Below, in pieces: positions 1 to 64,000 of a stretch of 64,000 bases of DNA. A model generated the notes under the pieces. The model saw nothing but the letters and a program-made list of their open reading frames with translations. It did no database searches and had not been told where the DNA came from. Positions within the stretch are counted from its first letter, which is position 1; every line of letters begins with the position of its first letter. The translations under genes were made by a program, and so were the position numbers. Source of the DNA: Deroplatys truncata (Eukaryota; Arthropoda; Insecta; Mantodea; Mantidae); the NCBI GenBank assembly GCA_030765065.1, contig CM060975.1:201786007-201850006 (forward strand). The letters are read 5' to 3'.

Positions 1-37
1 TCTCATCAGACCAACTACACTCTACTGGATTCAGCAT

Positions 38-3000
38 TCTCTTGTCAGATCATTCAGAAATAGACTTCCAAACCGCTATCTAACCCTGTTTCTTGTAACG
101 TTGCCCCGCCGACATGTATTCTTCCGCGTTCTCCTTCTTCCCCTGATTGGCTAATGTACGTACACCTTTGAATGGCGATGATGATGACAAACAAGCCCTG
201 TGCAAGATCACACGATAAGAGTGATAAAAACGCCCCATTATGATAGATACACGTACGTTCGTCATCCTGAGAGGTAAGTTTACCCCGAAGGATCCTGCTA
301 TCTATTTAATGATAAGAATTTGCATAATTCCAGATGGATTAACATTGTTACGTAATATATTCGATTCATAAGGTTATGAAAATATAAATGTGACAACTTT
401 CTTCGAGTAGGATGTTAAGATAAATGATCATGTTAAATATGGAACTGGTTTGTATCACAAGAATCTATTCCACGAAAGCACTCAATGAGGGATGACTATA
501 ATAGTGTACGTGGCAGTTAAGAGATGGACTCATGAACGTAAGGTCCGCGGCAAAGATCCCGCCAGGTTTTTTCCAGGATTACCTCAGCCCTCATAATTAG
601 CAAATGCCGGAGAGATGTTTCCTAAACGCCTGGAACGCTTCCTTCACAAATTTCCTTTCCCAATCGTTTCATTTCCTGTATCATCATTAGGGCTGCGACA
701 TCGGAGTCGTTATGTTTGCTTAGAGTCGTCCTGTAGTCGACTGTTGAAGAAGGTGTTATATTAGCTCCACGTATGGATGCCAATTTGAGAAGATGTTTTG
801 TTACGTTATTTATTAGCACCACGCTTTGGACGTCAATTTGAGGTAGTTTGTATTGAAGGAGTTGTATTATATTTCAACTGTTGGGGAGCCGAACTTGTAG
901 TAGTTCCAACCTCACGTATGTTAAACAGTTTCCGGTAGCCTTCCCCCAAATGTACTTTCAGGTGGCCTTTGCCCCAAGTTTAAAAAAAATATTAACTTTG
1001 TAATTTGACTGTTTCTTTAAATATTATATTTATGTTTGCCTCGGCTGCGTCAGTATTTATTTTAGAGACATGGATGTCTTGGCAGGGTTGTGGTACGACT
1101 AAGAATGTAGACTTACACAGATTATAATTTTACTTCACTCCTTTTATTAATACTGGATAGGATTTAAATAACACTTCCTGATATAGAGAGCTGTGAGAAT
1201 CTTTAATTAATTAATTACACTTTTTTAACACGTAAACTTATTTTTCGTCCCACACGAATACATATTAAATCTCTCGAGGACGCACAAGTAATGCATCCAG
1301 TTATGAGCACTGTCTGCAGGCAACTGAATTGATTTCAACCGTCTAAACTTGTAAATTTCTGTATTTCAAGTCTCTGATTGGCTATTACTAATCCAATAGA
1401 ATACCTTCATTTAACTAAGCTTTTTCTGGTTGTTGATTGGCTATTTTTAAACTGTGTCAAAATTTACATTATTGTTACTCCAATAATCAGAAGTAGTATT
1501 ATTAAACTCTCAAACTCATTATTGTCTCAAGGTTTCCTCATTGTTAGCAACTTTTAACTTATTATTCTCACAGCTCCTACATTATTAAATTACGTAATGC
1601 ATTCACATAACATTATTACACATGGATACAATAATATAAGCATATGCAATGACTGTTATATACATTTTACAAATTATTACATACACATATTGCTTCAAGG
1701 CGGGCTGTTATTGAATTTACATATTATATAATTAGACCGAAATTATTTAAGTGTTAAAAATACTGCCTCACTGTTTACAACGAGAGGGTTACCTGTACAG
1801 TTGAGTCAAGGGTATCTCCGCACAGTGATCAGTAGACGAAATGCCAAAGGAAAGGGTAAGAAAGTCAACAACGTTGCAAAACTATTTATTGGACTATGGG
1901 AAAACTGTTTTCTCTATTAGAATTAAAGAAAACCTTTATTGCAATGCAATAGCACAGTTGCTTCTGCGCATAGTAGGTCGAGTAATGTGCGAAGACTTAT
2001 CAACAGAAAAACACAATAAGCGTTGTATTGCAAAATGTGAGGATAAACTGCTACAGCAAGAGTCGCCTCCATCAAGTCAAACGCTTAATGAACTATGCAC
2101 GGCATTTATTTCTGCCGATATTCTCTTATATAAACTACATTATACAAAGCTGCGGGTTGTATATCATTGCAATAAAGTGGCATACAATTTTATCCATGTG
2201 TATATTATGATGTAGCGTTTTACATTAATATCTAATAAAGGCATTTCTGTTAGGTATATAAATCAACTGTATGTGTTATAAATAGTAGGTATTGCAGAAA
2301 TAAAGTACATGCTCACGGGACATGCGCAATTCTTCTTGTATAGACTGTACCGCACACGGTCAATGTCAGCTCTTATCGCTACGCCCTTACCTTTCCTATT
2401 TTATACGCTTTCCTCCACATAGCGACTCCGATGTCGCAGACCTAATCATCATTCATCAGTGCACAACGCCTGTGGTGCCTCATGTAGTAAAAACGGCCAT
2501 TAAACACTACTAAAACAAAAAAGCTTAGGGCTGATTACCAGAGTAGCAGTCTGTAGGCTTACATTGGCATTCTGGAAGTCTTTCAATCCTCAGCACTAAG
2601 ATCTGTTTATATGACTTTGTCTCGTATCTCTTAACGGTCATGTCCACTAGTCACCTCTCACATACTACTGTCGTGAAATGGGTTGTTTATCCGACACAAA
2701 ATAGTTCCTTATTTAACTTGATCATTTACCTCAATATATTCGAAGATAGTTGTCAAATTTACATGTCATAACTTTACGAATAAAAAATTATGTAACAGAG
2801 ATAATACATCTGGAATGCATGTAAATTCTTATCAGCAAATAGATGAGCCTTCGGTTTATAAGCCTGCCTCTTAGGATGAGAAAGCACGTGCAACTATCAT
2901 GACAATGCATTTATATGGCTTTTATCGCTATCCTTGCATACCACATTATTTGTATGTCACCATTGGAAGGTGTAGATTAGCCAAACAGGGGGAAGAGAAG

Positions 3001-3112
3001 GAAACGCGGATGAATATATGTCTACGGGGCAAGGTTATAAGAAACACAGTTTAGATAAAATAGACTATGTCATCGTAAAGGATTGCCTACATCTCACCCA
3101 GCTGACAAGAGG
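38..3112. repeat. Long imperfect inverted repeat around a ~2 kb spacer
   Basis: The left arm (about 38-540) and the reverse complement of the right arm (about 2615-3112) align for several hundred bases. Shared blocks include CTTGTCAG at the outer edge, GTTTCTT and TTGCCCCG further in, then GGCTAAT, CATCCT.AGAGG, GATAAGAATTT and TTCCAGATG. The best ~65 bases differ at about 10 positions. A further matched pair, GCGACATCGGAGTCG at about 695 and its complement at about 2425, suggests that the arms once reached 713 and 2418. No coding frame of note lies between them. It may be a non-autonomous DNA element with long terminal inverted repeats, or two copies of one repeat in opposite orientation. 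The outer ends are uncertain because the window starts here. Confidence 0.7.
714..2417. other. AT-rich spacer between the inverted arms
   Basis: This has no recognised gene or repeat. A 124-codon frame at 1841-2215 (+) is unlike any family I know and has no supporting context. The motif GATTGGCTA occurs twice (about 1377 and 1434), and GATTGGCTAAT lies in the left arm near 146. These resemble CCAAT boxes but may be chance or a family trait. Confidence 0.4.
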
Positions 3113-3774
3113 AAATGGTAATACGATCTGAAAAAGCACAACGTTTGGGCCAAAAGATATCAATAATAATTAATGTATTGCGATGTTACTGTGGGAGGTG
3201 CACTATTACAGAATCGAGGAACAGTTACGAGACGAAGTCGAGTCCCTTCTATTTTCGAGATTCTCTTGTGCGTTTTATACGTATATATTGTACACTATTT
3301 TTGGCAAGACTGTGTGTCTTATTACTTTGAATGATTTATTATTATTATTATTAATATTAATAAAACTTTTTTAATTGTCACCTCGACTTTGGTAACACCG
3401 TGCTGCCCATTCAACAACAACTACAACTAATACGATGGCTTAGTAAGCTACTACAACTTAGGAGACTTTTAGTCAATTGTTTGATGGTTGATACCGTGAC
3501 TCAAGGTAGGTTGTTTAAAACTAACAATATGGACGATAAGAGAGATTAACAATTTCAAGAAGAATTTGAAATCGGAAACATAGATTCTGAAGACGCAAAT
3601 ATTGAAGAGGCATAGGAAATTGGATTGTATTTTTCTTCCCGCCCTAGTGTATTTGTATGTTATTACAGCCACTACATTTATGTTGGTAGATATACAATAC
3701 ATGTGTATTGGAATTCTAACATTCCCTCTGGTAGAACATTATCGGGAAGACGCAGAAAACACACGAAAGTGCAA
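3113..3774. other. AT-rich stretch without recognised features
   Basis: Only a short ATT run near 3339-3358 stands out. No family is recognised. Confidence 0.4.
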
Positions 3775-3990
3775 AAACGTTTATTAACTCACTGAACAGC
3801 AGTGTTGAATATCGATAGTGGCGTTGCATTTCTGCAGAAGGAAATTTTTGGCGATCAGTCACTAGGATCTTCAACAGACACAACAGCCATATACGGAAAT
3901 GGGAAAATGGCATCGTCTGCAATTATCTTCAAAGTTGCTAGACAACAGATAAAGATATCTTGTACCACAAGAGGTGTTCACATGGCTTAG
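3775..3990 (+). pseudogene. Weak Harbinger-like transposase remnant
   Basis: One frame around 3785-3865 reads LTEQQ, a stop, then ISIVALHFCRRKFLAIS. This resembles the Harbinger nuclease stretch in which LxxxQQ is followed by a helix of the type ALRFYATGxF and then a helix-turn-helix. A different frame downstream reads ARQQIKI. Stops and a frame change break it. The match is short and from memory of the family pattern, so it is only a suggestion; it could be chance in AT-rich DNA. Confidence 0.25.
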
Positions 3991-4347
3991 TCATTCTTAA
4001 CCTTGTTCCCCTATCATTTGCTGTCAACGGCTTATCATATTGGTGTAACTCAGTGAGTTATTGACGTTTTCTCACTAGTGGGTTTTTCTCCCGGATACCC
4101 TTTACTATTCTGACTCTTATTCTTAGAGTTGTTTACTTATCTATCCTTATTTACTGTAGTTTTACCTTATCAGGCCGTAATTAGTTCGCTTATGTCAAAA
4201 AGAAGATGCGAAATTACTACCTTCTGCAATTTGTTTGCTGAGACCAACCTTTTCTTACTGTACTGCTTTTGCATTTTTTATTGGCAGGTGAAAATATTAG
4301 TATACCAAACAGGTTTTCAATGTTGCGGCAAACGAAAACCACGAGAA

Positions 4348-4454
4348 ATGTAAGTCAGGTTGTATTCCACCCAAAAAATCGATGTCTAGATTTCATCGGA
4401 ACTATGTTTTGAGGCTCCTTGAACCCCAAAAAAGCGCATTTTTAGAAGAAAGTC

Positions 4455-4495
<41 letters not shown>

Positions 4496-4771
4496 TGTGT
4501 GAACAACACAGTCGAATAAATACCAATATTTAAGTAAGTTCAATATCTTCCAAAGATGCGGCACGAAGACTTTCAAGAAAATCCCCCCCAGCCTCAACTA
4601 CGTTTTACATGGAACATTTTTCAAAATGTTTGATTTTCTGAAAAATGGCTCTGACGATTTTTATTAAACCACCACATCTTCAAGATATTTACATGACAAA
4701 TAAAATGTATACCTTAATTTTCTGGGATTAACCTGTAAAATGTTATTTCGGAAGGAATTTTGTATAATTTT
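4348..4771 (+). repeat. R870 copy 1, left part
   Basis: It starts with the family signature TGTATTCCACCCAAAAA and continues through the (GT)n tract at 4455-4494, the CTTCAAGATATTTACATGA segment and the AATTTTCTGGGA segment. It stops abruptly at 4771, where a probable solo LTR begins. The same consensus resumes at 5635, so the two parts are one split copy. Confidence 0.85.
4455..4494 (+). repeat. (GT)n microsatellite inside R870 copy 1
   Basis: This is a pure GT run of about 20 units followed by GTCTGTGTG. It sits at the same place in the R870 consensus as the dinucleotide tracts in most other copies, between CATTTTTAGAA and AACA.CA. Confidence 0.95.
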
Positions 4772-5634
4772 TGAAGCAGTAATTTGTATCACAATAATGT
4801 AAATGTCAGAATGATTGTAGTGTGAATATGCATTGTTGTGTGATATTGATTTGAGATGTTTGTTGATTGTAAGCATTGTTGAGAAGTGGGTTTATACGGC
4901 CTTACTGAAACTGACAATAATAGCGTGCAATAATGTAGCGAGGGGGTGAGCTGTTTATCACTATTAGAGACGAGCAAATGACGTCAGAGTGGCGTGTTTT
5001 TCTTAGAATTTTCGGGAACATTTTCCCCAGAGCATATGTTTTCGTAATTTTCATTGGATATAAATATAGACGTTAATGTTGGCGCGTTTTATTAACCAAT
5101 AGCAGCTCGGTTATAATCTTTAGGCATATTGGGGCGAGGAAGTATAAATTCAGTGTCAGGGTCAAGTTTCACATAGTTCAACGGAGGCATTCATGGAGTA
5201 GCGTCGCACGCAGTTCATCAAGGTTACGCGTAGCAAATTTATGAAAAATCCCAAGTGTCGTAAAGTTAATTACACAAAAAGTTGAAGTACGCGAATTAAT
5301 AATGGGCAGTAAAGAAGTTATTATAACAGTTTCAGTTTGGCGAGTGTCAAGATTAATAGGTGAAAGTGAATAATGTGTTACGACAATAAAAGTGTAAAAC
5401 AAATTCTTTTATCAGTGTTATCTTTGGATAAAAACTCCTTTCCGTTTACACACCTTGTACAAGATAAGTGCTTGACCGAGAAATCATAGCTAGCCGGAGG
5501 ACAGTGAATCCAAAATTAAATACAATAACAGGCGCTCAGTAAAAGATAACACGAAGTGACCGCGACAAATTGTCTTTCATACGTGCGGCAGATAAACAGT
5601 AGCATCTTTCGAACATAAACAAATAAACACTTCA
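4772..5634 (+). mobile_element. Probable solo LTR (863 bp) inserted in R870
   Basis: It begins TGAAG and ends CTTCA, the inverted TG...CA ends of an LTR. The flanks are TTTT (4768-4771) and TCTT (5635-5638). The uninterrupted R870 consensus has a single TCTT here, so this is a 4-bp target duplication with one C-to-T change. Inside are a CCAAT-like ACCAATAGC near 5095, a TATAAAT near 5143 followed by TCAGTG, which suits an initiator, and AATAAA near 5384 and 5622. There is no gag or pol, and no second LTR was seen, so it probably arose by LTR-LTR recombination. A Gypsy origin would fit a 4-bp duplication, but the superfamily is not proven. Confidence 0.7.
5140..5156 (+). promoter_or_regulatory. 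Putative LTR core promoter (TATA and initiator)
   Basis: The sequence AGTATAAATTCAGTG carries a TATAAA box immediately followed by TCAGT, close to the arthropod initiator TCAGT. Normal TATA-Inr spacing is about 30 bp, so the two here are too close to work together as a standard pair. Either could act alone. Its place in the middle of the solo LTR suits a U3/R boundary. Confidence 0.4.
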
Positions 5635-6052
5635 TCTTGTATAGGACGTTAAGCAATAGACGAAAACGCACTACACAAAACATTTAGATCTCTGCAAAGC
5701 ACGCAATTTATTTCAAATAACTGTTTTTGTGGCATCAGCCATTTCTGAGATGTCCGTTATTAATGGTTCAAGTTGTTCAATACTTAGACATTCTTTTAAA
5801 GTCCTGTCGATTTTCAGCTGCTTCTCGTGATGCATGGAAAGAGTATGAAATTTTAAGCCTAGCGTATTTTGATTATCGCTACTCCCTTTGTATCTAAGAG
5901 TATAACGAAATTTGAAATACAGCTATTTCCGGAAAGGTTTATCTTGATTAAAATGCAGTAGGTAGCAAAATAAACGTTGATAATAATTTGTATACCCACT
6001 AATAAGCGATAGAGGGTAGAGAAAGTCGTGTGAATGTAACCATCAGATTTTT
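5635..6052 (+). repeat. R870 copy 1, right part
   Basis: It resumes the consensus with CTTGTATA and runs through GACGAAAACGCACTAC, GTCCGTTATTAATGGTT and GGTAGAGAAAGTCGTGTGAA to the terminal CATCAGATTTTT. It belongs to a sub-type shared with the copies at 43128 and 46152: AATAAGCGATAGAGGG, and CCGTTATTAATGGTTC with TTGTTCA. Confidence 0.85.
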
Positions 6053-6913
6053 AGTATAGAGTAGGTAATTAATGAATTTAAAAGTACACTAAAATAAACT
6101 CTCTGAACACCCATTCCCCTAATTGTACGTATTTGTTATCCAATATTCATTAATGTGTTAGAGCTTATGCACTGTAAATTATACACAAGACAGAATATGA
6201 AATTACTCACAGCACAAAACAAAAAATATCCGAGAGAAACTAATAGGTAGGTATTTTATGAAGGCTAACACTTGGAATCATACCTATTCCAAGCACTAAC
6301 ATTTCAGTTGTCATTTACTTAGAAGTAGAGGTCAAATTTGGACCCCATAGCTCCACCCCCGCAAAAAACAGAAAATAGTCGCTTCCCATAACTACTTATG
6401 TAGAATTTTAAACTTTGAAATGTTAATTACCAAATTTGTATGAATCACTTCTAAACATTTCATTAAATTTGAACAAAGAGAGAAGAAGGCTCTAGAAACT
6501 CCACGAGTAGCCCCTTGGTGGAAAATAGAAATGGGAAGAAGAAGAAGAAGAGAAACTAAATATAAAAAGCGATAACGATTTAGAATAATGAGTAGGAAAG
6601 AATGATATAGGAAGGACACACTAAAACTATACACATTATAGGTAAAGAAAATATGCGGAAAAATAGATATGATAGCACAAGAAGATAAAAATAGAATAGG
6701 GGTAAACCTAAGGTGTTCTAGAAGCAAGAGAAAAAAGAAAGAAGAGAACCAAGAGAAGAATGTTAAATAAAGTAACAGGAAACAAAAGAATAATTACCAG
6801 GAAGAAGAGAAGATACACAATGGAAAATCTAGCAGAAGGGGAAGAAAGCAAGAATTAGGGAAATAGTATGGAATGCGAGGCAGCAGAAAACGAAGAGGAT
6901 ATGAGAGGTAAAA
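6053..6913. other. AT-rich then purine-rich stretch
   Basis: From about 6440 the + strand is strikingly rich in A and G, with AGAAGAAGAAGAG near 6536, and nearly pyrimidine-free runs. Open frames on the opposite strand here are a by-product of that composition. No gene is recognised. Confidence 0.6.
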
Positions 6914-7135
6914 TTAAATTGAGTTTTATTTATGGACGCTCTTTAACTACTATGGTTCCTTAGCGTTCCATTCTACATTGGGCGAGAACGACCACAAATT
7001 TTGCTCAGAGGCCTCTTTACCAGGCTTGAGGCTCTTTTACGTGCCGAGAATCGACGACACGGGACCACCGGCTTGACTTCCCTTCCGAAGGAAGCTATAC
7101 TAAGGATTTTGTCGCTCGAAAAAATTCATCGCCTT
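6914..7135 (-). mobile_element. SINE family C, head-truncated copy
   Basis: Read on the minus strand it ends in the family C tail ATAAATAAAACTCAAT and contains AAAGAGCGTCC, GTAGAATGGAACGCTA and GGAAGGGAAGTCAAGCC. The tRNA-like head present in the copies at 50655 and 59930 is missing or replaced beyond about 7135. It lies in the middle of the purine-rich tract. Confidence 0.8.
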
Positions 7136-7560
7136 CCGCCGGATAGAAATTCTGGATAAGTAAACGGTACGTATGAGTTACCCGGATAAGGTTTACCCTT
7201 TTCTGAGAAGGCGAATGTCGGGTAACTCCGGGCTCATTTGAGCATGATTTCACCCATTTGAATAATTCATCCTCCGATATGACGTAACAGGTTAAAGGAC
7301 GTCAAACTTCAGGACAGAAAGAAAGAAAAGAAAGAAAGAACTTATAAAGCATAACGAATAGAAGAAGAACGCTGAACAATACAGTAGAAGGGAATAAGTA
7401 AGAGAAGAAAAGCAATGAATGGCGAAATAAAAGCAATATGAAAAGAATATCAGTAAAAGAGAACGGTTAACTGAGAGGGAGATTAAGCAAAATGGAAGAC
7501 GGAAGAAAGAAAAGGAACAAAAGAAGTACAACGAGCAATATCAAAATTCTCCACTAATTT
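7136..7560. other. Unassigned stretch, purine-rich in its second half
   Basis: From 7151 to about 7290 there is a compact GC-richer segment containing imperfect inverted motifs (GAGTTACCCGGATAAGG and GTCGGGTAACTC). From 7315 the purine-rich tract resumes with AAAGAAAGAAAAGAAAGAAAG. No gene is recognised. Confidence 0.5.
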
Positions 7561-7569
7561 CCGAGGAAG

Positions 7570-8060
7570 GGCGATAGTAACGAATCCTGGAGGAGAAGCC
7601 TCCCGCTCGGCGAAGACGCGAACAGAAGAGCATCAGCAAAGCTACGGCTACAGCGAAGATGTGTGCGCATTAACTGCAGTGCACTATGTCCGTTATGGTT
7701 TATGACGTGATATAACTTGGAACTCATGCCCATTGGTTAACCACCTGGCTACGTGGCCACTCCCCTCCCCATAGAACTAGCTCCGCCCCCTTTCCTTCCC
7801 CTACTTCCTCCCACCCTTCTTGTATACTACTTTTCATTCTCCGTCCTTCATACAAAAAATAAAAAGTAAGGACAGTAAGGTAGGGGGAGTCCGTCTTGTG
7901 TTTTCTACCTGAGCATCTCCCCCTCCTGGAACTTAACACAGACTCCGTGCGGCTGGACCACATCTCATCTTGCCACCTGTCAGCATCTCCCCAGGCAACC
8001 GTCTACTGTTGCCGGCGTAAGCAAATCCTACTCACTCTCTCCCAACTCTTGGGAAAAATC
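7570..8060. promoter_or_regulatory. GC-rich stretch with GC box and CCAAT box on the minus strand
   Basis: On the minus strand it carries GGGGGCGGAG (a GC or Sp1-type box, about 7783-7792) and AACCAATGGG (a CCAAT box, about 7730-7739), within the most GC-rich 450 bases of the left half. Such a pairing suits a promoter or an LTR, but no open frame or TATA box is linked to it. It could equally be an old mobile-element fragment. Confidence 0.3.
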
Positions 8061-8076
8061 GAACTTATCTAAAAAC

Positions 8077-8792
8077 AAATCTGATGTGTTACAATCACAT
8101 GATTTGCCCTACTTTTGTACAAACTATTTTTACAAACGCTTATTCTCCGTCTGCTTTACGTTAATCGAGATAAACATTTGAAGAAACTATGTTATTGTTA
8201 GTTTTCTTGTAGGTGCAAGGGGAATATGGTAGGCTTTAAGCGACAGTCAAATCTTTTAAGAGCTGGTTGCTATGTGGAACATTGCATTCTCTTTGCTTGT
8301 CCAGGACATAAAATAAAAATAATAAATAAATAAAAAGAACAACGAAACCCATTTGAGAAAAAGTATAAGTATTGGAAATTTCAAACAAATAACAAGGAAT
8401 AACTCGGAAATGGTCTACTCCAAAATATATATATATATATGACAAATTGTGTGTTTTACCGAGATCTACATATTTTTATAGTAAAACTTTGTCTATCTCT
8501 TACGGTTTACCAATTATGCAAAAGTTATTCAAAAGAACTTTTGGAGACATTTCCAGAAAATTCAAATTATGCGTTTAATTTGTCATGAAAATATCTTAAA
8601 TATATGATATTTTAATCAAAATCGTTAGAGATATTTTTCAGAAAATCAAAATTTTCGAAAAATGTTCCATATAAAGGGTAGTCTGGGTTGAGGGATTTTC
8701 TTGAAAATCTTCGTGTCGCATCTTTGAAAGATACTGAACCTAAATACCAAGTTTGGTATTTATCCGACTTTTCGTTTTTGAGTTATGATGTA

Positions 8793-8856
<64 letters not shown>

Positions 8857-8871
8857 CGGACCTTTTTCTAA
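8077..8871 (-). repeat. R870 copy 2
   Basis: It opens with AAATCTGATGTGTTACA, then TCGAGATAAACATTTG, TTTAAGCGACAGTCAAATC, the ATATGATATTTTAATCAAAA segment and AAATGTTCCAT. It reaches the microsatellite at 8792-8853 and stops after TTTTTCTAAAAAT, where a second R870 end begins. The remaining ~100 bases of the family are absent. Confidence 0.9.
8792..8853. repeat. 62-bp alternating purine-pyrimidine tract (AC)n(GC)n(AC)n
   Basis: About nine AC units are followed by an uninterrupted GC block of about eight units and then about 14 more AC units. It lies at the standard microsatellite position of R870. An uninterrupted GC block flanked by AC runs is the classic sequence for left-handed Z-DNA. Confidence 0.95.
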
Positions 8872-9077
8872 AAATCTGACGTGTTACACTCACATGACTT
8901 TCTCTACTCTTGTATACAAGCTATTTTTAAAAACTCTTATTCTCCATCTATTTCATATTAATCGAGATAAACGTTTGCAGAAACGATCTTTTGACATGCA
9001 AAGAGAATTACATTTTACACATAGCGACCAGTTCTAAAAATATTTGACTATCGCTTAAGGCGTACTATGTTCCCTTG
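8872..9077 (-). repeat. R870 copy 2b, partial, nested against copy 2
   Basis: A fresh R870 terminus (AATCTGACGTGTTACACTC) starts exactly where copy 2 breaks off, and runs through TTTGACTATCGCTTAAGGCG to about 9077. Both are on the same strand. It lacks everything after the TCCCTTG segment. It is either a nested insertion or the product of a template switch. Confidence 0.8.
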
Positions 9078-9376
9078 TTTTGTATTTTTATTTTGTATTA
9101 GAATGATAAACTGTAGGTATTTATTGTTTTTTCTGTACATTAAAAACAGGAGTTTCTCTAGACATGTCAATTTGGCTGACCACAAATTAAATAAAACTAC
9201 AATAAAGTGTTTTTTTATTAAAAAAAACAACGGGGTTCTGTAGGTACGTGTTATTTCTTCTGTCGTGGGACTCGAGCAAAACTTTTGAGAAACGCTGATT
9301 TCAATTTCATGTACTTACACAAAAACATTTTATGTGAGGACACGTCTTTCCTACCTGTAAACATAGATATGGGTGG
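9078..9376. other. AT-rich stretch with no recognised feature
   Basis: Nothing is recognised between the R870 fragment and the SINE. Confidence 0.5.
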
Positions 9377-9391
9377 GAAGTCTTAGGTTGC

Positions 9392-9711
9392 ACCGCTCGC
9401 CTCTCACCGAGGCGGCCCGGGTTCAATCCCAGGGACCCGCATGTGGGATTTGTGGTGGACAAAGCGGCGTCTGGGCGGGTTTTCTCCGGGTTCTCCGGTT
9501 TCCCCCGCCATTCATTCCACCAACTGCTCCATCATCACCTTTCGTTTCATCCATTTCACCAACATTTCGTTTCATCCACTTCCTTCATCCCATACCAGGC
9601 ATCGGGCTGATCACCCATCCTTTCTGATCCACGAGTGTCTGCTCCTCGACGGGCCTCTGACCCCAGGAACCCGCCTGTAAGTCCTACGTACTAGGTTAAA
9701 CAGAGAAAGAA
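9392..9711 (+). mobile_element. SINE family A with 15-bp target duplication
   Basis: It is flanked by GAAGTCTTAGGTTGC at 9377-9391 and 9712-9726. It begins inside the tRNA-like head (ACCGCTCGCC, then a B-box-like GGGTTCAATCCC), so it is truncated by about 20 bases relative to the copy at 18747. The body reads GGGATTTGTGGTGGACAAAG, TTCTCCGGGTTCTCCGGTTT and CGACGGGCCTCTGACCCC, ending CTAGGTTAAACAGAGAAAGAA. The long duplication and variable 5' end indicate LINE-driven reverse transcription. Confidence 0.9.
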
Positions 9712-9823
9712 GAAGTCTTAGGTTGCTGGTACTGGACGACAGCATTTACGTGTGCTTAAATGTCAAAGGTTTACTGCTGTGTAATTGAATTGTTGTACAA
9801 CATTCCGGCATTGTTATGTATGA

Positions 9824-9903
<80 letters not shown>
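9824..9903 (+). repeat. (ATT)n microsatellite, ~80 bp
   Basis: About 26 uninterrupted ATT units. Apparent poly-leucine and poly-isoleucine frames on both strands come from it and are not genes. Confidence 0.98.
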
Positions 9904-9904
<1 letters not shown>

Positions 9905-10499
9905 GCACAGCTCATAACTGCTATTGCAGAATGCCCCAAATTTTAAAGGAACATCCTGCTCTGTATAGCGCATCAGCTCAGTTTTGCAGCTTTTTTATTA
10001 GAATTCTTAAGAATATAAATTATCTTTAGGATTTTACAGCTGGGTCTGTTTAAATTAAATTCTTTATTTAATTTGCTATAGGAGGGAGCTACAACTCCTC
10101 ACGACTCAATTCTCAAATGACACATGTCTTAAGTGGTAACATTTGTTCTAAACGTAACCAATCACTTGCTGAAATATCTTACGGACTTGATCCTGCAGCC
10201 ACGAGAGGGTACTCTTCGTTAATTCATTCAACTTGCCTCAGCAAAAAAACTTGTTTGGCAGCTATCTGAACAGCTGCGGTTTATTCTCGAAAAAAATGTA
10301 TTTCATTGTTAAACATATATCAAATTTAGTTCAGCGTTTCCCCAAGCCTTGAAACTTCATTGCTTTAATTAGAAGATATTCGATCCAGATCATTTGCGAG
10401 TTTACGTCAGTCCTAACAGTTCCAGTTTAAATGCAGCTGTCATAATACATTCTTTTTGTTTTTGTTCTTTAAGGTCAGATGCACCTGCACAATACTGGA
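9904..10499. other. AT-rich stretch between two ATT microsatellites
   Basis: I see no gene or recognised repeat here. Confidence 0.5.
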
Positions 10500-10500
10500 C

Positions 10501-10557
<57 letters not shown>
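10500..10557 (+). repeat. (ATT)n microsatellite, ~58 bp
   Basis: This is an uninterrupted ATT run, about 600 bp from a longer one of the same phase and strand. Confidence 0.98.
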
Positions 10558-10558
<1 letters not shown>

Positions 10559-10782
10559 GAAGTAACACCACGATGTTAAAGTAGGTATTGTGCAGAAAGT
10601 TAAAACAGCTAATACTCGAGCTAAGAACAGGAAAAAACTAAATAAATAAATAAAATGTTGATGCGGGTAGTATATCTTTAAGCTTTCTCTACCAACTATT
10701 ATTCATATTTACATGCGTTTATTTAAAGCTTGTGTTTTATTACTTCTTGGTATGTTGTTTCATTTGAACTTTACATTTTTAC

Positions 10783-10832
10783 AGAGGAAGTATTGCATTA
10801 CATCCAAAAATTTCATATCGAGATTACCCAAG
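10783..10832 (+). repeat. R870 copy 3, left fragment
   Basis: GAGGAAGTATTGCATTACATCC followed by AAAAATTTCATATCGAGATT matches the start of R870. It is cut by a SINE, and the same copy continues at about 11150 with ACATGTTTTGAGACC. Confidence 0.75.
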
Positions 10833-11149
10833 ACCGAGCGGGATGGCTCAGGCGGCATCTGTGGCCGGCATTCGGGAGGTTTCGGTTCGATACCCGGTAA
10901 TCGCCCACTCTGGCCATCGGTTTTGTCGTGGTTTTCCTCTGGTTGCCTAGGCGAATGCCGGGGTGTCAATTCTACCACGGTTTCTCCTTTCCCCCATCTC
11001 CTCTCATTTCATCTCTCTCTTTCACGTCGTCTGTCTGCGGACCTGAGACCATCTACGGCTCCTTCACTTCATCCCTGCCTCCTGGGGGATGTAGCCACAA
11101 TAGATCAAGCCGTTTGCAGTATCCAGGTGTCCCCCTCCGATAAACACAT
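10833..11149 (+). mobile_element. SINE family B inserted in R870
   Basis: The head is ACCGAGCGGGATGGCTCAGG with an A-box-like GGATGGCTCAGG and a B-box-like GGTTCGATACCC. The body has TTGTCGTGGTTTTCCTCT, TGCCTAGGCGAATGCCGGGG, CGTCTGTCTGCGGACC and GGGGGATGTAGCCACAATAG, ending CCGATAAACACATCC. It lies between two halves of an R870 copy. The same body in reverse is at 25873 and 50290. No clear target duplication was found. Confidence 0.85.
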
Positions 11150-11195
11150 CCTACATGTTTTGAGACCCCCTAAATAAAATACAGCATTTTTAGGA
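11150..11195 (+). repeat. R870 copy 3, right fragment
   Basis: ACATGTTTTGAGACCCCCTA then GCATTTTTAGGAAAA follows the consensus directly on from the fragment left of the SINE. It ends where an R870 fragment on the other strand begins. Confidence 0.7.
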
Positions 11196-11204
11196 AAATA
11201 TCTA

Positions 11205-11490
11205 TAAAATAACGAAAATTGTTCCGTTACAGGGTAGTTTGATGTGGGGGGATTTCACGAAAATCTTCGAGTGGCATCCTTGGAAGATGCTGAACTTAAA
11301 TACCAAATCTTGTATTTGACTTTTTGTTTTTGAGTTATGCTGTTCACAAAAGACACACACAAACACACGGACGATTTTCTAAATTATTTGGCTTCAGTGG
11401 GCCTCAGAACAAGTACTTCTGGTGAAGTTTCAATACCTATAAATTTTTTGGGTAGGTATTGCGTAGGTATTTACGTAAGTAGTAGAGAAA
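11205..11490 (-). repeat. R870 copy 3b, partial, inverted
   Basis: It runs from the AAAATTGTTCC segment through GGGATTTCACGAAAATCTTCG, a short CA tract near 11355-11368 and the terminal TACGTAAGTAGTAGAGAAA. It lies tail to tail with the + strand fragment just before it. Confidence 0.8.
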
Positions 11491-12260
11491 TCTCCTAGAG
11501 AATATTAAATAATAATTCTCTGTTAATTTTCATAATTATTTCAAAATAATTATGTATGAAATTATACAATTTAAATAAAAAAATGTAATTTCATGTTCCA
11601 AAATTTAATATTCATGCATTTTCTCCATAGTTAATGACTAAAAATCATTACCTTAGGGGTAACAGCATAATTCTTTTATCTTAACAGGACAAATTCTTAC
11701 TACTCTATATTTCATTTATTACATTATAAATCCTTTAATATATTAGAACACACATGTTTGAAAATAAAAGAAACGAATACTAAAGAGAATATCTAAAAGA
11801 AAAAATGTGCTTTCTATTGCAATTTTCCCCTCAAAACTCGGTAGTCTTTATGAGCCGGTAAAACTTAAATTCCACTCTGAGTATGTATATGGCGAAGTTG
11901 AATATCAAGGACCAGGTTTTGCAATTCTTTGACTTATTAGCTTCGCTCGACAGTCACAAAACAGGACAAGACTCGTTGACACTCAAAAAGTTAACTGGTT
12001 CTTCCGTTACTTCTTTTTTTGCTGAAAGATGACACCAAACGTTCATGAATATTTAGTACCTCCACACAAATGTTTCTTTATTCTTGTTCAGCAAAGCAGA
12101 AATGGTTTTCTTCTAAGCTCCGAATTAGATGTGTAATCATGAACAAAACCTGTTGTGGAAAGATTGAAACATGGCTAGAATAATCGTTACACTTCGGTGT
12201 TACAAAGTGTCCGATTCCACTTCTTCTTTCCTGTTCTCTCAATGCAGAGCATTCCCCCCC
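11491..12260. other. AT-rich stretch with no recognised feature
   Basis: I see no gene, SINE head or R870 segment here. Confidence 0.5.
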
Positions 12261-12398
12261 CCTTTCTCTACCATATATGGAGTAGGTATCTAAAGATGGT
12301 ATTGCATTCCACCCAAAAATTCCGATATCGAGATTTCATCCGGAATGCATGTTTCGCGGTTCCTTTAACCCCAAAAGAATCATTTTAGAAAAAGGTCG

Positions 12399-12465
<67 letters not shown>

Positions 12466-13098
12466 CAGCAAAACTGAAAAGTCCGATAAATGCCAAACAT
12501 TTAAGTTCAGTATCTTCCAATGATGCGACACGAATATTTAAGAAAATTCCTCCACCCCAAACTACACTTTATACGGAATATTTTTCGAAATTTTTCTACT
12601 TCTCAAAAATGGCTCTAAAGTTTTTGACTAAAATACCATATATTTAAGATATTTACACGATAAATAAAATGTTTATCTTGAATTTTCTGGGAATAGCCTC
12701 TGAAGTGCTTTGCATACCTATATGGTAAATCATAAGAGATAGACAAAATATTACTACACAAAATGTAGATCTCGTTAAAGCACACAATTTATTTATTTTT
12801 TATGGAGATAACAATTCTGAAATATTCCTTGTAATTGGTTTGAATTTTCAAATACTTATACTTTTCTCAAACGAAAAGTCGTTATTCCACCTTTTTTTTC
12901 GTGGTCATGAAATGTCAAACCCATCACATAGTGACATGCTCTATAAAAATCTTACTTTCGCTTTAATTACTGTATCTTAGAACGAAATTTGTAAACGTGA
13001 GCTGAACGTTTATCTGGATTAACAACAGATAGCTAGAAGAATAAGGTTGTGTAAGAACAGCAGTAGAAAAGTGAGTAGAAAAAGTAATCAGAATTTTT
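12261..13098 (+). repeat. R870 copy 4
   Basis: It is near full length: CTTTCTCTACC and GTAGGTAT at the start, GCATTCCACCCAAAAATTC, the (GT)n tract at 12403-12462, AAATACCATATATTTAAG, GAGATAGACAAAATATTAC, and an eroded end, GTAGAAAAAGTAATCAGA. Its last 200 bases are more diverged than the rest. Confidence 0.85.
12403..12462 (+). repeat. (GT)n microsatellite inside R870 copy 4
   Basis: This is a pure GT run of about 30 units at the conserved microsatellite position, directly followed by GAACAGC of the R870 consensus. Confidence 0.97.
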
Positions 13099-13763
13099 TG
13101 AAATTAACATACATTAGTCAGAAAGTTGTATACATCCATGCTGCTGGCCATTGTGATCTTCTTAGTCCACCTTTTTAACTTCATTATTTGAATGTTTGCG
13201 ATAATGAGTCTATATTTTTATTTTCTATTCTGTAATTTCATTAGAAATACATGTTTTGAGGCAGAAAAGGTCCTTCTATATTTATATACAGTCGTGGTCC
13301 TGGGATAAAATGTGAAGATTTCAAGGAATTCCCCCTTTTATCTTAATCGAAAAAAGTGCTTTTTCATTTTCTCCAGAACGACTAACTAAGGAGAAGACCT
13401 CTTCTATTCACTGTTTTATTGGAAGATGTATAGATTAAAGAGTCTCAAGGTTACAAGATTAAGGTGCATAGAGGCACGAAGAACATTTTAAAAATAAAAT
13501 ATCAGAAGTACAAAACAATTTATTACTTAGAGAAATTGTTGTTACCAGCCAAAATATCTATTTATGCGTTAAGTAGGTACGCAAAATAAGGGTACGTGGT
13601 GCATACAATCATTTTTATTAAAAGATCTGTAAAGTATATTAAATAAAATAAGTAAATGTAATATAAGTGCTCTTTAAATACAAAATTATTGTCATTTGTT
13701 GACATATCCTCACAGCCGCCTGAATCCTACGCTATGAACCGTACCAACGCCTCCTAGGAAACG
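13099..13763. other. AT-rich stretch with no recognised feature
   Basis: I see no repeat family here. The last 80 bases, which are less AT-rich, lead into the recombinase remnant. Confidence 0.45.
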
Positions 13764-14013
13764 TTGATCGTAACAATACGAGATGTAGATGGTAGTGCTT
13801 ATTCTGAGCGCTCTTTTATAAACAACAGGCTTGTGACTGAAAATATGGGTGAAAATCCAGAGGGAATTTTAATCCCAGCGAAAAACATTGAATCGGAGCT
13901 GGTGCCACCAAAATCTCGGCAGCAGTATGAGAAGGAATATATTTAATTTAAAAACTGGTGCAAGGTAAGCAGTGTTTCTCTTGTGAACGAAGAAGTAAGA
14001 AGTTCACATTTTT
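13764..14013 (+). pseudogene. Crypton-type tyrosine recombinase remnant, N-terminal part
   Basis: The frame gives 60 residues ending ELVPPKSRQQYEKEYI. A TAA stop follows and then the same frame continues FKNWCK. The pattern PPKS..QYEKEY..F..WCK is the start of the SAM-like core-binding domain in Crypton-type tyrosine recombinases and their host-derived relatives in insects. The stop falls where the family has a polar residue. The rest of the domain and the catalytic Arg-His-Tyr half are absent, because an R870 copy starts at 14014. A GTAAGC directly after WCK could be a splice donor, so an intron is possible but there is no downstream exon in view. Family recognition is from the short motif only. 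Confidence 0.5.
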
Positions 14014-14870
14014 ACTTTCTCTACTACGTATAGTAAGTAGGGGAAGTATTGTATTCCACCCAAAAATTCGATACCGAGATTTCACCGGAAATACATTTTT
14101 TGAGACTCCCTGAATCCAAAAAAAGCATTTTTGGAAACATGTCCGTGTGTGTGTCTGTGTGTGTGTGTCTGTGAACAGCATAACTCAGAAACGAACAGTC
14201 GGATAAACACCAAACTTGGTATTTAGGTTCAGTATCTTCCAGAGATGCGACGCGAAGGTTTTCAAGAAAATCCCCCACCCTAGACTACCCTTTACATAGA
14301 ACATTTTTCGAAAATTTTAATTTTCCCAAAAATGGCTCTAACGATTTTGATTACAATATCATATGTTTAAGGTATTTTCATGACAAATGAAATGTATATC
14401 TCGAATTTTCTGGGAATGTCTCCAAAAGTGTTCTTCATTCTGAACGACTTTTGCATAACTGGTAAACCATAAGAGATAGACAAACTTTTACTGCACAAAA
14501 AATGTAGATCGCGTTAAAATACACAATTTATGTCATGTACATTTTTATTTGTTGAGTGAACCGTTTTCGAGATTTTGCTTGTTATTCCTTAAAATTTTCC
14601 AATACTTATACTTTTTCTCAAATTCGTTATTAATTTTTTTTATGTCCTGGACATGCAAAGAAAATGGAATGCGCCACATAGCAACCAGCTCTTAAAATAT
14701 TTGACTATCGCTTAAAACCTACCATATTCCCTTGCATCTACAAGAAAATTAGCAATAAGATTAACATCTCGATATCTCGATTAACGTGAAGCATATGGAG
14801 AATAAGCGTTTGTAAAAATAGTTTGTACAAGAGTAGAGAAAGTCATGTGAGTGTAACACATCAGATTTTT
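14014..14870 (+). repeat. R870 copy 5, full length
   Basis: This is the best-preserved + strand copy: ACTTTCTCTACTACGTATAG with a facing AGTAGGGGAAGT (a terminal hairpin), TTCCACCCAAAAATTCGATA, a short GT/CT tract at 14144-14172, CAAACTTGGTATTTAGGTTC, GGTAAACCATAAGAGATAGA, ATGTCCTGGACATGCAAAG and the end GTAGAGAAAGTCATGTGAG then ACACATCAGATTTTT. It is 857 bp. TTTTT lies on both sides, so any target duplication cannot be told from the termini. Confidence 0.92.
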
Positions 14871-16534
14871 TTCATTTTATTCGTTTTATAAAACGCGTGT
14901 AGTGTTTACGACACTATTTTATATGCATATAGCAGAGGATTTTCTTACATAACGCCTAATATATGTCACTGATTGATTTAAATTGGTGGTTAAATAAATC
15001 TGTGAAGTGGCAAAAACAGAGGTATTAACGAGGGAGTTCAGTATAAATGTTGATAATTTTCTGACTTTGACATGTTTTTCCTCTGTCGGATCAAAATCCA
15101 TTTTCACCGCAATCTTAGTCATTAGCCCCCCAAAACTTTTCTACTAAATACATGCAAAACAAAATTGAAAAAAAAATGGTGAAATGTTTAGAAAATATAA
15201 AACTAACAAACTGAAAAATGTTGAAAAATCTCAAAACACGTAAACTTAAATATCGTTTGTTCTTCCTGTATAGGTACTGCAATTTAGAATTTTTTCTCCA
15301 TTTACTTGAGAGGTAGAATTTTTTAATTACAGACGAATGCCTGGAGTTACTGTAGGCAAATTGTATATGTACCTACCAGCTGAAAATTGCAAACGCTATA
15401 GAAGAGTTTGCGAAAAGTTATTATTACTGTTTAGGTAGTAGCAGTAATGTGATGTATAACACGCTCATGTTAGGTTCAGGACTGTCAAGTATGACCATTG
15501 CCAAAGTTTGTTTTTAAGAGGAGAGTCATTTTCATTTGGCCTTACCCAATGGTTACAGTCCCGTTCACCCCTTCATGTATGTACACATTCCACAAGAAGT
15601 AAACTACATTTCTGGTAGTTTGTAAGGGCATTAATAGGGCGTGTCTTAAGATAGCGCTACTGCCTCCTTCACCCTTAGTGTGGGTAGGATGAAGGGAACT
15701 ACAGCTTGCCTGTTTTAATAACATGTAAATAGCTAGGAATCGCTAATTTATATGAATACCTATAACTTATGTTCGAGAACTAAAATGCTAATATCTCGAG
15801 AACTTACTCACATTCAACAGCATTTCCAAACAGCCATTTGCTGTGGATATATTCGCGATTAATCTCGCGAAAGATCGACTTAATAGGTAAGAAGACACGT
15901 TACCTCTCCTCTTTTTGAGGGAGGTGGCCATTCCTCACCTATACCTATTCGAAATTAGCCAATGAGTTGACAGAACTAGCACAGGTACTATGCTTATTGG
16001 TCCGATATACAGCACAAAGCGTGATAGCACCTACAAGGTAAACAGCACCAGTCAATAAAATGAAGTAATGACGTAATGAAGTACCCCAGAAATGGTAAGA
16101 AATGCGGCATGGCAAGGAAAGCCGTGGTGATTTCTTCCTATTGTTTCTGTACGTGGCGATGCACAGAAGTAGGTACTTGCTCGTGGGATAAGCAACAACT
16201 AACTTCCTATTGGAAGCACAAAGTAATTAGACTACACGTCTGATTACTGAGATGCAAAATTTAAACACAATTTTGAAAACACGGAGAACTAAGCCTGCTA
16301 CGATGCAGCCGAGATTGCAACTACTTATGCTGTTTCTTGTCTTAGCGATAGAGCCAAGGTCATTCAAACTTCATTTCGAGCATACCCCACCACACTAATT
16401 CCAACAATTAGGAGCATTAGATAAGAGCATCCAGGAAGTAACGACCATTGCCTTTCAATATATTTAGTGTATATGTCATTACAAAACTGAAGCTAACTTT
16501 ATTCTCCACTTAATCACCTCCGTTGTTTAAGCAT
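14871..16534. other. Long stretch with no recognised gene
   Basis: A 67-codon minus-strand frame (14919-15122) is unlike anything I know. A GC-richer segment at about 15880-16160 contains ATTAGCCAATGAG and CTTATTGGTCC, CCAAT-like on both strands. Nothing else can be supported. Confidence 0.4.
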
Positions 16535-17058
16535 TTATCATACCTATACATGAGCTTTAGAATTCCCGAGTTGCAGTCGGCTGCCGCCAGTCCATTAAGC
16601 CAAGACGAGACACAATTTCACCAAGAAGAACGAAAAATGTTTAGGAAAGGAAGCTGTAGATCATCTAGGATTACACGTCTGTCTTGCACGATTTTGCTGT
16701 TCACTTGATTCTTCAAATCATCTATGATGAGTGACGAACGTGCGGGTCGAGTTTCGTCATGCACATTTGTTCGTCCACTGTTGAACATTTAACACTACTT
16801 TCCCACATTCACTATGCACTTCCTTTATTTGACGGTAAATTGCTGCAGGTTTCAACTTCTGAGCACTCAAAAACCCAACAATTCTCACCTCAGAGTCGGC
16901 GGACTTTTTATTACACAGCTAATTTTGAACAATCGCATGGTGCACAATATCAACACTGAGAAAAGTTGTCGTGGAAACCATTCGAAATTAGATAGACCCA
17001 ACAGCGAACTGTGCAGCGGGAATGCCCAAAACGGTCGTTACTTCCTGGTTTACCCTCG
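16535..17058 (-). pseudogene. Mariner element remnant, 5' end and helix-turn-helix region
   Basis: On the minus strand the element starts CGAGGGTAAACCAGGAAG, directly after a TA (17059-17060), as a mariner end should. The first coding block reads DSEVRIVGFLSAQKLKPAAI then YRQIKEVHSECGKV. A shifted frame then reads GRTNVHDETRPARSS and IDDLKNQVNSKI. These match the two DNA-binding helices and the GRTNVHDExRxGRPS linker of SETMAR-like mariner transposases. At least one frameshift and several stops are present, and the DDD catalytic half and the other terminal repeat are absent. It is clearly dead and 3'-truncated. Confidence 0.8.
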
Positions 17059-17060
17059 TA

Positions 17061-17993
17061 TGTTCCACTTTTGTATATTACTGAGCGATTATAATTAGGA
17101 AACATTCCCTCCTCCAGGCAATTGTGCGGAGTCAACATTTTACAACGATAAATGATTTAAATAAGTTGTAGACTCATTATATTTAGAGTAAAACATCAAA
17201 GGGGAATTAAAAGACACCCAACACTACATCTTTGGAAAGCAGGGATTATTTTGAACGAAGTTGGTGTAAATATGCTGAATAAATAACTATGCATTTCATT
17301 AGTTGTGTGATTAGCCTTGTATAATGATAGTTTATCGTGCCTAACATGAATCGGTAATGGGTAGAGAAAGTCCGACGCTATGCCACGTTGTTTGAAATAA
17401 TTCACGCTGTTTAAAATTCTGCAACTAACCAGCACTAAGTGAGAATTCCGTAATTACACAATGTTTTAACTGTTCAGTTAGGCGGAACGAGAAGCTTTTC
17501 GTTTCGTGACCGTGTGCAAAACAAGCCTCCTGGAAACTAGATTCCCTGTTTTATGGCCCCTATATATCTTCCCGTAGTGTGTCCGTTGAAACTAAAATTC
17601 ATAAACTCGCATCTCATTTTCAGTGCAACACGATCGTGTGCTTATGCACTGTAGCCATAAAGGAGTATTCATACGTGAGCAGAAAGCGGCTTCGCTATTC
17701 ATTCTTGCAAAAATAATAAAAGACTGTAAAAACGCATTGTCATAAAATGGTTATAACCTACATGGATAAGTATAGAATCCTCTTCTTCCAAGAGGCGCTC
17801 AAGTAAAACACGTTGGCGTGTTACACGCACATTCGACCACTTTCCTACCTGCTCCGCAAAAGTCTGCACAACAGCGATCGACTTCCTTCTACCATATGCT
17901 TGGAGGGATATGATCGGCACTGTGCGGCAAAATAAAAATCTCACACTCATGTTTATGCCTCGAATAAATAAATAAAAAAATGTGTATTATATT
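17061..17993. other. Stretch with no recognised gene
   Basis: An 83-codon minus-strand frame lies at 17699-17950, and its product matches no family I can name. The rest shows no repeat family, apart from GGGTAGAGAAAGTC near 17358, which equals an R870 terminal motif but is isolated. Confidence 0.4.
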
Positions 17994-18001
17994 CACATTA
18001 C

Positions 18002-18328
18002 GGGTCCCGGGTTAGCGCAGTGGTTTCGTTTCCGGATCTTATACAGAGAGATCCGGGGTTCGTTTTCTGGCTCTGGGGTGGCGAGTTTAAGTAGGCTCTA
18101 TCCACGCCTTACTCATGCGAACTATCCCCAAGGCCCAAAGTGGTTTGGAGTCCACGGTAAAAGCTGTAGGTCCCTTCATTCCACCGCCATCCGCATCATC
18201 TCCCTACCATCGGAGTTAACGGATTCCGCCCGCTAGGTTCCTCCACCTCAGAAATGGGTCCAGTCATCGCTTGGTGTAATGAGGTAACTCCGAAAATTAC
18301 AAACATGGGGAGCGTTAGATATGACATA
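18002..18328 (+). mobile_element. SINE family E with 8-bp target duplication
   Basis: CACATTAC flanks it at 17994-18001 and 18329-18336. The head GGGTCCCGGGTTAGCGCAGT has an A-box-like GGTTAGCGCAGTGG and a B-box-like GGGGTTCGTTTTC. The body has TGGTTTGGAGTCCACGG, CATTCCACCGCCATCCGC and CGCCCGCTAGGTTCCTCC. It is the only copy of this family in the window, so the name rests on structure, not on repetition. Confidence 0.75.
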
Positions 18329-18360
18329 CACATTACTTTCTCCATCCATCATCGTTTATT

Positions 18361-18746
18361 ACTTTCTCTATTGTAGAGTGAGTAGAGGAAGTATTGTATT
18401 CCAGTCAAACATTCGCTGTCGAGATATCCCAAATACATGTTTTGAGGCCCTTGAACCCCCAAAAAAGCTTTTTAGAAAAAGGTCCATGAGTGTGTCTGCG
18501 AACAGCATAACTCAAAAACGAAAAGTACCTACGTAAATACCAAACTTGGTATTTAAGTTCAGTACTTTCCAAAGATGCGATTTTCACCCCAAACTCACCT
18601 TTACGTGAAATAAAAATTATTCTAATGATTTTTATTAAAATATCTTACTTAAAATGTTAGCACCACAAATAAAATATAGATATATCTTGAAAGTCGTTTT
18701 CATTCTGAGTAACTTTTGTATAAACGGTAAGAGATAAATCTTACTA
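18361..18746 (+). repeat. R870 copy 6, left part
   Basis: It starts ACTTTCTCTATTGTAGAG, continues GTATTGTATTCCAGTCAAAC and CATGTTTTGAGGCCC, and has almost no microsatellite (GTGTGTC only). It is interrupted at 18746 by a family A SINE and continues at 19082. Internal deletions shorten it around 18590-18700. Confidence 0.85.
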
Positions 18747-19081
18747 TTCATGCATTCATTCATTACCTGTTTACCCTCCTCTTATGTAGGACTTACACCC
18801 CCCAGGACTTACAAGCGGGTACCTGGGGTCAGAGGCCCGTCGAGGAGCAGACACTCATGGATCAGACAGAGCATCCAGGATGCGTGATCAGCCCGTAGTA
18901 GATGAAACGAAATGTTGGAGCAGTTGGTGGAATGAATGGCGGGGGAAACCGGAGAACCCAGAGAAAACCCGCCCAGACGCCGCTTCGTCCACCACAAATC
19001 CCACATGCCGGTCCCTGGGATTGAATCCGGGCCGCCTCGGTGGGAGGCGAGCGGTCTAACCACTCGGCCACGGCGCCGCCT
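18747..19081 (-). mobile_element. SINE family A, full-length head, 14-bp target duplication
   Basis: GATAAATCTTACTA lies at 18733-18746 and 19082-19095. On the minus strand the head reads GGCGCCGTGGCCGAGTGGTT with the A box TGGCCGAGTGGTTAGA and the B box GGATTCAATCC, close to a Leu/Ser-type tRNA. The body matches the copy at 9392, and the 3' end carries ATGA repeats (AATGAATGAATGCATGAAT). It is the best copy for defining the family's 5' end. Confidence 0.92.
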
Positions 19082-19252
19082 GATAAATCTTACTAGACAA
19101 AATTAAATCTCATTAAAGCAAAAGATTTATGTTAAAACCTTTTTGTGGAGTTGATTAACAAGAAGTGCTAGAACAATAAGCTTTTGTATGGTAAGAATAG
19201 TTTGTAGAAGGATGATTAGGGAAGGTCATATGAATGTAACACACAAGATTTT
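19082..19252 (+). repeat. R870 copy 6, right part
   Basis: It resumes with the duplicated target GATAAATCTTACTA, then AAATCTCATTAAAGC, and ends GAAGGTCATATGAATGTAAC then ACACAAGATTTTG. Its end lies directly against an inverted R870 copy. Confidence 0.8.
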
Positions 19253-19255
19253 GTT

Positions 19256-20133
19256 GTATCTCTTCTACAAACTATTCTTACAAAATATTTTTATCGAGGT
19301 ATATATGTTTCAGAAATGGTTTCATTACACGCTGCGTTGTATGCACAATATAATTGTTATCGATAGCCTAGAGCTTAACTGCCCCCCCCCAAGAAAAACT
19401 ATTGGAAAAGAGCAAAGATTATCTCGAATACACTAATTCTGTGCTTTAACTAAGTCTACATATTTTATGTGGTAAGTTTTTGTCCATCTCTCATGGTTTA
19501 TAAGATATACCTAACTATACACAATTCAGTCAAATAAAGAGGAATTCACAAGAATTTGGAGGAAATTCAAGATATGTACTTCTTTTATTGGTTATGCAAT
19601 TTTGCAAACATGTGGTCCTTTAATCAAAACCGTTACAGCCATTTTTGAATAAATAAAAAAATATCGAACGCCTTTTCATCTAAAAGATAATCTGGGGTGA
19701 ATGAATTTTACTGAAAACCTTCGTGTCTTCATGTCGAGAAAATTTACCATCCTTAGGTGTCGGCGGGAGTCTCCCTTACTCCCCCGAAATGAGGGCGGTA
19801 TGGAGTCCAGGGCCCCTCAGGGGATGTGTAAGCCCGCAGGGGGGGAGGGGAACCGATTGCATCAGCTGTCATACAGGGAGTTTCAATCTATACAAGGTGG
19901 GGACCCTGCCCTACACCCTGTCGTGACGCTCTCTGTTTCCTCTCAACTCACCTCGCCCTCCCAGGGGACAGGCACAACAGATCTTTTAAGTCGAAGTGCT
20001 AAGTCCTCCTCCACAGCTCGTAGTCCTAGTCCTAAACACCAACTTTGGTATTTTATTCGATATTTACCTATATTGAGTTTATCATAAACAGATTTACTTC
20101 AGAGTACTTCAAAACTTTTGGAATTTTTGGGTA
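19256..20133 (-). repeat. R870 copy 7, head to head with copy 6
   Basis: It starts CTTCTACAAACTATTCTTAC, the complement of the segment at 19187-19212 in copy 6, then ATCGAGGTATATATGTTT, CATCTCTCATGGTTTA and TCTGGGGTGAATG. A GC-rich insertion splits it at 19728-20033. It ends with CTTTTGGAATTTTTGGGT. Confidence 0.8.
19728..20033 (+). mobile_element. GC-rich ~300 bp insertion of unknown family inside R870
   Basis: R870 sequence breaks off after CCTTCGTGTC and resumes at CACCAACTTTGG. Between lies DNA far richer in G and C than anything near it: CGGCGGGAGTCTCCC, AGGGCCCCTCAGGGG and GGTGGGGACCCTGCCC. It has several short inverted motifs, and no A/B boxes or target duplication that I can see. No second copy is in the window. 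It may be a SINE or a structured RNA-derived retrocopy. Confidence 0.6.
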
Positions 20134-20137
20134 AAAC

Positions 20138-20240
20138 AAATCTGATGTGTTGCGATTACACCTACTCTATAAATTATTCTCAAAAAGCTTTGCTTTCCTA
20201 ATTATTCTTGTTAACCATGATAAATGTTTTTAAAGGATTT
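20138..20240 (-). repeat. R870 copy 8, terminal fragment
   Basis: AAATCTGATGTGTTGCGATT then ATTATTCTTGTTAACCATGA match the R870 terminus. The copy fades after about 100 bases. A detached R870 start fragment on the same strand lies at 20575-20650, possibly its other end. Confidence 0.6.
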
Positions 20241-20574
20241 CAATATACGTTTTACTGTAACGTGAATACGTACTTAGAATCATGCATATCAAATACTAAT
20301 CCATTATTAGTACCAGAGTCGAAGGTAAAAAGCAGTTTGCTTGCTATTTTCAAAACTTATTGTATGGTCTAATTACAAGCAAAAAAGGACATAACATTTC
20401 AGAAGTGCATAGCTTTAGATACAGGAAAGTTCGAACCAACAACAGAAAATATTTCGTAAACGGCTAAGACTACAAAAAAAGTGATTTAGCACACATTTTA
20501 TATTTTAAGAAATCTTTTTTTTTTAACTGAAATACGTTTTCCTTTATTCCTTATGGCTTCATAGTTGAATGCTT

Positions 20575-20650
20575 TAACTGGGCTCAGGGGATCTCAAAAC
20601 AGGTATTTTTGTTGAAATCTCACTACCGAGATACAAGTACTTCCTTTACT
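20575..20650 (-). repeat. R870 terminal fragment
   Basis: GGATCTCAAAACAGGTATTT, GTTGAAATCTCACTACCGAG and TACTTCCTTTACTATTC match the other end of R870. With the fragment at 20138 it may be one copy with an unrelated or heavily diverged middle. Confidence 0.55.
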
Positions 20651-21130
20651 ATTCAGTGTAAAGCGTTTACTATTGGAATCTAAAACATAATACATAATCA
20701 CGATACATTAAATGACAGGTATAGATAGCAAAAAACGTTTCATGATATCGCAGGTCACCTCAAACAAAAACTAGAGCAACACAAGTAATTTTCCCGAAGT
20801 CCGCTTGGGGAGCGCAGTATTACTCCCATTCACTTTCCAGTGAGTTAAGCACATATCTGAGTGCAAATTAATACCCATCATCTAAACCTTCAACGAATTT
20901 CTTTATCCTTAGAATTATTATTTTATGTTCTGTTGAGAAAAGTACCATAGCATGTGTGCTCTACCGCCTCCGTCCTACATTAGCTAATTTGGAGAATTAC
21001 CAAGAAAAGTAGTGATAAAATGCAACTTGCGATTAACGGACACATAGGGCATTCAAAACATATAAAATATGTCAAGAATTGAAATAGAGCAGCGAAAGAG
21101 TGAGAAAAATCACCTTAAATTAATTTAAAT
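20651..21130. other. Stretch with no recognised feature
   Basis: AT-rich; nothing is recognised before the SINE cluster. Confidence 0.5.
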
Positions 21131-21326
21131 TGAGTTTTGTTCATAGACACTCTTTAACTGCTGTGGCCCTTAGCGTCACATTTTATATTGGGCGTGAAAG
21201 ACCGGTAATTTTGCTTAGAGGCCTCTTTATCAGGCTTGAGGTTCTTTTACGTGCCGTAAATCTACGACATGGGACTTTACTTCCCTTCCGAAGGAAGCCA
21301 TGCTAAGGACTTTGTAATACCTTCTA
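21131..21326 (-). mobile_element. SINE family C, head-truncated copy
   Basis: On the minus strand it shows CATGGCTTCCTTCGGAAGGG, GTCCCATGTCGTAGATTTAC, GGCACGTAAAAGAACCTCAA and the tail ending AAACTCAATTTAAATTAA. It ends exactly where a family D SINE begins, so the head may have been lost when D inserted. Confidence 0.85.
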
Positions 21327-21327
21327 G

Positions 21328-21500
21328 ACTGTCTCTGAGGTCCAGTGGTCAGCGTTCTGGTTTCTCAGCGCAGAGGTTCCGGGTCAATTCCCGGCTGGGG
21401 CGAGGGAATGCTTCTTTAATTAGAATCTTTCCCTACCCTCCATAGATGAAAGTGTGCATATGGGAATTAATGTGAGTGTGTGTTTAATGTTAAAAATGAT
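21328..21500 (+). mobile_element. SINE family D copy 1
   Basis: The head CTGTCTCTGAGGTCCAGTGG has an A-box-like GAGGTCCAGTGGTCAGCG and a B-box-like GGGTCAATTCCC. The body TTCTTTAATTAGAATCTTTC and ACCCTCCATAGATGAAAG is shared with the copy at 21557. The 3' end is not sharply defined. Confidence 0.8.
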
Positions 21501-21556
21501 TAATACCAACCTACAGTCAACAAGTGTCTCACCGAAACGACCATAGAAATTCAAAG

Positions 21557-21744
21557 GGACTGCCTCCGTGGTCGAGTGGTCAGCGAGGTGACTTCTTACC
21601 GAGAGATCCCGGGTTCGATTCCCGGCCGAAGGGTGGCAATTTTTCTTTAATTAGGATTATTCCCAACCCTCCATAGAGTCTGGATATGAGAGTGAAGGTG
21701 CGTGAAAAAATAAGATGAAAACCTGAAGTAACCTAACCTAAAAG
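21557..21744 (+). mobile_element. SINE family D copy 2 with 7-bp flanking duplication
   Basis: TTCAAAG flanks it (21550-21556 and 21745-21751). The head GCCTCCGTGGTCGAGTGG has A box TGGTCGAGTGGTCAGCG and B box GGGTTCGATTCCC, and folds as a near-tRNA, but the acceptor stem is mismatched, so it is not a tRNA gene. The tail TAACCTAACCTAAAA happens to hold two AACCT units, the arthropod telomere motif in reverse, which is probably incidental. Confidence 0.85.
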
Positions 21745-21751
21745 TTCAAAG

Positions 21752-22048
21752 AGTAAAAATACCATCATCAAATTTTTCAATCAAAGGCCTTGATATAACC
21801 GTAGAAGTTAAAAAGAACTATATAAATGAAACATTTATTTATTTCAAAGGGCTATACAAATGAAATTTAAAAAAAAACAAAAACTTGCGGTGTATTTCTG
21901 TCGTGAAAAAGTTCTGTTCCTTATTCAAGGCTGGGTATTGTGATGTCACTTCGTTTTCATTTAGTGAAAGGCCAATGGAAAATCACCCTTGAGCGAGTCC
22001 TGGTTACCACCCATGGCCTAGATTAAGCGGATCAAACTGTCTTTAGGA
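21752..22048. other. Stretch with no recognised feature
   Basis: A short GC-richer block just before the AAT repeat (about 21985-22045) could be the 3' end of a retroelement with an AAT tail. No second copy confirms it. Confidence 0.35.

Positions 22049-22087
<39 letters not shown>
22049..22087 (+). repeat. (AAT)n microsatellite
   Basis: About 13 uninterrupted AAT units. Confidence 0.97.
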
Positions 22088-22090
<3 letters not shown>

Positions 22091-23789
22091 TTACTGATGT
22101 AGATTTACTATAATTAGTTTTAACTATTCTAAGCTGATAATACCCGAACACCATTACAAATTTGTATAGCATATGAACGGTTGCTTTCCCTTTTTAACCT
22201 GCATTAAGTTTCTGTTACAATCATGCTTGTTTGGCAGCATATTTGCAGTGCATAACTATTTTACATATACATTCGCCACCTCATTAGTAGCGTTTTCGTT
22301 TGAAAGTTCCGATACTTTATTTTAAAAGTGAAGGTAAACCAATCCACTAGTTACTGAAAGTAAAAAAAAAAAATACATTAAAGTATATTTAAAATATAAT
22401 CAGATGTTCCAAAGCTTGTTAAGAGCCTACTGGTATTTCAACACATTGTGGCCGAGAGCCAAATTACACATTATTACCTGCATATTCGGTAATTTCGGAA
22501 GCAGCTGATATGCAAAATGTGTACATTAGCTGGAACCATTAAGTGAAATAAGTGCATTACTCATTTGAATGTTACATAAAGCCCAATTTGAGACGGCTAG
22601 GTATCTATACCTACATGTGGGTCACTTTATGTTAAGAAAACAAGTCTCTGAGCATTTGCAGTTTAGCATTACGAAGTGCCACACAAACCATTTCATCTTG
22701 CTCTACGTGGCTGCCCAAGGACTGGACCATAAAGCATATGTTGGTCGCTAGGGACGACCAATTTCCTCACCTCCATGGCCAAGTTTCTCTGATGCCTGCT
22801 ACACTCAAGTGGCCGGGAACACGTGCCGATGTGAAAAACAGTGACTTATGTTGGTAGTAGAATGTCAAAACATATTAACCTGCCCTTATCAGGTTCTATT
22901 AATTCCATTGTGCTGATTGGCATCTCAAGTTTACCGTTTGTTCGCTATACAGGCGAACAGGATACAAATGTTACACTGAATTAAATTAAGACAGCTGAAA
23001 ACTCGACTTTATTTTTCATCCATTTATAAGCTGTACAAGTGAAATTTATAAATATTAGTTTTTGTGTATGTATTTTCAAAATTTAGTCACATGCTACTCT
23101 ATGACAATATTAAGTGTTTTAAATGTCATGCAAATATCTTGAACACTTTCGGAGTAAAAACATCTTACTTTTATTGTGTTAATTAGAGGTTCCACACGAT
23201 GCTGTTCGTAATTTTGAAAAAATAAAAATAGTACTTTATTTAAAACATGAATGAATGCACAAAACTGGCGTATAGAAATTTTTTCACTCTTCTGATTGTT
23301 TCAGAAAAAAATTAAAACCTTAAAATATAACTTCTGTAACTTTAATGGTCAAATTAGTAGCAAAACCCATACGTTAAGTTTAAGTTCATTCTTTCTGCTG
23401 AAAATATGAACAACTATACAAACAACAATTTTACAAACTATATCGTATGGAACATTTTTAATGCGTAAAAATGTAACAAAAATCAAAGTAAATGCAGACC
23501 GTAGGCCGCGTGCTCTTGGGCATTTAAACGGTTACATGTTGAAGCTTTAAAATGGTCTGAGAACAAAACCATATGCAACTGAAGATAAAAGTTCAAATTA
23601 TTTTTTGCACATAAAAACAACTTAATTTTTGTAAAACTTAAGATCAAATTTCACCTATGGGCACACTTAACATTTTAGGTCATACCCTCGCTTTGATTCT
23701 GCAGTAATTGTTCATTAGCTTACGTTTTTCTCTTAAACATCATTCATACTTCGTGCTTTCAGGCTCTAGTAAGGACACAGAATAAGAAG
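22088..23789. other. 1.7 kb AT-rich stretch with no recognised feature
   Basis: I see no R870, SINE or transposase segment. Open frames are short and unlike known proteins. Confidence 0.5.
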
Positions 23790-23880
23790 AAAAATTCCCA
23801 TCCTCCAGCCGGGAATCATACCCGGAACGTTTAATTTGGAGGCTAACATGCTAACTCAACCAGGGGCAGCCTGGTTGAGT
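23790..23880 (-). mobile_element. tRNA-like SINE head, family D type, diverged
   Basis: On the minus strand: CTGCCCCTGGTTGAGTTAGC then GTTCCGGGTATGATTCCCGG, with an A-box-like TGGTTGAGTTAGCATG, a B-box-like GGTATGATTCC, and a short body starting GATGGGAATTTTTCTTCTTA. The body start resembles family D (GGGAATG.TTCTTTAATTA). Confidence 0.6.
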
Positions 23881-24445
23881 TTTACAATTTGATAAGCTGG
23901 TAAACAATAATAAATGTTCAGATTTAACTTTATATCTTCATTTAATTATATGGTTAGCTAGAAAATGAATACATGCGAATATTTGAAACCCTTACGAGTG
24001 TGATATGATTGTTTCTATCTATGAATTTTTATTGGAATGAAACCGATTAAATACTCGGTTATATAATCAAAGTCAATGGAATCTATTTTGAACGGCGTTA
24101 TTATTTTACATCACTGTAAATATGAGCACAATTACAAAACAGTGAAATAAGTAAACCTGTAAAAGCAGTTTCTGTAAAATATAGATACAATAACCAGGGA
24201 TGCAGTGGAGAAGAAACTGGTTTTCATTAAATAATAACAATAATATAATGTAATAACAAAAACTTAGAATTAGATTCATTTCTGCATATTTTCTACGAAA
24301 AATATAATAGATTTAGTCGGTAATAGGTTAGAAATTTAAAATAATGAAGTATGTCATGTTGCTCTGCAGCCCCTGTAACGCTGTACCTTTTTCAATGGGT
24401 GCAGTAACTTTTGATTTGTTGTTCATTCTATTTCGTAAAATTACA
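23881..24445. other. AT-rich stretch with no recognised feature
   Basis: Nothing is recognised here. Confidence 0.5.
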
Positions 24446-24774
24446 TGTCACCGAGCGGGATGGCTCAGGCAGAACGTCTGTGGCCCGCATGCGGGAGGTC
24501 CCGGGTGCAAACCCCAGTGGCCGACTAATCTGATCGAAGGCTTTCTCTCGGTCCCTAATCGAATGCTGGGTTAGATAATTTGATCTGCAAATTTTCCTAT
24601 CATCACTTTCACACTACATTTCCTCTTCCTTCACCGTCATACCAGGCATTGATCATTCATCCTAGATAGATCTAGAGTTTGCTTGCTCCTCGACAAGCTA
24701 CTGACTCAAGGCATTGGCTTGTAAATCCTTGGGGGTGTAAGTCCTACAAGAGGGCTATCAGTTAAAGAAGAAAA
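24446..24774 (+). mobile_element. Chimeric SINE: family B head, family A 3' module
   Basis: AAAATTACA flanks it at 24437-24445 and 24775-24783. The head ACCGAGCGGGATGGCTCAGG and GGAGGTCCCGGGTGCAAACC is family B. The end, CATACCAGGCATTGATCATT, CTTGCTCCTCGACAAG, TGACTCAAGGC and GGGGTGTAAGTCCTACAAG, is the family A 3' module. Both sit within one target-duplication-bounded unit, so this is a real chimera and not two adjacent insertions. Confidence 0.85.
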
Positions 24775-24783
24775 AAAATTACA

Positions 24784-25861
24784 GATTCGAGTTTTTGTTA
24801 CTCCTCTCCTTTTACTTTAAACTTAGAACTGTTCCCTGACAGAAATTGCTTCAAACAATTTAGAGACTAGTTAATTCAAGAGAATGATATGATCAATAAA
24901 TAATGGAGATCTGTATTAGAGTATACGCAGAAGCGCATCTGTAGTTGAATTAAGTGTTAAAAGCGTATGCAAGTTTGTTTGAGTTTTAACTTAAACAATT
25001 TTTATTATTATTTTGTAATCTGCGCTGCCCTCCCTTTTGGTTGATGTCCTTTTCATATCTCCCTTTTTAAACTATAATCATCTAACAATAATATCTACAA
25101 TTCCCAATATGTGCCAAGCCCCTATCGTAATAAAGATGTTTATTAATCAGAATGGAAAAGTTTCAATGTGTTCGCAGCGAAAGCTTCACTAAAACCGATT
25201 AACTGCTCAGCGATTGTTATCATTGGACTGAAATTGCAGATCATCAGTGGATGAAGTAACATCCTGCTTGCTTCTCCGATCTCGCTACATGACTTCTTTG
25301 TGTTGGGTTGAGAAATAAGGCAGCTCTGGAGAAAAGGAGGAATGTGGAATGAGCTGGAATGCAGTTTGTACACTTGCTGGGCATATTTGTAGTTATCCCG
25401 TGACACTTATGCAAAGTGATCTAACTTTGTCTTTCAGATAACCCTTGCTAGGATAATGTAAAGATGCTTCACTACAATAAATTAACAGTAAATCAATGAT
25501 TTAAGGGCAAGCTGTGTGTTTGATTTAGGAACTAAGCCTATGAAACTATCAATGAATTGTAACTATGAGAATTAGCAAAAAGTTCTTTGGTATCAATCTG
25601 ATGCCATGACTTTGTTTCTCAAGTTTATTATCTAGGTGTTCGAAGTTTAAGGTTATTGGAAATAAAGGAGCGAATTTCAACTTTTTGTATCAAAGAAACT
25701 GAAAGACAAAAGCACATTCTGCATTTCACTGAATACAGTAAAGCTTAACGTTGTTTTATGGTTGTTCAGGCTGTATACATAAAATACTACCTTTTGACGG
25801 TAACGTTTTTGATCCATTTTCCGTTCATTCTGTCAAGTTGAATTTTCTGCATTCAGTATCG
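24784..25861. other. Stretch with no recognised feature
   Basis: An 87-codon minus-strand frame (25143-25406) is not recognisable. The rest is plain AT-rich DNA. Confidence 0.45.
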
Positions 25862-25872
25862 GTAACCTAGTC

Positions 25873-26403
25873 CAAATATGTAGGATGTGCTTATCGGAAG
25901 GGGACACTTCGCCACTGTGGCCAGCTTGACCCATTGTGGTTACATCCCCGGGAGGTAGGGATGAGGTGAAGGAGCTGTAAGAGGTCTGAGGTCCGCAGGC
26001 AGACAGGCCCATAGAGACGCGCAGAAGTCCCTAATATTTCCAGTTTGAACATCCGCGCACTAATAGAGGCTAAGAATTCCGAGACAGGGCGACGGAGCCA
26101 CCCTAACGGGCGGAACAACGCACTCTGGCGTTCATGGGGAGAAATATTTCAAATGCGCAAGCATCTGAGCCATCTGCCCGGCATCGCCAGCACGGCAGGA
26201 TCTGAAAACACACCGGAAAAGTGAAAGGGGGAGATGAAATGGGGAAAGGAGAAATCATGGTAGAATACACCACCCCGGCACTCGCCTAGGCGACTAGAGA
26301 AAAACCACGAAAAACCTCATGGTCAGGTGGGCGGTCACCAGGAATCGAGCCCGCGACCTCCCGTATGCCGGTCACAGACGTCACCTGAGTCATTCCGATC
26401 GGT
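25873..26403 (-). mobile_element. SINE family B, long form, 11-bp target duplication
   Basis: GTAACCTAGTC lies at 25862-25872 and 26404-26414. On the minus strand the head ACCGATCGGAATGACTCAGG is followed by a B-box-like GGGCTCGATTCCTGG, ACCATGAGGTTTTTCGTGG, CACCTCATCCCTACCTCCCG and GGGGATGTAACCACAATGGG. At 531 bp it is about 210 bp longer than the copy at 10833, the extra part lying in the middle, so the shorter copy is an internal-deletion form or this one is an expanded form. Confidence 0.9.
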
Positions 26404-26414
26404 GTAACCTAGTC

Positions 26415-29400
26415 TACCTGCACGTTTTGTCTATTTTACTTGACTTATGTGCATGAACTATATTAAATCCTCTAATTCTGTGTACATTTACTATTGCAGG
26501 GTATAAACACATATGATACTTGAATTTTGCCATTTAAATTTTACCTGGTGATCGTTACCTTGCCACCAAGGTTTTAACGTTGATGACGTTACTACTGGAA
26601 CCACCATTTGCAACAGCTGTTAGTAAATTATTGCTTTTATTTTCGTTTAACTACTATTTCTATTACTCATTAGTTATCATAAAATATAATAATCAATACA
26701 TATGCGTTACGTACATTGGAAAATTTCGGTAGTACAAAATACTGACTTCGACTCGTATTTACAAACGTTTCCTCATTTTCTAACGATACGCTTACCGCAC
26801 TTGTATCGTTTGTTTGAAATAACAAACCCTGTATTATTTCGGTATCTGCTTTCATTAAATTTCTAGAAAACGTTCTGAGCACGCAGTGCAAAAAATGAAA
26901 ATTACCCCAAATATATATATCTACTTAATTTATCATCTTAAGACTGGCAAGATCCGAGGAATCGATACAAAGATTTTTCAGAAAATTTTTCACCTAATAA
27001 TTTCTTTGTTAGAAGATAACGTTTTTTTCTTCTTATTTTCTGAAATCACCTTTATGATGTTTAAAATACCATTGGTTTCTCGTAATGGCAAGACAGATAA
27101 AATCTACGTCTTAAATTGTCTATTGAAAGCACAATAGGTCCTCCTCGTTCTTGTGGACAGACGAAAACTTACAACGGAAATAAATGTGGATATTTTTAAT
27201 ATAAAAGTTTTGTTTAAAGTAATGTTTTTGTAAAATTATGTCCTCAATATCCATTTTGGTGCATTCAAAAATTTTCAGACTGAGAGAGTGTAGATAATTT
27301 TTAAACTTTAAGTGCCCATTCTTTTGCTTCTCGGGAGCAAACTACAGCTAGCACAAATCGAGATTTTACGAACAGCTGTAATCTTAGCTCCCTTTGAATA
27401 AAGACAGAGAGAGTCTTTTGACTTATGCGTTAGATTTTTCAAATATGTGTCTCCGATTCTGACATTCATTTTAATGCAGGATTATAAATATGGGGGATAA
27501 ACTTTCAGATTTCAACAGTGCTGTGATGACTCGAGAATAGCATTAAATTTTATAACTATTTGCCATAACCTGACCAAAATTTTAAATCAATAAGGGCAAG
27601 TCAACACATTCAAGAAACTTCGGGAAGGAAAGTGGAAAGGGAGAGCAGGATGAATATTTTAGCACAAAAGACAAAAATGATAGAAGACAACATTTTCTCG
27701 ACAAGCTTCGAGAAAAGCCAAAAAGAAGTTTGCGTAACAAACCATACCCATAAAATAAAACAAGTGAAGGACATAGTAATAGATGGTTAGATGCAGCATT
27801 AATAACGATTGTGTATTAATAGTAGATGACACAAGGGATAAATCCACTTTTAACACGTGTGCCATATACTATTTTTTAGACAGCGCTCGAATTTGTAAAA
27901 TATCAATATAATATTGATTACTGCAACTAACAGAGGTTACGTTTAGAACAAGGTTCTCGAAACAAGAGGTTAAAAAAGCGAGATGTCAGATGTTTTGATG
28001 TTTTCCTGATTCGCTAACAGACTATTTTCAACATGTTTCACCTTACACAAGCCAATGAAGCAATTAAATGCTATATAATATTGCTTTCTGAATTTTTTGG
28101 ACAAGTATTTCTAGCGCTTTTCTTTCTGCTGCTTCTGTAATTTCACCTGGATCTTCCTTTTCAGTTTTTTTCTGAATTCCTAATTTCCGACATTTAACCT
28201 TTATGTGGGGTATACTAAATAAAAGAATATAGTTTTAGATCGAAGAAATCAGGCTGCCAATATAATCTATAGGTTAACTCTAGAACGAATTGCGATAAAT
28301 TGAAGTATGACGATTTGTATTGTGAACACATAATGCGAGCGTCGTGAGAAATAAGACATAATGAAAAGTAAAACCTAATCAAACCAAGTCGAGTTATTAA
28401 ACATATGGAAAGACAAAGGGTAATTGTCATGTTGTTGGACTTGAAAGCAAAGTTGGTTACAATGAAGGCTCACTAGTGCGATAATATACATAAAACTGTG
28501 TTAGAAATTTTACTTTTAGGCCATTCTGTCATTACTATTTGATTAGTAATATTCATTTGATCAACCAAAAGGCTCAGAACTAAGATTGATCGATTGACAA
28601 GTTTCTTCCCATTTCAAAGTTCTGTTCTTAGGTAGTGGCTGATATTAAATATCTTGGATTATGTTGAGCTTAAGTCATCTAGATCCTGCTGGCCAACTTT
28701 CTTTAGTAAGAATATGAGCAAATGCGCTATTACTAAATTTAGAGATTGAGTATGGTCTAGTTGTTGATGACACAAAGAGAGTTGGCAATTTTGGACAAGA
28801 AATAAACAGTATGGAATACACTTTGTTTGAATTTGACTGTGAGATACGTATATGCATGCAAAACTGCTAATTCCTAATGTAAAACCTATTTCCTGGATAA
28901 TATAGCCTAAACGTTGTTTATTGAGGAGGCAGTGAAATGTAACGGAGTGACTCATTTATAGTTCGATGCTACTACAAGTAGCAATGTCCATCAATGAGAT
29001 TACATTTAACTCAGTCATGTAAATACGTTGTCATAATTACTAAAAGGAATTGTTCGTTTAACGAATATTTTATGAATATGCACTGCTTGCTCCCTGTTAT
29101 GGGCAAGTATGATGATGACACTAATCGTGTGTATTAAGGTAGGAAAAAAGAACGACCTATAGATCTAGTTATATGGTTCCAAAATCAAGGTTATCAGTTA
29201 CCTACTAGTATGTATGATGCAAGAACTTTAAACCGTCCCCGCTTTAGTGCTTCCAAGTTCCAGTAGTCACATTTAGGTATAACCACATCAACGTAGTATA
29301 TATACTTATACTAGTAGTATAATATACGGAGTATAGTTCAATATACGACTTCTTATTTAAAAACTAGAACCGGAACTTCTAGTTGCCTCGCGATTCTTTC

Positions 29401-31520
29401 TTATACCTGTGTATATCTGTTAAGTTATAAATATTGCAAACTGGCTGCAAGAGAATAGCTGAAAGTCGTCTTCCAATACTCTTGGAATTGAGCGAAGAAA
29501 CACGACTTGGTGCGAAAGAATCCCAGTCAGGCAAGTAACGGTAGACCAATGTTAGCAGTTATCCATCCCAACTAAGGATTTGATTGCTATTTTAGAAGGA
29601 TTACCTAGAACCTAGTATTTTTTTTAACCTGGAACGGTATTACTGAGAAATAACAATAAAATTTTCCCCACCTCTAGTGTCTATAGTCGTTGTGAATATT
29701 TACATAAAACTTTACATTTTACAAACAGCATGCTCATAATTATTAGCATTACAATTAATCATTTCAAATGAAGAATATAAACACTACATTTTACCTAGCA
29801 TTGGAGGTAAGATGGGTAAAGACTTGATTTGTTTCAATAAGCAACATATAGCTATACTGGTTAAACATTGTCCTTTTTCTGTAACAGTCTGTTATGTGCG
29901 TAAGGAGCAGTTATGTAACTGCATAACAAATTGAGTTTTTTTTTCTTCAGGAAGAGTAAGATGTTTACGGCCGAACGAAGCTGGGTCCGGAATATAGAAA
30001 CAATCCTGAAAAAATGCACTTTCGTTTCATACTATGTCAAAATACTTTATATATTGATTTAATATTGTACTGTACATTCTGTTGGACATGGGCGCAGTCG
30101 TATGCTCGTAGAGTTAATGTAATATATGTTGGTAACCTTGGAGCTTGTCGATCAGTGGCGCCCCTGTCGGAGTAAGTATCAACTATTTCAATGTACTGTT
30201 GAGTTTGGGACTGCTGAAGTGTAGAGTACAATGAAAAGAAATATCTCTAAGTAAATCCATTAGGGTGAGTTATTAAGTAATATTCAATTTTGTAAACTAA
30301 TATACAAACATGAAATAATGAAACACCGAAGAAAAATGCTTATGAAAAGTTATTCTCGTAGTAGATTTATCATTCTGAATTATATGTTGGTGTTAGAGTA
30401 TAAAAGTAACTGAATGGAAAAGTTAACTTTAACGTACTGGTTTGGAGACGAAAAAAACATGACATTCAGGATAGTATGAAACGAATAATAATCCTTATTT
30501 AACTATTCCATATCGTGAAATGCAAAATATCCCATTCTGATTATCAGTGCATTTGTTTTTCCCAGCAGGTTCGAAATGGCTAGTCTTTTAAGCTTGCCCA
30601 GGAACAGGAATCACCTTGACAAATGAAGCAGTCAGTTGTTATCAAGAAACCTAGATTTACCACCTGTAACTCCAATGATGACTTCATTTTCACATACTGT
30701 TTCGCTAGGAGCTTACAAGAATAGTGTATGGATCACAGTCACATTATTAATTCTACTCGCTTAGCAGAATTTCTTTTTTTTTCTGTCTCTTAAGCTGTTG
30801 TTTTGTTTTTTCCCTATCGATTTTCATGTTGCGATCATCTCTCGAACGTGTCGACTCTCAACAATGCTACCAACTTGAGACTCCAGCTCACGTCTTGAAT
30901 GTGGGACATCCCACATATGCAAATGGCGGAATCGCGTGGTCGAAACAATTGCCACCTTTTCCCTCAGACAGTTTTATTTTATTTGTAAGCTCGTGGATTT
31001 TATTGTCTAAGAGGATCTGAAATGCTGCGAGGGCGAAAAAAAATAGTCGTGGGCTATAATGGTGCGGTTTAGATGTTCTCTTTAAATTAATTACTTTGTT
31101 GCACATATTGTAGCAACCACGTCACGTCTAGTTATACTGCGATTATTATTGTTACCGACTAGTCATTTTGAATTACCTCAGAGCTATGGGCAATATTTTT
31201 CCCTCGTCACGAGCTACGCATTGTCGCGGAATACAAATCAGCTACAACGATATAAGCTGTAATCAGAAGTGACGAATATTTTGTGCACATTTTACACATT
31301 GAACGTATGTGGCATAACGCTTTCTAGGAAACTTCTTGCACTATAGTTCACGATTTGAATTCCTTCACATTCTTCCTTTATTGCGTTAAAAGAAATGCAG
31401 ACGTGCAAATTTGTTCTGGAATGTTTCAAGAGCTGATTGTTAAAACTCATGATATGAATTCTGTAAAGCACTTAAAATAGAAACATTAAAAACACTAAGA
31501 TTTTCACTTCGGAGTTAATG
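26415..31520. other. 5.1 kb AT-rich desert
   Basis: No R870, SINE or transposase segment was recognised, in sharp contrast to the flanks. A 98-codon minus-strand frame (28659-28955) and an 83-codon + strand frame (26886-27137) are unlike known families and have ordinary background composition. If any non-repeat host sequence lies in this window, it is here: intron, intergenic DNA or a very old repeat. Confidence 0.45.
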
Positions 31521-31706
31521 CAATAAAATGTAAATTCCGGGCTTGTAGGCCGTGGTCCAACAGATGGAAATTCACCCGACGTTTCGCCCATAACTTCTTT
31601 GGGCATCTTCAGGGGATGTTGACTACTCATTCTGGCCATTACAGGTGCGGAGTCAATTTTTATCTTTTGGACCACAACCTACAAGCTCGGAATCTACATT
31701 TTATTG
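31521..31706. mobile_element. 186-bp MITE with ~36-bp terminal inverted repeats
   Basis: The left end CAATAAAATGTAAATTCCGG and the complement of the right end, CAATAAAATGTAGATTCCGA, go on as GCTTGTAGGCCGTGGTCC and GCTTGTAGGTTGTGGTCC. The centre carries CGACGTTTCGCCCATAACTT and GGGCATCTTCAGGGG. That ACGTTTCG...CATCTTCAGG pairing is known to me from terminal regions of Penelope-like retroelements and related repeats in animals, but no coding part is present. No clear target duplication. Confidence 0.75.
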
Positions 31707-32787
31707 TATAGACTTTAATAGCTTTACTATTCCTTTACTGTATTTTATTACTTTTTCCTAAATGCATATGTCAAGGGGTTAGTATTTACTTTCTAATAGT
31801 ATGATTTCAAGTTTTCAGTGGAGTCCTAGCAGAAATCATTCGTTAACAAGTTTATCGTTGGATTGGGTTACCACGCGACTTAGCAGGTACCATCTGCTTT
31901 TAATGTTCATCGTAAACCCGGGTTAAAAACCCCAGAAAACGGGATAAATAACTCTATTTTCCGTAATTATGTACTCAATTACTTTTAGGAAAAGCCGTTT
32001 CAAATAGGTGATTTTTTTTGTGTAATTTTTGAGCTGTATTCAGACGACAGATATCCGAACTATTGAGAATTGTTCGTTTTTCATTTGAATCCCGTGGAAA
32101 GTATTTTTTTCCTTATTTACGTTTACTGGTCAGATTAGAGAAATAGGTTATTTTGCTTTTTGTTTCATATAGTTATAAAGGCATCAGTTGTTCTCAATTC
32201 TATGACTATTAAACGTAGAAATGAGTTTTTCAGAAAGACTCAAGGGGACGATGATTTCCCCCCCCCCCTCAAAAAGTAACATAAATAATGTTCATAGTGT
32301 AGTTCTCATTAGAATATGGGATGTTTTTCGCACCGTGTTTTCAGTTTGGGATTCGATACCCTATTCTTGGATGGTAAATGTAAGAAAAGCTATATACAAA
32401 ATTAATAGGAGTATCTGTAGCATATAATACTACTGCAGAATATTTTTAAATACTCACTGACAAAATGACAGTTCTTTCTCTGTTAAGGCTTCTCTCCAGT
32501 AACCTCACTAATGCTTACCTGAAAAGAGAAAAATTACTAATTAAAATATATATTACCTAGGAGAAAGTCAAAAGGGGCAACATTGTTTGATTCTTGATTC
32601 ACCTCTTTTGCCACATCAATAATCAGCTATCAATAATCCTTGTTGTAATATACACATTGCAATTGTTTTCATTTAATAACTAGATAGTAAGGCATTGTAG
32701 ACCACAACGTACTTCGGGGCACACAATTGGTTTTTCATAACCAACAAATAAAATGGAAGTAGGCAAATTAAATTCTCTTCGCTTTTG
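31707..32787. other. Stretch with no recognised feature
   Basis: A C-run at 32259-32269 is the only oddity. No repeat family is recognised. Confidence 0.5.
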
Positions 32788-33248
32788 CTTTCTCCACCTC
32801 TTAGCTATGCTGAGTACATAAAGGAAGTGCCTACCACACTCCGCCCAAAAATGGATATGCAGATATCATCAGAAACCAGTTTTGAAGTCCTTTGAATCAC
32901 AGAAAAGCGCACGCGTATTTGTGTGTAAGCGGTAAGACTCAAAAATGAAAAGTGGAATAAATGGCAAAATTGGTAATTAGTTTACTATCTTCCAAAACTT
33001 CCACACAAAGATTTCAAGAAAATCTCCCCACTTCAAATTACCCCTCATGGAAAATGGTTCGTTGTTTTAAATTTCTCAAAAATAGCTTTAGCGATTTTTA
33101 TTAAAATACCATATATTTTAATATATTTACATGGCTAATAAAACATATCTTGAATTTTCTGTGAACAGCCCGTGAAGTCCATTGAAAGTTCTAAATTCTG
33201 TACAGCTATGAAACCATAAGAGATAGACAAAAACTTATTTACTAACTT
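32788..33248 (+). repeat. R870 copy 10, left part
   Basis: CTTTCTCCACCTC, CCGCCCAAAAATGGATATG, a collapsed microsatellite (GTGTGT), CCATATATTTTAATATAT and GAAACCATAAGAGATAGACA follow the consensus. It is then cut by a family A SINE. Confidence 0.8.
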
Positions 33249-33580
33249 AGTCGGCTTAACCTCCTCTTATCTAGGACTTACACCCCCTAGGACTTACAAC
33301 CCTACCTAGGGTCAGAGACCTATAGGGGAGCAGACGAACATGGAATCAGAGAATGAAGAACCCGGAACGGGGAATCGACTCTTAGCCATGTATGAGAATG
33401 AGAGAAGAAGATGGTATGTAATGGAGGCGAAGAAACCATGGAGCAGTTGGTGAAATGAACGGCGGGGGAACCCGGAGAAAGTCCGCCAGACGCCGCTTCG
33501 TCCACCACAAATCCCATATGCGGGTCCCTGGGATCGAACCCAGGGTGGGAGGCGAGCAGTCTAACGACTTGCCTGACAGA
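33249..33580 (-). mobile_element. SINE family A, at the same R870 site as the copy at 18747
   Basis: On the minus strand it reads GACTGCTCGCCTCCCACC, a truncated B-box region, GGGATTTGTGGTGGACGAAG, CGGCGTCTGGCGGACTTTCT and GTAAGTCCTAGGGGGTGTAA. The middle differs from the 18747 copy (it has CATTACATACCATCTTC). It is inserted in R870 directly before CTTACTTGAG, the same consensus point and the same relative orientation as the 18747 copy. Confidence 0.85.
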
Positions 33581-33650
33581 AAAAAAAGAGCTTACTTGAG
33601 AAACATATAAAACTCATTAAAATATGCAACTTGTATCAAATATGTGTTCG
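33581..33650 (+). repeat. R870 copy 10, right part
   Basis: GAGCTTACTTGAGAAACATA then AACTCATTAAAATATGCAAC resumes the consensus after the SINE. The copy fades out soon after. Confidence 0.65.
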
Positions 33651-33937
33651 TAGTGTTAGTCGTATTCGAAATATTTCATTGTTTGCTTCAAATGCAAGTA
33701 CGTCATCTGACAGAAGTTACTTAAAATTTTCCGAGTGTTCTTTTTCTTTTCCTACGAATTGTGTATATAATAACTAAGTACTTATTGCTTAACTTGAAAT
33801 TATTTCTGGACAAAAAAACATCGCGAATAACTAACGTGCACAGAGGTACCACTTTTAATAAATGCTATAATGATTAAAGAAAGGTATGTGACTGTACAGC
33901 ATTGGATTTTTTTGAACCAGATATTCCACAACAAAAC
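33651..33937. other. AT-rich stretch with no recognised feature
   Basis: Nothing is recognised here. Confidence 0.5.
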
Positions 33938-34491
33938 CGAGCGGGATGGCTCGGGCAGTTACTCCGTGACCCGCATTCGGGAGGTCCCGGGATCGCTCCC
34001 CGGTGGCCGCCCACTCTGACCCATGCGTTTTTTTCAGGGGTTTTCCCGGGTCGTCAGGTTTCTTTTCCTTCCCCGAATTTCCTGTCCCTCCATTTCGTTC
34101 CCTTCTTCATTTCATTTATCTTTCAACCCGTTGGTCTCTTTCAGGGTCGGAGTGTCGGCGATGGTGTTTTGGTGCAGCGTGGTAGGGGAAAAGGATGCTC
34201 TTTGCGACTCTCTCCGTTCTTTGGGCTAACTGCCGGAGTATCCTAACCCCCCTTGAGGGGCATTGGACCCTCTCTGTGTAGGGTGGGGTCTCCGGTATGC
34301 CTGTCCGTCTGCCGAGGTGTCTCTGGTGGAAAGTTAGGGACCTTATCATTGCTGTGCCGTCGCTCTTGGTTCCGGCCACCCGGTGTCTCCTCTCGCCTCA
34401 CCCTTCCTCCCGGGGACTCCTCCTCGTGGGCCATAGGTACAATATCCACTCTGAATTGGAGCCAAATACCCTCAGTAGTCAATCCAATTCA
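33938..34491 (+). mobile_element. SINE with family B head and an unrelated long body
   Basis: Near-identical flanks TCCACAACAAAAC (about 33925-33937) and TCCACAACGAAAAC (about 34493-34506) suggest a target duplication of about 14 bp with one indel. The head CGAGCGGGATGGCTCGGG then GGAGGTCCCGGGATCGCTCC is family B. From about 34030 the body differs from the other B copies: CGTTCTTTGGGCTAACTG, GGGGTCTCCGGTATGCC and CATAGGTACAATATCCAC. The 3' end has short CAATCC repeats. It is GC-rich, which creates several spurious frames. Confidence 0.8.
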
Positions 34492-34733
34492 ATCCACAAC
34501 GAAAACAACCTCTGAATGACACTCCTTTTTTGAATCTCAAAAATTAAAATAATTTATTTGATAATATTTATTTCACAGTTTAAAATGTTATAGTATCATA
34601 AGCCGATGTAAAAGCTTGTGTCTATAGTTATTGCAATCTATTGAAATGAGTAAACTAATTTTCCAATCCTTCGGTATTTGATTGTATTTCAGCACGCATG
34701 TTTAAGAATATTATGTTGTTGTGAGAGCTATGC
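34492..34733. other. Short AT-rich stretch
   Basis: Nothing is recognised before the AAT repeat. Confidence 0.5.
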
Positions 34734-34768
<35 letters not shown>

Positions 34769-34769
34769 T
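34734..34769 (+). repeat. (AAT)n microsatellite
   Basis: About 12 AAT units immediately before the LINE reverse-transcriptase remnant. Confidence 0.97.
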
Positions 34770-35213
34770 AATGGATACAGGGAAAAATTTTTAGAAGTCA
34801 ACACAGGATTAGGACAAGGGTGCGGGTCGCTCACCCAAATATTTGGCTTCTATCTGAACAGAGCAACAGAGGAGTAGAGAAACACCAAGAAACCCAAGGG
34901 ACTATGAATAAACGAAAGTAAAAAGGAAATAATTTTGTTTGCATGTGATCAGATATTGCTAGGGGTAAATGAAGAGGAGTTGCAAAAATCAATACTTAAA
35001 TTGAGCACAATGATAATAAAATACAATATGCAAATATCAAGCGAGAAAACGAAAGTTATGGCCAGAGGAGGAAAGAACAAGTAAGGGAAAATAGTAATAG
35101 AGGGAAAGATAATCGAACAAGTGGCAACGTTCAAATATTTAGGATCCAAAATATCACTCAGTGAAAGGAAGCGGATATTAAATAAAATGTTGAGAAATAT
35201 TAATGGATGTATA
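34770..35213 (+). pseudogene. Non-LTR retrotransposon reverse-transcriptase remnant, part 1
   Basis: Translation shows EVNTGLGQGCGSLTQIF (family pattern GLRQGCPLSPxLF), IILFACDQILLG (the FADD catalytic box, here FACDQ, so the first Asp is lost), KLSTMIIKYNMQISSEKTKV and VATFKYLGSKIS. These are palm and thumb blocks 4-7 in the right order. There are several stops. The frame runs into INGCI and is then cut by R870 copy 11, resuming at about 36117. It is dead and 5'-truncated. Confidence 0.85.
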
Positions 35214-36110
35214 AAAAAATCTGATGTGTTACACTCACATGACTTTCCCTACTCTTGTACAACCTATTTTTACAAACGCTTATTCTCCATATGCTTCATG
35301 TTAATTGTGATATCGAGATGTCAATCTTATTGGTAATATTCATGTACATGGAAGGGGAATATGGTAGCTTTTAAGCGATAGTCAAATATTTTAACGCTGG
35401 TTGCTATGTGGCGCATTCCATTCTCTTTGCATGTCCAGGACATAAAAAAAATGAGTAACGAATTTGAGAAAAAGTATAAGTATTGGAAAATTTAAGGGAA
35501 TAACAAGCAATATCTCGAAAACGGTTCATTCAACAACAAAAATGTATATGACATAAATTGTGTATTGTAACGCGATCTACATTTTTTGTGCAGTAAAATT
35601 TTGTCTATCTCTTATGGTTTACCAGTTATGCAAAAGTCGTTCAGAATGAAGAACACTTTTGGAGACATTCCCAGAAAATTCGAGATATACATTTCATTTG
35701 TCATGAAAATACCTTAAACATATGATATTTTAATCAAAATCGTTAGAGCCATTTTTGAGAAAATTAAAATTTTCGAAAAATGTTCCATGTAAAGGGTAGT
35801 CTGGGGTGGGGGGATTTTCTTGAAAACCTTCGTGTCGCATCTCTGGAAGATACTGAACCTAAATACCAAGTTTGGTGTTTATCCGACTGTTCGTTTCTGA
35901 GCTATGCTGTTCACAGACACACACACACAGACACACACACACACAGACACACACACACACACACACACAGACACACACACGGACATGTTTCCAAAAATGC
36001 TTTTTTTGAATTCAGGGAGTCTCAAAACATGTATTTCCGGTGAAATCTCGGTATCGAATTTTTGGGTCGAATGCAATACTTCCCCTACTTACTATACGTA
36101 GTAGAGAAAG
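35214..36110 (-). repeat. R870 copy 11, full length, inserted in a LINE relic
   Basis: This is one of the best copies: AAATCTGATGTGTTACACTC at one end, then CCAGGACATAAAAAAAATGA, TTATGGTTTACCAGTTATGC, AAATGTTCCATGTAAAGGG and TTGAAAACCTTCGTGTCGC, a CA/CAG tract at 35919-35980, and CTTACTATACGTAGTAGAG with a facing ACTTCCCCTACTT. It splits a reverse-transcriptase reading frame, so both insertion ends are visible. Left flank GTATAAAAAA and right flank GTAAAAATATG leave a possible TAAAAA duplication, but it blurs with the A-rich terminus. Confidence 0.95.
35919..35980. repeat. (CA)n tract with periodic CAG interruptions inside R870 copy 11
   Basis: CA units are interrupted by AGA at near-regular spacing (ACACACAGACACACAC). 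It lies at the conserved microsatellite position and gives the long Thr-His or Val-Ser-Cys frames seen on the two strands. Confidence 0.95.
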
Positions 36111-36116
36111 TAAAAA

Positions 36117-36480
36117 TATGAGAAGGGAAATAAATCTAAGGACCATAGGATAGTAGCTAAGAGGATAGTAGCTAAGTCGGCATTAAAATATGGTTGTGAA
36201 ACATCGTGCTTGGAAATCGGGAGAAGTCAAGGCTGGAGACAGCACAGATGAGATTTTTAATATTACTATTGGGAGAACAATATGTGATAGAGGAAATACA
36301 GCAATATCAGTGGCAGTGGAAGAATTATGTGCAAAGGATGCGACTTTCGAGATTTCCTAGGCAAGCATTATTAGGGGAGATATAGGACGATCACGAGGAA
36401 GATAAATAGAACAGTTTCAAGAGTCTCGGTACAGGTCGTAAGGGCCTAATACTTGTAGGGAAAGAAGATGATGATAATAA
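36117..36480 (+). pseudogene. Non-LTR retrotransposon remnant, part 2 (C-terminal end)
   Basis: Translation blocks are LKYGCETSCLEIGRSQG, LETAQMRFLILLLGEQY, QWQWKNYVQRMRLSRFPRQA and GRKGLILVGKEDDDDN, with stops between. This is the usual end of arthropod LINE polyproteins (LTYGSETW..., AEMRFLR..., W..H..RM...R.P). It continues part 1 across R870 copy 11. The gene ends in GATGATGATAATAATT, a natural source of an AAT-type tail. Confidence 0.8.
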
Positions 36481-37090
36481 TTCTAAAATGGCTTACAATG
36501 TTTTAACCCTGCAGCAAATACGTCTCTCCTCTCTATGAAGGCAAGAAACAAGAAAACAAGCAAGCGGTAAACTGCAATACACAAAAGGTTTCAAGCTCTC
36601 GAGATATCCTTTGTAACAGGGAGAGGGCTGTTTTAGGTTTCGTCTGGTGACATTTGTACCTGTCCTTGTAAGGCCATGGACGTAAAAAAATGTCCCCTTA
36701 GACCACCCCCACAGGAAGCCCACCCAACCTCTCTTCACTGTGATATTACTCGGGGGCCTACCTGACATTTCTTTTCATCTTTAGAGTATTGATTTCGATT
36801 ATATCATCCTTACTTTGTGGTTCACGTATTGAGGACTCTTGTCGCTTGCTGCCGATAAAGCCATTCAAACCCTCAGGCTGTGGTTATCCCAGCAGAGATG
36901 CATTCTTCTCACAACACTACTTTATATTTCCTATAATAAACCTTCTTAAAGGACATTTCTACTAAATACAGGTTTGTCAATTGTCAATGTTGTTTTTGGT
37001 GGACAGGGATAGAGATTTAAAAAGAAGCAAGAAAAGAAAATCATCCAACTGTCGTAATACTTTATTGATCCTTTATCTGTCCTCTTTGTA
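36481..37090. other. Stretch with no recognised gene
   Basis: A 91-codon minus-strand frame at 36493-36768 is not recognisable. The segment 36640-36760 is less AT-rich than its surroundings. The final TA (37089-37090) is the target of the Tc1 element. Confidence 0.45.
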
Positions 37091-38690
37091 CAGTATATAA
37101 CATTCTTATTCGTGCACATCAGTTTTCAATAAAAAGTCATTCTATACTTGCTTAAAAATTTGTGTTTTTTATGAATACTTTATACGTATTTGATGAATCT
37201 AATTGAAACAAATTCCAATGAAAAAATTTATTTCAAAACTTAGACTATTGCATAAAACAGCAATGTTAAAGAAGTAGCCCCCAATTTTATACAACTTTCC
37301 TATTCATACAGTAGTTAAGAATGACCACTGCGTTGTAAACAGCTTCAACAGGCACGTGTTTCAAAGGTCGTTTAGGCTACTGCGGTCGCAGTTGTATACC
37401 TTATGTCAGTAGCGATCGAAATGGATATAAAAAGGAGCTTAGTTCTGATCTGAAGTAAGTAATTATAAACTTGGCACTTAGAGTGTATGCTCTTAGAAAA
37501 ATAGGACAAGCAGTAAATAAACCGCACTCTACCATTCAGTACGTAGTCAAAACAAGGTAGCAAGGTTCTACAAAGAATTGACCAAGAAAAGCTAAATAAA
37601 GTAGGCTGAATGCACGAGAGGAACGTTTGGAAGCTGAATCCAAGAAAACCCAAAATTAAGTGTTCCTCAATCACAACCATTAGCAGAAAATGTGTCTGGA
37701 AAGAAGATGTCTGACCACTCTCTTCATCGTGTCTTATGGAAGTATGGAATCCATGGCCGAAAACCAAGGAAGAAGCCTTATGCAAGTGCAGCAAACAGGA
37801 AGAAACGAGTTGCATTTGCTAAAGATCACATTCATAAGGATCAGAACAGAGTGATATGGTCAGACAAGACTAAGATATACCTCTTTGGGGCAGATGGGAT
37901 AAATAGAGTCTGGAGAAAAGCAAATTCTGATAATGACCCCAGAAACACTCTTCCCACAGCTAAGATGGTGGTAGTTCCATTATGCTCTGGGCCTGTATGC
38001 CATCCAACGTGTTGGTAATATACAATTTATTGATGGCACTATGGACAAACATGTGTACTTTGGCATTTTAAAGAACAATGTAAAGCAGAGTGCCCAGAAA
38101 ATGGGCATAGCACATGGTTATAGGTTTCAGCAGGACAATGATAGTAAACACAAGGCAAGACTGAACATGAATTGGTTGATATGGAATGTACCCAACCTAC
38201 TACAAACACCTCCTCAAGAGTCCAACCTTGAATCCAATCGAACATCTGTGGACAATTCTGAAGAAACGAGTCCGTAAAATCAGAGTAAAATATAAACAAG
38301 AGCTTAAACGTATTGTGGAAGAAGAATGCAATAAACTCAGGCCAGAAGAATGCAAAAAGCTGGTTACTTCTATGAAGAGAAGGTGTGAGGTGGTTATTAA
38401 AGCCAAGGAGTACCCAACAAACTGTTAGATTATCAGTGGTGTCTTTGTTATTAAACTGTTACTTCTAATGTACGAATAGAAAAGTTGTACAAACATAGTC
38501 ATGTTTCTTTTACTATTTTACTTAATTTAGCTTATAAGTTCATAAGTTAGTATTTAGTTAATTCCTAATACAGCATTTGTTATATTGTTCAACATGTACG
38601 AAACACACATTAATTAAACTGTGTCTTCTAACAAATATTAAAGTATTTTCTCAGAAAATTGAAGTGTATGAATAAGAATGTTATATACTG
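37091..38690 (+). mobile_element. Complete-ended Tc1-type transposon, 1600 bp, inactive
   Basis: It runs from CAGTATATAACATTCTTATT to the inverted AATAAGAATGTTATATACTG, flanked by TA on both sides (37089-37090 and 38691-38692), the obligate Tc1/mariner target. The two inverted ends match over about 37 bases with four differences. The length is typical for Tc1. It encloses a frameshifted transposase. Both ends being intact, it could still be moved by a transposase supplied elsewhere. Confidence 0.93.
37392..38428 (+). pseudogene. Tc1-type transposase pseudogene
   Basis: The N-terminal helix-turn-helix part (about 37395-37690) is badly decayed (VNKPHSTIQYVVK survives). From 37692 the frame is clean: LWKYGIHGRKPRKKPY, KKRVAFAKDHIHKDQNRVIW, SDKTKIYLFGADG. 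After 38018 it shifts: RFQQDNDSKHKARLN, then after another shift SPTLNPIEHLWTILKKRV and EECKKLVTSMKRRCEVV. The three catalytic acidic residues survive (D of WSDKTK, D of QDNDSKH, E of LNPIEHLW), but the last block has SPT where the family has SPD. At least two frameshifts and upstream stops make it non-functional. Confidence 0.92.
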
Positions 38691-38692
38691 TA

Positions 38693-39240
38693 TGTATCTA
38701 TCATAAGATACTTTTTATGCAATCCTTCCGTTATAAATGCGTTGTTGCTGGTTTCAATATCGTATACGTATATTTGGTTCATTACGGCATGCGAGCCAAT
38801 AATAGTAATAATGTAATACCAGTGTTCCAAGTTATAGAGAGAAGATGTAACAATTTCGTGATATTCTTTTCTCTGAGCAACAAAGATGCAAAAACATCTG
38901 TACAGTATTAAATATAGGATAACTTAGCTTTGGATATATAATTACAAAAGACGAGAATTCCATGCAAATGCATGTTTTTATAGGATCATTGGACATACCA
39001 CAAACTTAGTACTTATCCATTTCATTATTTTCTGATTCCAAATATGTTGTAGTTTTTTTTTATCTTTTTGGAGATAAAAGCATGCATAATGCATATATAA
39101 GACATTTTTGCTTAATTAGGCATACAATTATTATTTTTCATTTTAAACGCATGTTTTAATGGTTTTGAGTAGACGCTTCAGTTTTTCGATTTCTAGTTTC
39201 GATTTTATGACCCTTATTTTTGCTTCAGGAATTAGGATTT
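38693..39240. other. AT-rich stretch with no recognised feature
   Basis: Nothing is recognised here. Confidence 0.5.
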
Positions 39241-39616
39241 AAGAAAGAAAGGAAGGGGGGGGGAGAAATAACAGAAATAGAAAGCTAAGATTCTCTCAAT
39301 GGGGTGACTTTCCCAGAATTTTACCGACAGGCCTCTGCAGACAGCTTGTCATAAACATATTTATTTGTCCTCAACAATCACCGGCAAGTCTTTGATTTCG
39401 CGACAATGGAAATTAGCTTTCTAATAGCGCGGCTGACGCGACAAACACAGCTGCAGAGCGGTGTTGTGGAATTTGAACAAACCTTACTAATAATTTCGAT
39501 ACTTCTAAAACTGAAATGATTCGCTAAACTGTCTTTGCAGTGTGTGTGTGTGTGTGAAACTCGTAAGTGGTAAATATCTGTGTTTTTCTATTTGCGTGTG
39601 TTAATGTGCTTCTAAT
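39241..39616 (+). other. Probable 5' leader of the hAT remnant
   Basis: This is less AT-rich than its left neighbour, with CTCTGCAGACAGCTTG, GCGGCTGACGCGAC and a GT tract at 39540-39556, directly upstream of the hAT start codon. It probably holds the element's 5' non-coding end. I could not find the terminal inverted repeat. Confidence 0.4.
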
Positions 39617-39975
39617 ATGCCTCCAATTAGAAGTTCCAGAAGTGTACATCTTGCACAGTGGATAAAAGGAAAGGATTTTATTAGATCAGATGGAGATGAT
39701 GTATTCCGCGATTGTTGTAAAGAGGGGAGGTTATTCTTTTTCCAAAAATTCTATGGCAAAGAACAAACTGGACATTGTCATAAACGGGAACCCAGACTAC
39801 GAATTCTTTTGTTCAGTGAAGAAGGTATTTTGTGGTGAAAGCATGAATGAAGAACTTTACATGACACTGCCACAAATATGTTCGTTTAAATTTGCACCTT
39901 CTCTTGTGATGTAGAAAGGTATTTTCTGCCCACAAAAATATTTTGACTGATAAGCGCAGGAACCTCAACAAAAAA
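39617..39975 (+). pseudogene. hAT transposase with the middle deleted
   Basis: It starts MPPIRSSRSVHLAQWIKGKD then DGDDVFRDCCKE, the opening of the CGGBP1-like hAT subgroup with a zinc-binding Cys pair. After a frame change it reads YEFFCSVKKVFCGE, CSFKFAPS and, in another frame, CDVERYFLPTKI then LTDKRRNLN, the hAT C-terminal dimerisation block (CDVERSFS...DKRRN). The several hundred residues that carry the catalytic DDE core are missing, so this is an internal-deletion relic of the kind that yields non-autonomous elements. A poly-A run follows at 39968. Confidence 0.7.
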
Positions 39976-40077
39976 AAAAAAATTACAAATATTGTTAGTT
40001 GTTAACTACGTAAAAAGGGAAGTGAAGTAATGAATTGGGAACAACATTGATGGTGCATATTTTCATGTACTTTTCAC

Positions 40078-40218
40078 TTGGTCGTAGACTTACGGCACGT
40101 AAAAGAACCTCAAGCCTGATAAAGAGGCCTCTGAGCAAAATTACCGGTCTTTCACGCCCAATATAGAATGTGATGCTAAGGACCACAGTAGTTAAAGAGC
40201 GTCCATAAATAAAACTCA
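40078..40218 (+). mobile_element. SINE family C, 5'-truncated
   Basis: TCGTAGACTTACGGCACGTA, AGAACCTCAAGCCTGATAAA, GGCCTCTGAGCAAAATTACC and the tail GCGTCCATAAATAAAACTC match the last half of the copy at 50655. The tRNA-like head is absent, as expected for incomplete reverse transcription. Confidence 0.9.
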
Positions 40219-40773
40219 TTTAAAAATTATTCTTCCAGCAAGAGAATGCATTGTTTATCGGTTCAACACGCCAGATAATAACAAAGCTGAAATTGCATAC
40301 AATGTTGTAGCCAACTCATGTATAATCTTAATATGACACTCGTGAAAATTATCGCACTTACTATCTCCGTCTGACAAACATTCACTCGTGATATAATCAA
40401 CAAGATTACCCATTTATTGATAAATTAGTATTTTAATAAACTGGATTTTCTTCCCTTGTACTCTTAAATGTAAATATCTTGTTTGGATCTGAACATCCTG
40501 TATTCATTTAGTATAACACTCTGTTGCTTAGTCACACGACTTTCTCTACCCACTATAGATGCATGATAGTTTGTATCAGAATTAATTTTTGTTTTATACT
40601 TTGGTCATAAATAACATTATTTACTGTAATGAAATTCGAATTTGAATATAAAATAAGCAACTGAAAGAAAGGATGTAATAAAATTATTCTTCCAATGACC
40701 ATTTAGAATGCCCCAGAAAGCAGATTCCTTGAAAGCTCTTCGTAAGTCTAAGAATACATCCCAACACTCAAGT
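40219..40773. other. Stretch with a possible R870 terminal scrap
   Basis: CACACGACTTTCTCTACCCA at about 40532, followed by GTTTGTATCAG, resembles the R870 terminus (CACATGACTTTCTCTAC...). It extends for no more than about 60 bases. The rest is unassigned. Confidence 0.4.
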
Positions 40774-41101
40774 TACTTTCTCTGCCGCCTACCTATGGTA
40801 CATAAAAGGAAGTATTGTATTCCAAACAGAATCAGGGATTTCACCTGAAATACATGTTTTGACGTTTCCTGAATTCGAAAAGAAAGAATTTTTAGAAAAT
40901 GGATTGTGGTCTGTGAACAGCGTAGCTCAAAAGCTAAAATTCGGATGAATACCAAACTTTGTATTATCCATCACATTCAGGATGCAACAGGAAGATTTTC
41001 ACAAAAAATTCCCTAATTCCAAAGTATCCTTTAAAGTTTACAGGCAAATTTTTATATTTTGTATTGCCTCAAAAACAGAGCTAACGATTTTGATTAACAT
41101 A
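40774..41101 (+). repeat. R870 copy 12, left third only
   Basis: ACTTTCTCTGCCGCC, GTATTGTATTCCAAACAGAA, CATGTTTTGACG and AACGATTTTGATTAACATAT follow the consensus, with no microsatellite. It ends abruptly where a new R870 start begins on the same strand. Confidence 0.8.
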
Positions 41102-41105
41102 TTTT

Positions 41106-41820
41106 TACTTTCTCTACTTCGTATAGTAAGAAAGGGAAGTATTTCATTCCACCCAAAAATTCGATATAGAAATATCACCAGAAATACATGTTTTGAGGTC
41201 CCTTAATAAAATTTTTTAGAAAAAGGTCCCTGCAAGTGTGTATATGTGTGCCTGTAAACAGCATAACTCAAACAGGAAAAGTCGGGTTTGGTATTTAAGT
41301 TCTTTATATTTCAAAGATAAGACAGGAAGATTTTCGAGAAAGTCCCCCATCCCACACTACCATTTACATCAAACATTCTTCGAAAATGTTTATTTTCTCA
41401 AAAACGACTAACGATTTTGATTAAAACAACACATGTTTAAGATATATGTTTATCTTGAATTTTCTGGTAATGTCCCCAAAAGTTCTCTTTAATTTACTAC
41501 ACAAGAAATGTAGATATTGTTAAAACACAATTTATTTCATACACTTTTTTGTAGAGTAAACCCTTTTCGAGATATTCCTTGTTATTTGTTTGAATTTTCC
41601 AGAACTTGTACTTTTTCTCAAATGGGAATTCTTATTCGTTGTTTTTATGTTACTAGGTAAGTATTGCCTAATTTGAAATCTTTACTAGGCAACAGTGGAT
41701 CATAAATTACGTAAAGTAGATAGAAGAATAACTTTTTTAAGAATATTGTAATACATAGATAGTAAAGTATAATGTGAATTTTAATGGGTAGAGAAAGTCG
41801 TATCAAACGTTACGAAAATC
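41106..41820 (+). repeat. R870 copy 13
   Basis: It begins ACTTTCTCTACTTCGTATAG directly after copy 12, continues CATTCCACCCAAAAATTCG, a weak GT tract near 41237-41250, and ends GGGTAGAGAAAGTCGTATC. The arrangement (copy 13 starting inside the TTAAAATA region of copy 12) suggests a nested insertion at an A/T-rich site. Confidence 0.85.
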
Positions 41821-43127
41821 AATGTAGAAAATTAATTTTTTCATTTATATAGCCCTCTTTAACTTTTTAAGTTATATTGGAGGTTTTGATTTGAGAAACA
41901 ACGTTAGTTTTTATGAGTTTTTACACACTCGGATTTAATTCTACATTCATATTTCCAGACTCTTTGGGAGATAGGGGTGGTTAAAGAAAACTTCCCCGCT
42001 CCAGCTGGGAATCGAACTTTGGACCTCTGGGTTGATAAGCCAGAGAGTTAACACTGGACCGCAGATGCGGTCAAATTCTATTTTATTGTGAAGTAAATTG
42101 TAAGGTAAACAAATTTAGAATGCCACGTACAGTAAGCCAAATATACAATTTCCTATTTGATTTCACTTAGATATGAAGTTAATAGAACTTTCTGACATTC
42201 AGTAAAACATACATGACAGCTTAAAAACAGTTCAGTGATACAAATACACAATTGGCGCTAGACTGATATCGCATTCCGAAAGCATGGCTTTTTGAAGGTC
42301 TTGCCAATTTTAAAGCATGATACTGCGTCCAAACTCTCATCGTAGCGTTCACGTCACAAAGGCTGCGTCTTAATGTATGCAACTCCCGGTCGCATACTTC
42401 CGACGCAGATCGAAATGCCGCGACATGGCCCATTTCGTTTGCAAAACAAAAGAATGAGCAATTGATCGAGGCCGTAAAAGGCACATGACGCTGGGCTTAT
42501 GAGCCTCCCTACAACACGTAGAGGAAGATATGCAAAAGAAACAAAAATTCCGGATCGCATATGTATGTATTTACAAATAAAAGATGGAAGTACTAGCCGC
42601 AGAACAGTCGTATAAATATACACGTCAATTAAGGATTCAATCTGGTTGGATTATGCGCACTCCCTCACAAACCGGTTTCCTCGTGCAAATATCGAGGATT
42701 CGTTAGGGAAGAAAATACAATAGCGGCTCTAAGAATTATGCGAACATGATGGCTAAATGTTATTATGGCCTTTTGAATTATGCCGTGCTATTTGACTGGA
42801 CGAAAACATGTACACCATTTTGGGATGAGTCCAATAACCACAGGTCTGCCGTAAAATATGAGACGGTTATCTCCTAATGTACAGTTTGCAGCAACTAATG
42901 GCGACAGCGCTTTCTGAATACCTTTAGTTACATTCCTGCCAGGTTTCATCCTGTCATACGAAAACTCGCAGCTTTTTCGTGTAGAAAAAGGAGATTGTAA
43001 ACATTCGAAAGCGACTGTTCACCATGGAAAAGATATACGACCGCGAGTAAAGCTTAAGAAACCCCATCTGCGAAATTAAAAAAAGAAGAAAAAATCAATA
43101 ATTTCAAGTAGATACAGTTCAATGTTT
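41821..43127. other. Stretch holding one SINE head and unassigned DNA
   Basis: Apart from the tRNA-like SINE at 41960-42072, I recognise no family. The segment 42350-42700 is less AT-rich and contains CGTATAAATATACACG (TATA-like) near 42609, with no linked frame. Confidence 0.4.
41960..42072 (-). mobile_element. SINE family D, diverged copy
   Basis: On the minus strand: CCGCATCTGCGGTCCAGTGT then AAAGTTCGATTCCCAGCTGG, a GCGGGGAAGTTTTCTTTAAC body start, and an A-box-like GCGGTCCAGTGTTAAC. The anticodon loop region is tRNA-like. The body after the head follows family D (GGGAA..TTCTTTAA). Confidence 0.7.
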
Positions 43128-43830
43128 ACTTTCTCTACTACTTACGTAGTAGTTAGAGAAGGTATTACATTCCACCCAAAAATACGATACCGAGATTTCA
43201 TTGGAAATACATGTTTTAAGCCCCCTGAATAAAAAGAAAGCATTTTTAGAAACAGATCCGCGCGCACATATAAACGAAATGTTTAGGATCAGTACCTTCT
43301 AAAAATGTAACGATATTTTGAAGAAAATCCCGCCACCCCAAACTATCCGTAACATGGAGCATTTTTCGAAATTTTTGAATTTCTAAAAAAATGGCTGTAA
43401 CGATTTGGATTAAAATACTACCTATTAATGATATTTACATGATAAATAAAATGTATATCTGGGAACAGACTTTGAAGTCTTCATTCCGATGGAATTTTGT
43501 ATAATCTTGTATAACTAGTAAACTTTATTCGGCAAACCAAAACATACTAAATAGAAATGAACATCTCTTTAAAATGCATAATTTATTTCTACGTTTTTTT
43601 TTAGCATAAGCCATTTCTGAAATATCCGTTATTAATGGTTCGAATTGTTCATTTCTTAGCCATTCTTTAAAGTCCTTTCAACATTCAGCTGTTTCTCACG
43701 ATTGCATGGAAACAGTGCGTCCAGTCCTTAAAACACTTGAATATCGCTGTTCCCTTTTTACGTATAACGAAATGGCAATGCAGCTATTTCTGCAAAAGTT
43801 TATTTGGACTAAAATGAAGTAGAGAGAAAA
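43128..43830 (+). repeat. R870 copy 14
   Basis: ACTTTCTCTACTACTTACGT, TTCCACCCAAAAATACGATA, a nearly lost microsatellite (GCGCGCACATATA), ATCCGTTATTAATGGTTCGA and GAAACAGTGCGTCC. It belongs to the sub-type of the copies at 5635 and 46152. It ends around AAATGAAGTAGAGAG. A short inverted terminal piece follows at 43837-43915. Confidence 0.85.
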
Positions 43831-43836
43831 AAATAA

Positions 43837-43915
43837 ATTTTGATGTGATACGTTCACAAGACTTTCTCTACCCTCTATCATTTATTAGTGGGCATTAGTA
43901 TTCTTACTAAAGCTT
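43837..43915 (-). repeat. R870 terminal fragment, inverted
   Basis: TTTTGATGTGATACGTTCAC, ACTTTCTCTACCCTC and TATTAGTGGGCATTAG match the start of the copy at 46152 in the opposite orientation to its neighbours. It is sandwiched between two + strand copies. Confidence 0.7.
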
Positions 43916-43924
43916 ATTTTTCTG

Positions 43925-44668
43925 TCTGCTTCCATTCCAAAATTGATACCCAGAGTTTACGTAAAATACACGTTTTGATATTCCCTGAATCCAAAAAAGC
44001 ATTTTTAGAAACAGGCCTGCGTGTGAGTGTATCTGTGTGTGTCGATAAACAGAACTCAAAAACGAAAAGTCGGTGAAATATCAAACTGGGTGTTTTAGTT
44101 TCTTCCAAGGGTGAAAATTTTTCAAGCAAATCCCCCCCCCCATCTCTAACTATCCTTTACATGGAAACATTTTTATTATTTTTTTTTTTACTTTCTCGAA
44201 AATGACTCTCACAATTTTGATTGCTTAAGATATTCTTGAATTTTCTGTGAATAGCTTATGCAGTCCTTCTATTCGGAATGAATTTCATATAATTTTGTAC
44301 ACTACTACACCACAAGAGATGGGAAAAAGATGAAGCATGTAGATCTGGTTGAAACACAAGTTTTTTTATCAAATATATATTTTGTAATATCGACCAATTG
44401 CTGCTACTGGTTTGAATGTTTCCCTACTTTATCATTGCTAGGTCAACATTCTTTTGTTTCTTTGTACGTGTATTTATTGCTTCAGCCTCCTGTTACTTTT
44501 GTACCTATAACGAAATGTATAATGAAATTATTTCTGTGAACGTTTTTCGTGATTAGCATGAAGCAGTAGACAGAAAAATAAAGTTCTATAAGAGTAGTGT
44601 TTAGAAGAGGGATCAAAATAAACTAGCGGATAGAGAAAGTCATCTGAATGTAACACAGCCGATCTTAA
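43925..44668 (+). repeat. R870 copy 15
   Basis: CCATTCCAAAATTGATACCC, CACGTTTTGATATTCCC, a GT tract at about 44022-44041, CTATCCTTTACATGGAAAC and the end GATAGAGAAAGTCATCTGAA. Its very first ~40 bases are replaced by the inverted fragment before it. Confidence 0.8.
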
Positions 44669-44711
44669 AAACATTCTCACAAACATTTCTCAGTGGGCCT
44701 ACCCGCCCCCT

Positions 44712-44742
<31 letters not shown>

Positions 44743-46151
44743 TACATACACACACGTGAAGAAAGCACTACAAGAAAAAGCTATTCTTCGCATTTAATAG
44801 CTCAGACCCAACAATAAAATACATACTTATAAAAGGCAGGGAGATAAGGATACTGGGTGTGGTGGACCCGTGTGCTGTGCTGTACTGCCCTGCCCTATTA
44901 TAACCCTGCGAGGTACATACCAGCAGATATAACATATTAGTTTATAGCCCTCAGTCGGCAACTTCTTCAATAGAGCCATAAACACATAATAACGCCAGCA
45001 TATGATGCCTGGTGCATGGAATTAATAAACGTAAGCCATAAACAGGGAAAGGGTTGCCTCAAATACACCGCAGCCGCGCTTAAGGCCTTTAAAAATTAAT
45101 TCTTTATTTCCTTCTAAGTACATTTTACAATCAGTTATTAAAACAGCATATTGCAGGTAGGGAATCAGAGCTATAACCAAGGTATATGGCTAAACAAAAT
45201 TATTGTTTTATGGAGATCTTCGTAATCGTTCCCATAAAAACATGCTATTATTTCCTTTTCCTTTTGGGATTTTACAGCTATTTGTGAATTTTAGTACATA
45301 AGCTTTACATAAATTTATAAGTTAGTTTTTTTCCCTCATAAAAATAAAAGTCCTTTCAGTTACAAAGAGTTTATGTGTAAATAGTCACAAGACTTTCCCT
45401 TTTATCATTTCATAGTGATTCCAAAGATTATTTGTATAAAGCCCCTTTTTGCTGTTCACTAGGTTAGTTCTTCAGTAAGAATAATGTAATACCATTGGCA
45501 AAATTTATCATACGTATTTTGGAAAATAAACCTAAGAATCGAATGCATTTAGGACATTTTCTTTTTGTTAAAACTGCCGTATGAATTCAACTTTATTTGA
45601 AATCTTTGACAGCTTTCTTCAAACTCCTAGGTATACAGAATTTCCGCGAAATGAGGGCAGAGATTTTCTGAAATTAAGAATAGGAGGTGCCGATACCAGC
45701 TCATAAGAGCGCTATTAAAGCACTAACCGTAAAAATTCAATGCGAATTCTTCAAAGCAAGCTATTTATACACCAAAGCTGTTGAGAGTATGTTATGTTTC
45801 ATGACAATTGCTCGTAAACATTGACTTCATTGCGCGCTCCGCGACTCCCATCAGGGACTGATGAATTAGCATCTGGGCTGCACTATAATTTTCGCGCTAG
45901 CTACTACGATCCTCGCTACAAGCTTTGCTCCCTTGTACACTGATTTCTCGTAATGGATTTATGTTGTGTCCATAAAAATGAGTGCCGTGGTGTGGGAACC
46001 AGAGTCCTTGTGGCTAATTGTGGCATAACCTATTACATTTCCATTTATTAGGTTCAAAATACCGTATCCATGGTTCATTATATCGTAATACTCGTATCGA
46101 CCTTCTCTATATTCATATGAAAGCCTGCATTCGTTTTGCGGACATATGTTA
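44669..46151. other. Stretch with a TC/AC microsatellite and unassigned DNA
   Basis: (TC)n(AC)n lies at 44710-44755. The segment 44860-45090 is GC-richer (CCCGTGTGCTGTGCTG, CCGCAGCCGCGCTTAAGG) and unassigned. CACAAGACTTTCCC near 45386 may be an R870 terminal scrap. I see no gene. Confidence 0.4.
44710..44755 (+). repeat. (TC)n(AC)n microsatellite
   Basis: CT units run directly into AC units, with CATACATACA interruptions. The compound type equals the tracts inside the R870 copies at 46152 and 53005, but here no R870 sequence surrounds it. Confidence 0.9.
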
Positions 46152-46830
46152 TAAATCGGATGTACTACATTCGCATGACTTTCTCCACCCTCTATCGCTA
46201 ATCAGTGGGTATAAAAATTATTCTTACGAAAGTTTAATTTCCTATATTCTTAATTTTAATCGAGATAAACCTTTCCGGAAATAGCTGCATTACACATTTC
46301 GTTATAGATACAAAGGGAATAACGAAAGTCGAATGCTTAACGGGACGCTATACGCTGGCCTTAGAATTCCATACTGTTTCAATGGAATCGCGAGAAACAA
46401 CTGAATGCTGACAAGACTTTAAAGAAGGACTATGTATTGAACAATTCCAACTATTAAAAACGATGTCTCAAAAATGGCTGATGACACAAAAAAAGTTATT
46501 TGAAATAAATTGTATGTTTTAAAAAGATCTAAATTTCTTGTGTAGTGCGTTTTCGTCTTTCCCTTAACGTTTACCAGTTATACAAGATTATACAAAATTC
46601 CAGATATATGTTTTATTTCCATGTATATATATATATTTAATATATGGTATTTTAATAAAAAAACGCTACAGGCATTTTTAGAAAATAAAAAAATTCGAAA
46701 AATGTTCCATGTCAAGTATAGTTTGGGGTGGGGGATTTTCTTGAAAATCTTCGTGTAACATCTTTGGAAGGTACTGAACTAAAATACCCAATTTGATGTT
46801 GATCCAGCTTTTCGTTTTTGAGTTATGCTG

Positions 46831-46882
<52 letters not shown>

Positions 46883-46988
46883 TGGACATTTTTCTAAAAA
46901 TGTTAGTTTTTGTATTCAGAGGACCTCAAAACATGAAATTACCGTATCGTATTTTTGGATGGTACAGAATACGTGGTAGAGAAAGTAA
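46152..46988 (-). repeat. R870 copy 16, full length
   Basis: TAAATCGGATGTACTACATT, CGAGATAAACCTTTCCGG, GATGTCTCAAAAATGGCTGA, AAAAAATTCGAAAAATGTTC and GGGATTTTCTTGAAAATCTT, then (TC)n(AC)n at 46834-46882, and the end GGTAGAGAAAGTAAAAAT. It is the full-length representative of the sub-type also seen at 5635 and 43128. Confidence 0.9.
46834..46882 (+). repeat. (TC)n(AC)n microsatellite inside R870 copy 16
   Basis: A CT run passes directly into CA units at the conserved R870 microsatellite position. The TC part is absent from the GT/CA type copies, so the tract was gained or replaced in this sub-lineage. Confidence 0.95.
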
Positions 46989-48498
46989 AAATTTCAATTT
47001 CGTGAATTATTCCATGCACACAAAAAGGATGGATAAGGCGAAGCTAATAAGTGCTCGTGTATCTAAAATATTGCACGGTGCTATATATTAATCGATTAAA
47101 TAAGTTTTAAATCTGTATATAGGTTAATAGTACCAGAGCTAGACTTTTGTGGTAATTTTTGTTTTGCGTAAATAATAGACGTTAACATATAGGTGCAATA
47201 GTTTAAGGTAAAAATTGCGTTTTAAAAAGACTTGCATGTTAAGGTTTTATTCATCAACGGATCAATCAATTACTACAAAACTTGGTATTTTAGGTCCGAC
47301 CAAATCTGTGTCTAAGAGTAAATCTTATAAGAGTATAAACCTTCCCCAGAAAGGGAGGGTTATAATACGATACGAAACAAAATGTCAAATTTCTCCCTTA
47401 TTATAGAGTTTTAGGAAATAGTTATATAATCAAAGCTCATAAAACAATTTTGTTATTTATAAAATTTCTAATTGAAGAACTTTAAGAAGTTATACCAATT
47501 TTTCAATATTTTTAGTTGTTTTATGAAACATTCTGTTGCCTTCTGTTTACTAAGAGCAATTCCGAACGCTTAAAATACTATTGCTTCTAACGCTACGTGC
47601 GTGAGTTCAAATACCGAGTTCAAGCTCCCTTGCTGAGTTTCGAAGTCTGTGCTCATTCCATACTCTCATTTATTATTTAACATATTGAATTTGGCTAAAC
47701 GACATCAAGATTTACCTTCCAAAAGGTGAATAAGGAATTAACATAAATTTTATTGTAAAAACAGAATATTAAAGTTGTTTGAGAAAGCTATGCCTAAGTA
47801 AATTTGTACAACTCTTTTTTTTTTGATTCAATTAGTATTAAAGTTGTGTATATTTAATTTTGTAGTACGTCAGAAAAAGGAATATAGCGATTAATTTTTG
47901 AAACAGTTTTTTAACATATGCAAAATAAGACAGAGAGAGAGAGAGAGGGGGAGGGAGGGAGGGAGAAAATAGAAGTCTCGCCGGAGAGGGGGGTGGCAAG
48001 CTACCTTTCATTTAGTTTATCTGTAAAATAAATTTATAAGACATTGCCATACCGATCAAACACAGGGCAGCTAAACTAGGATTTTTTTCCTACTACCAGG
48101 AGCCTCGAAACCGCAATTTATTTTCGAGTATTACCTCAGATTCTGTCAATATAGTTCTGGTTAAAGGTGGTTGCGAGGAATGACAGCAATGTCTACCTGT
48201 ATCGAAACCGAATTCCTAGGACAAAGTTTCTTATTAGGTTAATCGTCATTTTGGGCGCCAGCACGCGGCGATGCCAAGTCGTGATGCTGAAAGTGTAATT
48301 GCTCTGACATGAAGCAAAACAGATTTCTTCTCTTTGGCACACGAAACTATTGTCTCGTCATGCAGTTAGCAAGGATGACCTAGGTGTTGTTTGTGCTGAC
48401 TCAACAGACATAATTTTAACGAGAAGACACCGCGTGTATAAGAAACGTGTTTCAAAGTGAACATAGCGTTTGTATCATAACATTGTTACTTTATCTGC
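46989..48498. other. Stretch with no recognised gene
   Basis: A GA/GGGA-rich run lies at 47929-47966 (GAGAGAGAGAGAGGGGGAGG). The segment 48235-48430 is less AT-rich (GCGCCAGCACGCGGCGATGC), with no family recognised. Confidence 0.45.
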
Positions 48499-48620
48499 TG
48501 CTTACCTGCAATAAAGGAAGACATACTCAGAAAGTTCGAAGCATTTAAAAATTCAATACCGAGATTTCACAGGAAACGCATAATTTAAGATCCTCTATCA
48601 ACCCAAAAGTTCACGCGTTT
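48499..48620 (+). repeat. R870 fragment
   Basis: AAAAATTCAATACCGAGATT, TCACAGGAAACGCAT and TTAAGATCC match the first ~120 bases of R870, less a few indels. The rest is missing. Confidence 0.65.
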
Positions 48621-48708
48621 GAACAATACTCCATATGTTTAAAGTCAGGGACATAATTTTTTTTTCCTTCTTAGAGTATAACAAGAAATAATTTTGGTGA
48701 GTTATATA

Positions 48709-49256
48709 CAGGATGGACGATTTAAGTTGAGACTGTACAGTATCTCCAAAACTAATAAATCCCTTTAATAAAAGTTGCTTGATATTATGGGAGAAAGTAA
48801 ATGCAATTAGTCGTATTTTGTTTGGAGGCCGTTAGGATGGTCTTTTAGGCTCAATTTAATATTTTTAAATGGGAGCCTACATTTTGTATGTTGTTTTCGC
48901 ATTAGAAAATGGTTTATAAAAAAACTGTTTATTTTATGATGAATAAGGAAACAAAATAAAAAATGTTTATTCCCAATTACGAAACGTAACTTGACCCTCA
49001 AAAGACCATCCATTCATTGTGCTCTTCGTACAAAGTCATTCAGAATTTTCGTTATTTACGTTGGTGGAAGAACAATGGCAAAGTGCTTTTATACAAATGT
49101 TGTTCAGTTTTTTATGAGTGAGAAAACAACATAAACGGTAGATTCCCATTTTAAAAAATTAAATTGACCCTAAAATCACATTCACAACGTCCTCCAAATA
49201 AAACACGAATAGTGGCATTTACTTTCCTCTATAATATCATAAACTCAAGCAATTTT
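48709..49256. mobile_element. Fold-back element with repeated internal units
   Basis: It starts ACAGGATGGACGATTTAAGT. A left arm at about 48770-48900 (GAAAGTAAATGCAATTAG, TTTGGAGGCCGTTAGGATGG, TAGGCTCAATTTAATATTTT) returns inverted at about 49120-49252. A third related unit (CCCTCAAAAGACCATCC) lies between them. Together these would form a large hairpin. The ACAGG.TGG start fits a non-autonomous DNA element. The matching far terminus was not found, so the right end may be lost in the TA repeat at 49257-49281. Confidence 0.7.
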
Positions 49257-49281
49257 TTTATATATATATATATATATATAT
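49257..49281. repeat. (TA)n tract
   Basis: A run of about 12 TA units directly after the fold-back element. TA runs often grow beside Tc1/mariner-type insertions. Confidence 0.9.
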
Positions 49282-49580
49282 AAAATTTGAATCATTAAAA
49301 TTAATTTTGTGAAGTTTGCATATATCAAAATGGAGCTATTTCCACGGCTATTTCTTCAAACGAGTACAACCTTTTTTACCAAACCAGAGACATCTTTAGA
49401 ACAGCTTCATGTACTGCACTTGTAATATCTTGACTACAAATGAAGAAAATGTTTTTGGTACGATTGTTTTCCTATGTCTTTCCGATTACATTCACACAGA
49501 AGGAAATTTAGAATTCCAACATAAATTCGTTTCTAAAAATCCATATCTACCAACATAATTTTGTGGCTATGATAACATAG

Positions 49581-49630
<50 letters not shown>

Positions 49631-50289
49631 CCCATGTTCTTTCATTATCTGTGTCTTCATAATCTACATCTTTGACTTCTTGAAATACTGAATCTCTATT
49701 ATGTCTATATTATTAATTTCAAACAACGCGTTTTAAGCCACGACATCAACCCTCAAACAATGGACTCAAAACTTACTAAATTATCTCACTAAGCTATTGT
49801 GTTAATTACAGCTCTTGAACTGGTACATTGTTACTGGAGATCCAACATGACGATGTGTAAGATCATAATAAATTATTTTGATTGCCCTTTTAATAAAATA
49901 ATAAAACATAGATCATGCAAAAATAGTGTGTAATACGTGTGCTTGAAATGCATAAAAGAATCTCGAAAACATAAATGACTCCAGTTCGTCTCATCTTTTC
50001 AAACTATTCCTCGATTCTATAATATGGACTTCCCCACACTAATATCATAATATATACAATTGCAATACGTACATAGCCAGCATTCAACAATTTAAATTAT
50101 CTTTATATACATTGTTGATTTAGAATAATATAGGTTTTATCACGAATACCACGCTTAGTTTTTCTTTTAGTGATATACAAAACACGCAGTAAAATTTCAT
50201 AGGTCTACTTTGTTGATTCTAATTAATTTTGAATCACACAAATGCACTGAAAATTAAAACACGACAACATTTTCTTTAATAGTAGATAT
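49282..50289. other. AT-rich stretch with a second TA microsatellite
   Basis: (TA)n at 49584-49626, about 21 units. No gene or repeat family is recognised otherwise. Confidence 0.5.
49584..49626. repeat. (TA)n microsatellite
   Basis: A pure TA run of about 21 units, 300 bp from a shorter one. Confidence 0.97.
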
Positions 50290-50654
50290 AGGGTAAACAA
50301 CGGAAAGGGACACCTAGCGCACTGCGACCTATGTAGATCTAAAGTGGCTACCAATCCCAGGAGGAAGGGATGAAGGAAATGAGCCACAGGAGACTCCATG
50401 CCGCAGGCTACAGAGGCGCGCGGAAGTCTCTAACAGTTCCAGACTGGAGCTGCCTAGAGAGGCAACCAAGCAGCCCTCTAGTGTCCACGGTGAGTGACAT
50501 CCTTTGAGTGATCATCCGTGCCATCTGTCTGACACCGCCATACGCCATGAAACCTAGAAGCACACCTGAAAGATGAGAAGGAAACTGAATGAAAGGGAAA
50601 ATTATGGAACGGAAATCGTTGTAGATGTAAAACCACGCCAGCATTCGACTACCT
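50290..50654 (-). mobile_element. SINE family B, long form, 3' part (split by a family C SINE)
   Basis: On the minus strand its end matches the 25873 copy: CTTCATCCCTTCCTCCTGGG, CTGCGGCATGGAGTCTCC, TGGCGGTGTCAGACAGATGG and GTGGTTTTACATCTACAACG. A family C SINE interrupts it after CGACTACCT. The remaining head lies at 50951-51064. Confidence 0.88.
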
Positions 50655-50939
50655 GTCGTCCTCCGTGGTGTAGTGGTTACCTCTAGTTCCCAAGGTCGCG
50701 GATTCAAACTCGGCGAAGGGCGATGGCTTTTTTCGGGCGTAAAAATCCTTAAAATAGCTTTCTTCGGAAGGTAAGTAAAGCCTGTGGTCCCGTGTCGTAG
50801 ATTTACGGCACGTAAAAGAACCTCAAGCCTGATAAAGAGGCCTCTGAGCAAAATTACCGGTCTTTCACGACCAATATAGAATGGAACGCTACGGACCACA
50901 GTAGTTAAAGAGCGTCCATAAATAAAACTCAAATTCAAT
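50655..50939 (+). mobile_element. SINE family C, full length, 11-bp target duplication
   Basis: TTCGACTACCT flanks it at 50644-50654 and 50940-50950. The head GTCGTCCTCCGTGGTGTAGT has A box TGGTGTAGTGGTTACC and B box GCGGATTCAAACTCGGC. The body has TTCTTCGGAAGGTAAGTAAA, GTGTCGTAGATTTACGGCAC, GGCCTCTGAGCAAAATTACC and the tail CCATAAATAAAACTCAAATT. At 285 bp it is the reference copy for the family in this window. It sits inside a family B SINE. Confidence 0.95.
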
Positions 50940-50950
50940 TTCGACTACCT

Positions 50951-51064
50951 ACCAGGGAGAACCACGAGAAACCCAAGGTCAGAGTGGGCGATCGAAGGGA
51001 ATCGAACCCGAGACCTCCCGAATGCTAGCCTCACACGTTACCACGGAGCCATCTCACTTGGTCC
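50951..51064 (-). mobile_element. SINE family B, head part (split by a family C SINE)
   Basis: On the minus strand: CAAGTGAGATGGCTCCGTGG, CTAGCATTCGGGAGGTCTCG and GGGTTCGATTCCCTTCGATC, then CTTGGGTTTCTCGTGGTTCT. The A and B boxes are clear. With 50290-50654 it makes one copy of about 480 bp after removing the insert. Confidence 0.9.
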
Positions 51065-51784
51065 TTCAATAATAAATATATGTGATATAAACATTCGAGT
51101 GCTGTTTCCACATCTTACATATACCAAACCAAGTCCGTATTGCGTGACTTGAAAGCATTTCTGAGGCAAACATTTGTCGTAATTAACGGAAGCAGAAAGA
51201 GAAATCAGCTTTTATACAAATAGCATTATATATTCGATTAGCTTTGAATTACTAATGGGCAAATAAATTCGTGTGTGTCAAACATCACCTTTTTCTTATT
51301 TCTGATGTGGTTTCTTCGCTTTCTAGTTGAACTACAAGAGATGTTAATAATTATCTCGTTGATTTTCCTCCTTTCCTCAAAACGTCGTACAGGAGATTTC
51401 TTTAGGCATTTGAAGCTAAGTATTCTCACTTGTAAATCACAATAGTTATGTCAGAAGTGTAGTTTTATTGATGTTTGTCGTCTGAATACGGATATGCTTC
51501 GGTAAAGCTTGGCTTTAGAATTTTCAAGGACAGATTCCCATTTGAAATTATAATATGCTACAAGATTTCGCTGCGAACAGACTTTTAATCTTCGTCATTT
51601 CATAAAGGCTGCTTCTGGTTTTGCTGACGCCAGAAGTCTGTACTTTTCTGTATACTTATTGATATTGTGTTAGCTGAAGATATTGCGCATCTCATTACAC
51701 AGAGTTTCCAACACTTTGACTTAAAGAAAACACAGTAACCATAAAGATGGAGAAACAATAAACTCAAGCACAATTTTATATAAA
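51065..51784. other. AT-rich stretch with no recognised feature
   Basis: Nothing is recognised here. Confidence 0.5.
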
Positions 51785-52620
51785 AAATCTGATGTGCTGA
51801 CTTTCTCTACTCCTGTAAAACTATTTTACAAACCCTTATTCCCCATTTACTTCATATTAATCCAGATACACATTTGCAGAAATTATCTTAATGCTAATTT
51901 TCTTGTAGGTGCAAGGGGAATATGGTAAGCTTTAAGCGACAGTCAAATCTTGTAAGATCTGGTTGCTATGTGGAGCATTCTATTATCTTTGCATGTCCAG
52001 GACATAGAAAAAACGAATAATGAATTCCCATTGGAGAAAAAGTATAACTATTAGAAAATTCGAACAAATAACAAGAAATGTCAAGGAAATAGTTCACTTC
52101 AAAAAAAAAAAAAAAAAAAGTAAATGACATAAATTGTGTGTTTTAAGGAGATCTACATTTTTTGTGTAGTAAAATCGTTCTCTTACGAGTTATGCGAAAG
52201 CCATTCAGAATGAAGAGGACTTTTGGGGACATTCTCAGAAAATTCACGATATACATTTCATTTTCCATGAAAATATCTTAAACATATGGAATTTTAATCA
52301 AACCCTTTAGAGTCAGTTTTGAGAAAATCAAATTTACTCCATCAAAAATGTTCCATGTAAAGGGTAATATAGGGTGGGGCGAGTTTCTTGAAAATCTTCG
52401 TGTCGCATTTTTGAAATATACGAACCTAAATACCAAGTTTGGTATTTATCCGACTTTTCGTTTTTGAGTTATGCTGTTCAAAGACATACACAGGAACCTT
52501 TATTTAAAAATGCTTTTTTTTTAATTTAGGGACCTCAAAATATGTATTTCCGATGAAATCCCGATATCGAATTTTTGGGTTGAATGCTATACTTCCCCTA
52601 CTTACTAAACGTAGTAAAGT
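51785..52620 (-). repeat. R870 copy 18, full length
   Basis: AAAATCTGATGTGCTGACTT (the ACACTCACA segment is deleted), TTAAGCGACAGTCAAATCTT, CATGTCCAGGACATAGAAAA, AAATGTTCCATGTAAAGGG and TTACTAAACGTAGTAAAG. A 19-base A run lies at 52101-52119. The microsatellite is collapsed to CATACACAGG, showing that it is not needed for the copy. Confidence 0.92.
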
Positions 52621-53004
52621 AAACACTGAGTTACAAATTAATAGTTAATTCTATTATATATCTAAGGATATTACAAAAGAATTGCGAAACGCGCCAGTAA
52701 TGTACAATAATCGAGCTTTTAAAAATTTGATGTTGAACTAACATGGCTTCTTGTACCAATTATAAATGCGCATGTGTCGCTGTATTATAGTACTCTTTTA
52801 TACACATTAAGTTAACTACGATAAAGTTTGCCTAGAAATTATATCAAATAAAGCACTATTGAATTAGTTACGCATTCAACATTCAACTGTGTACATCATA
52901 TGTCCGTTTTGATTAGTAGTGTGATCATGCGAAAGAAAAACAGAAACGAATCGAATTTCCCGTTAGATGACATTTTTGTATTTTGAAAAATGTAAACACA
53001 CAGC
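52621..53004. other. AT-rich stretch with no recognised feature
   Basis: Nothing is recognised here. Confidence 0.5.
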
Positions 53005-53292
53005 AAGCAACATTTCAGAAAATTCCTGATGCTGAGAATAAAAAACAGTCGTATGGTATAAATTGTACATTGCAATGAGCTCTAGATTTTTCTGTAGTAA
53101 GCTTATATCTCTTTTGGTTTCCCTTAATACAAAATTCAGTAAGAATGAAGAGGGCTTTACAATCTATTCGCAGAAAATTCACGATATACTTAATTTTTTT
53201 TATTGGCAATGACTCAAATATATGGTATTTTAATCAAAATGAAAAGAATTATTTTTGAGGGGGCAAAAAGGACTTTTTCCTTTTCGTTTTGG

Positions 53293-53356
<64 letters not shown>

Positions 53357-53460
53357 AACACATACACACACTTACAGATCCTGTAAGATTTCAAAATTGA
53401 ATTTTGGGTACAATTTCAATATATTTATCTTAGATACATTTATAAAGGGTAGATAAAGCC
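53005..53460 (-). repeat. R870 copy 19, internally deleted
   Basis: It starts mid-element (ATGGTATAAATTGTACATTG), has ATGGTATTTTAATCAAAATG, lacks the GTTCCATGTAAAGGG...CTTCGTGTCGC section, then has CTTTTTCCTTTTCGTTTTGG joined to a TC/AC tract at 53294-53358. It ends near GGGTAGATAAAG. Confidence 0.75.
53294..53358 (+). repeat. (TC)n(AC)n microsatellite inside R870 copy 19
   Basis: About 21 CT units pass into about 10 CA units. It is the same compound type as in copy 16. Confidence 0.95.
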
Positions 53461-55457
53461 CTGTGAAATGGTAACGAATATGGATCGTGTGACTGTTTTA
53501 CATAAGGTTTTTCTTAAGTTTTATTAGCGTTAAAGTTTAAAAGGCTGGGGAAGTAATACTATGCTGAGGGTAAATTTCATTATAGTGTCAATATAGAACC
53601 ACAGACAAGGATACAAACTCTAAGCCTAGACACACAGCCTTGGATTCAATCAATAGATCAATATTTTATATATATGTTTTTCATCGCCAATGTCGATCAA
53701 TGGCTAGAATGCGTGCCACTTAAGTATTGTGCACACCTGCGTGCACTTGAACTCATATAAAAGGTTGTTTTACGATCGCAAGAACAGCATTTATAAACCT
53801 ATAAATGACTTCTTCCAGGACACAAAGCATGAAGAAAAATGGTTCCCTAATTTGACATCCAGTATGCGTGTTAATTACATGTCATAAACTTAACTGCACT
53901 ATACTAATAATTTTATTGCCCTCTTGTAATTTACTCGCTACAATGCCGCAGGCAGCATTACCAACCCTTGCGGGAGGAAGGGTAATACTAATTTTTTGGT
54001 CTCCCCCACACACGCTAAAGTGATTCACTGCCCCACACGATGGAGCGCTCCGAATCGTGATTAGTGTTCGCGGCCATTAATTATCTTCATCAGGCTTTGT
54101 ACAACCTTACCCTTGGTTTTCATCACGCCTGGAGCCCAGAGACCTCCTGACGAGGAGGCTAAATCACTCGTATTGACGCCTCCCCCTGTACAACTTAACA
54201 GGAGACATTTTCTCCTTAGGTGACTTACATTTTGCTCTTAAAGCCATTCGCTGATCTTCATTAAACTACACTGTCAATACCCCTTCAGCAAATGCAATTT
54301 TGTCTTCTGTACCTTAGAAGTCGTGCTATAAGGCTTGAACACTGTTTTATAAGACAAATACTAGAAAACCGTGGCTTCGTGTCGTGCATTTTCTCGTAAG
54401 GGATGCTGTTTTAACCGAAGATGGTCGTGTAAGCCTTAGTGACAGCAACGGTGGGGGAAGTCATCGTGAAGAATTCCCTTAAGGATTCATTAAGTGGCTT
54501 CTTTCTCATTCGCTAGGTGCACGGGTTTTCTCACAAAGCATCAAATTATAACGCTTATATTTCCGCTTTTTAATATTTATTTACAAATCATTGTATTTGC
54601 TCACGGGGTATTTACAGTTTATTTACAATATGCACATATACAGAGTGGACCATTTAAGGTGAGAGGACGACTCCATTCGTCTGTTTGCTTATGCATGAAA
54701 TAACTCAAGAAAAACTCTTCGTTTGGAACTGATTTTTAAATTAAGCACTTTGAGGAATATTTGTCTATATATTTCAAGTTTTGTTGAAACTAATATAAAA
54801 TTAAGGATAGTTTAAGTGTAAGAGCCTATTTTAAGTTTACCAGACAGTTTATGAAGGCGTTTACAAAGTTTAACACACGCTTACGTTTAGACTAGTTCAT
54901 GTTTCTCCTTTTCTAAGTATCCGAAATACTCTTGACTTATAAGGTATTACCACTGTTGATAACTTATCAGACAGAATCTTTCTTTTTATTTGATATACTC
55001 AAATGTTCTGGCACCTTCTTTTAAATAAACTATTGTCCTTGACCTCATCCTCGAAGATGAATGCAAAACACAAAATACACACGTAGCTCTTAATAATACT
55101 GCAACTGCAGTAAACACAGTGTAACGGACGATAAAATGCAAGCTATAAATCATTCCGCTCCATTTCTTCTCGCTGTATTAATCTCAAAATAGTGCACGCT
55201 GTATAAGAAAAGAAAAAGGAAAACATGAATTCTTTTTACTGAAGGAGTTGCGCAATAATTGTTGTTTGCGTCTGGATGTTCTAAAAGAGATGCACGAAAC
55301 AAATGAAGGTTGCGAACTTCACGCTTTACGTCCGAAACTTCCGAAGGGTATGCGTTTCACTTTTCTTGTCCAAAATATCTGAAGGTTACAATATGCGACG
55401 TTCTGAAGATCAGACAGTTGAACATTAAAAATATCTGAGCGCAATAGAAATACTGAT
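53461..55457. other. Unassigned stretch including a GC-richer block
   Basis: The block 53940-54190 is GC-richer (CCGCAGGCAGCATTACCAAC, TTCGCGGCCATTAATTATC, GAGACCTCCTGACGAGGAGG) and contains short inverted motifs. It has no A/B boxes and no second copy. At 54643, TATACAGAGTGGACCATTTA resembles the start of the fold-back element at 48709. No gene is recognised. Confidence 0.4.
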
Positions 55458-55465
55458 CCCTAAGT

Positions 55466-56812
55466 CAGAGGCTCTCAACCTTTTCCACAAAGTTAAATGT
55501 ACCATTGCATTCAACGAAAGAATTACGAGGGAAATACGTAATTTTCTGTACAAGGATCAATATAAATATTTCTCTACATTTATAACAATACTAGTGATTT
55601 ATTCAGTTATTTCTTATACACAGTATGTTAGAACTAAATATTTATTAGAGGGAAAACTGTTGAATCTATTTCTATTCAATGTGTTCTTCAGTGAAATGTC
55701 TTAAAACTAATTTTGTTAATGTTAAAATATAGTGATTCGGGCGTGTTATCTCAAACTGAACATGAGCACACCTTATGGTTTACCGAGAAGAATGCGAGTC
55801 AATTGGGGAATTTGGTGTCATTTCGGCATGTTGCCAGTATAGTTCAGTTGGTTAGACGAACGGCACATGATTCAAATCCCGGCTATGGAATTAAATTTTT
55901 CAGTCTGATACTACCTTACGAACAATAATGTAACTTCACTGCTTCTTATGCTGCGTCTCGCAGTTTAAAAAAGTTTCACATTGTGTGTCTAATTAAATAT
56001 ATTCCAGTTGGCCTAATTACGGTTGTACTGAAAATGAATTTCATATTATTTTTGTAGAGTTGCATACAAAAGTTCTTTTTATGATGATGTAAAATCTAAT
56101 GCTTCAGTTTAGTTATAGAACTGTCAAATATTTGTTATTTATAACACAAATGTTAATGTATATTTACGTACACTGGCGTGCATAAAATTTGGCGTTGTTT
56201 ACGTTGATACTCAAATAATCTAGCTCCACCAGCGTGACCACCCGTATTTTTCGAGCATAATTCTAGCCACTGGATTGGCAGGGTATTTTACGTTCTCAAA
56301 GTATGGCGGAACTGTCGAAGGGTAACATTACAGCTTAAACCTTATATTTGCATGCTACACTACGTTTTCTTAATGCCGATCTTCTTATTGCCGTTTAGCA
56401 ATCTTCGTCTCCATTTCGCTGATGAAAGCTCCCATATATGTAAATGGTAGCTACCCTTAAGTTTAACCTCACACGGAAATAATTATCCACCCCCTTTCTC
56501 TAAAAAGTCGAATTATTTATAATTCGTTTAGCCTTTCCTTGTGTACCAATAGTAGTGAAACACTTTCACAGAGATGGTATCCAAATCACCCCTTCATTCC
56601 ACACAGATTTATAAACATAGTTCATTGTTTAGTTTATATGTCCCTGAATTGAGGCCAGTCACGTAGGGAACTGATACCGGCTGGGTGGATTCAAATGTTG
56701 GTTACCTGAAGGTGGAAACCTTACGGAGAGAAAAACACTGTGGCGACTTAGGGGAATGGGCCACTTTTTATGGCCGACAGTGTACCAACGTACCATAGGT
56801 TGAGAACCACTG
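55466..56812. mobile_element. Non-autonomous hAT element, 1347 bp
   Basis: It begins CAGAGGCTCTCAACCTTTT and ends GGTTGAGAACCACTG, i.e. inverted ends CAGWGGYTCTCAACC, the classic hAT terminus. The flanks are CCCTAAGT (55458-55465) and CTCTAAGA (56813-56820), an 8-bp duplication with two substitutions. No transposase frame lies inside, so it depends on a partner. It carries a tRNA-like segment at 55835-55900. Confidence 0.85.
55835..55900 (+). other. tRNA-like relic inside the hAT element
   Basis: CCAGTATAGTTCAGTTGG then TTAGACGAACGGCACATGAT and TTCAAATCCCGGCTATGG give an A-box-like TAGTTCAGTTGGTTAGA and a B-box-like GATTCAAATCCCGGC. The anticodon region between them is too short for a tRNA, so this is a SINE head or decayed tRNA, not a gene. 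Confidence 0.5.
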
Positions 56813-56820
56813 CTCTAAGA

Positions 56821-57427
56821 TAGCTTTGATAAGGAAGGACTGCAACAACTATTCATTTTGTATTATATTATGTTTTATATATGCAAGAGATGGAAAAACC
56901 CATTGCAAACAGACTCCTAACACGAGGGTGTGTCCTCATTAAGTAGGGCATTTTAGTTTTCTTAGTCTGTTTTCCTTCAGACAGAGGTGTCCCGATTATT
57001 TGCATACACACAGGCATAGCTTGCGTTCCAGACAGATTCCTTACTATTGTCTTCTGAAACAAAACATACCTTTAATATTTGGGATATGGGGCATTACGAG
57101 TTAATGGCCTATTAAGATGAACCAGTTGTTTAAGCCACCCACAATTCCAACTTTCGAGCTTGGGTTCAGCATCAGCAGTCGATTTATATATAGCTACTTA
57201 ATGGGAACGTTCACCACCACTAGTGCTTGAAAGTGAGAAGGTACTTTTCTATCAGCAACTTTCTGAATTGCTGCTCTGTCGTGAAAAATTCACCATCTTC
57301 AGCAGTCCATAAGATTAGTACGTATCCACGAAGGAAAATAAAATAGCAGATTATATGAATCCTATGCGCAGAGAGGTTTTCATTCCATGATTGTAGCTTT
57401 AAGAAACGACAGAAAAAAGAAGGGAAA
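56821..57427. other. Stretch with no recognised feature
   Basis: Nothing is recognised here. Confidence 0.5.
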
Positions 57428-58240
57428 AGAATGTGTTACATTCAAACACTTTCTCCACCCATTCTTCTACAACCTATTCTTACGGAAGCTTACTCTTCTA
57501 ACTACTTCATGTTAAACGAGAAACACTTGCAGAAATGGTTTTATTATGTATTTCCTTATAGGTGCAATGGGAGTAGGGGAATACAGTAGGCTTAAGCGAT
57601 AGTCGAATCTTTGAAGAACTGGTCACTATGTGATGGCTTTGAAATTCCATTCTTTTTGTATGACCAGGAGGAAGTTATACTTCTTCCATTTTTTTTTAGA
57701 AAAGTATAAGTATTTCAAAATTTAAACCTATAAAAAACAATATACCGAAAATGGTTAATTCCACAAAAAGTTTTATTCGACATAAAGTGTGTGCTTTAAC
57801 GAGATATACAGTTTTTTATGCAGCAAGATTTTGTTTAGTCGTTTAGAAAAAAAGAGGATTTTACTGGCTATTCTCCGAAAATTCAAGATTTACATTTCAT
57901 TTGTCATAAAAATATCTTAAACACTGTATTTTAATCAAAATCGTTAGAGCTATTAGAGAAAATAAACATTTTCGAAAACTTTTCTATGTAAAGGGTGGTT
58001 TGGGGTGGGGGATTTTCTTGAAAATCTTCGTATCGCATAGTTAGAAGATGCTGAACTTAAATACCAAGTTTAGTAATTTTCGTTTTTGAGTTATGCTGTT
58101 CACAGACAGACATATACGCACACAGACTTTCTTCTAAAAGGTTTTCGTGGGTTAGAGGCCTCAAAACGTGTATTTCCAGTACTATCTGGACATCGAATTC
58201 TTGGGTGGAATACAATACTTCCTCTACTTGCAAAAGGCAG
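57428..58240 (-). repeat. R870 copy 20, full length
   Basis: GAATGTGTTACATTCAAACA, CACTTTCTCCACCC, TTAAGCGATAGTCGAATC, AAATATCTTAAACACTGTAT and TTGGGGTGGGGGATTTTCTT, with a weak microsatellite (CAGACAGACATATACGCACA) and CTTGGGTGGAATACAATAC at the end. Confidence 0.9.
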
Positions 58241-59099
58241 TAAAAGAAAGACACTCACTGTGTATAACAATTTTAATCCAAATTTTGGGGAGAGCTACTG
58301 AGTTTCTTTACATAGTTTGTATAAATTCATAGCCTCTCTCTTGTGAAAGAGTAATATTTTTATGCTCAGAATTGCAACGCTTGATAAGATTGTTTTTGAA
58401 TTTACATCTGCTAGGATTTTTTTTTCCGATTTTTCCCTGCAATTAGCTAAATAAACCACAGTTAAATTATGCAATATATTATAAGAAAGCTAAATACAAT
58501 TAGGAAATTATTAAAATGCAATTGTTGATCAAAGTAATTCTGACCAATAGTGTGCAACCTTGGAAAGAGCTTGTTAAAGAGTGACCATTTATTTTCTGTA
58601 TGACTTTACTGCAAGATTCAAATTCAAAGCTCACGCCGGATCTCTCAAAAAAGCTTGCCTGGTTTCTATCAATAACTAATAATGTTTATATTTTGTTTCA
58701 GTGCGTCTTGCATTTTGTGAGTAGCTATATTAAATCATTTAGCAAATATAGAAGATAATGTTTTAAAAATCCAAAAAGAGAATTATAAATTAAAGTCTAT
58801 GCTTTATTTGTAAGGGTAACATGGTCCTCATAATAAAAGAATTCTTCAAAGGCAGCACGCTACGGATCGTATGGAACACCAGAAAGTGGAAGTAAAATTG
58901 ATGAGAAACGCATAAGGTACAAGGAACGGAATAAGTCAAAATAAAATTATCAGGACAATTTCAACTTCAGAACATATTATTCATATTGTGGTAAATCGAA
59001 GAAATGGAAGCCCCATTTAGACCGAGTGTTCAACAATATGATGTAGAAGCAAATACTGAATACATACCAGCTGGAAAGATAAGCCTAACTTTTAGCAGG
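58241..59099. other. AT-rich stretch with no recognised feature
   Basis: Nothing is recognised here. Confidence 0.5.
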
Positions 59100-59425
59100 T
59101 GTAACAGTCCCCTTAACTAGTAAGGAAGGTGGCTCCAAGTTATCTGCCCTCAACCCTTTGCGCTACAAATAAGGCAAAACTAGAGAGGCCAAGAGTCAAT
59201 GAAACGCAGATAAAAAACTGGTCTGAGTGGTGTCTGCAAACGCCAAAAGAACGTACGAGGAGCGGGGTGGTTTATCTACGATGTCCTTGCCTATAGTCTA
59301 GTGACAGTTCAACCTTACTTCCTTCCGTCTTGGCTTTGCTGCTTAGTACTATGTCTGGTAACGAGTAAGGTTCGGAAGTTGAGGGAAAATCCTTATCTTT
59401 AAGAGCTCCGAAGACGAGGCCCAAC

Positions 59426-59473
<48 letters not shown>

Positions 59474-59474
59474 T
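59100..59474 (+). mobile_element. Possible retroelement 3' end with an (AAT)n tail
   Basis: A GC-richer 320 bp segment (CAAGTTATCTGCCCTCAACC, GTACGAGGAGCGGGGTGG, CTTACTTCCTTCCGTCTTGG, GAAGACGAGGCCCAACAT) passes straight into about 15 AAT units at 59428-59474. Such a join is typical of a SINE or LINE 3' end with a simple-repeat tail. There is no second copy in the window and no flanking duplication was found. Confidence 0.45.
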
Positions 59475-59929
59475 ACTAATTTTGGATCACTGTAGGCCAG
59501 AAAATTGTGGGTTTTATTTGTCTTTGGGGGGTTCTTTCGGCCGTCTTTTTTATTGATCCTTTTTAGACCTTTTTTTTTCTAGATCTCAAAGAGTTCTTTG
59601 CAACTTAACGTTTTTGGACTACATTTTTCCTGTGTTTTCTCTCAATTCGGACGACAATGATTTATACAGATTAACAATATCTAAAAAATATGACTGAAAG
59701 AAGCAGCGTTTGATTCATAAGAGTTTTTGCACTATACGTTTAATGCCATCAGAATTTAATATTCTTAAGCAAAAATGGATAACCCTGTTTCAAGAATAAC
59801 ATTTGGGTGTTAAGTGATAAATGCATTAATCTGGCTTATGTATCACGAGTCCATAAATAACAGTTTGTGGGAAAATGACACATATTCCCTTTTATTAATG
59901 CCTAATGTAATGCTATTAAATAAATACAT
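59475..59929. other. AT-rich stretch with no recognised feature
   Basis: Nothing is recognised here. Confidence 0.5.
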
Positions 59930-60212
59930 TGAGTTTTATTTATGGCCGCTCTTTAACTACTATGGTTCTTTGCGTCCCATTCCATATTGGGCGTGAAAGA
60001 CCGGAAATTTTGTTCGGAGGCCGGTTTATCAGGTTCTTTTACATACCGTAAATCTACGACACGGGACCACCGACTTTACTTCCCTTCCGAAGAAAGCCGT
60101 GCTAAGTATTTTTACGCCCGAAAAAAAATCCATATCCCTCAGCCGATTTAAACCCCCGACCTCGGGAACTAGATGAACTAGAATGGTTCCCCTAGACCAC
60201 CGAGGACGACTA
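59930..60212 (-). mobile_element. SINE family C, full length
   Basis: On the minus strand it reads GTCGTCCTCGGTGGTCTAGG, a head with B-box-like GGGGGTTTAAATCGGC, CTTTCTTCGGAAGGGAAGTA, GTCGTAGATTTACGGTATGT and AAAGAGCGGCC, with the tail ATAAATAAAACTCAAT. The central GAGGCCTCTGAGC block is altered (GGCCTCCGAACA), so the copy is older than the one at 50655. Confidence 0.92.
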
Positions 60213-61088
60213 TAATACTATTGATGCCTATTGTCAAGCATTGTATTCATTATTTAAATATGAAATTGAAGCTAAAATTAAAATATTAATTAATTTGCAC
60301 CACATTTCTACCTTCTTTTTCCAGGTATTAGGTTCTTTTTAGGTCCTTTTATATAATTTATAGTTCTTGAACTTCCGAACTGGTTCAGCGTAGATGATCA
60401 TTTTGACTCTGGAGTTCTGGTACACAAACATAGTTGGAAATAATTATTTGGAACCAAAACAAAATTTAAGAACAATTTTTTATTTATTTTGGACAACTAT
60501 GGTACCACTACTGATTTTTGGAGGAACTTCTTACAGGAACTCTTCCCAAGAATTATATGCAAGTAGTCGAATCCTGTACGTACAAAAATAGCATTGACTG
60601 CAGTTAAAAATCTATTAGTTGCAGGAGTAATTAGTATTTTACACTAAATGTAGGAATAGCTATCATAACCAACATTTTCTTCGCGCTAGTGCTTACGAGA
60701 TGAGAGGGTGCGGGTATGGGATAAAGAGGCAAAAAAAAAAAACCCTTAAGAGATGTCTCTGTTAGAACCAACAACTTTACTGCTTTCAAGTCTGTAAACA
60801 AACATGAATATAAAGAAGTATTGATAAATTTATAGAAAACTATTATTCATGAACTAACTTTCTATGCTTCCAACTGTATAATTATTCTTGAACATTAAGG
60901 CTTATAGCAAAGTGAACTAAATTACGATTCGTCATAAAATACGCTGACCATCGTAAAACAACTAAGTGAAATACGCGTGGAAATGTATACTTTCCTGAGG
61001 TAGTTTCCAAACTTATAGAACAGTAGTTCTTTTAAAATCATTTCAAATGTATATACCTATTAATCCGCTTCTTATGTGTCTACTTCAA
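60213..61088. other. AT-rich stretch with no recognised feature
   Basis: Nothing is recognised here. Confidence 0.5.
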
Positions 61089-61400
61089 TTCGATCATGTG
61101 CATTCTGTGTCGAGTCAGAAAACTGACAATCTGGCACTGTGGGAGGCGTCCAAGGTGACAAACTTGTTGACATCTTTTACTAAGTGGTCCATTGCAAGAC
61201 AAGGTTCCTGGTGACTTAGTGGGATGATACCAATTGCGCGAAATACCGCATTTGCCACTTTTATTTTTGTTCTATAACTCTTCTTTCAGCTGTAGGCACA
61301 GATAAACTACAGCTAAGAAGAGTTTTGGAAACTGGTGACAAAGTTCAGTGGTAGCGCTGATACATGCCAAAACATTTACTAATGAATAATTTCCTTGGTT
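61089..61400 (+). repeat. Local direct duplication, unit 1
   Basis: GGAGGCGTCCAAGGTGACAA, TTGTTGACATCTTTTACTAA, CCATTGCAAGACAAGGTTCC and CCAATTGCGCGAAATACCGC recur, diverged, at 62178-62470. The pair brackets a decayed mariner-like segment. Confidence 0.7.
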
Positions 61401-61839
61401 AAGCACCGCTTCATATCCTCGCCAACATTACATTAGTTGTGCTTCAAGATGCAATATCTAACGTTTCTGAACTACTAGAAATGATATTGAAATAATAAGT
61501 GCATGCTCCTATTCATGCTATTGCATTAGAAGTGGGTTTCAATTTTCTCAAAAATTTGTTTATACAAAAGCCATATAAATTGATGAAAATCGGCCAAGAC
61601 ATTTAAAAAACTCATTCATTAAAACTGAAACTTTTGGATGAATGTATATTTATCAAATGCTTCGAGAACGGTATTATTACTCTACAATTCACAGTAGTAC
61701 CATTTGCCTACGGTACAAAATTTTTCGTGAAGATGCTGTAGCTAAAGAAGGCAATTAACCCCTGCCAGTTCCAGCAGCTTCACTTTACTACTATAAATTT
61801 GTTCACAAGTAATTGCGCCCAAATTCTCCAGGATCAACA

Positions 61840-62100
61840 GCTGTTGTTATCTGATATACTGCTTATTTACGATAACGCAATGTATTTACCGATTACAATT
61901 GGGAAATACTTCCTCGCCCAGCCTACAGACTAGATTGAATCCGCCCGATTATAATCCTTTACCAAAACAGAAAAATTAATTTCGAGGCTAGCTTCTCATT
62001 ATGCTGGACCCGAAAGCTGTGACCCATAGTATCCAAGTATTAAAAGGCATCCAACGGCTACCGCAACATTGGGAGGCTGTCATTATATTCTAAGGGGATT
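61840..62100 (+). pseudogene. Decayed mariner-like transposase, C-terminal part
   Basis: Shifting frames give LLIYDNAMY (second catalytic Asp region, family pattern HDNAxPH), then SPSLQTRLNPPDYNPLPKQK (family pattern PYSPDLxPxDYxLFPxLK; the position of the third catalytic acid in DYN survives) and KGIQRLPQHWEAVI (family pattern GIxKLPxRWxKCI). The order and spacing are right. Stops and frame changes are frequent. No terminal repeats were found. Confidence 0.55.
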
Positions 62101-62177
62101 GACTGTTTTGGACTACTTGATTTAAGCAGGGTGTAAAACAAAAATAACAGTGTGCATTACTTTGAGATCTCACAGGA

Positions 62178-62470
62178 TATCCAGTTCGATTAAGAGCGTT
62201 TTCTGGCAAGAATGAAAAATGACAATGTGGCACGCGTCCAGGATGACATAACTGTTGACATTTCGTACTAACTGATGCAGTGCAAGACAAGCGTTCCTAG
62301 TAAATGTTAGTGGGGCGATTCCAATTGCACAAAATACCACACTGTCACTTATTTCTCTTCGAGTCTCTCCTTTCAGCTCCATATAAATGCTTTAATTAAA
62401 TGCAGCTATAGGAATTCTGGGAATTGGTGACTAAGTCGAAATTACGATAACGTTGGCAGATACCAAATAG
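62178..62470 (+). repeat. Local direct duplication, unit 2
   Basis: GGCACGCGTCCAGGATGACA, CTGTTGACATTTCGTACTAA, CAGTGCAAGACAAGCGTTCC and CCAATTGCACAAAATACCAC repeat unit 1 (61089-61400) in the same orientation after about 1.09 kb. The function of the repeated sequence is unknown. Confidence 0.7.
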
Positions 62471-62552
62471 TTGGCTAATGTTCTCAAGTTTTTAAGCTTT
62501 TGTAAATTCTATTCTCTCTCAAGTTTAGTATAACTACTTTAAAGAAGAATGT

Positions 62553-63018
62553 ATTACTTCCTCCACGAGTACTTACAGAAAGTAGAGGAACTGTTGTATT
62601 CCACCCAAAAATTCAATGTCGAGATTTCAAGGAAATACATATTTTGATGTTCTCTGAACCCAAAACAAGATTATTTTTTTTGGAAAATTTTCAAGAAAAT
62701 CTCCCTCCCCAAACTGCCCTTTGTATGGTCAATTTTCTTGATTTTTACAGAAATGGCTGTAATGGTTTTGATTAAAATACATACACTAAAGATATTTGAA
62801 TGGCAAATAAAATGTACATCATGAATTTTCTTGGAATAACCTTGAAGTCCCTTTATTTTGAATGACTCTGTAATTCGTACACTGTAAGATACGTACAAAA
62901 TCTTACTACACAAAAAATAATAGAACTCTTAAAAGCACACATTTTATGTCAAATAAAACTTTTTGTGGCCTTAAACATTTCCAAGAATTTCTTTGTTATT
63001 AGTTTGCGTTTTGAAGTA
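62553..63018 (+). repeat. R870 copy 21, left part
   Basis: TTACTTCCTCCACGAGTACT, GTTGTATTCCACCCAAAAAT, then a deletion that removes the microsatellite section, and CAAGAAAATCTCCCTCCCC, TTTTGATTAAAATACATACA and CTTGAAGTCCCTTTATTTT. A MITE interrupts it at 63019, and it continues at 63331. Confidence 0.85.
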
Positions 63019-63330
63019 CAGGGTGGGCGAAACGTATCTTTAAATGTTAATAACATAGTTAAAGAAGACCTTCGCAAACGGCGATACGTGAACAATTAAC
63101 TGAAAGGAGTTCGCATGATATTTGAAATGATCACCCCTGATATGCTACAACGGATACACACAAGAACATGGCGATGCACCAAGCTTTGTAACAGTATTAT
63201 TCATCATAAATGTTAATGTTAACCAGACATAAATGTTGCAATACACTATTTGTTGTATTCATAACAATGTTTATTTCATATCTAAGTATGCTATGCTATT
63301 AATATGTAAAGGGACCCTGCGCTCACCCTG
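63019..63330. mobile_element. 312-bp MITE inserted in R870
   Basis: It starts CAGGGTGGGC and ends GCTCACCCTG, inverted ends CAGGGTGRGC. The flanks are TA (63017-63018) and CA (63331-63332). The R870 consensus has a single TACTTATAC here, so a TA duplication with one T-to-C change is likely, as for Tc1/mariner-type MITEs. There is no coding frame. The ACAGGGTGG start also resembles the fold-back element at 48709. Confidence 0.85.
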
Positions 63331-63555
63331 CACTTATACTTTTTTTCTCGTGGTCATGCAAAGAGTTTGGAATTTCAAAGGCATCATATAACAATCGGAT
63401 TTTTAAAAGTCTGACTATCGCTTCACCTATTGTAGGTATCCTTCTTGCACCTACAACGTAATGTGTAAATGTATAATGTAAATTTATCTCTATTAAACAA
63501 GAAGTAGATAGAGGAATAACATTCTGTAACAGTAGTTTGTAGAAGAGATTTTTAT
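63331..63555 (+). repeat. R870 copy 21, right part
   Basis: ACTTATACTTTTTTTCTCG, GTCATGCAAAGAGTTTGGAA, GTCTGACTATCGCTTCACC and GAAGTAGATAGAGGAATAAC resume the consensus after the MITE. Confidence 0.85.
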
Positions 63556-64000
63556 TTATTTTCAAGTGCAAAAATTTACATGTTTTGATTCACATTTACA
63601 TACCCAATTTGTGCATTTTAAAAATAATTTTGAAAATGTTGAAGCAAAACAAGTAAGCTCCATTCTATAAACCGAATAAGAAAGTTGTTTTTATCTTCTG
63701 TACTTTTCGTCAGAATCCAGTATACGTTAATGCTTCTAGGCGTTCAACTTGGTGAACGAGTGACAGCAATACTTGTCAAAAACTAAAATCCGAATCACTG
63801 AGCGACACGAATCAAGACACGTGTTTAACAATAAAGTCTGTATTGCGTTAAGTTTGTCCTCCGTAACCTACATTTGCGTTATTTTCTTTGAAACAGAACC
63901 ATCCTTGTTTGAAATTCTCATTACAGGAGTTTTGATAAGTTGCTTCTTCATCTTCTACGCTTCAAGGTAAACGCAATCAATTCCCTGTACCGTTCTCTGA
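63556..64000. other. AT-rich end of the window with no recognised feature
   Basis: A short 65-codon frame at 63773-63970 (+) is hydrophobic near its end and unlike any known family. Confidence 0.45.

Follow-up and report, generated by a model that had tools for sequence, protein, structure and literature searches.

Non-autonomous Helentrons (HINEs) of the DINE-1-like group are described from Drosophila, mite and Culex, in the sections of PMC4067079 devoted to them, as non-coding elements with subterminal inverted repeats (subTIRs) of 12-15 bp, a 3' palindrome, a microsatellite in some copies and a T-rich target that is left unmodified, and all of these features recur in R870, a repeat family in a 64-kb stretch of the genome of the dead-leaf mantis Deroplatys truncata (hereafter the window, meaning the whole stretch of DNA analysed). 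The same sections give DINE-1 an inverted repeat nested in the 5' subTIR, again as in R870, a likeness of structure, and place the 3' subTIR of the mite HINE ~38-60 bp from the end, compared with 39 to 27 bp in R870. Cg_HINE of the Pacific oyster, as presented in part of PMC7492417, resembles R870 in its 5' subTIR of 11-12 bp, complementary inverted repeat of 7-12 bp and spacer of 1-12 bp, in its microsatellite, in a 3' subTIR followed by a palindrome, and in an oligo-T target without target site duplication (TSD); it differs in carrying satellite-like tandem repeats mid-element, of which we saw none in R870. For D. truncata itself, the section text of PMC12908712 on Helitrons gives no family name, Helentron structure, partner or Helitron percentage.

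Because R870 displays the structural characters set out for HINEs in the relevant parts of PMC4067079 and PMC7492417, we place it, with high confidence and on sequence grounds, as a HINE, that is, a non-autonomous Helentron of the DINE-1-like rolling-circle (Helitron-related) class. The initial annotation of the window had held that R870 could not be assigned to a superfamily, a view that these characters overturn.

Anatomy and insertion sites of R870

The subTIRs of the copy at 14014 are complementary at 12 of 12 positions, lying terminally at the 5' end and internally at the 3' end. Complementarity averages 11.05 of 12 over the 64 usable copies among 69 that have both ends (loci L002-L008 were dropped as the same places as L009-L015), and matching within copies slightly exceeds that between copies (11.05 vs 10.96 of 12; permutation p 0.016), an excess that shared ancestry could produce. 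The 5' end comprises ACTTTCTCTACT, a 10-nt spacer and AGTAGGGGAAGT, complementary by eye at 10 of 12 positions, and in a computed fold this nested inverted repeat and the 5' subTIR form a stem. The 3' subTIR starts 39 bp and finishes 27 bp from the 3' end; directly after it the consensus has a hairpin, ATGTG-7 nt-CACAT, with a 5-bp stem; only 37 of 64 copies retain the full 5/5 pairing. Microsatellite arrays of the (GT)n type are found in R870 copies at 4458, 8792, 12400, 14145 and 35912.

R870 is non-autonomous. The longest stop-free stretch of its 856-bp consensus is 77 codons, and a Pfam scan of 10 of the R870-overlapping window ORFs (minimum length 85 aa) returned no match above the cut-off and one below it (E 0.044), in agreement with the earlier statement that the family encodes no transposase. 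Ten ORFs outside R870 yielded one Pfam match above the cut-off, a Tc1/Tc3-like fragment. Over the window, ARAGORN and Rfam found nothing, and a regular-expression scan for Helitron Rep/helicase motifs returned only one chance match of a loose pattern.

R870 starts T-ACTTTCTC, finishes CAGATTTTT and is inserted between Ts. The ends first quoted for full copies hold in part: the exact 5' sequence is present in two copies (14014, + strand; 36111, - strand) and the exact 3' sequence in three, and with at most one mismatch they occur in the window at 5 and 6 sites, respectively. Among 41 aligned copies, flank positions -1 to -5 are T in 35-40, with no common flank beyond these Ts. Junction-spanning empty-site matches were obtained for 20 of 77 flank-joined queries, a few clean and several poorly aligned, and these 20 count some insertions twice (L002/L009, L003/L010, L004/L011). 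One clean empty site (L065+5839) lies within another R870 copy, at 95% identity, and its junction consists only of Ts. Target duplication was found neither in the 41 aligned copies nor at the clean empty sites.

These observations bear on whether R870 might be a MITE, derived by deletion from a cut-and-paste TIR transposon and copied, for example, by a Tc1-like transposase, as its 12-bp inverted repeat, the Tc1/Tc3-like fragment in the window and the rank of Tc1 as largest component in D. truncata (in the section text of PMC12908712) could suggest. We regard this as extremely unlikely and reject it: the repeat is not terminal at both ends, stopping 27 bp inside the 3' end, the lack of target duplication extends from the aligned copies to the empty sites, which contradict such an origin, and nearly the same terminus is carried by a Rep-helicase element of this genome.

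Abundance, copies and age classes

An nhmmer model of five window copies, including short flanks, detects R870 over 13,016 bp of the window (20.3%) in 34 fragments on both strands, which chain into 27 copies (Table 1), and a second model, built from 41 genome copies with flanks omitted, covers 19.4%; on reversed-sequence controls the five-copy model covers 0.4% and the 41-copy model 0%. Initial estimates of about a fifth of the window and of at least 20 full or partial copies on both strands were therefore sound. Genome-wide, 21 blind 10-kb samples (C14 and the large C16 falling outside the sampling) give an R870 share of 19.0% (95% CI 13.5-24.7%), and the density in the window is typical of sampled stretches, not unusually rich. 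Extrapolated to the 4.3-Gb genome of D. truncata, the samples imply ~0.8 Gb of R870 and on the order of 10^6 copies, as the proposal of a very high genomic copy number had anticipated and comparable to the copy number of human Alu. Two exact R870 patterns had no match in viral_contigs or genome_contigs, a result of little weight.

Table 1. Copies and parts of R870 in the 64-kb window (window positions)
Feature	Position	Strand	Remarks
R870 copy, 5' half	4360..4774	+	microsatellite 4458-4501
R870 copy, older sub-type, 3' half	5647..6052	+	TTATTAATGGTT at 5757, GCGATAGAGGG at 6006
R870 copy without first ~165 bp	8073..8824	-	microsatellite 8792-8853
R870 3' end, separate copy	8871..8991	-	adjoins 8073..8824 copy at ATTTTT tract
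R870 fragment	11185..11454	-	
Older R870 copy	12257..13089	+	(TG)32 microsatellite 12400-12463
Complete R870 copy, young sub-type	14014..14870	+	T-run end
14014 copy, 5' subTIR	14014-14025	+	
14014 copy, nested complementary inverted repeat	14036-14047	+	
14014 copy, (GT)n microsatellite	14145-14173	+	
14014 copy, 3' subTIR	14832-14843	+	hairpin ATGTG-7 nt-CACAT directly after
R870, interrupted	18350..19263	+	5' part 18350-18745, 3' end 19153-19263
R870 fragment	19429..19735	-	
Old R870 fragments	20133..20654	-	
Old R870 fragments	32777..33691	+	32777-33237 and 33573-33691
Complete young R870 copy	35215..36111	-	expanded (GT)n microsatellite 35912-35980
Older R870 copy, 5' part	40775..41102	+	
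R870 copy	41104..41650	+	adjoins 40775-41102 copy at T run
R870 copy, older sub-type	43126..43826	+	TTATTAATGGTT at 43629
R870 3' end fragment	43821..43932	-	adjoins two + strand copies
R870 copy without first ~80 bp	43937..44665	+	
R870 copy, older sub-type	46152..46986	-	GCGATAGAGGG at 46198
R870 copy, nearly complete	51783..52622	-	altered 5' terminus
R870 fragment	52982..53260	-	
Older R870 copy	57428..58253	-	
Old R870 copy	62555..63547	+	three pieces

Divergence from the young consensus is bimodal, being below 9% in 23 of 96 measured copies and 18-27% in 55, and the 41 aligned copies differ pairwise by at least 4.1%. The recent success first attributed to the family is accordingly real for the former class but only half the story, given the latter. 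These two age classes match the recent and ancient Helitron bursts that the section text of PMC12908712 reports for D. truncata. Sub-types do exist, as proposed from motifs ascribed jointly to the copies at 5635, 43128 and 46152, but neither motif is in all three: TTATTAATGGTT is common to the copies at 5635 and 43128, and GCGATAGAGGG to those at 5635 and 46152.

Helentrons of the same genome and a proposed mode of movement

Scoring of 150 among 291 candidates gave at least 152 Helitron_like_N matches in the genome, of which at least 18 lie in open frames of 2,108-2,543 aa, and the Pif1 2B domain (PF21530) falls in a frame of equal length for 17 of the 18 long ORFs; ~377 codons, mostly unread, separate this domain from the stop. 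In the single copy read (L069), the Rep motif is VEFQMRGSPHEH, with S between G and P, which fits the Helentron Rep signature in the pertinent section of PMC4067079. A search with PF14529 for the C-terminal AP-type endonuclease, from which Helentrons take their name, produced 25,627 candidates, and none of the 150 scored was at a Helentron place.

The 3' end of the L069 Helentron, GTAGAGAAAGT-hairpin-CAGATTTTT, is identical to that of R870 at 36 of 38 positions, showing that the recognised ends are, at the least, closely akin, and a second Helentron copy has an identical end in a different flank. The search for an autonomous relative advised at the outset thus led to an autonomous-looking Helentron with one R870-like end. 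A probe of its last 400 bp matches through the terminal T-run at 40 of 40 scored places, the scored 3' ends being 97-100% identical to the probe. At the other end, the 5' leader carries R870-like stretches as inverted pieces (a fold-back), and each of two leader probes matches 40 of 40 scored places. Four further loci are internal to the Helentron, L073 and L074 by probe matches and L075 and L076 by position. Within the ~2.0 kb of Helentron read (C9, outside Rep), nothing significantly matches R870 model positions 1-436 and ~732-817, and positions 523-731 appear in the leader fold-back only. The Helentrons of this genome are young and seemingly intact, and the present-day lineage with a near-R870 3' terminus is very young and probably active.

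A derivative of a canonical Helitron (5' TC, a 3' hairpin followed by CTRR, insertion between A and T) would likewise have a 3' hairpin and no target duplication, and the genome has a second, mostly decayed Helitron_like_N group. Such an origin is nonetheless very unlikely for R870, whose termini and insertion between Ts are of another kind, which has subterminal inverted repeats, and whose single related Rep read carries the Helentron S; we reject it, as none of 5' TC, 3' CTRR and A/T insertion was found.

As a HINE that encodes nothing, R870 would be moved in trans by a Helentron Rep-helicase recognising its ends. Rep may nick the DNA where Ts flank the 5' end, rolling-circle replication would then peel off a single strand, and the 3' subTIR, the ATGTG/CACAT hairpin and the T-run may together halt replication, whereupon the strand would enter an oligo-T tract between two Ts with the target not duplicated. 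Self-insertion into R870's own T-tracts may have aided the pile-up. In the cited literature, as far as the portions drawn on here extend, Helentron movement is itself deduced from genome comparison.

R870 may have been driven by the Helentron lineage described here, or else by an older one related to it. Since the 41 aligned R870 copies are at least 4.1% apart in pairwise comparison whereas the Helentron 3' ends are 97-100% identical to the probe, the present-day Helentron was not their direct source. We consider it close to evenly balanced whether an older Helentron lineage, since decayed, acted as the helper, the young Helentron merely sharing the 3' end by descent or having taken R870 pieces into its leader: the R870 copies in the alignment predate the observed Helentron copies, and the inverted R870-like pieces in the leader look as if R870 copies had been absorbed, while the near-identity of the 3' terminus speaks for kinship with the present lineage. 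That question concerns the helper only and is compatible with R870 as a HINE. Taken together, a single HINE family making up ~1/5 of the genome (~0.8 Gb, ~10^6 copies), spread in part through its own T-tracts, and a young Helentron that absorbed an R870 fold-back form a combined picture that we offer tentatively, as somewhat less than an even prospect.

Significance and comparison with known systems

Placing R870 supplies a name and a mechanism class for a family that may exceed in size every other single component of this 4.3-Gb insect genome, and it points out closely similar open Helentron frames in an element that ends almost like R870. With its young Helentrons, very large pool of HINEs and numerous paralogous empty sites, this host is well suited to testing Helentron ends, T-tract targeting and brakes. 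In the part of PMC7492417 that concerns Cg_HINE, its authors were unable to connect it with an autonomous Helentron, whereas the 3' end of R870 nearly matches one. As a share of the genome, R870 exceeds the Helitrons of bat and Heliconius (6% and 6.62%, quoted in a section of PMC4067079) and the rolling-circle total given for Crassostrea in the cited papers, and it is not clearly above grasshopper helitrons, which taken all together are given as 7-20% of the repeatome.

Abundance and age of R870

R870 is a real and abundant repeat. Using five of the window's copies to build a profile, we recovered 34 fragments on both strands, together 13,016 bp or 20.3% of the window, which chain into 27 copies. 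The initial annotation had described a ~0.87-kb repeat filling about a fifth of the window, and its estimates of extent and size, as well as the end sequences it gave, all hold; so does its statement that no transposase is encoded, as we found no coding capacity when looking for it in R870. The motifs by which it separated sub-types are present, but each occurs in just two of the three copies it listed.

The genome searched, that of the window itself, comprises 4,289,915,091 bases in 818 contigs. With the complete young-sub-type copy at window position 14014 as query, 4,914 first-look candidates were returned, of which 40 were scored, yielding 49 matches on 13 contigs; among these scored candidates the long matches, the query itself excluded, are 87-95% identical. 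Because only the best search candidates are scored, density was measured instead in 21 stretches of 10 kb, taken blind at round coordinates on contigs C1-C13 and C15. R870 covers 19.0% of them on average (bootstrap 95% interval 13.5-24.7%), against zero in the reversed control, and is absent from 3 of the 21. The 210 kb sampled hold 47 5' ends, 39 3' ends and 15 single-hit complete copies. Against this average the window is typical, not special. Scaled to 4.29 Gb, R870 would amount to about 0.8 Gb and on the order of a million copies, from a sample that excludes C14, C16 (alone more than 706 Mb) and the small contigs, in agreement with the very high copy number first proposed. C16, far larger than the other contigs whose length was seen, is perhaps the X chromosome, which is the largest in a related mantis according to part of PMC12908712.

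Divergence from the young consensus is bimodal: 23 of 96 copies lie below 9% and 55 between 18 and 27% (96 of 112 chained copies, those in which 100 or more bases align). Sub-family differences account for part of the older peak.

Other features of the window include a Tc1/Tc3-like transposase whose first ORF contains HTH_Tnp_Tc3_2 (E 1.3e-12); the second has no Pfam match and by eye looks like a continuation of the first. The ORFs of a second interspersed repeat have in common, by eye, the peptide-like string GSIPGT..WDLWWTKRRLGGFSPGSPVSP.., with no Pfam hit in the one copy scanned. A tRNA-like stretch, GCTGGGAATCGAAC.., is perhaps a SINE; ARAGORN reported no tRNA in the window.

Coordinates of the additional window features and of R870-like stretches in the Helentron leader (L074-L076, L073)
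Feature	Position	Strand	Remark
Tc1/Tc3-like transposase	window 37638-38277	+	two overlapping ORFs
Second interspersed repeat	window 9338-9680	+	by eye
Second interspersed repeat	window 18809-19102	-	by eye
Second interspersed repeat	window 33320-33613	-	by eye
tRNA-like stretch	window about 41900-42100	given strand	by eye
R870-like, leader	model 657-731	+	
R870-like, leader	model 730 down to 454	-	three pieces, unread gaps between
R870-like, leader	model 437-522	+	

Termini and target sites

The 5' end of R870 reads T(n)-ACTTTCTCTACTACG, and the exact inverse of its first 12 bases recurs near the other end, stopping 27 bp short of the 3' terminus. Directly inside the 5' repeat, across a 10-nt spacer, lies another complementary copy, AGTAGGGGAAGT, so that this end folds back on itself. 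After the 3' repeat come ATGTG-7 nt-CACAT and CAGATTTTT, in that order, and a (GT)n-type microsatellite differs in length from copy to copy. Among 41 aligned copies, each of the five bases preceding the 5' end is T in 35-40, with no flanking consensus beyond the T-runs.

When the flanks of 77 complete insertions were joined and searched against the fetched DNA, 20 gave a junction-spanning match, a few of them clean empty sites and some being duplicate fetches of one insertion or weak alignments. The insertion at L065+5839 is located within another R870 copy, and its unoccupied form, CAAATTCGTTATTCA-TTTTTT-ATGTCCTGG, is 95% identical over the joined flanks; the gain at the junction is Ts alone. 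Some insertions sit within T-tracts of older copies or at the final T-run of such a copy, and nested and head-to-tail arrangements result.

A Helentron relative

A search with Helitron_like_N (PF14214, a Rep-domain profile) returned 291 candidates, of which 150 were scored, giving 152 matches. Near-equal scores mark one group, which includes 18 members in open frames of 2,108-2,543 aa, and for 17 of these the Pif1 2B domain (PF21530) falls in an equally long frame. The Rep domain of the single copy read carries VEFQMRGSPHEH; S in this motif is the Helentron mark in the part of PMC4067079 consulted. A second group, perhaps canonical Helitrons, is mostly decayed: its best members span profile 1-191 with scores of up to 196 bits, and most contain stops.

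The Helentron stop lies at L070 52-54, by coordinates in the Rep/helicase frame, and 940 bp past it stands the end GTAGAGAAAGTTATGTGAATGTAACACATCAGATTTTT, identical to R870 at 36 of 38 positions. On C5 another copy shows this 3' end too, followed by R870 interior sequence, having landed in an R870 T-tract; the boundary is thus based on two copies with different flanks. A 400-bp 3'-end probe (260 candidates, 40 scored) matched at all 40 places at 97-100%, from base 1 to query 392-400. With the T-run at 389-395, and only five probe bases past it, this adds a shared terminus and little on the boundary. A stray R870 3' end could lie there by chance, being expected from density alone about once per 11 kb on a given strand. 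Because such ends fall so seldom, and because the sequence just upstream does not match R870, the end read here most probably belongs to the Helentron itself. For the autonomous relative sharing R870's ends that the initial annotation suggested seeking, this gives a near match at the 3' end; the Helentron 5' terminus is further upstream than the leader pieces read.

That leader contains R870-like stretches in the order plus, minus, plus. Two leader probes matched at all 40 scored places each (94-100% and 95-100%). For the second, 34 of 40 places have a listed first-probe place no more than about 1.2 kb away; another 4 have a listed Rep match at a distance of 5-6 kb, and the remaining 2 have no listed neighbour of either kind. 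This co-occurrence indicates that the R870-derived fold-back belongs to the Helentron, where it may act as a regulatory hairpin or may have been captured passively.

Classification and comparison with other genomes

Membership of R870 in the HINEs, non-autonomous Helentrons, is supported: it shows six of the seven features tested, and for the seventh, a partner sharing its ends, the near match extends to the Helentron 3' end. The mobility of HINEs is attributed to rolling-circle replication under the Helentron Rep-helicase (PMC4067079, in part), and by analogy R870 would have moved likewise. Judged from sequence divergence, the measured R870 copies are older than the young Helentron, which therefore cannot be their source; an earlier member of its lineage is the more likely launcher.

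Literature searches found PMC12908712 alone for Deroplatys and Helitron, and nothing for Mantodea and Helentron. The class-level phenomenon in D. truncata is already in print there, as a recent and an ancient Helitron burst that agree with the two age classes of R870, and the portion of its text available to us does not contain the R870 family, its Helentron nature or its weight. We claim no record share, since the comparison covers the genomes cited here, not all genomes, and uses values quoted from parts of each source. Helitrons make up 6% of a bat genome and 6.62% of Heliconius (PMC4067079), and rolling-circle content averages 12% in Crassostrea (PMC10294476); the genome share of R870 is high against these values. 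In grasshoppers, where helitrons form 7-20% of the repeatome (PMC7486953), all helitrons together are of similar size to the single R870 family.
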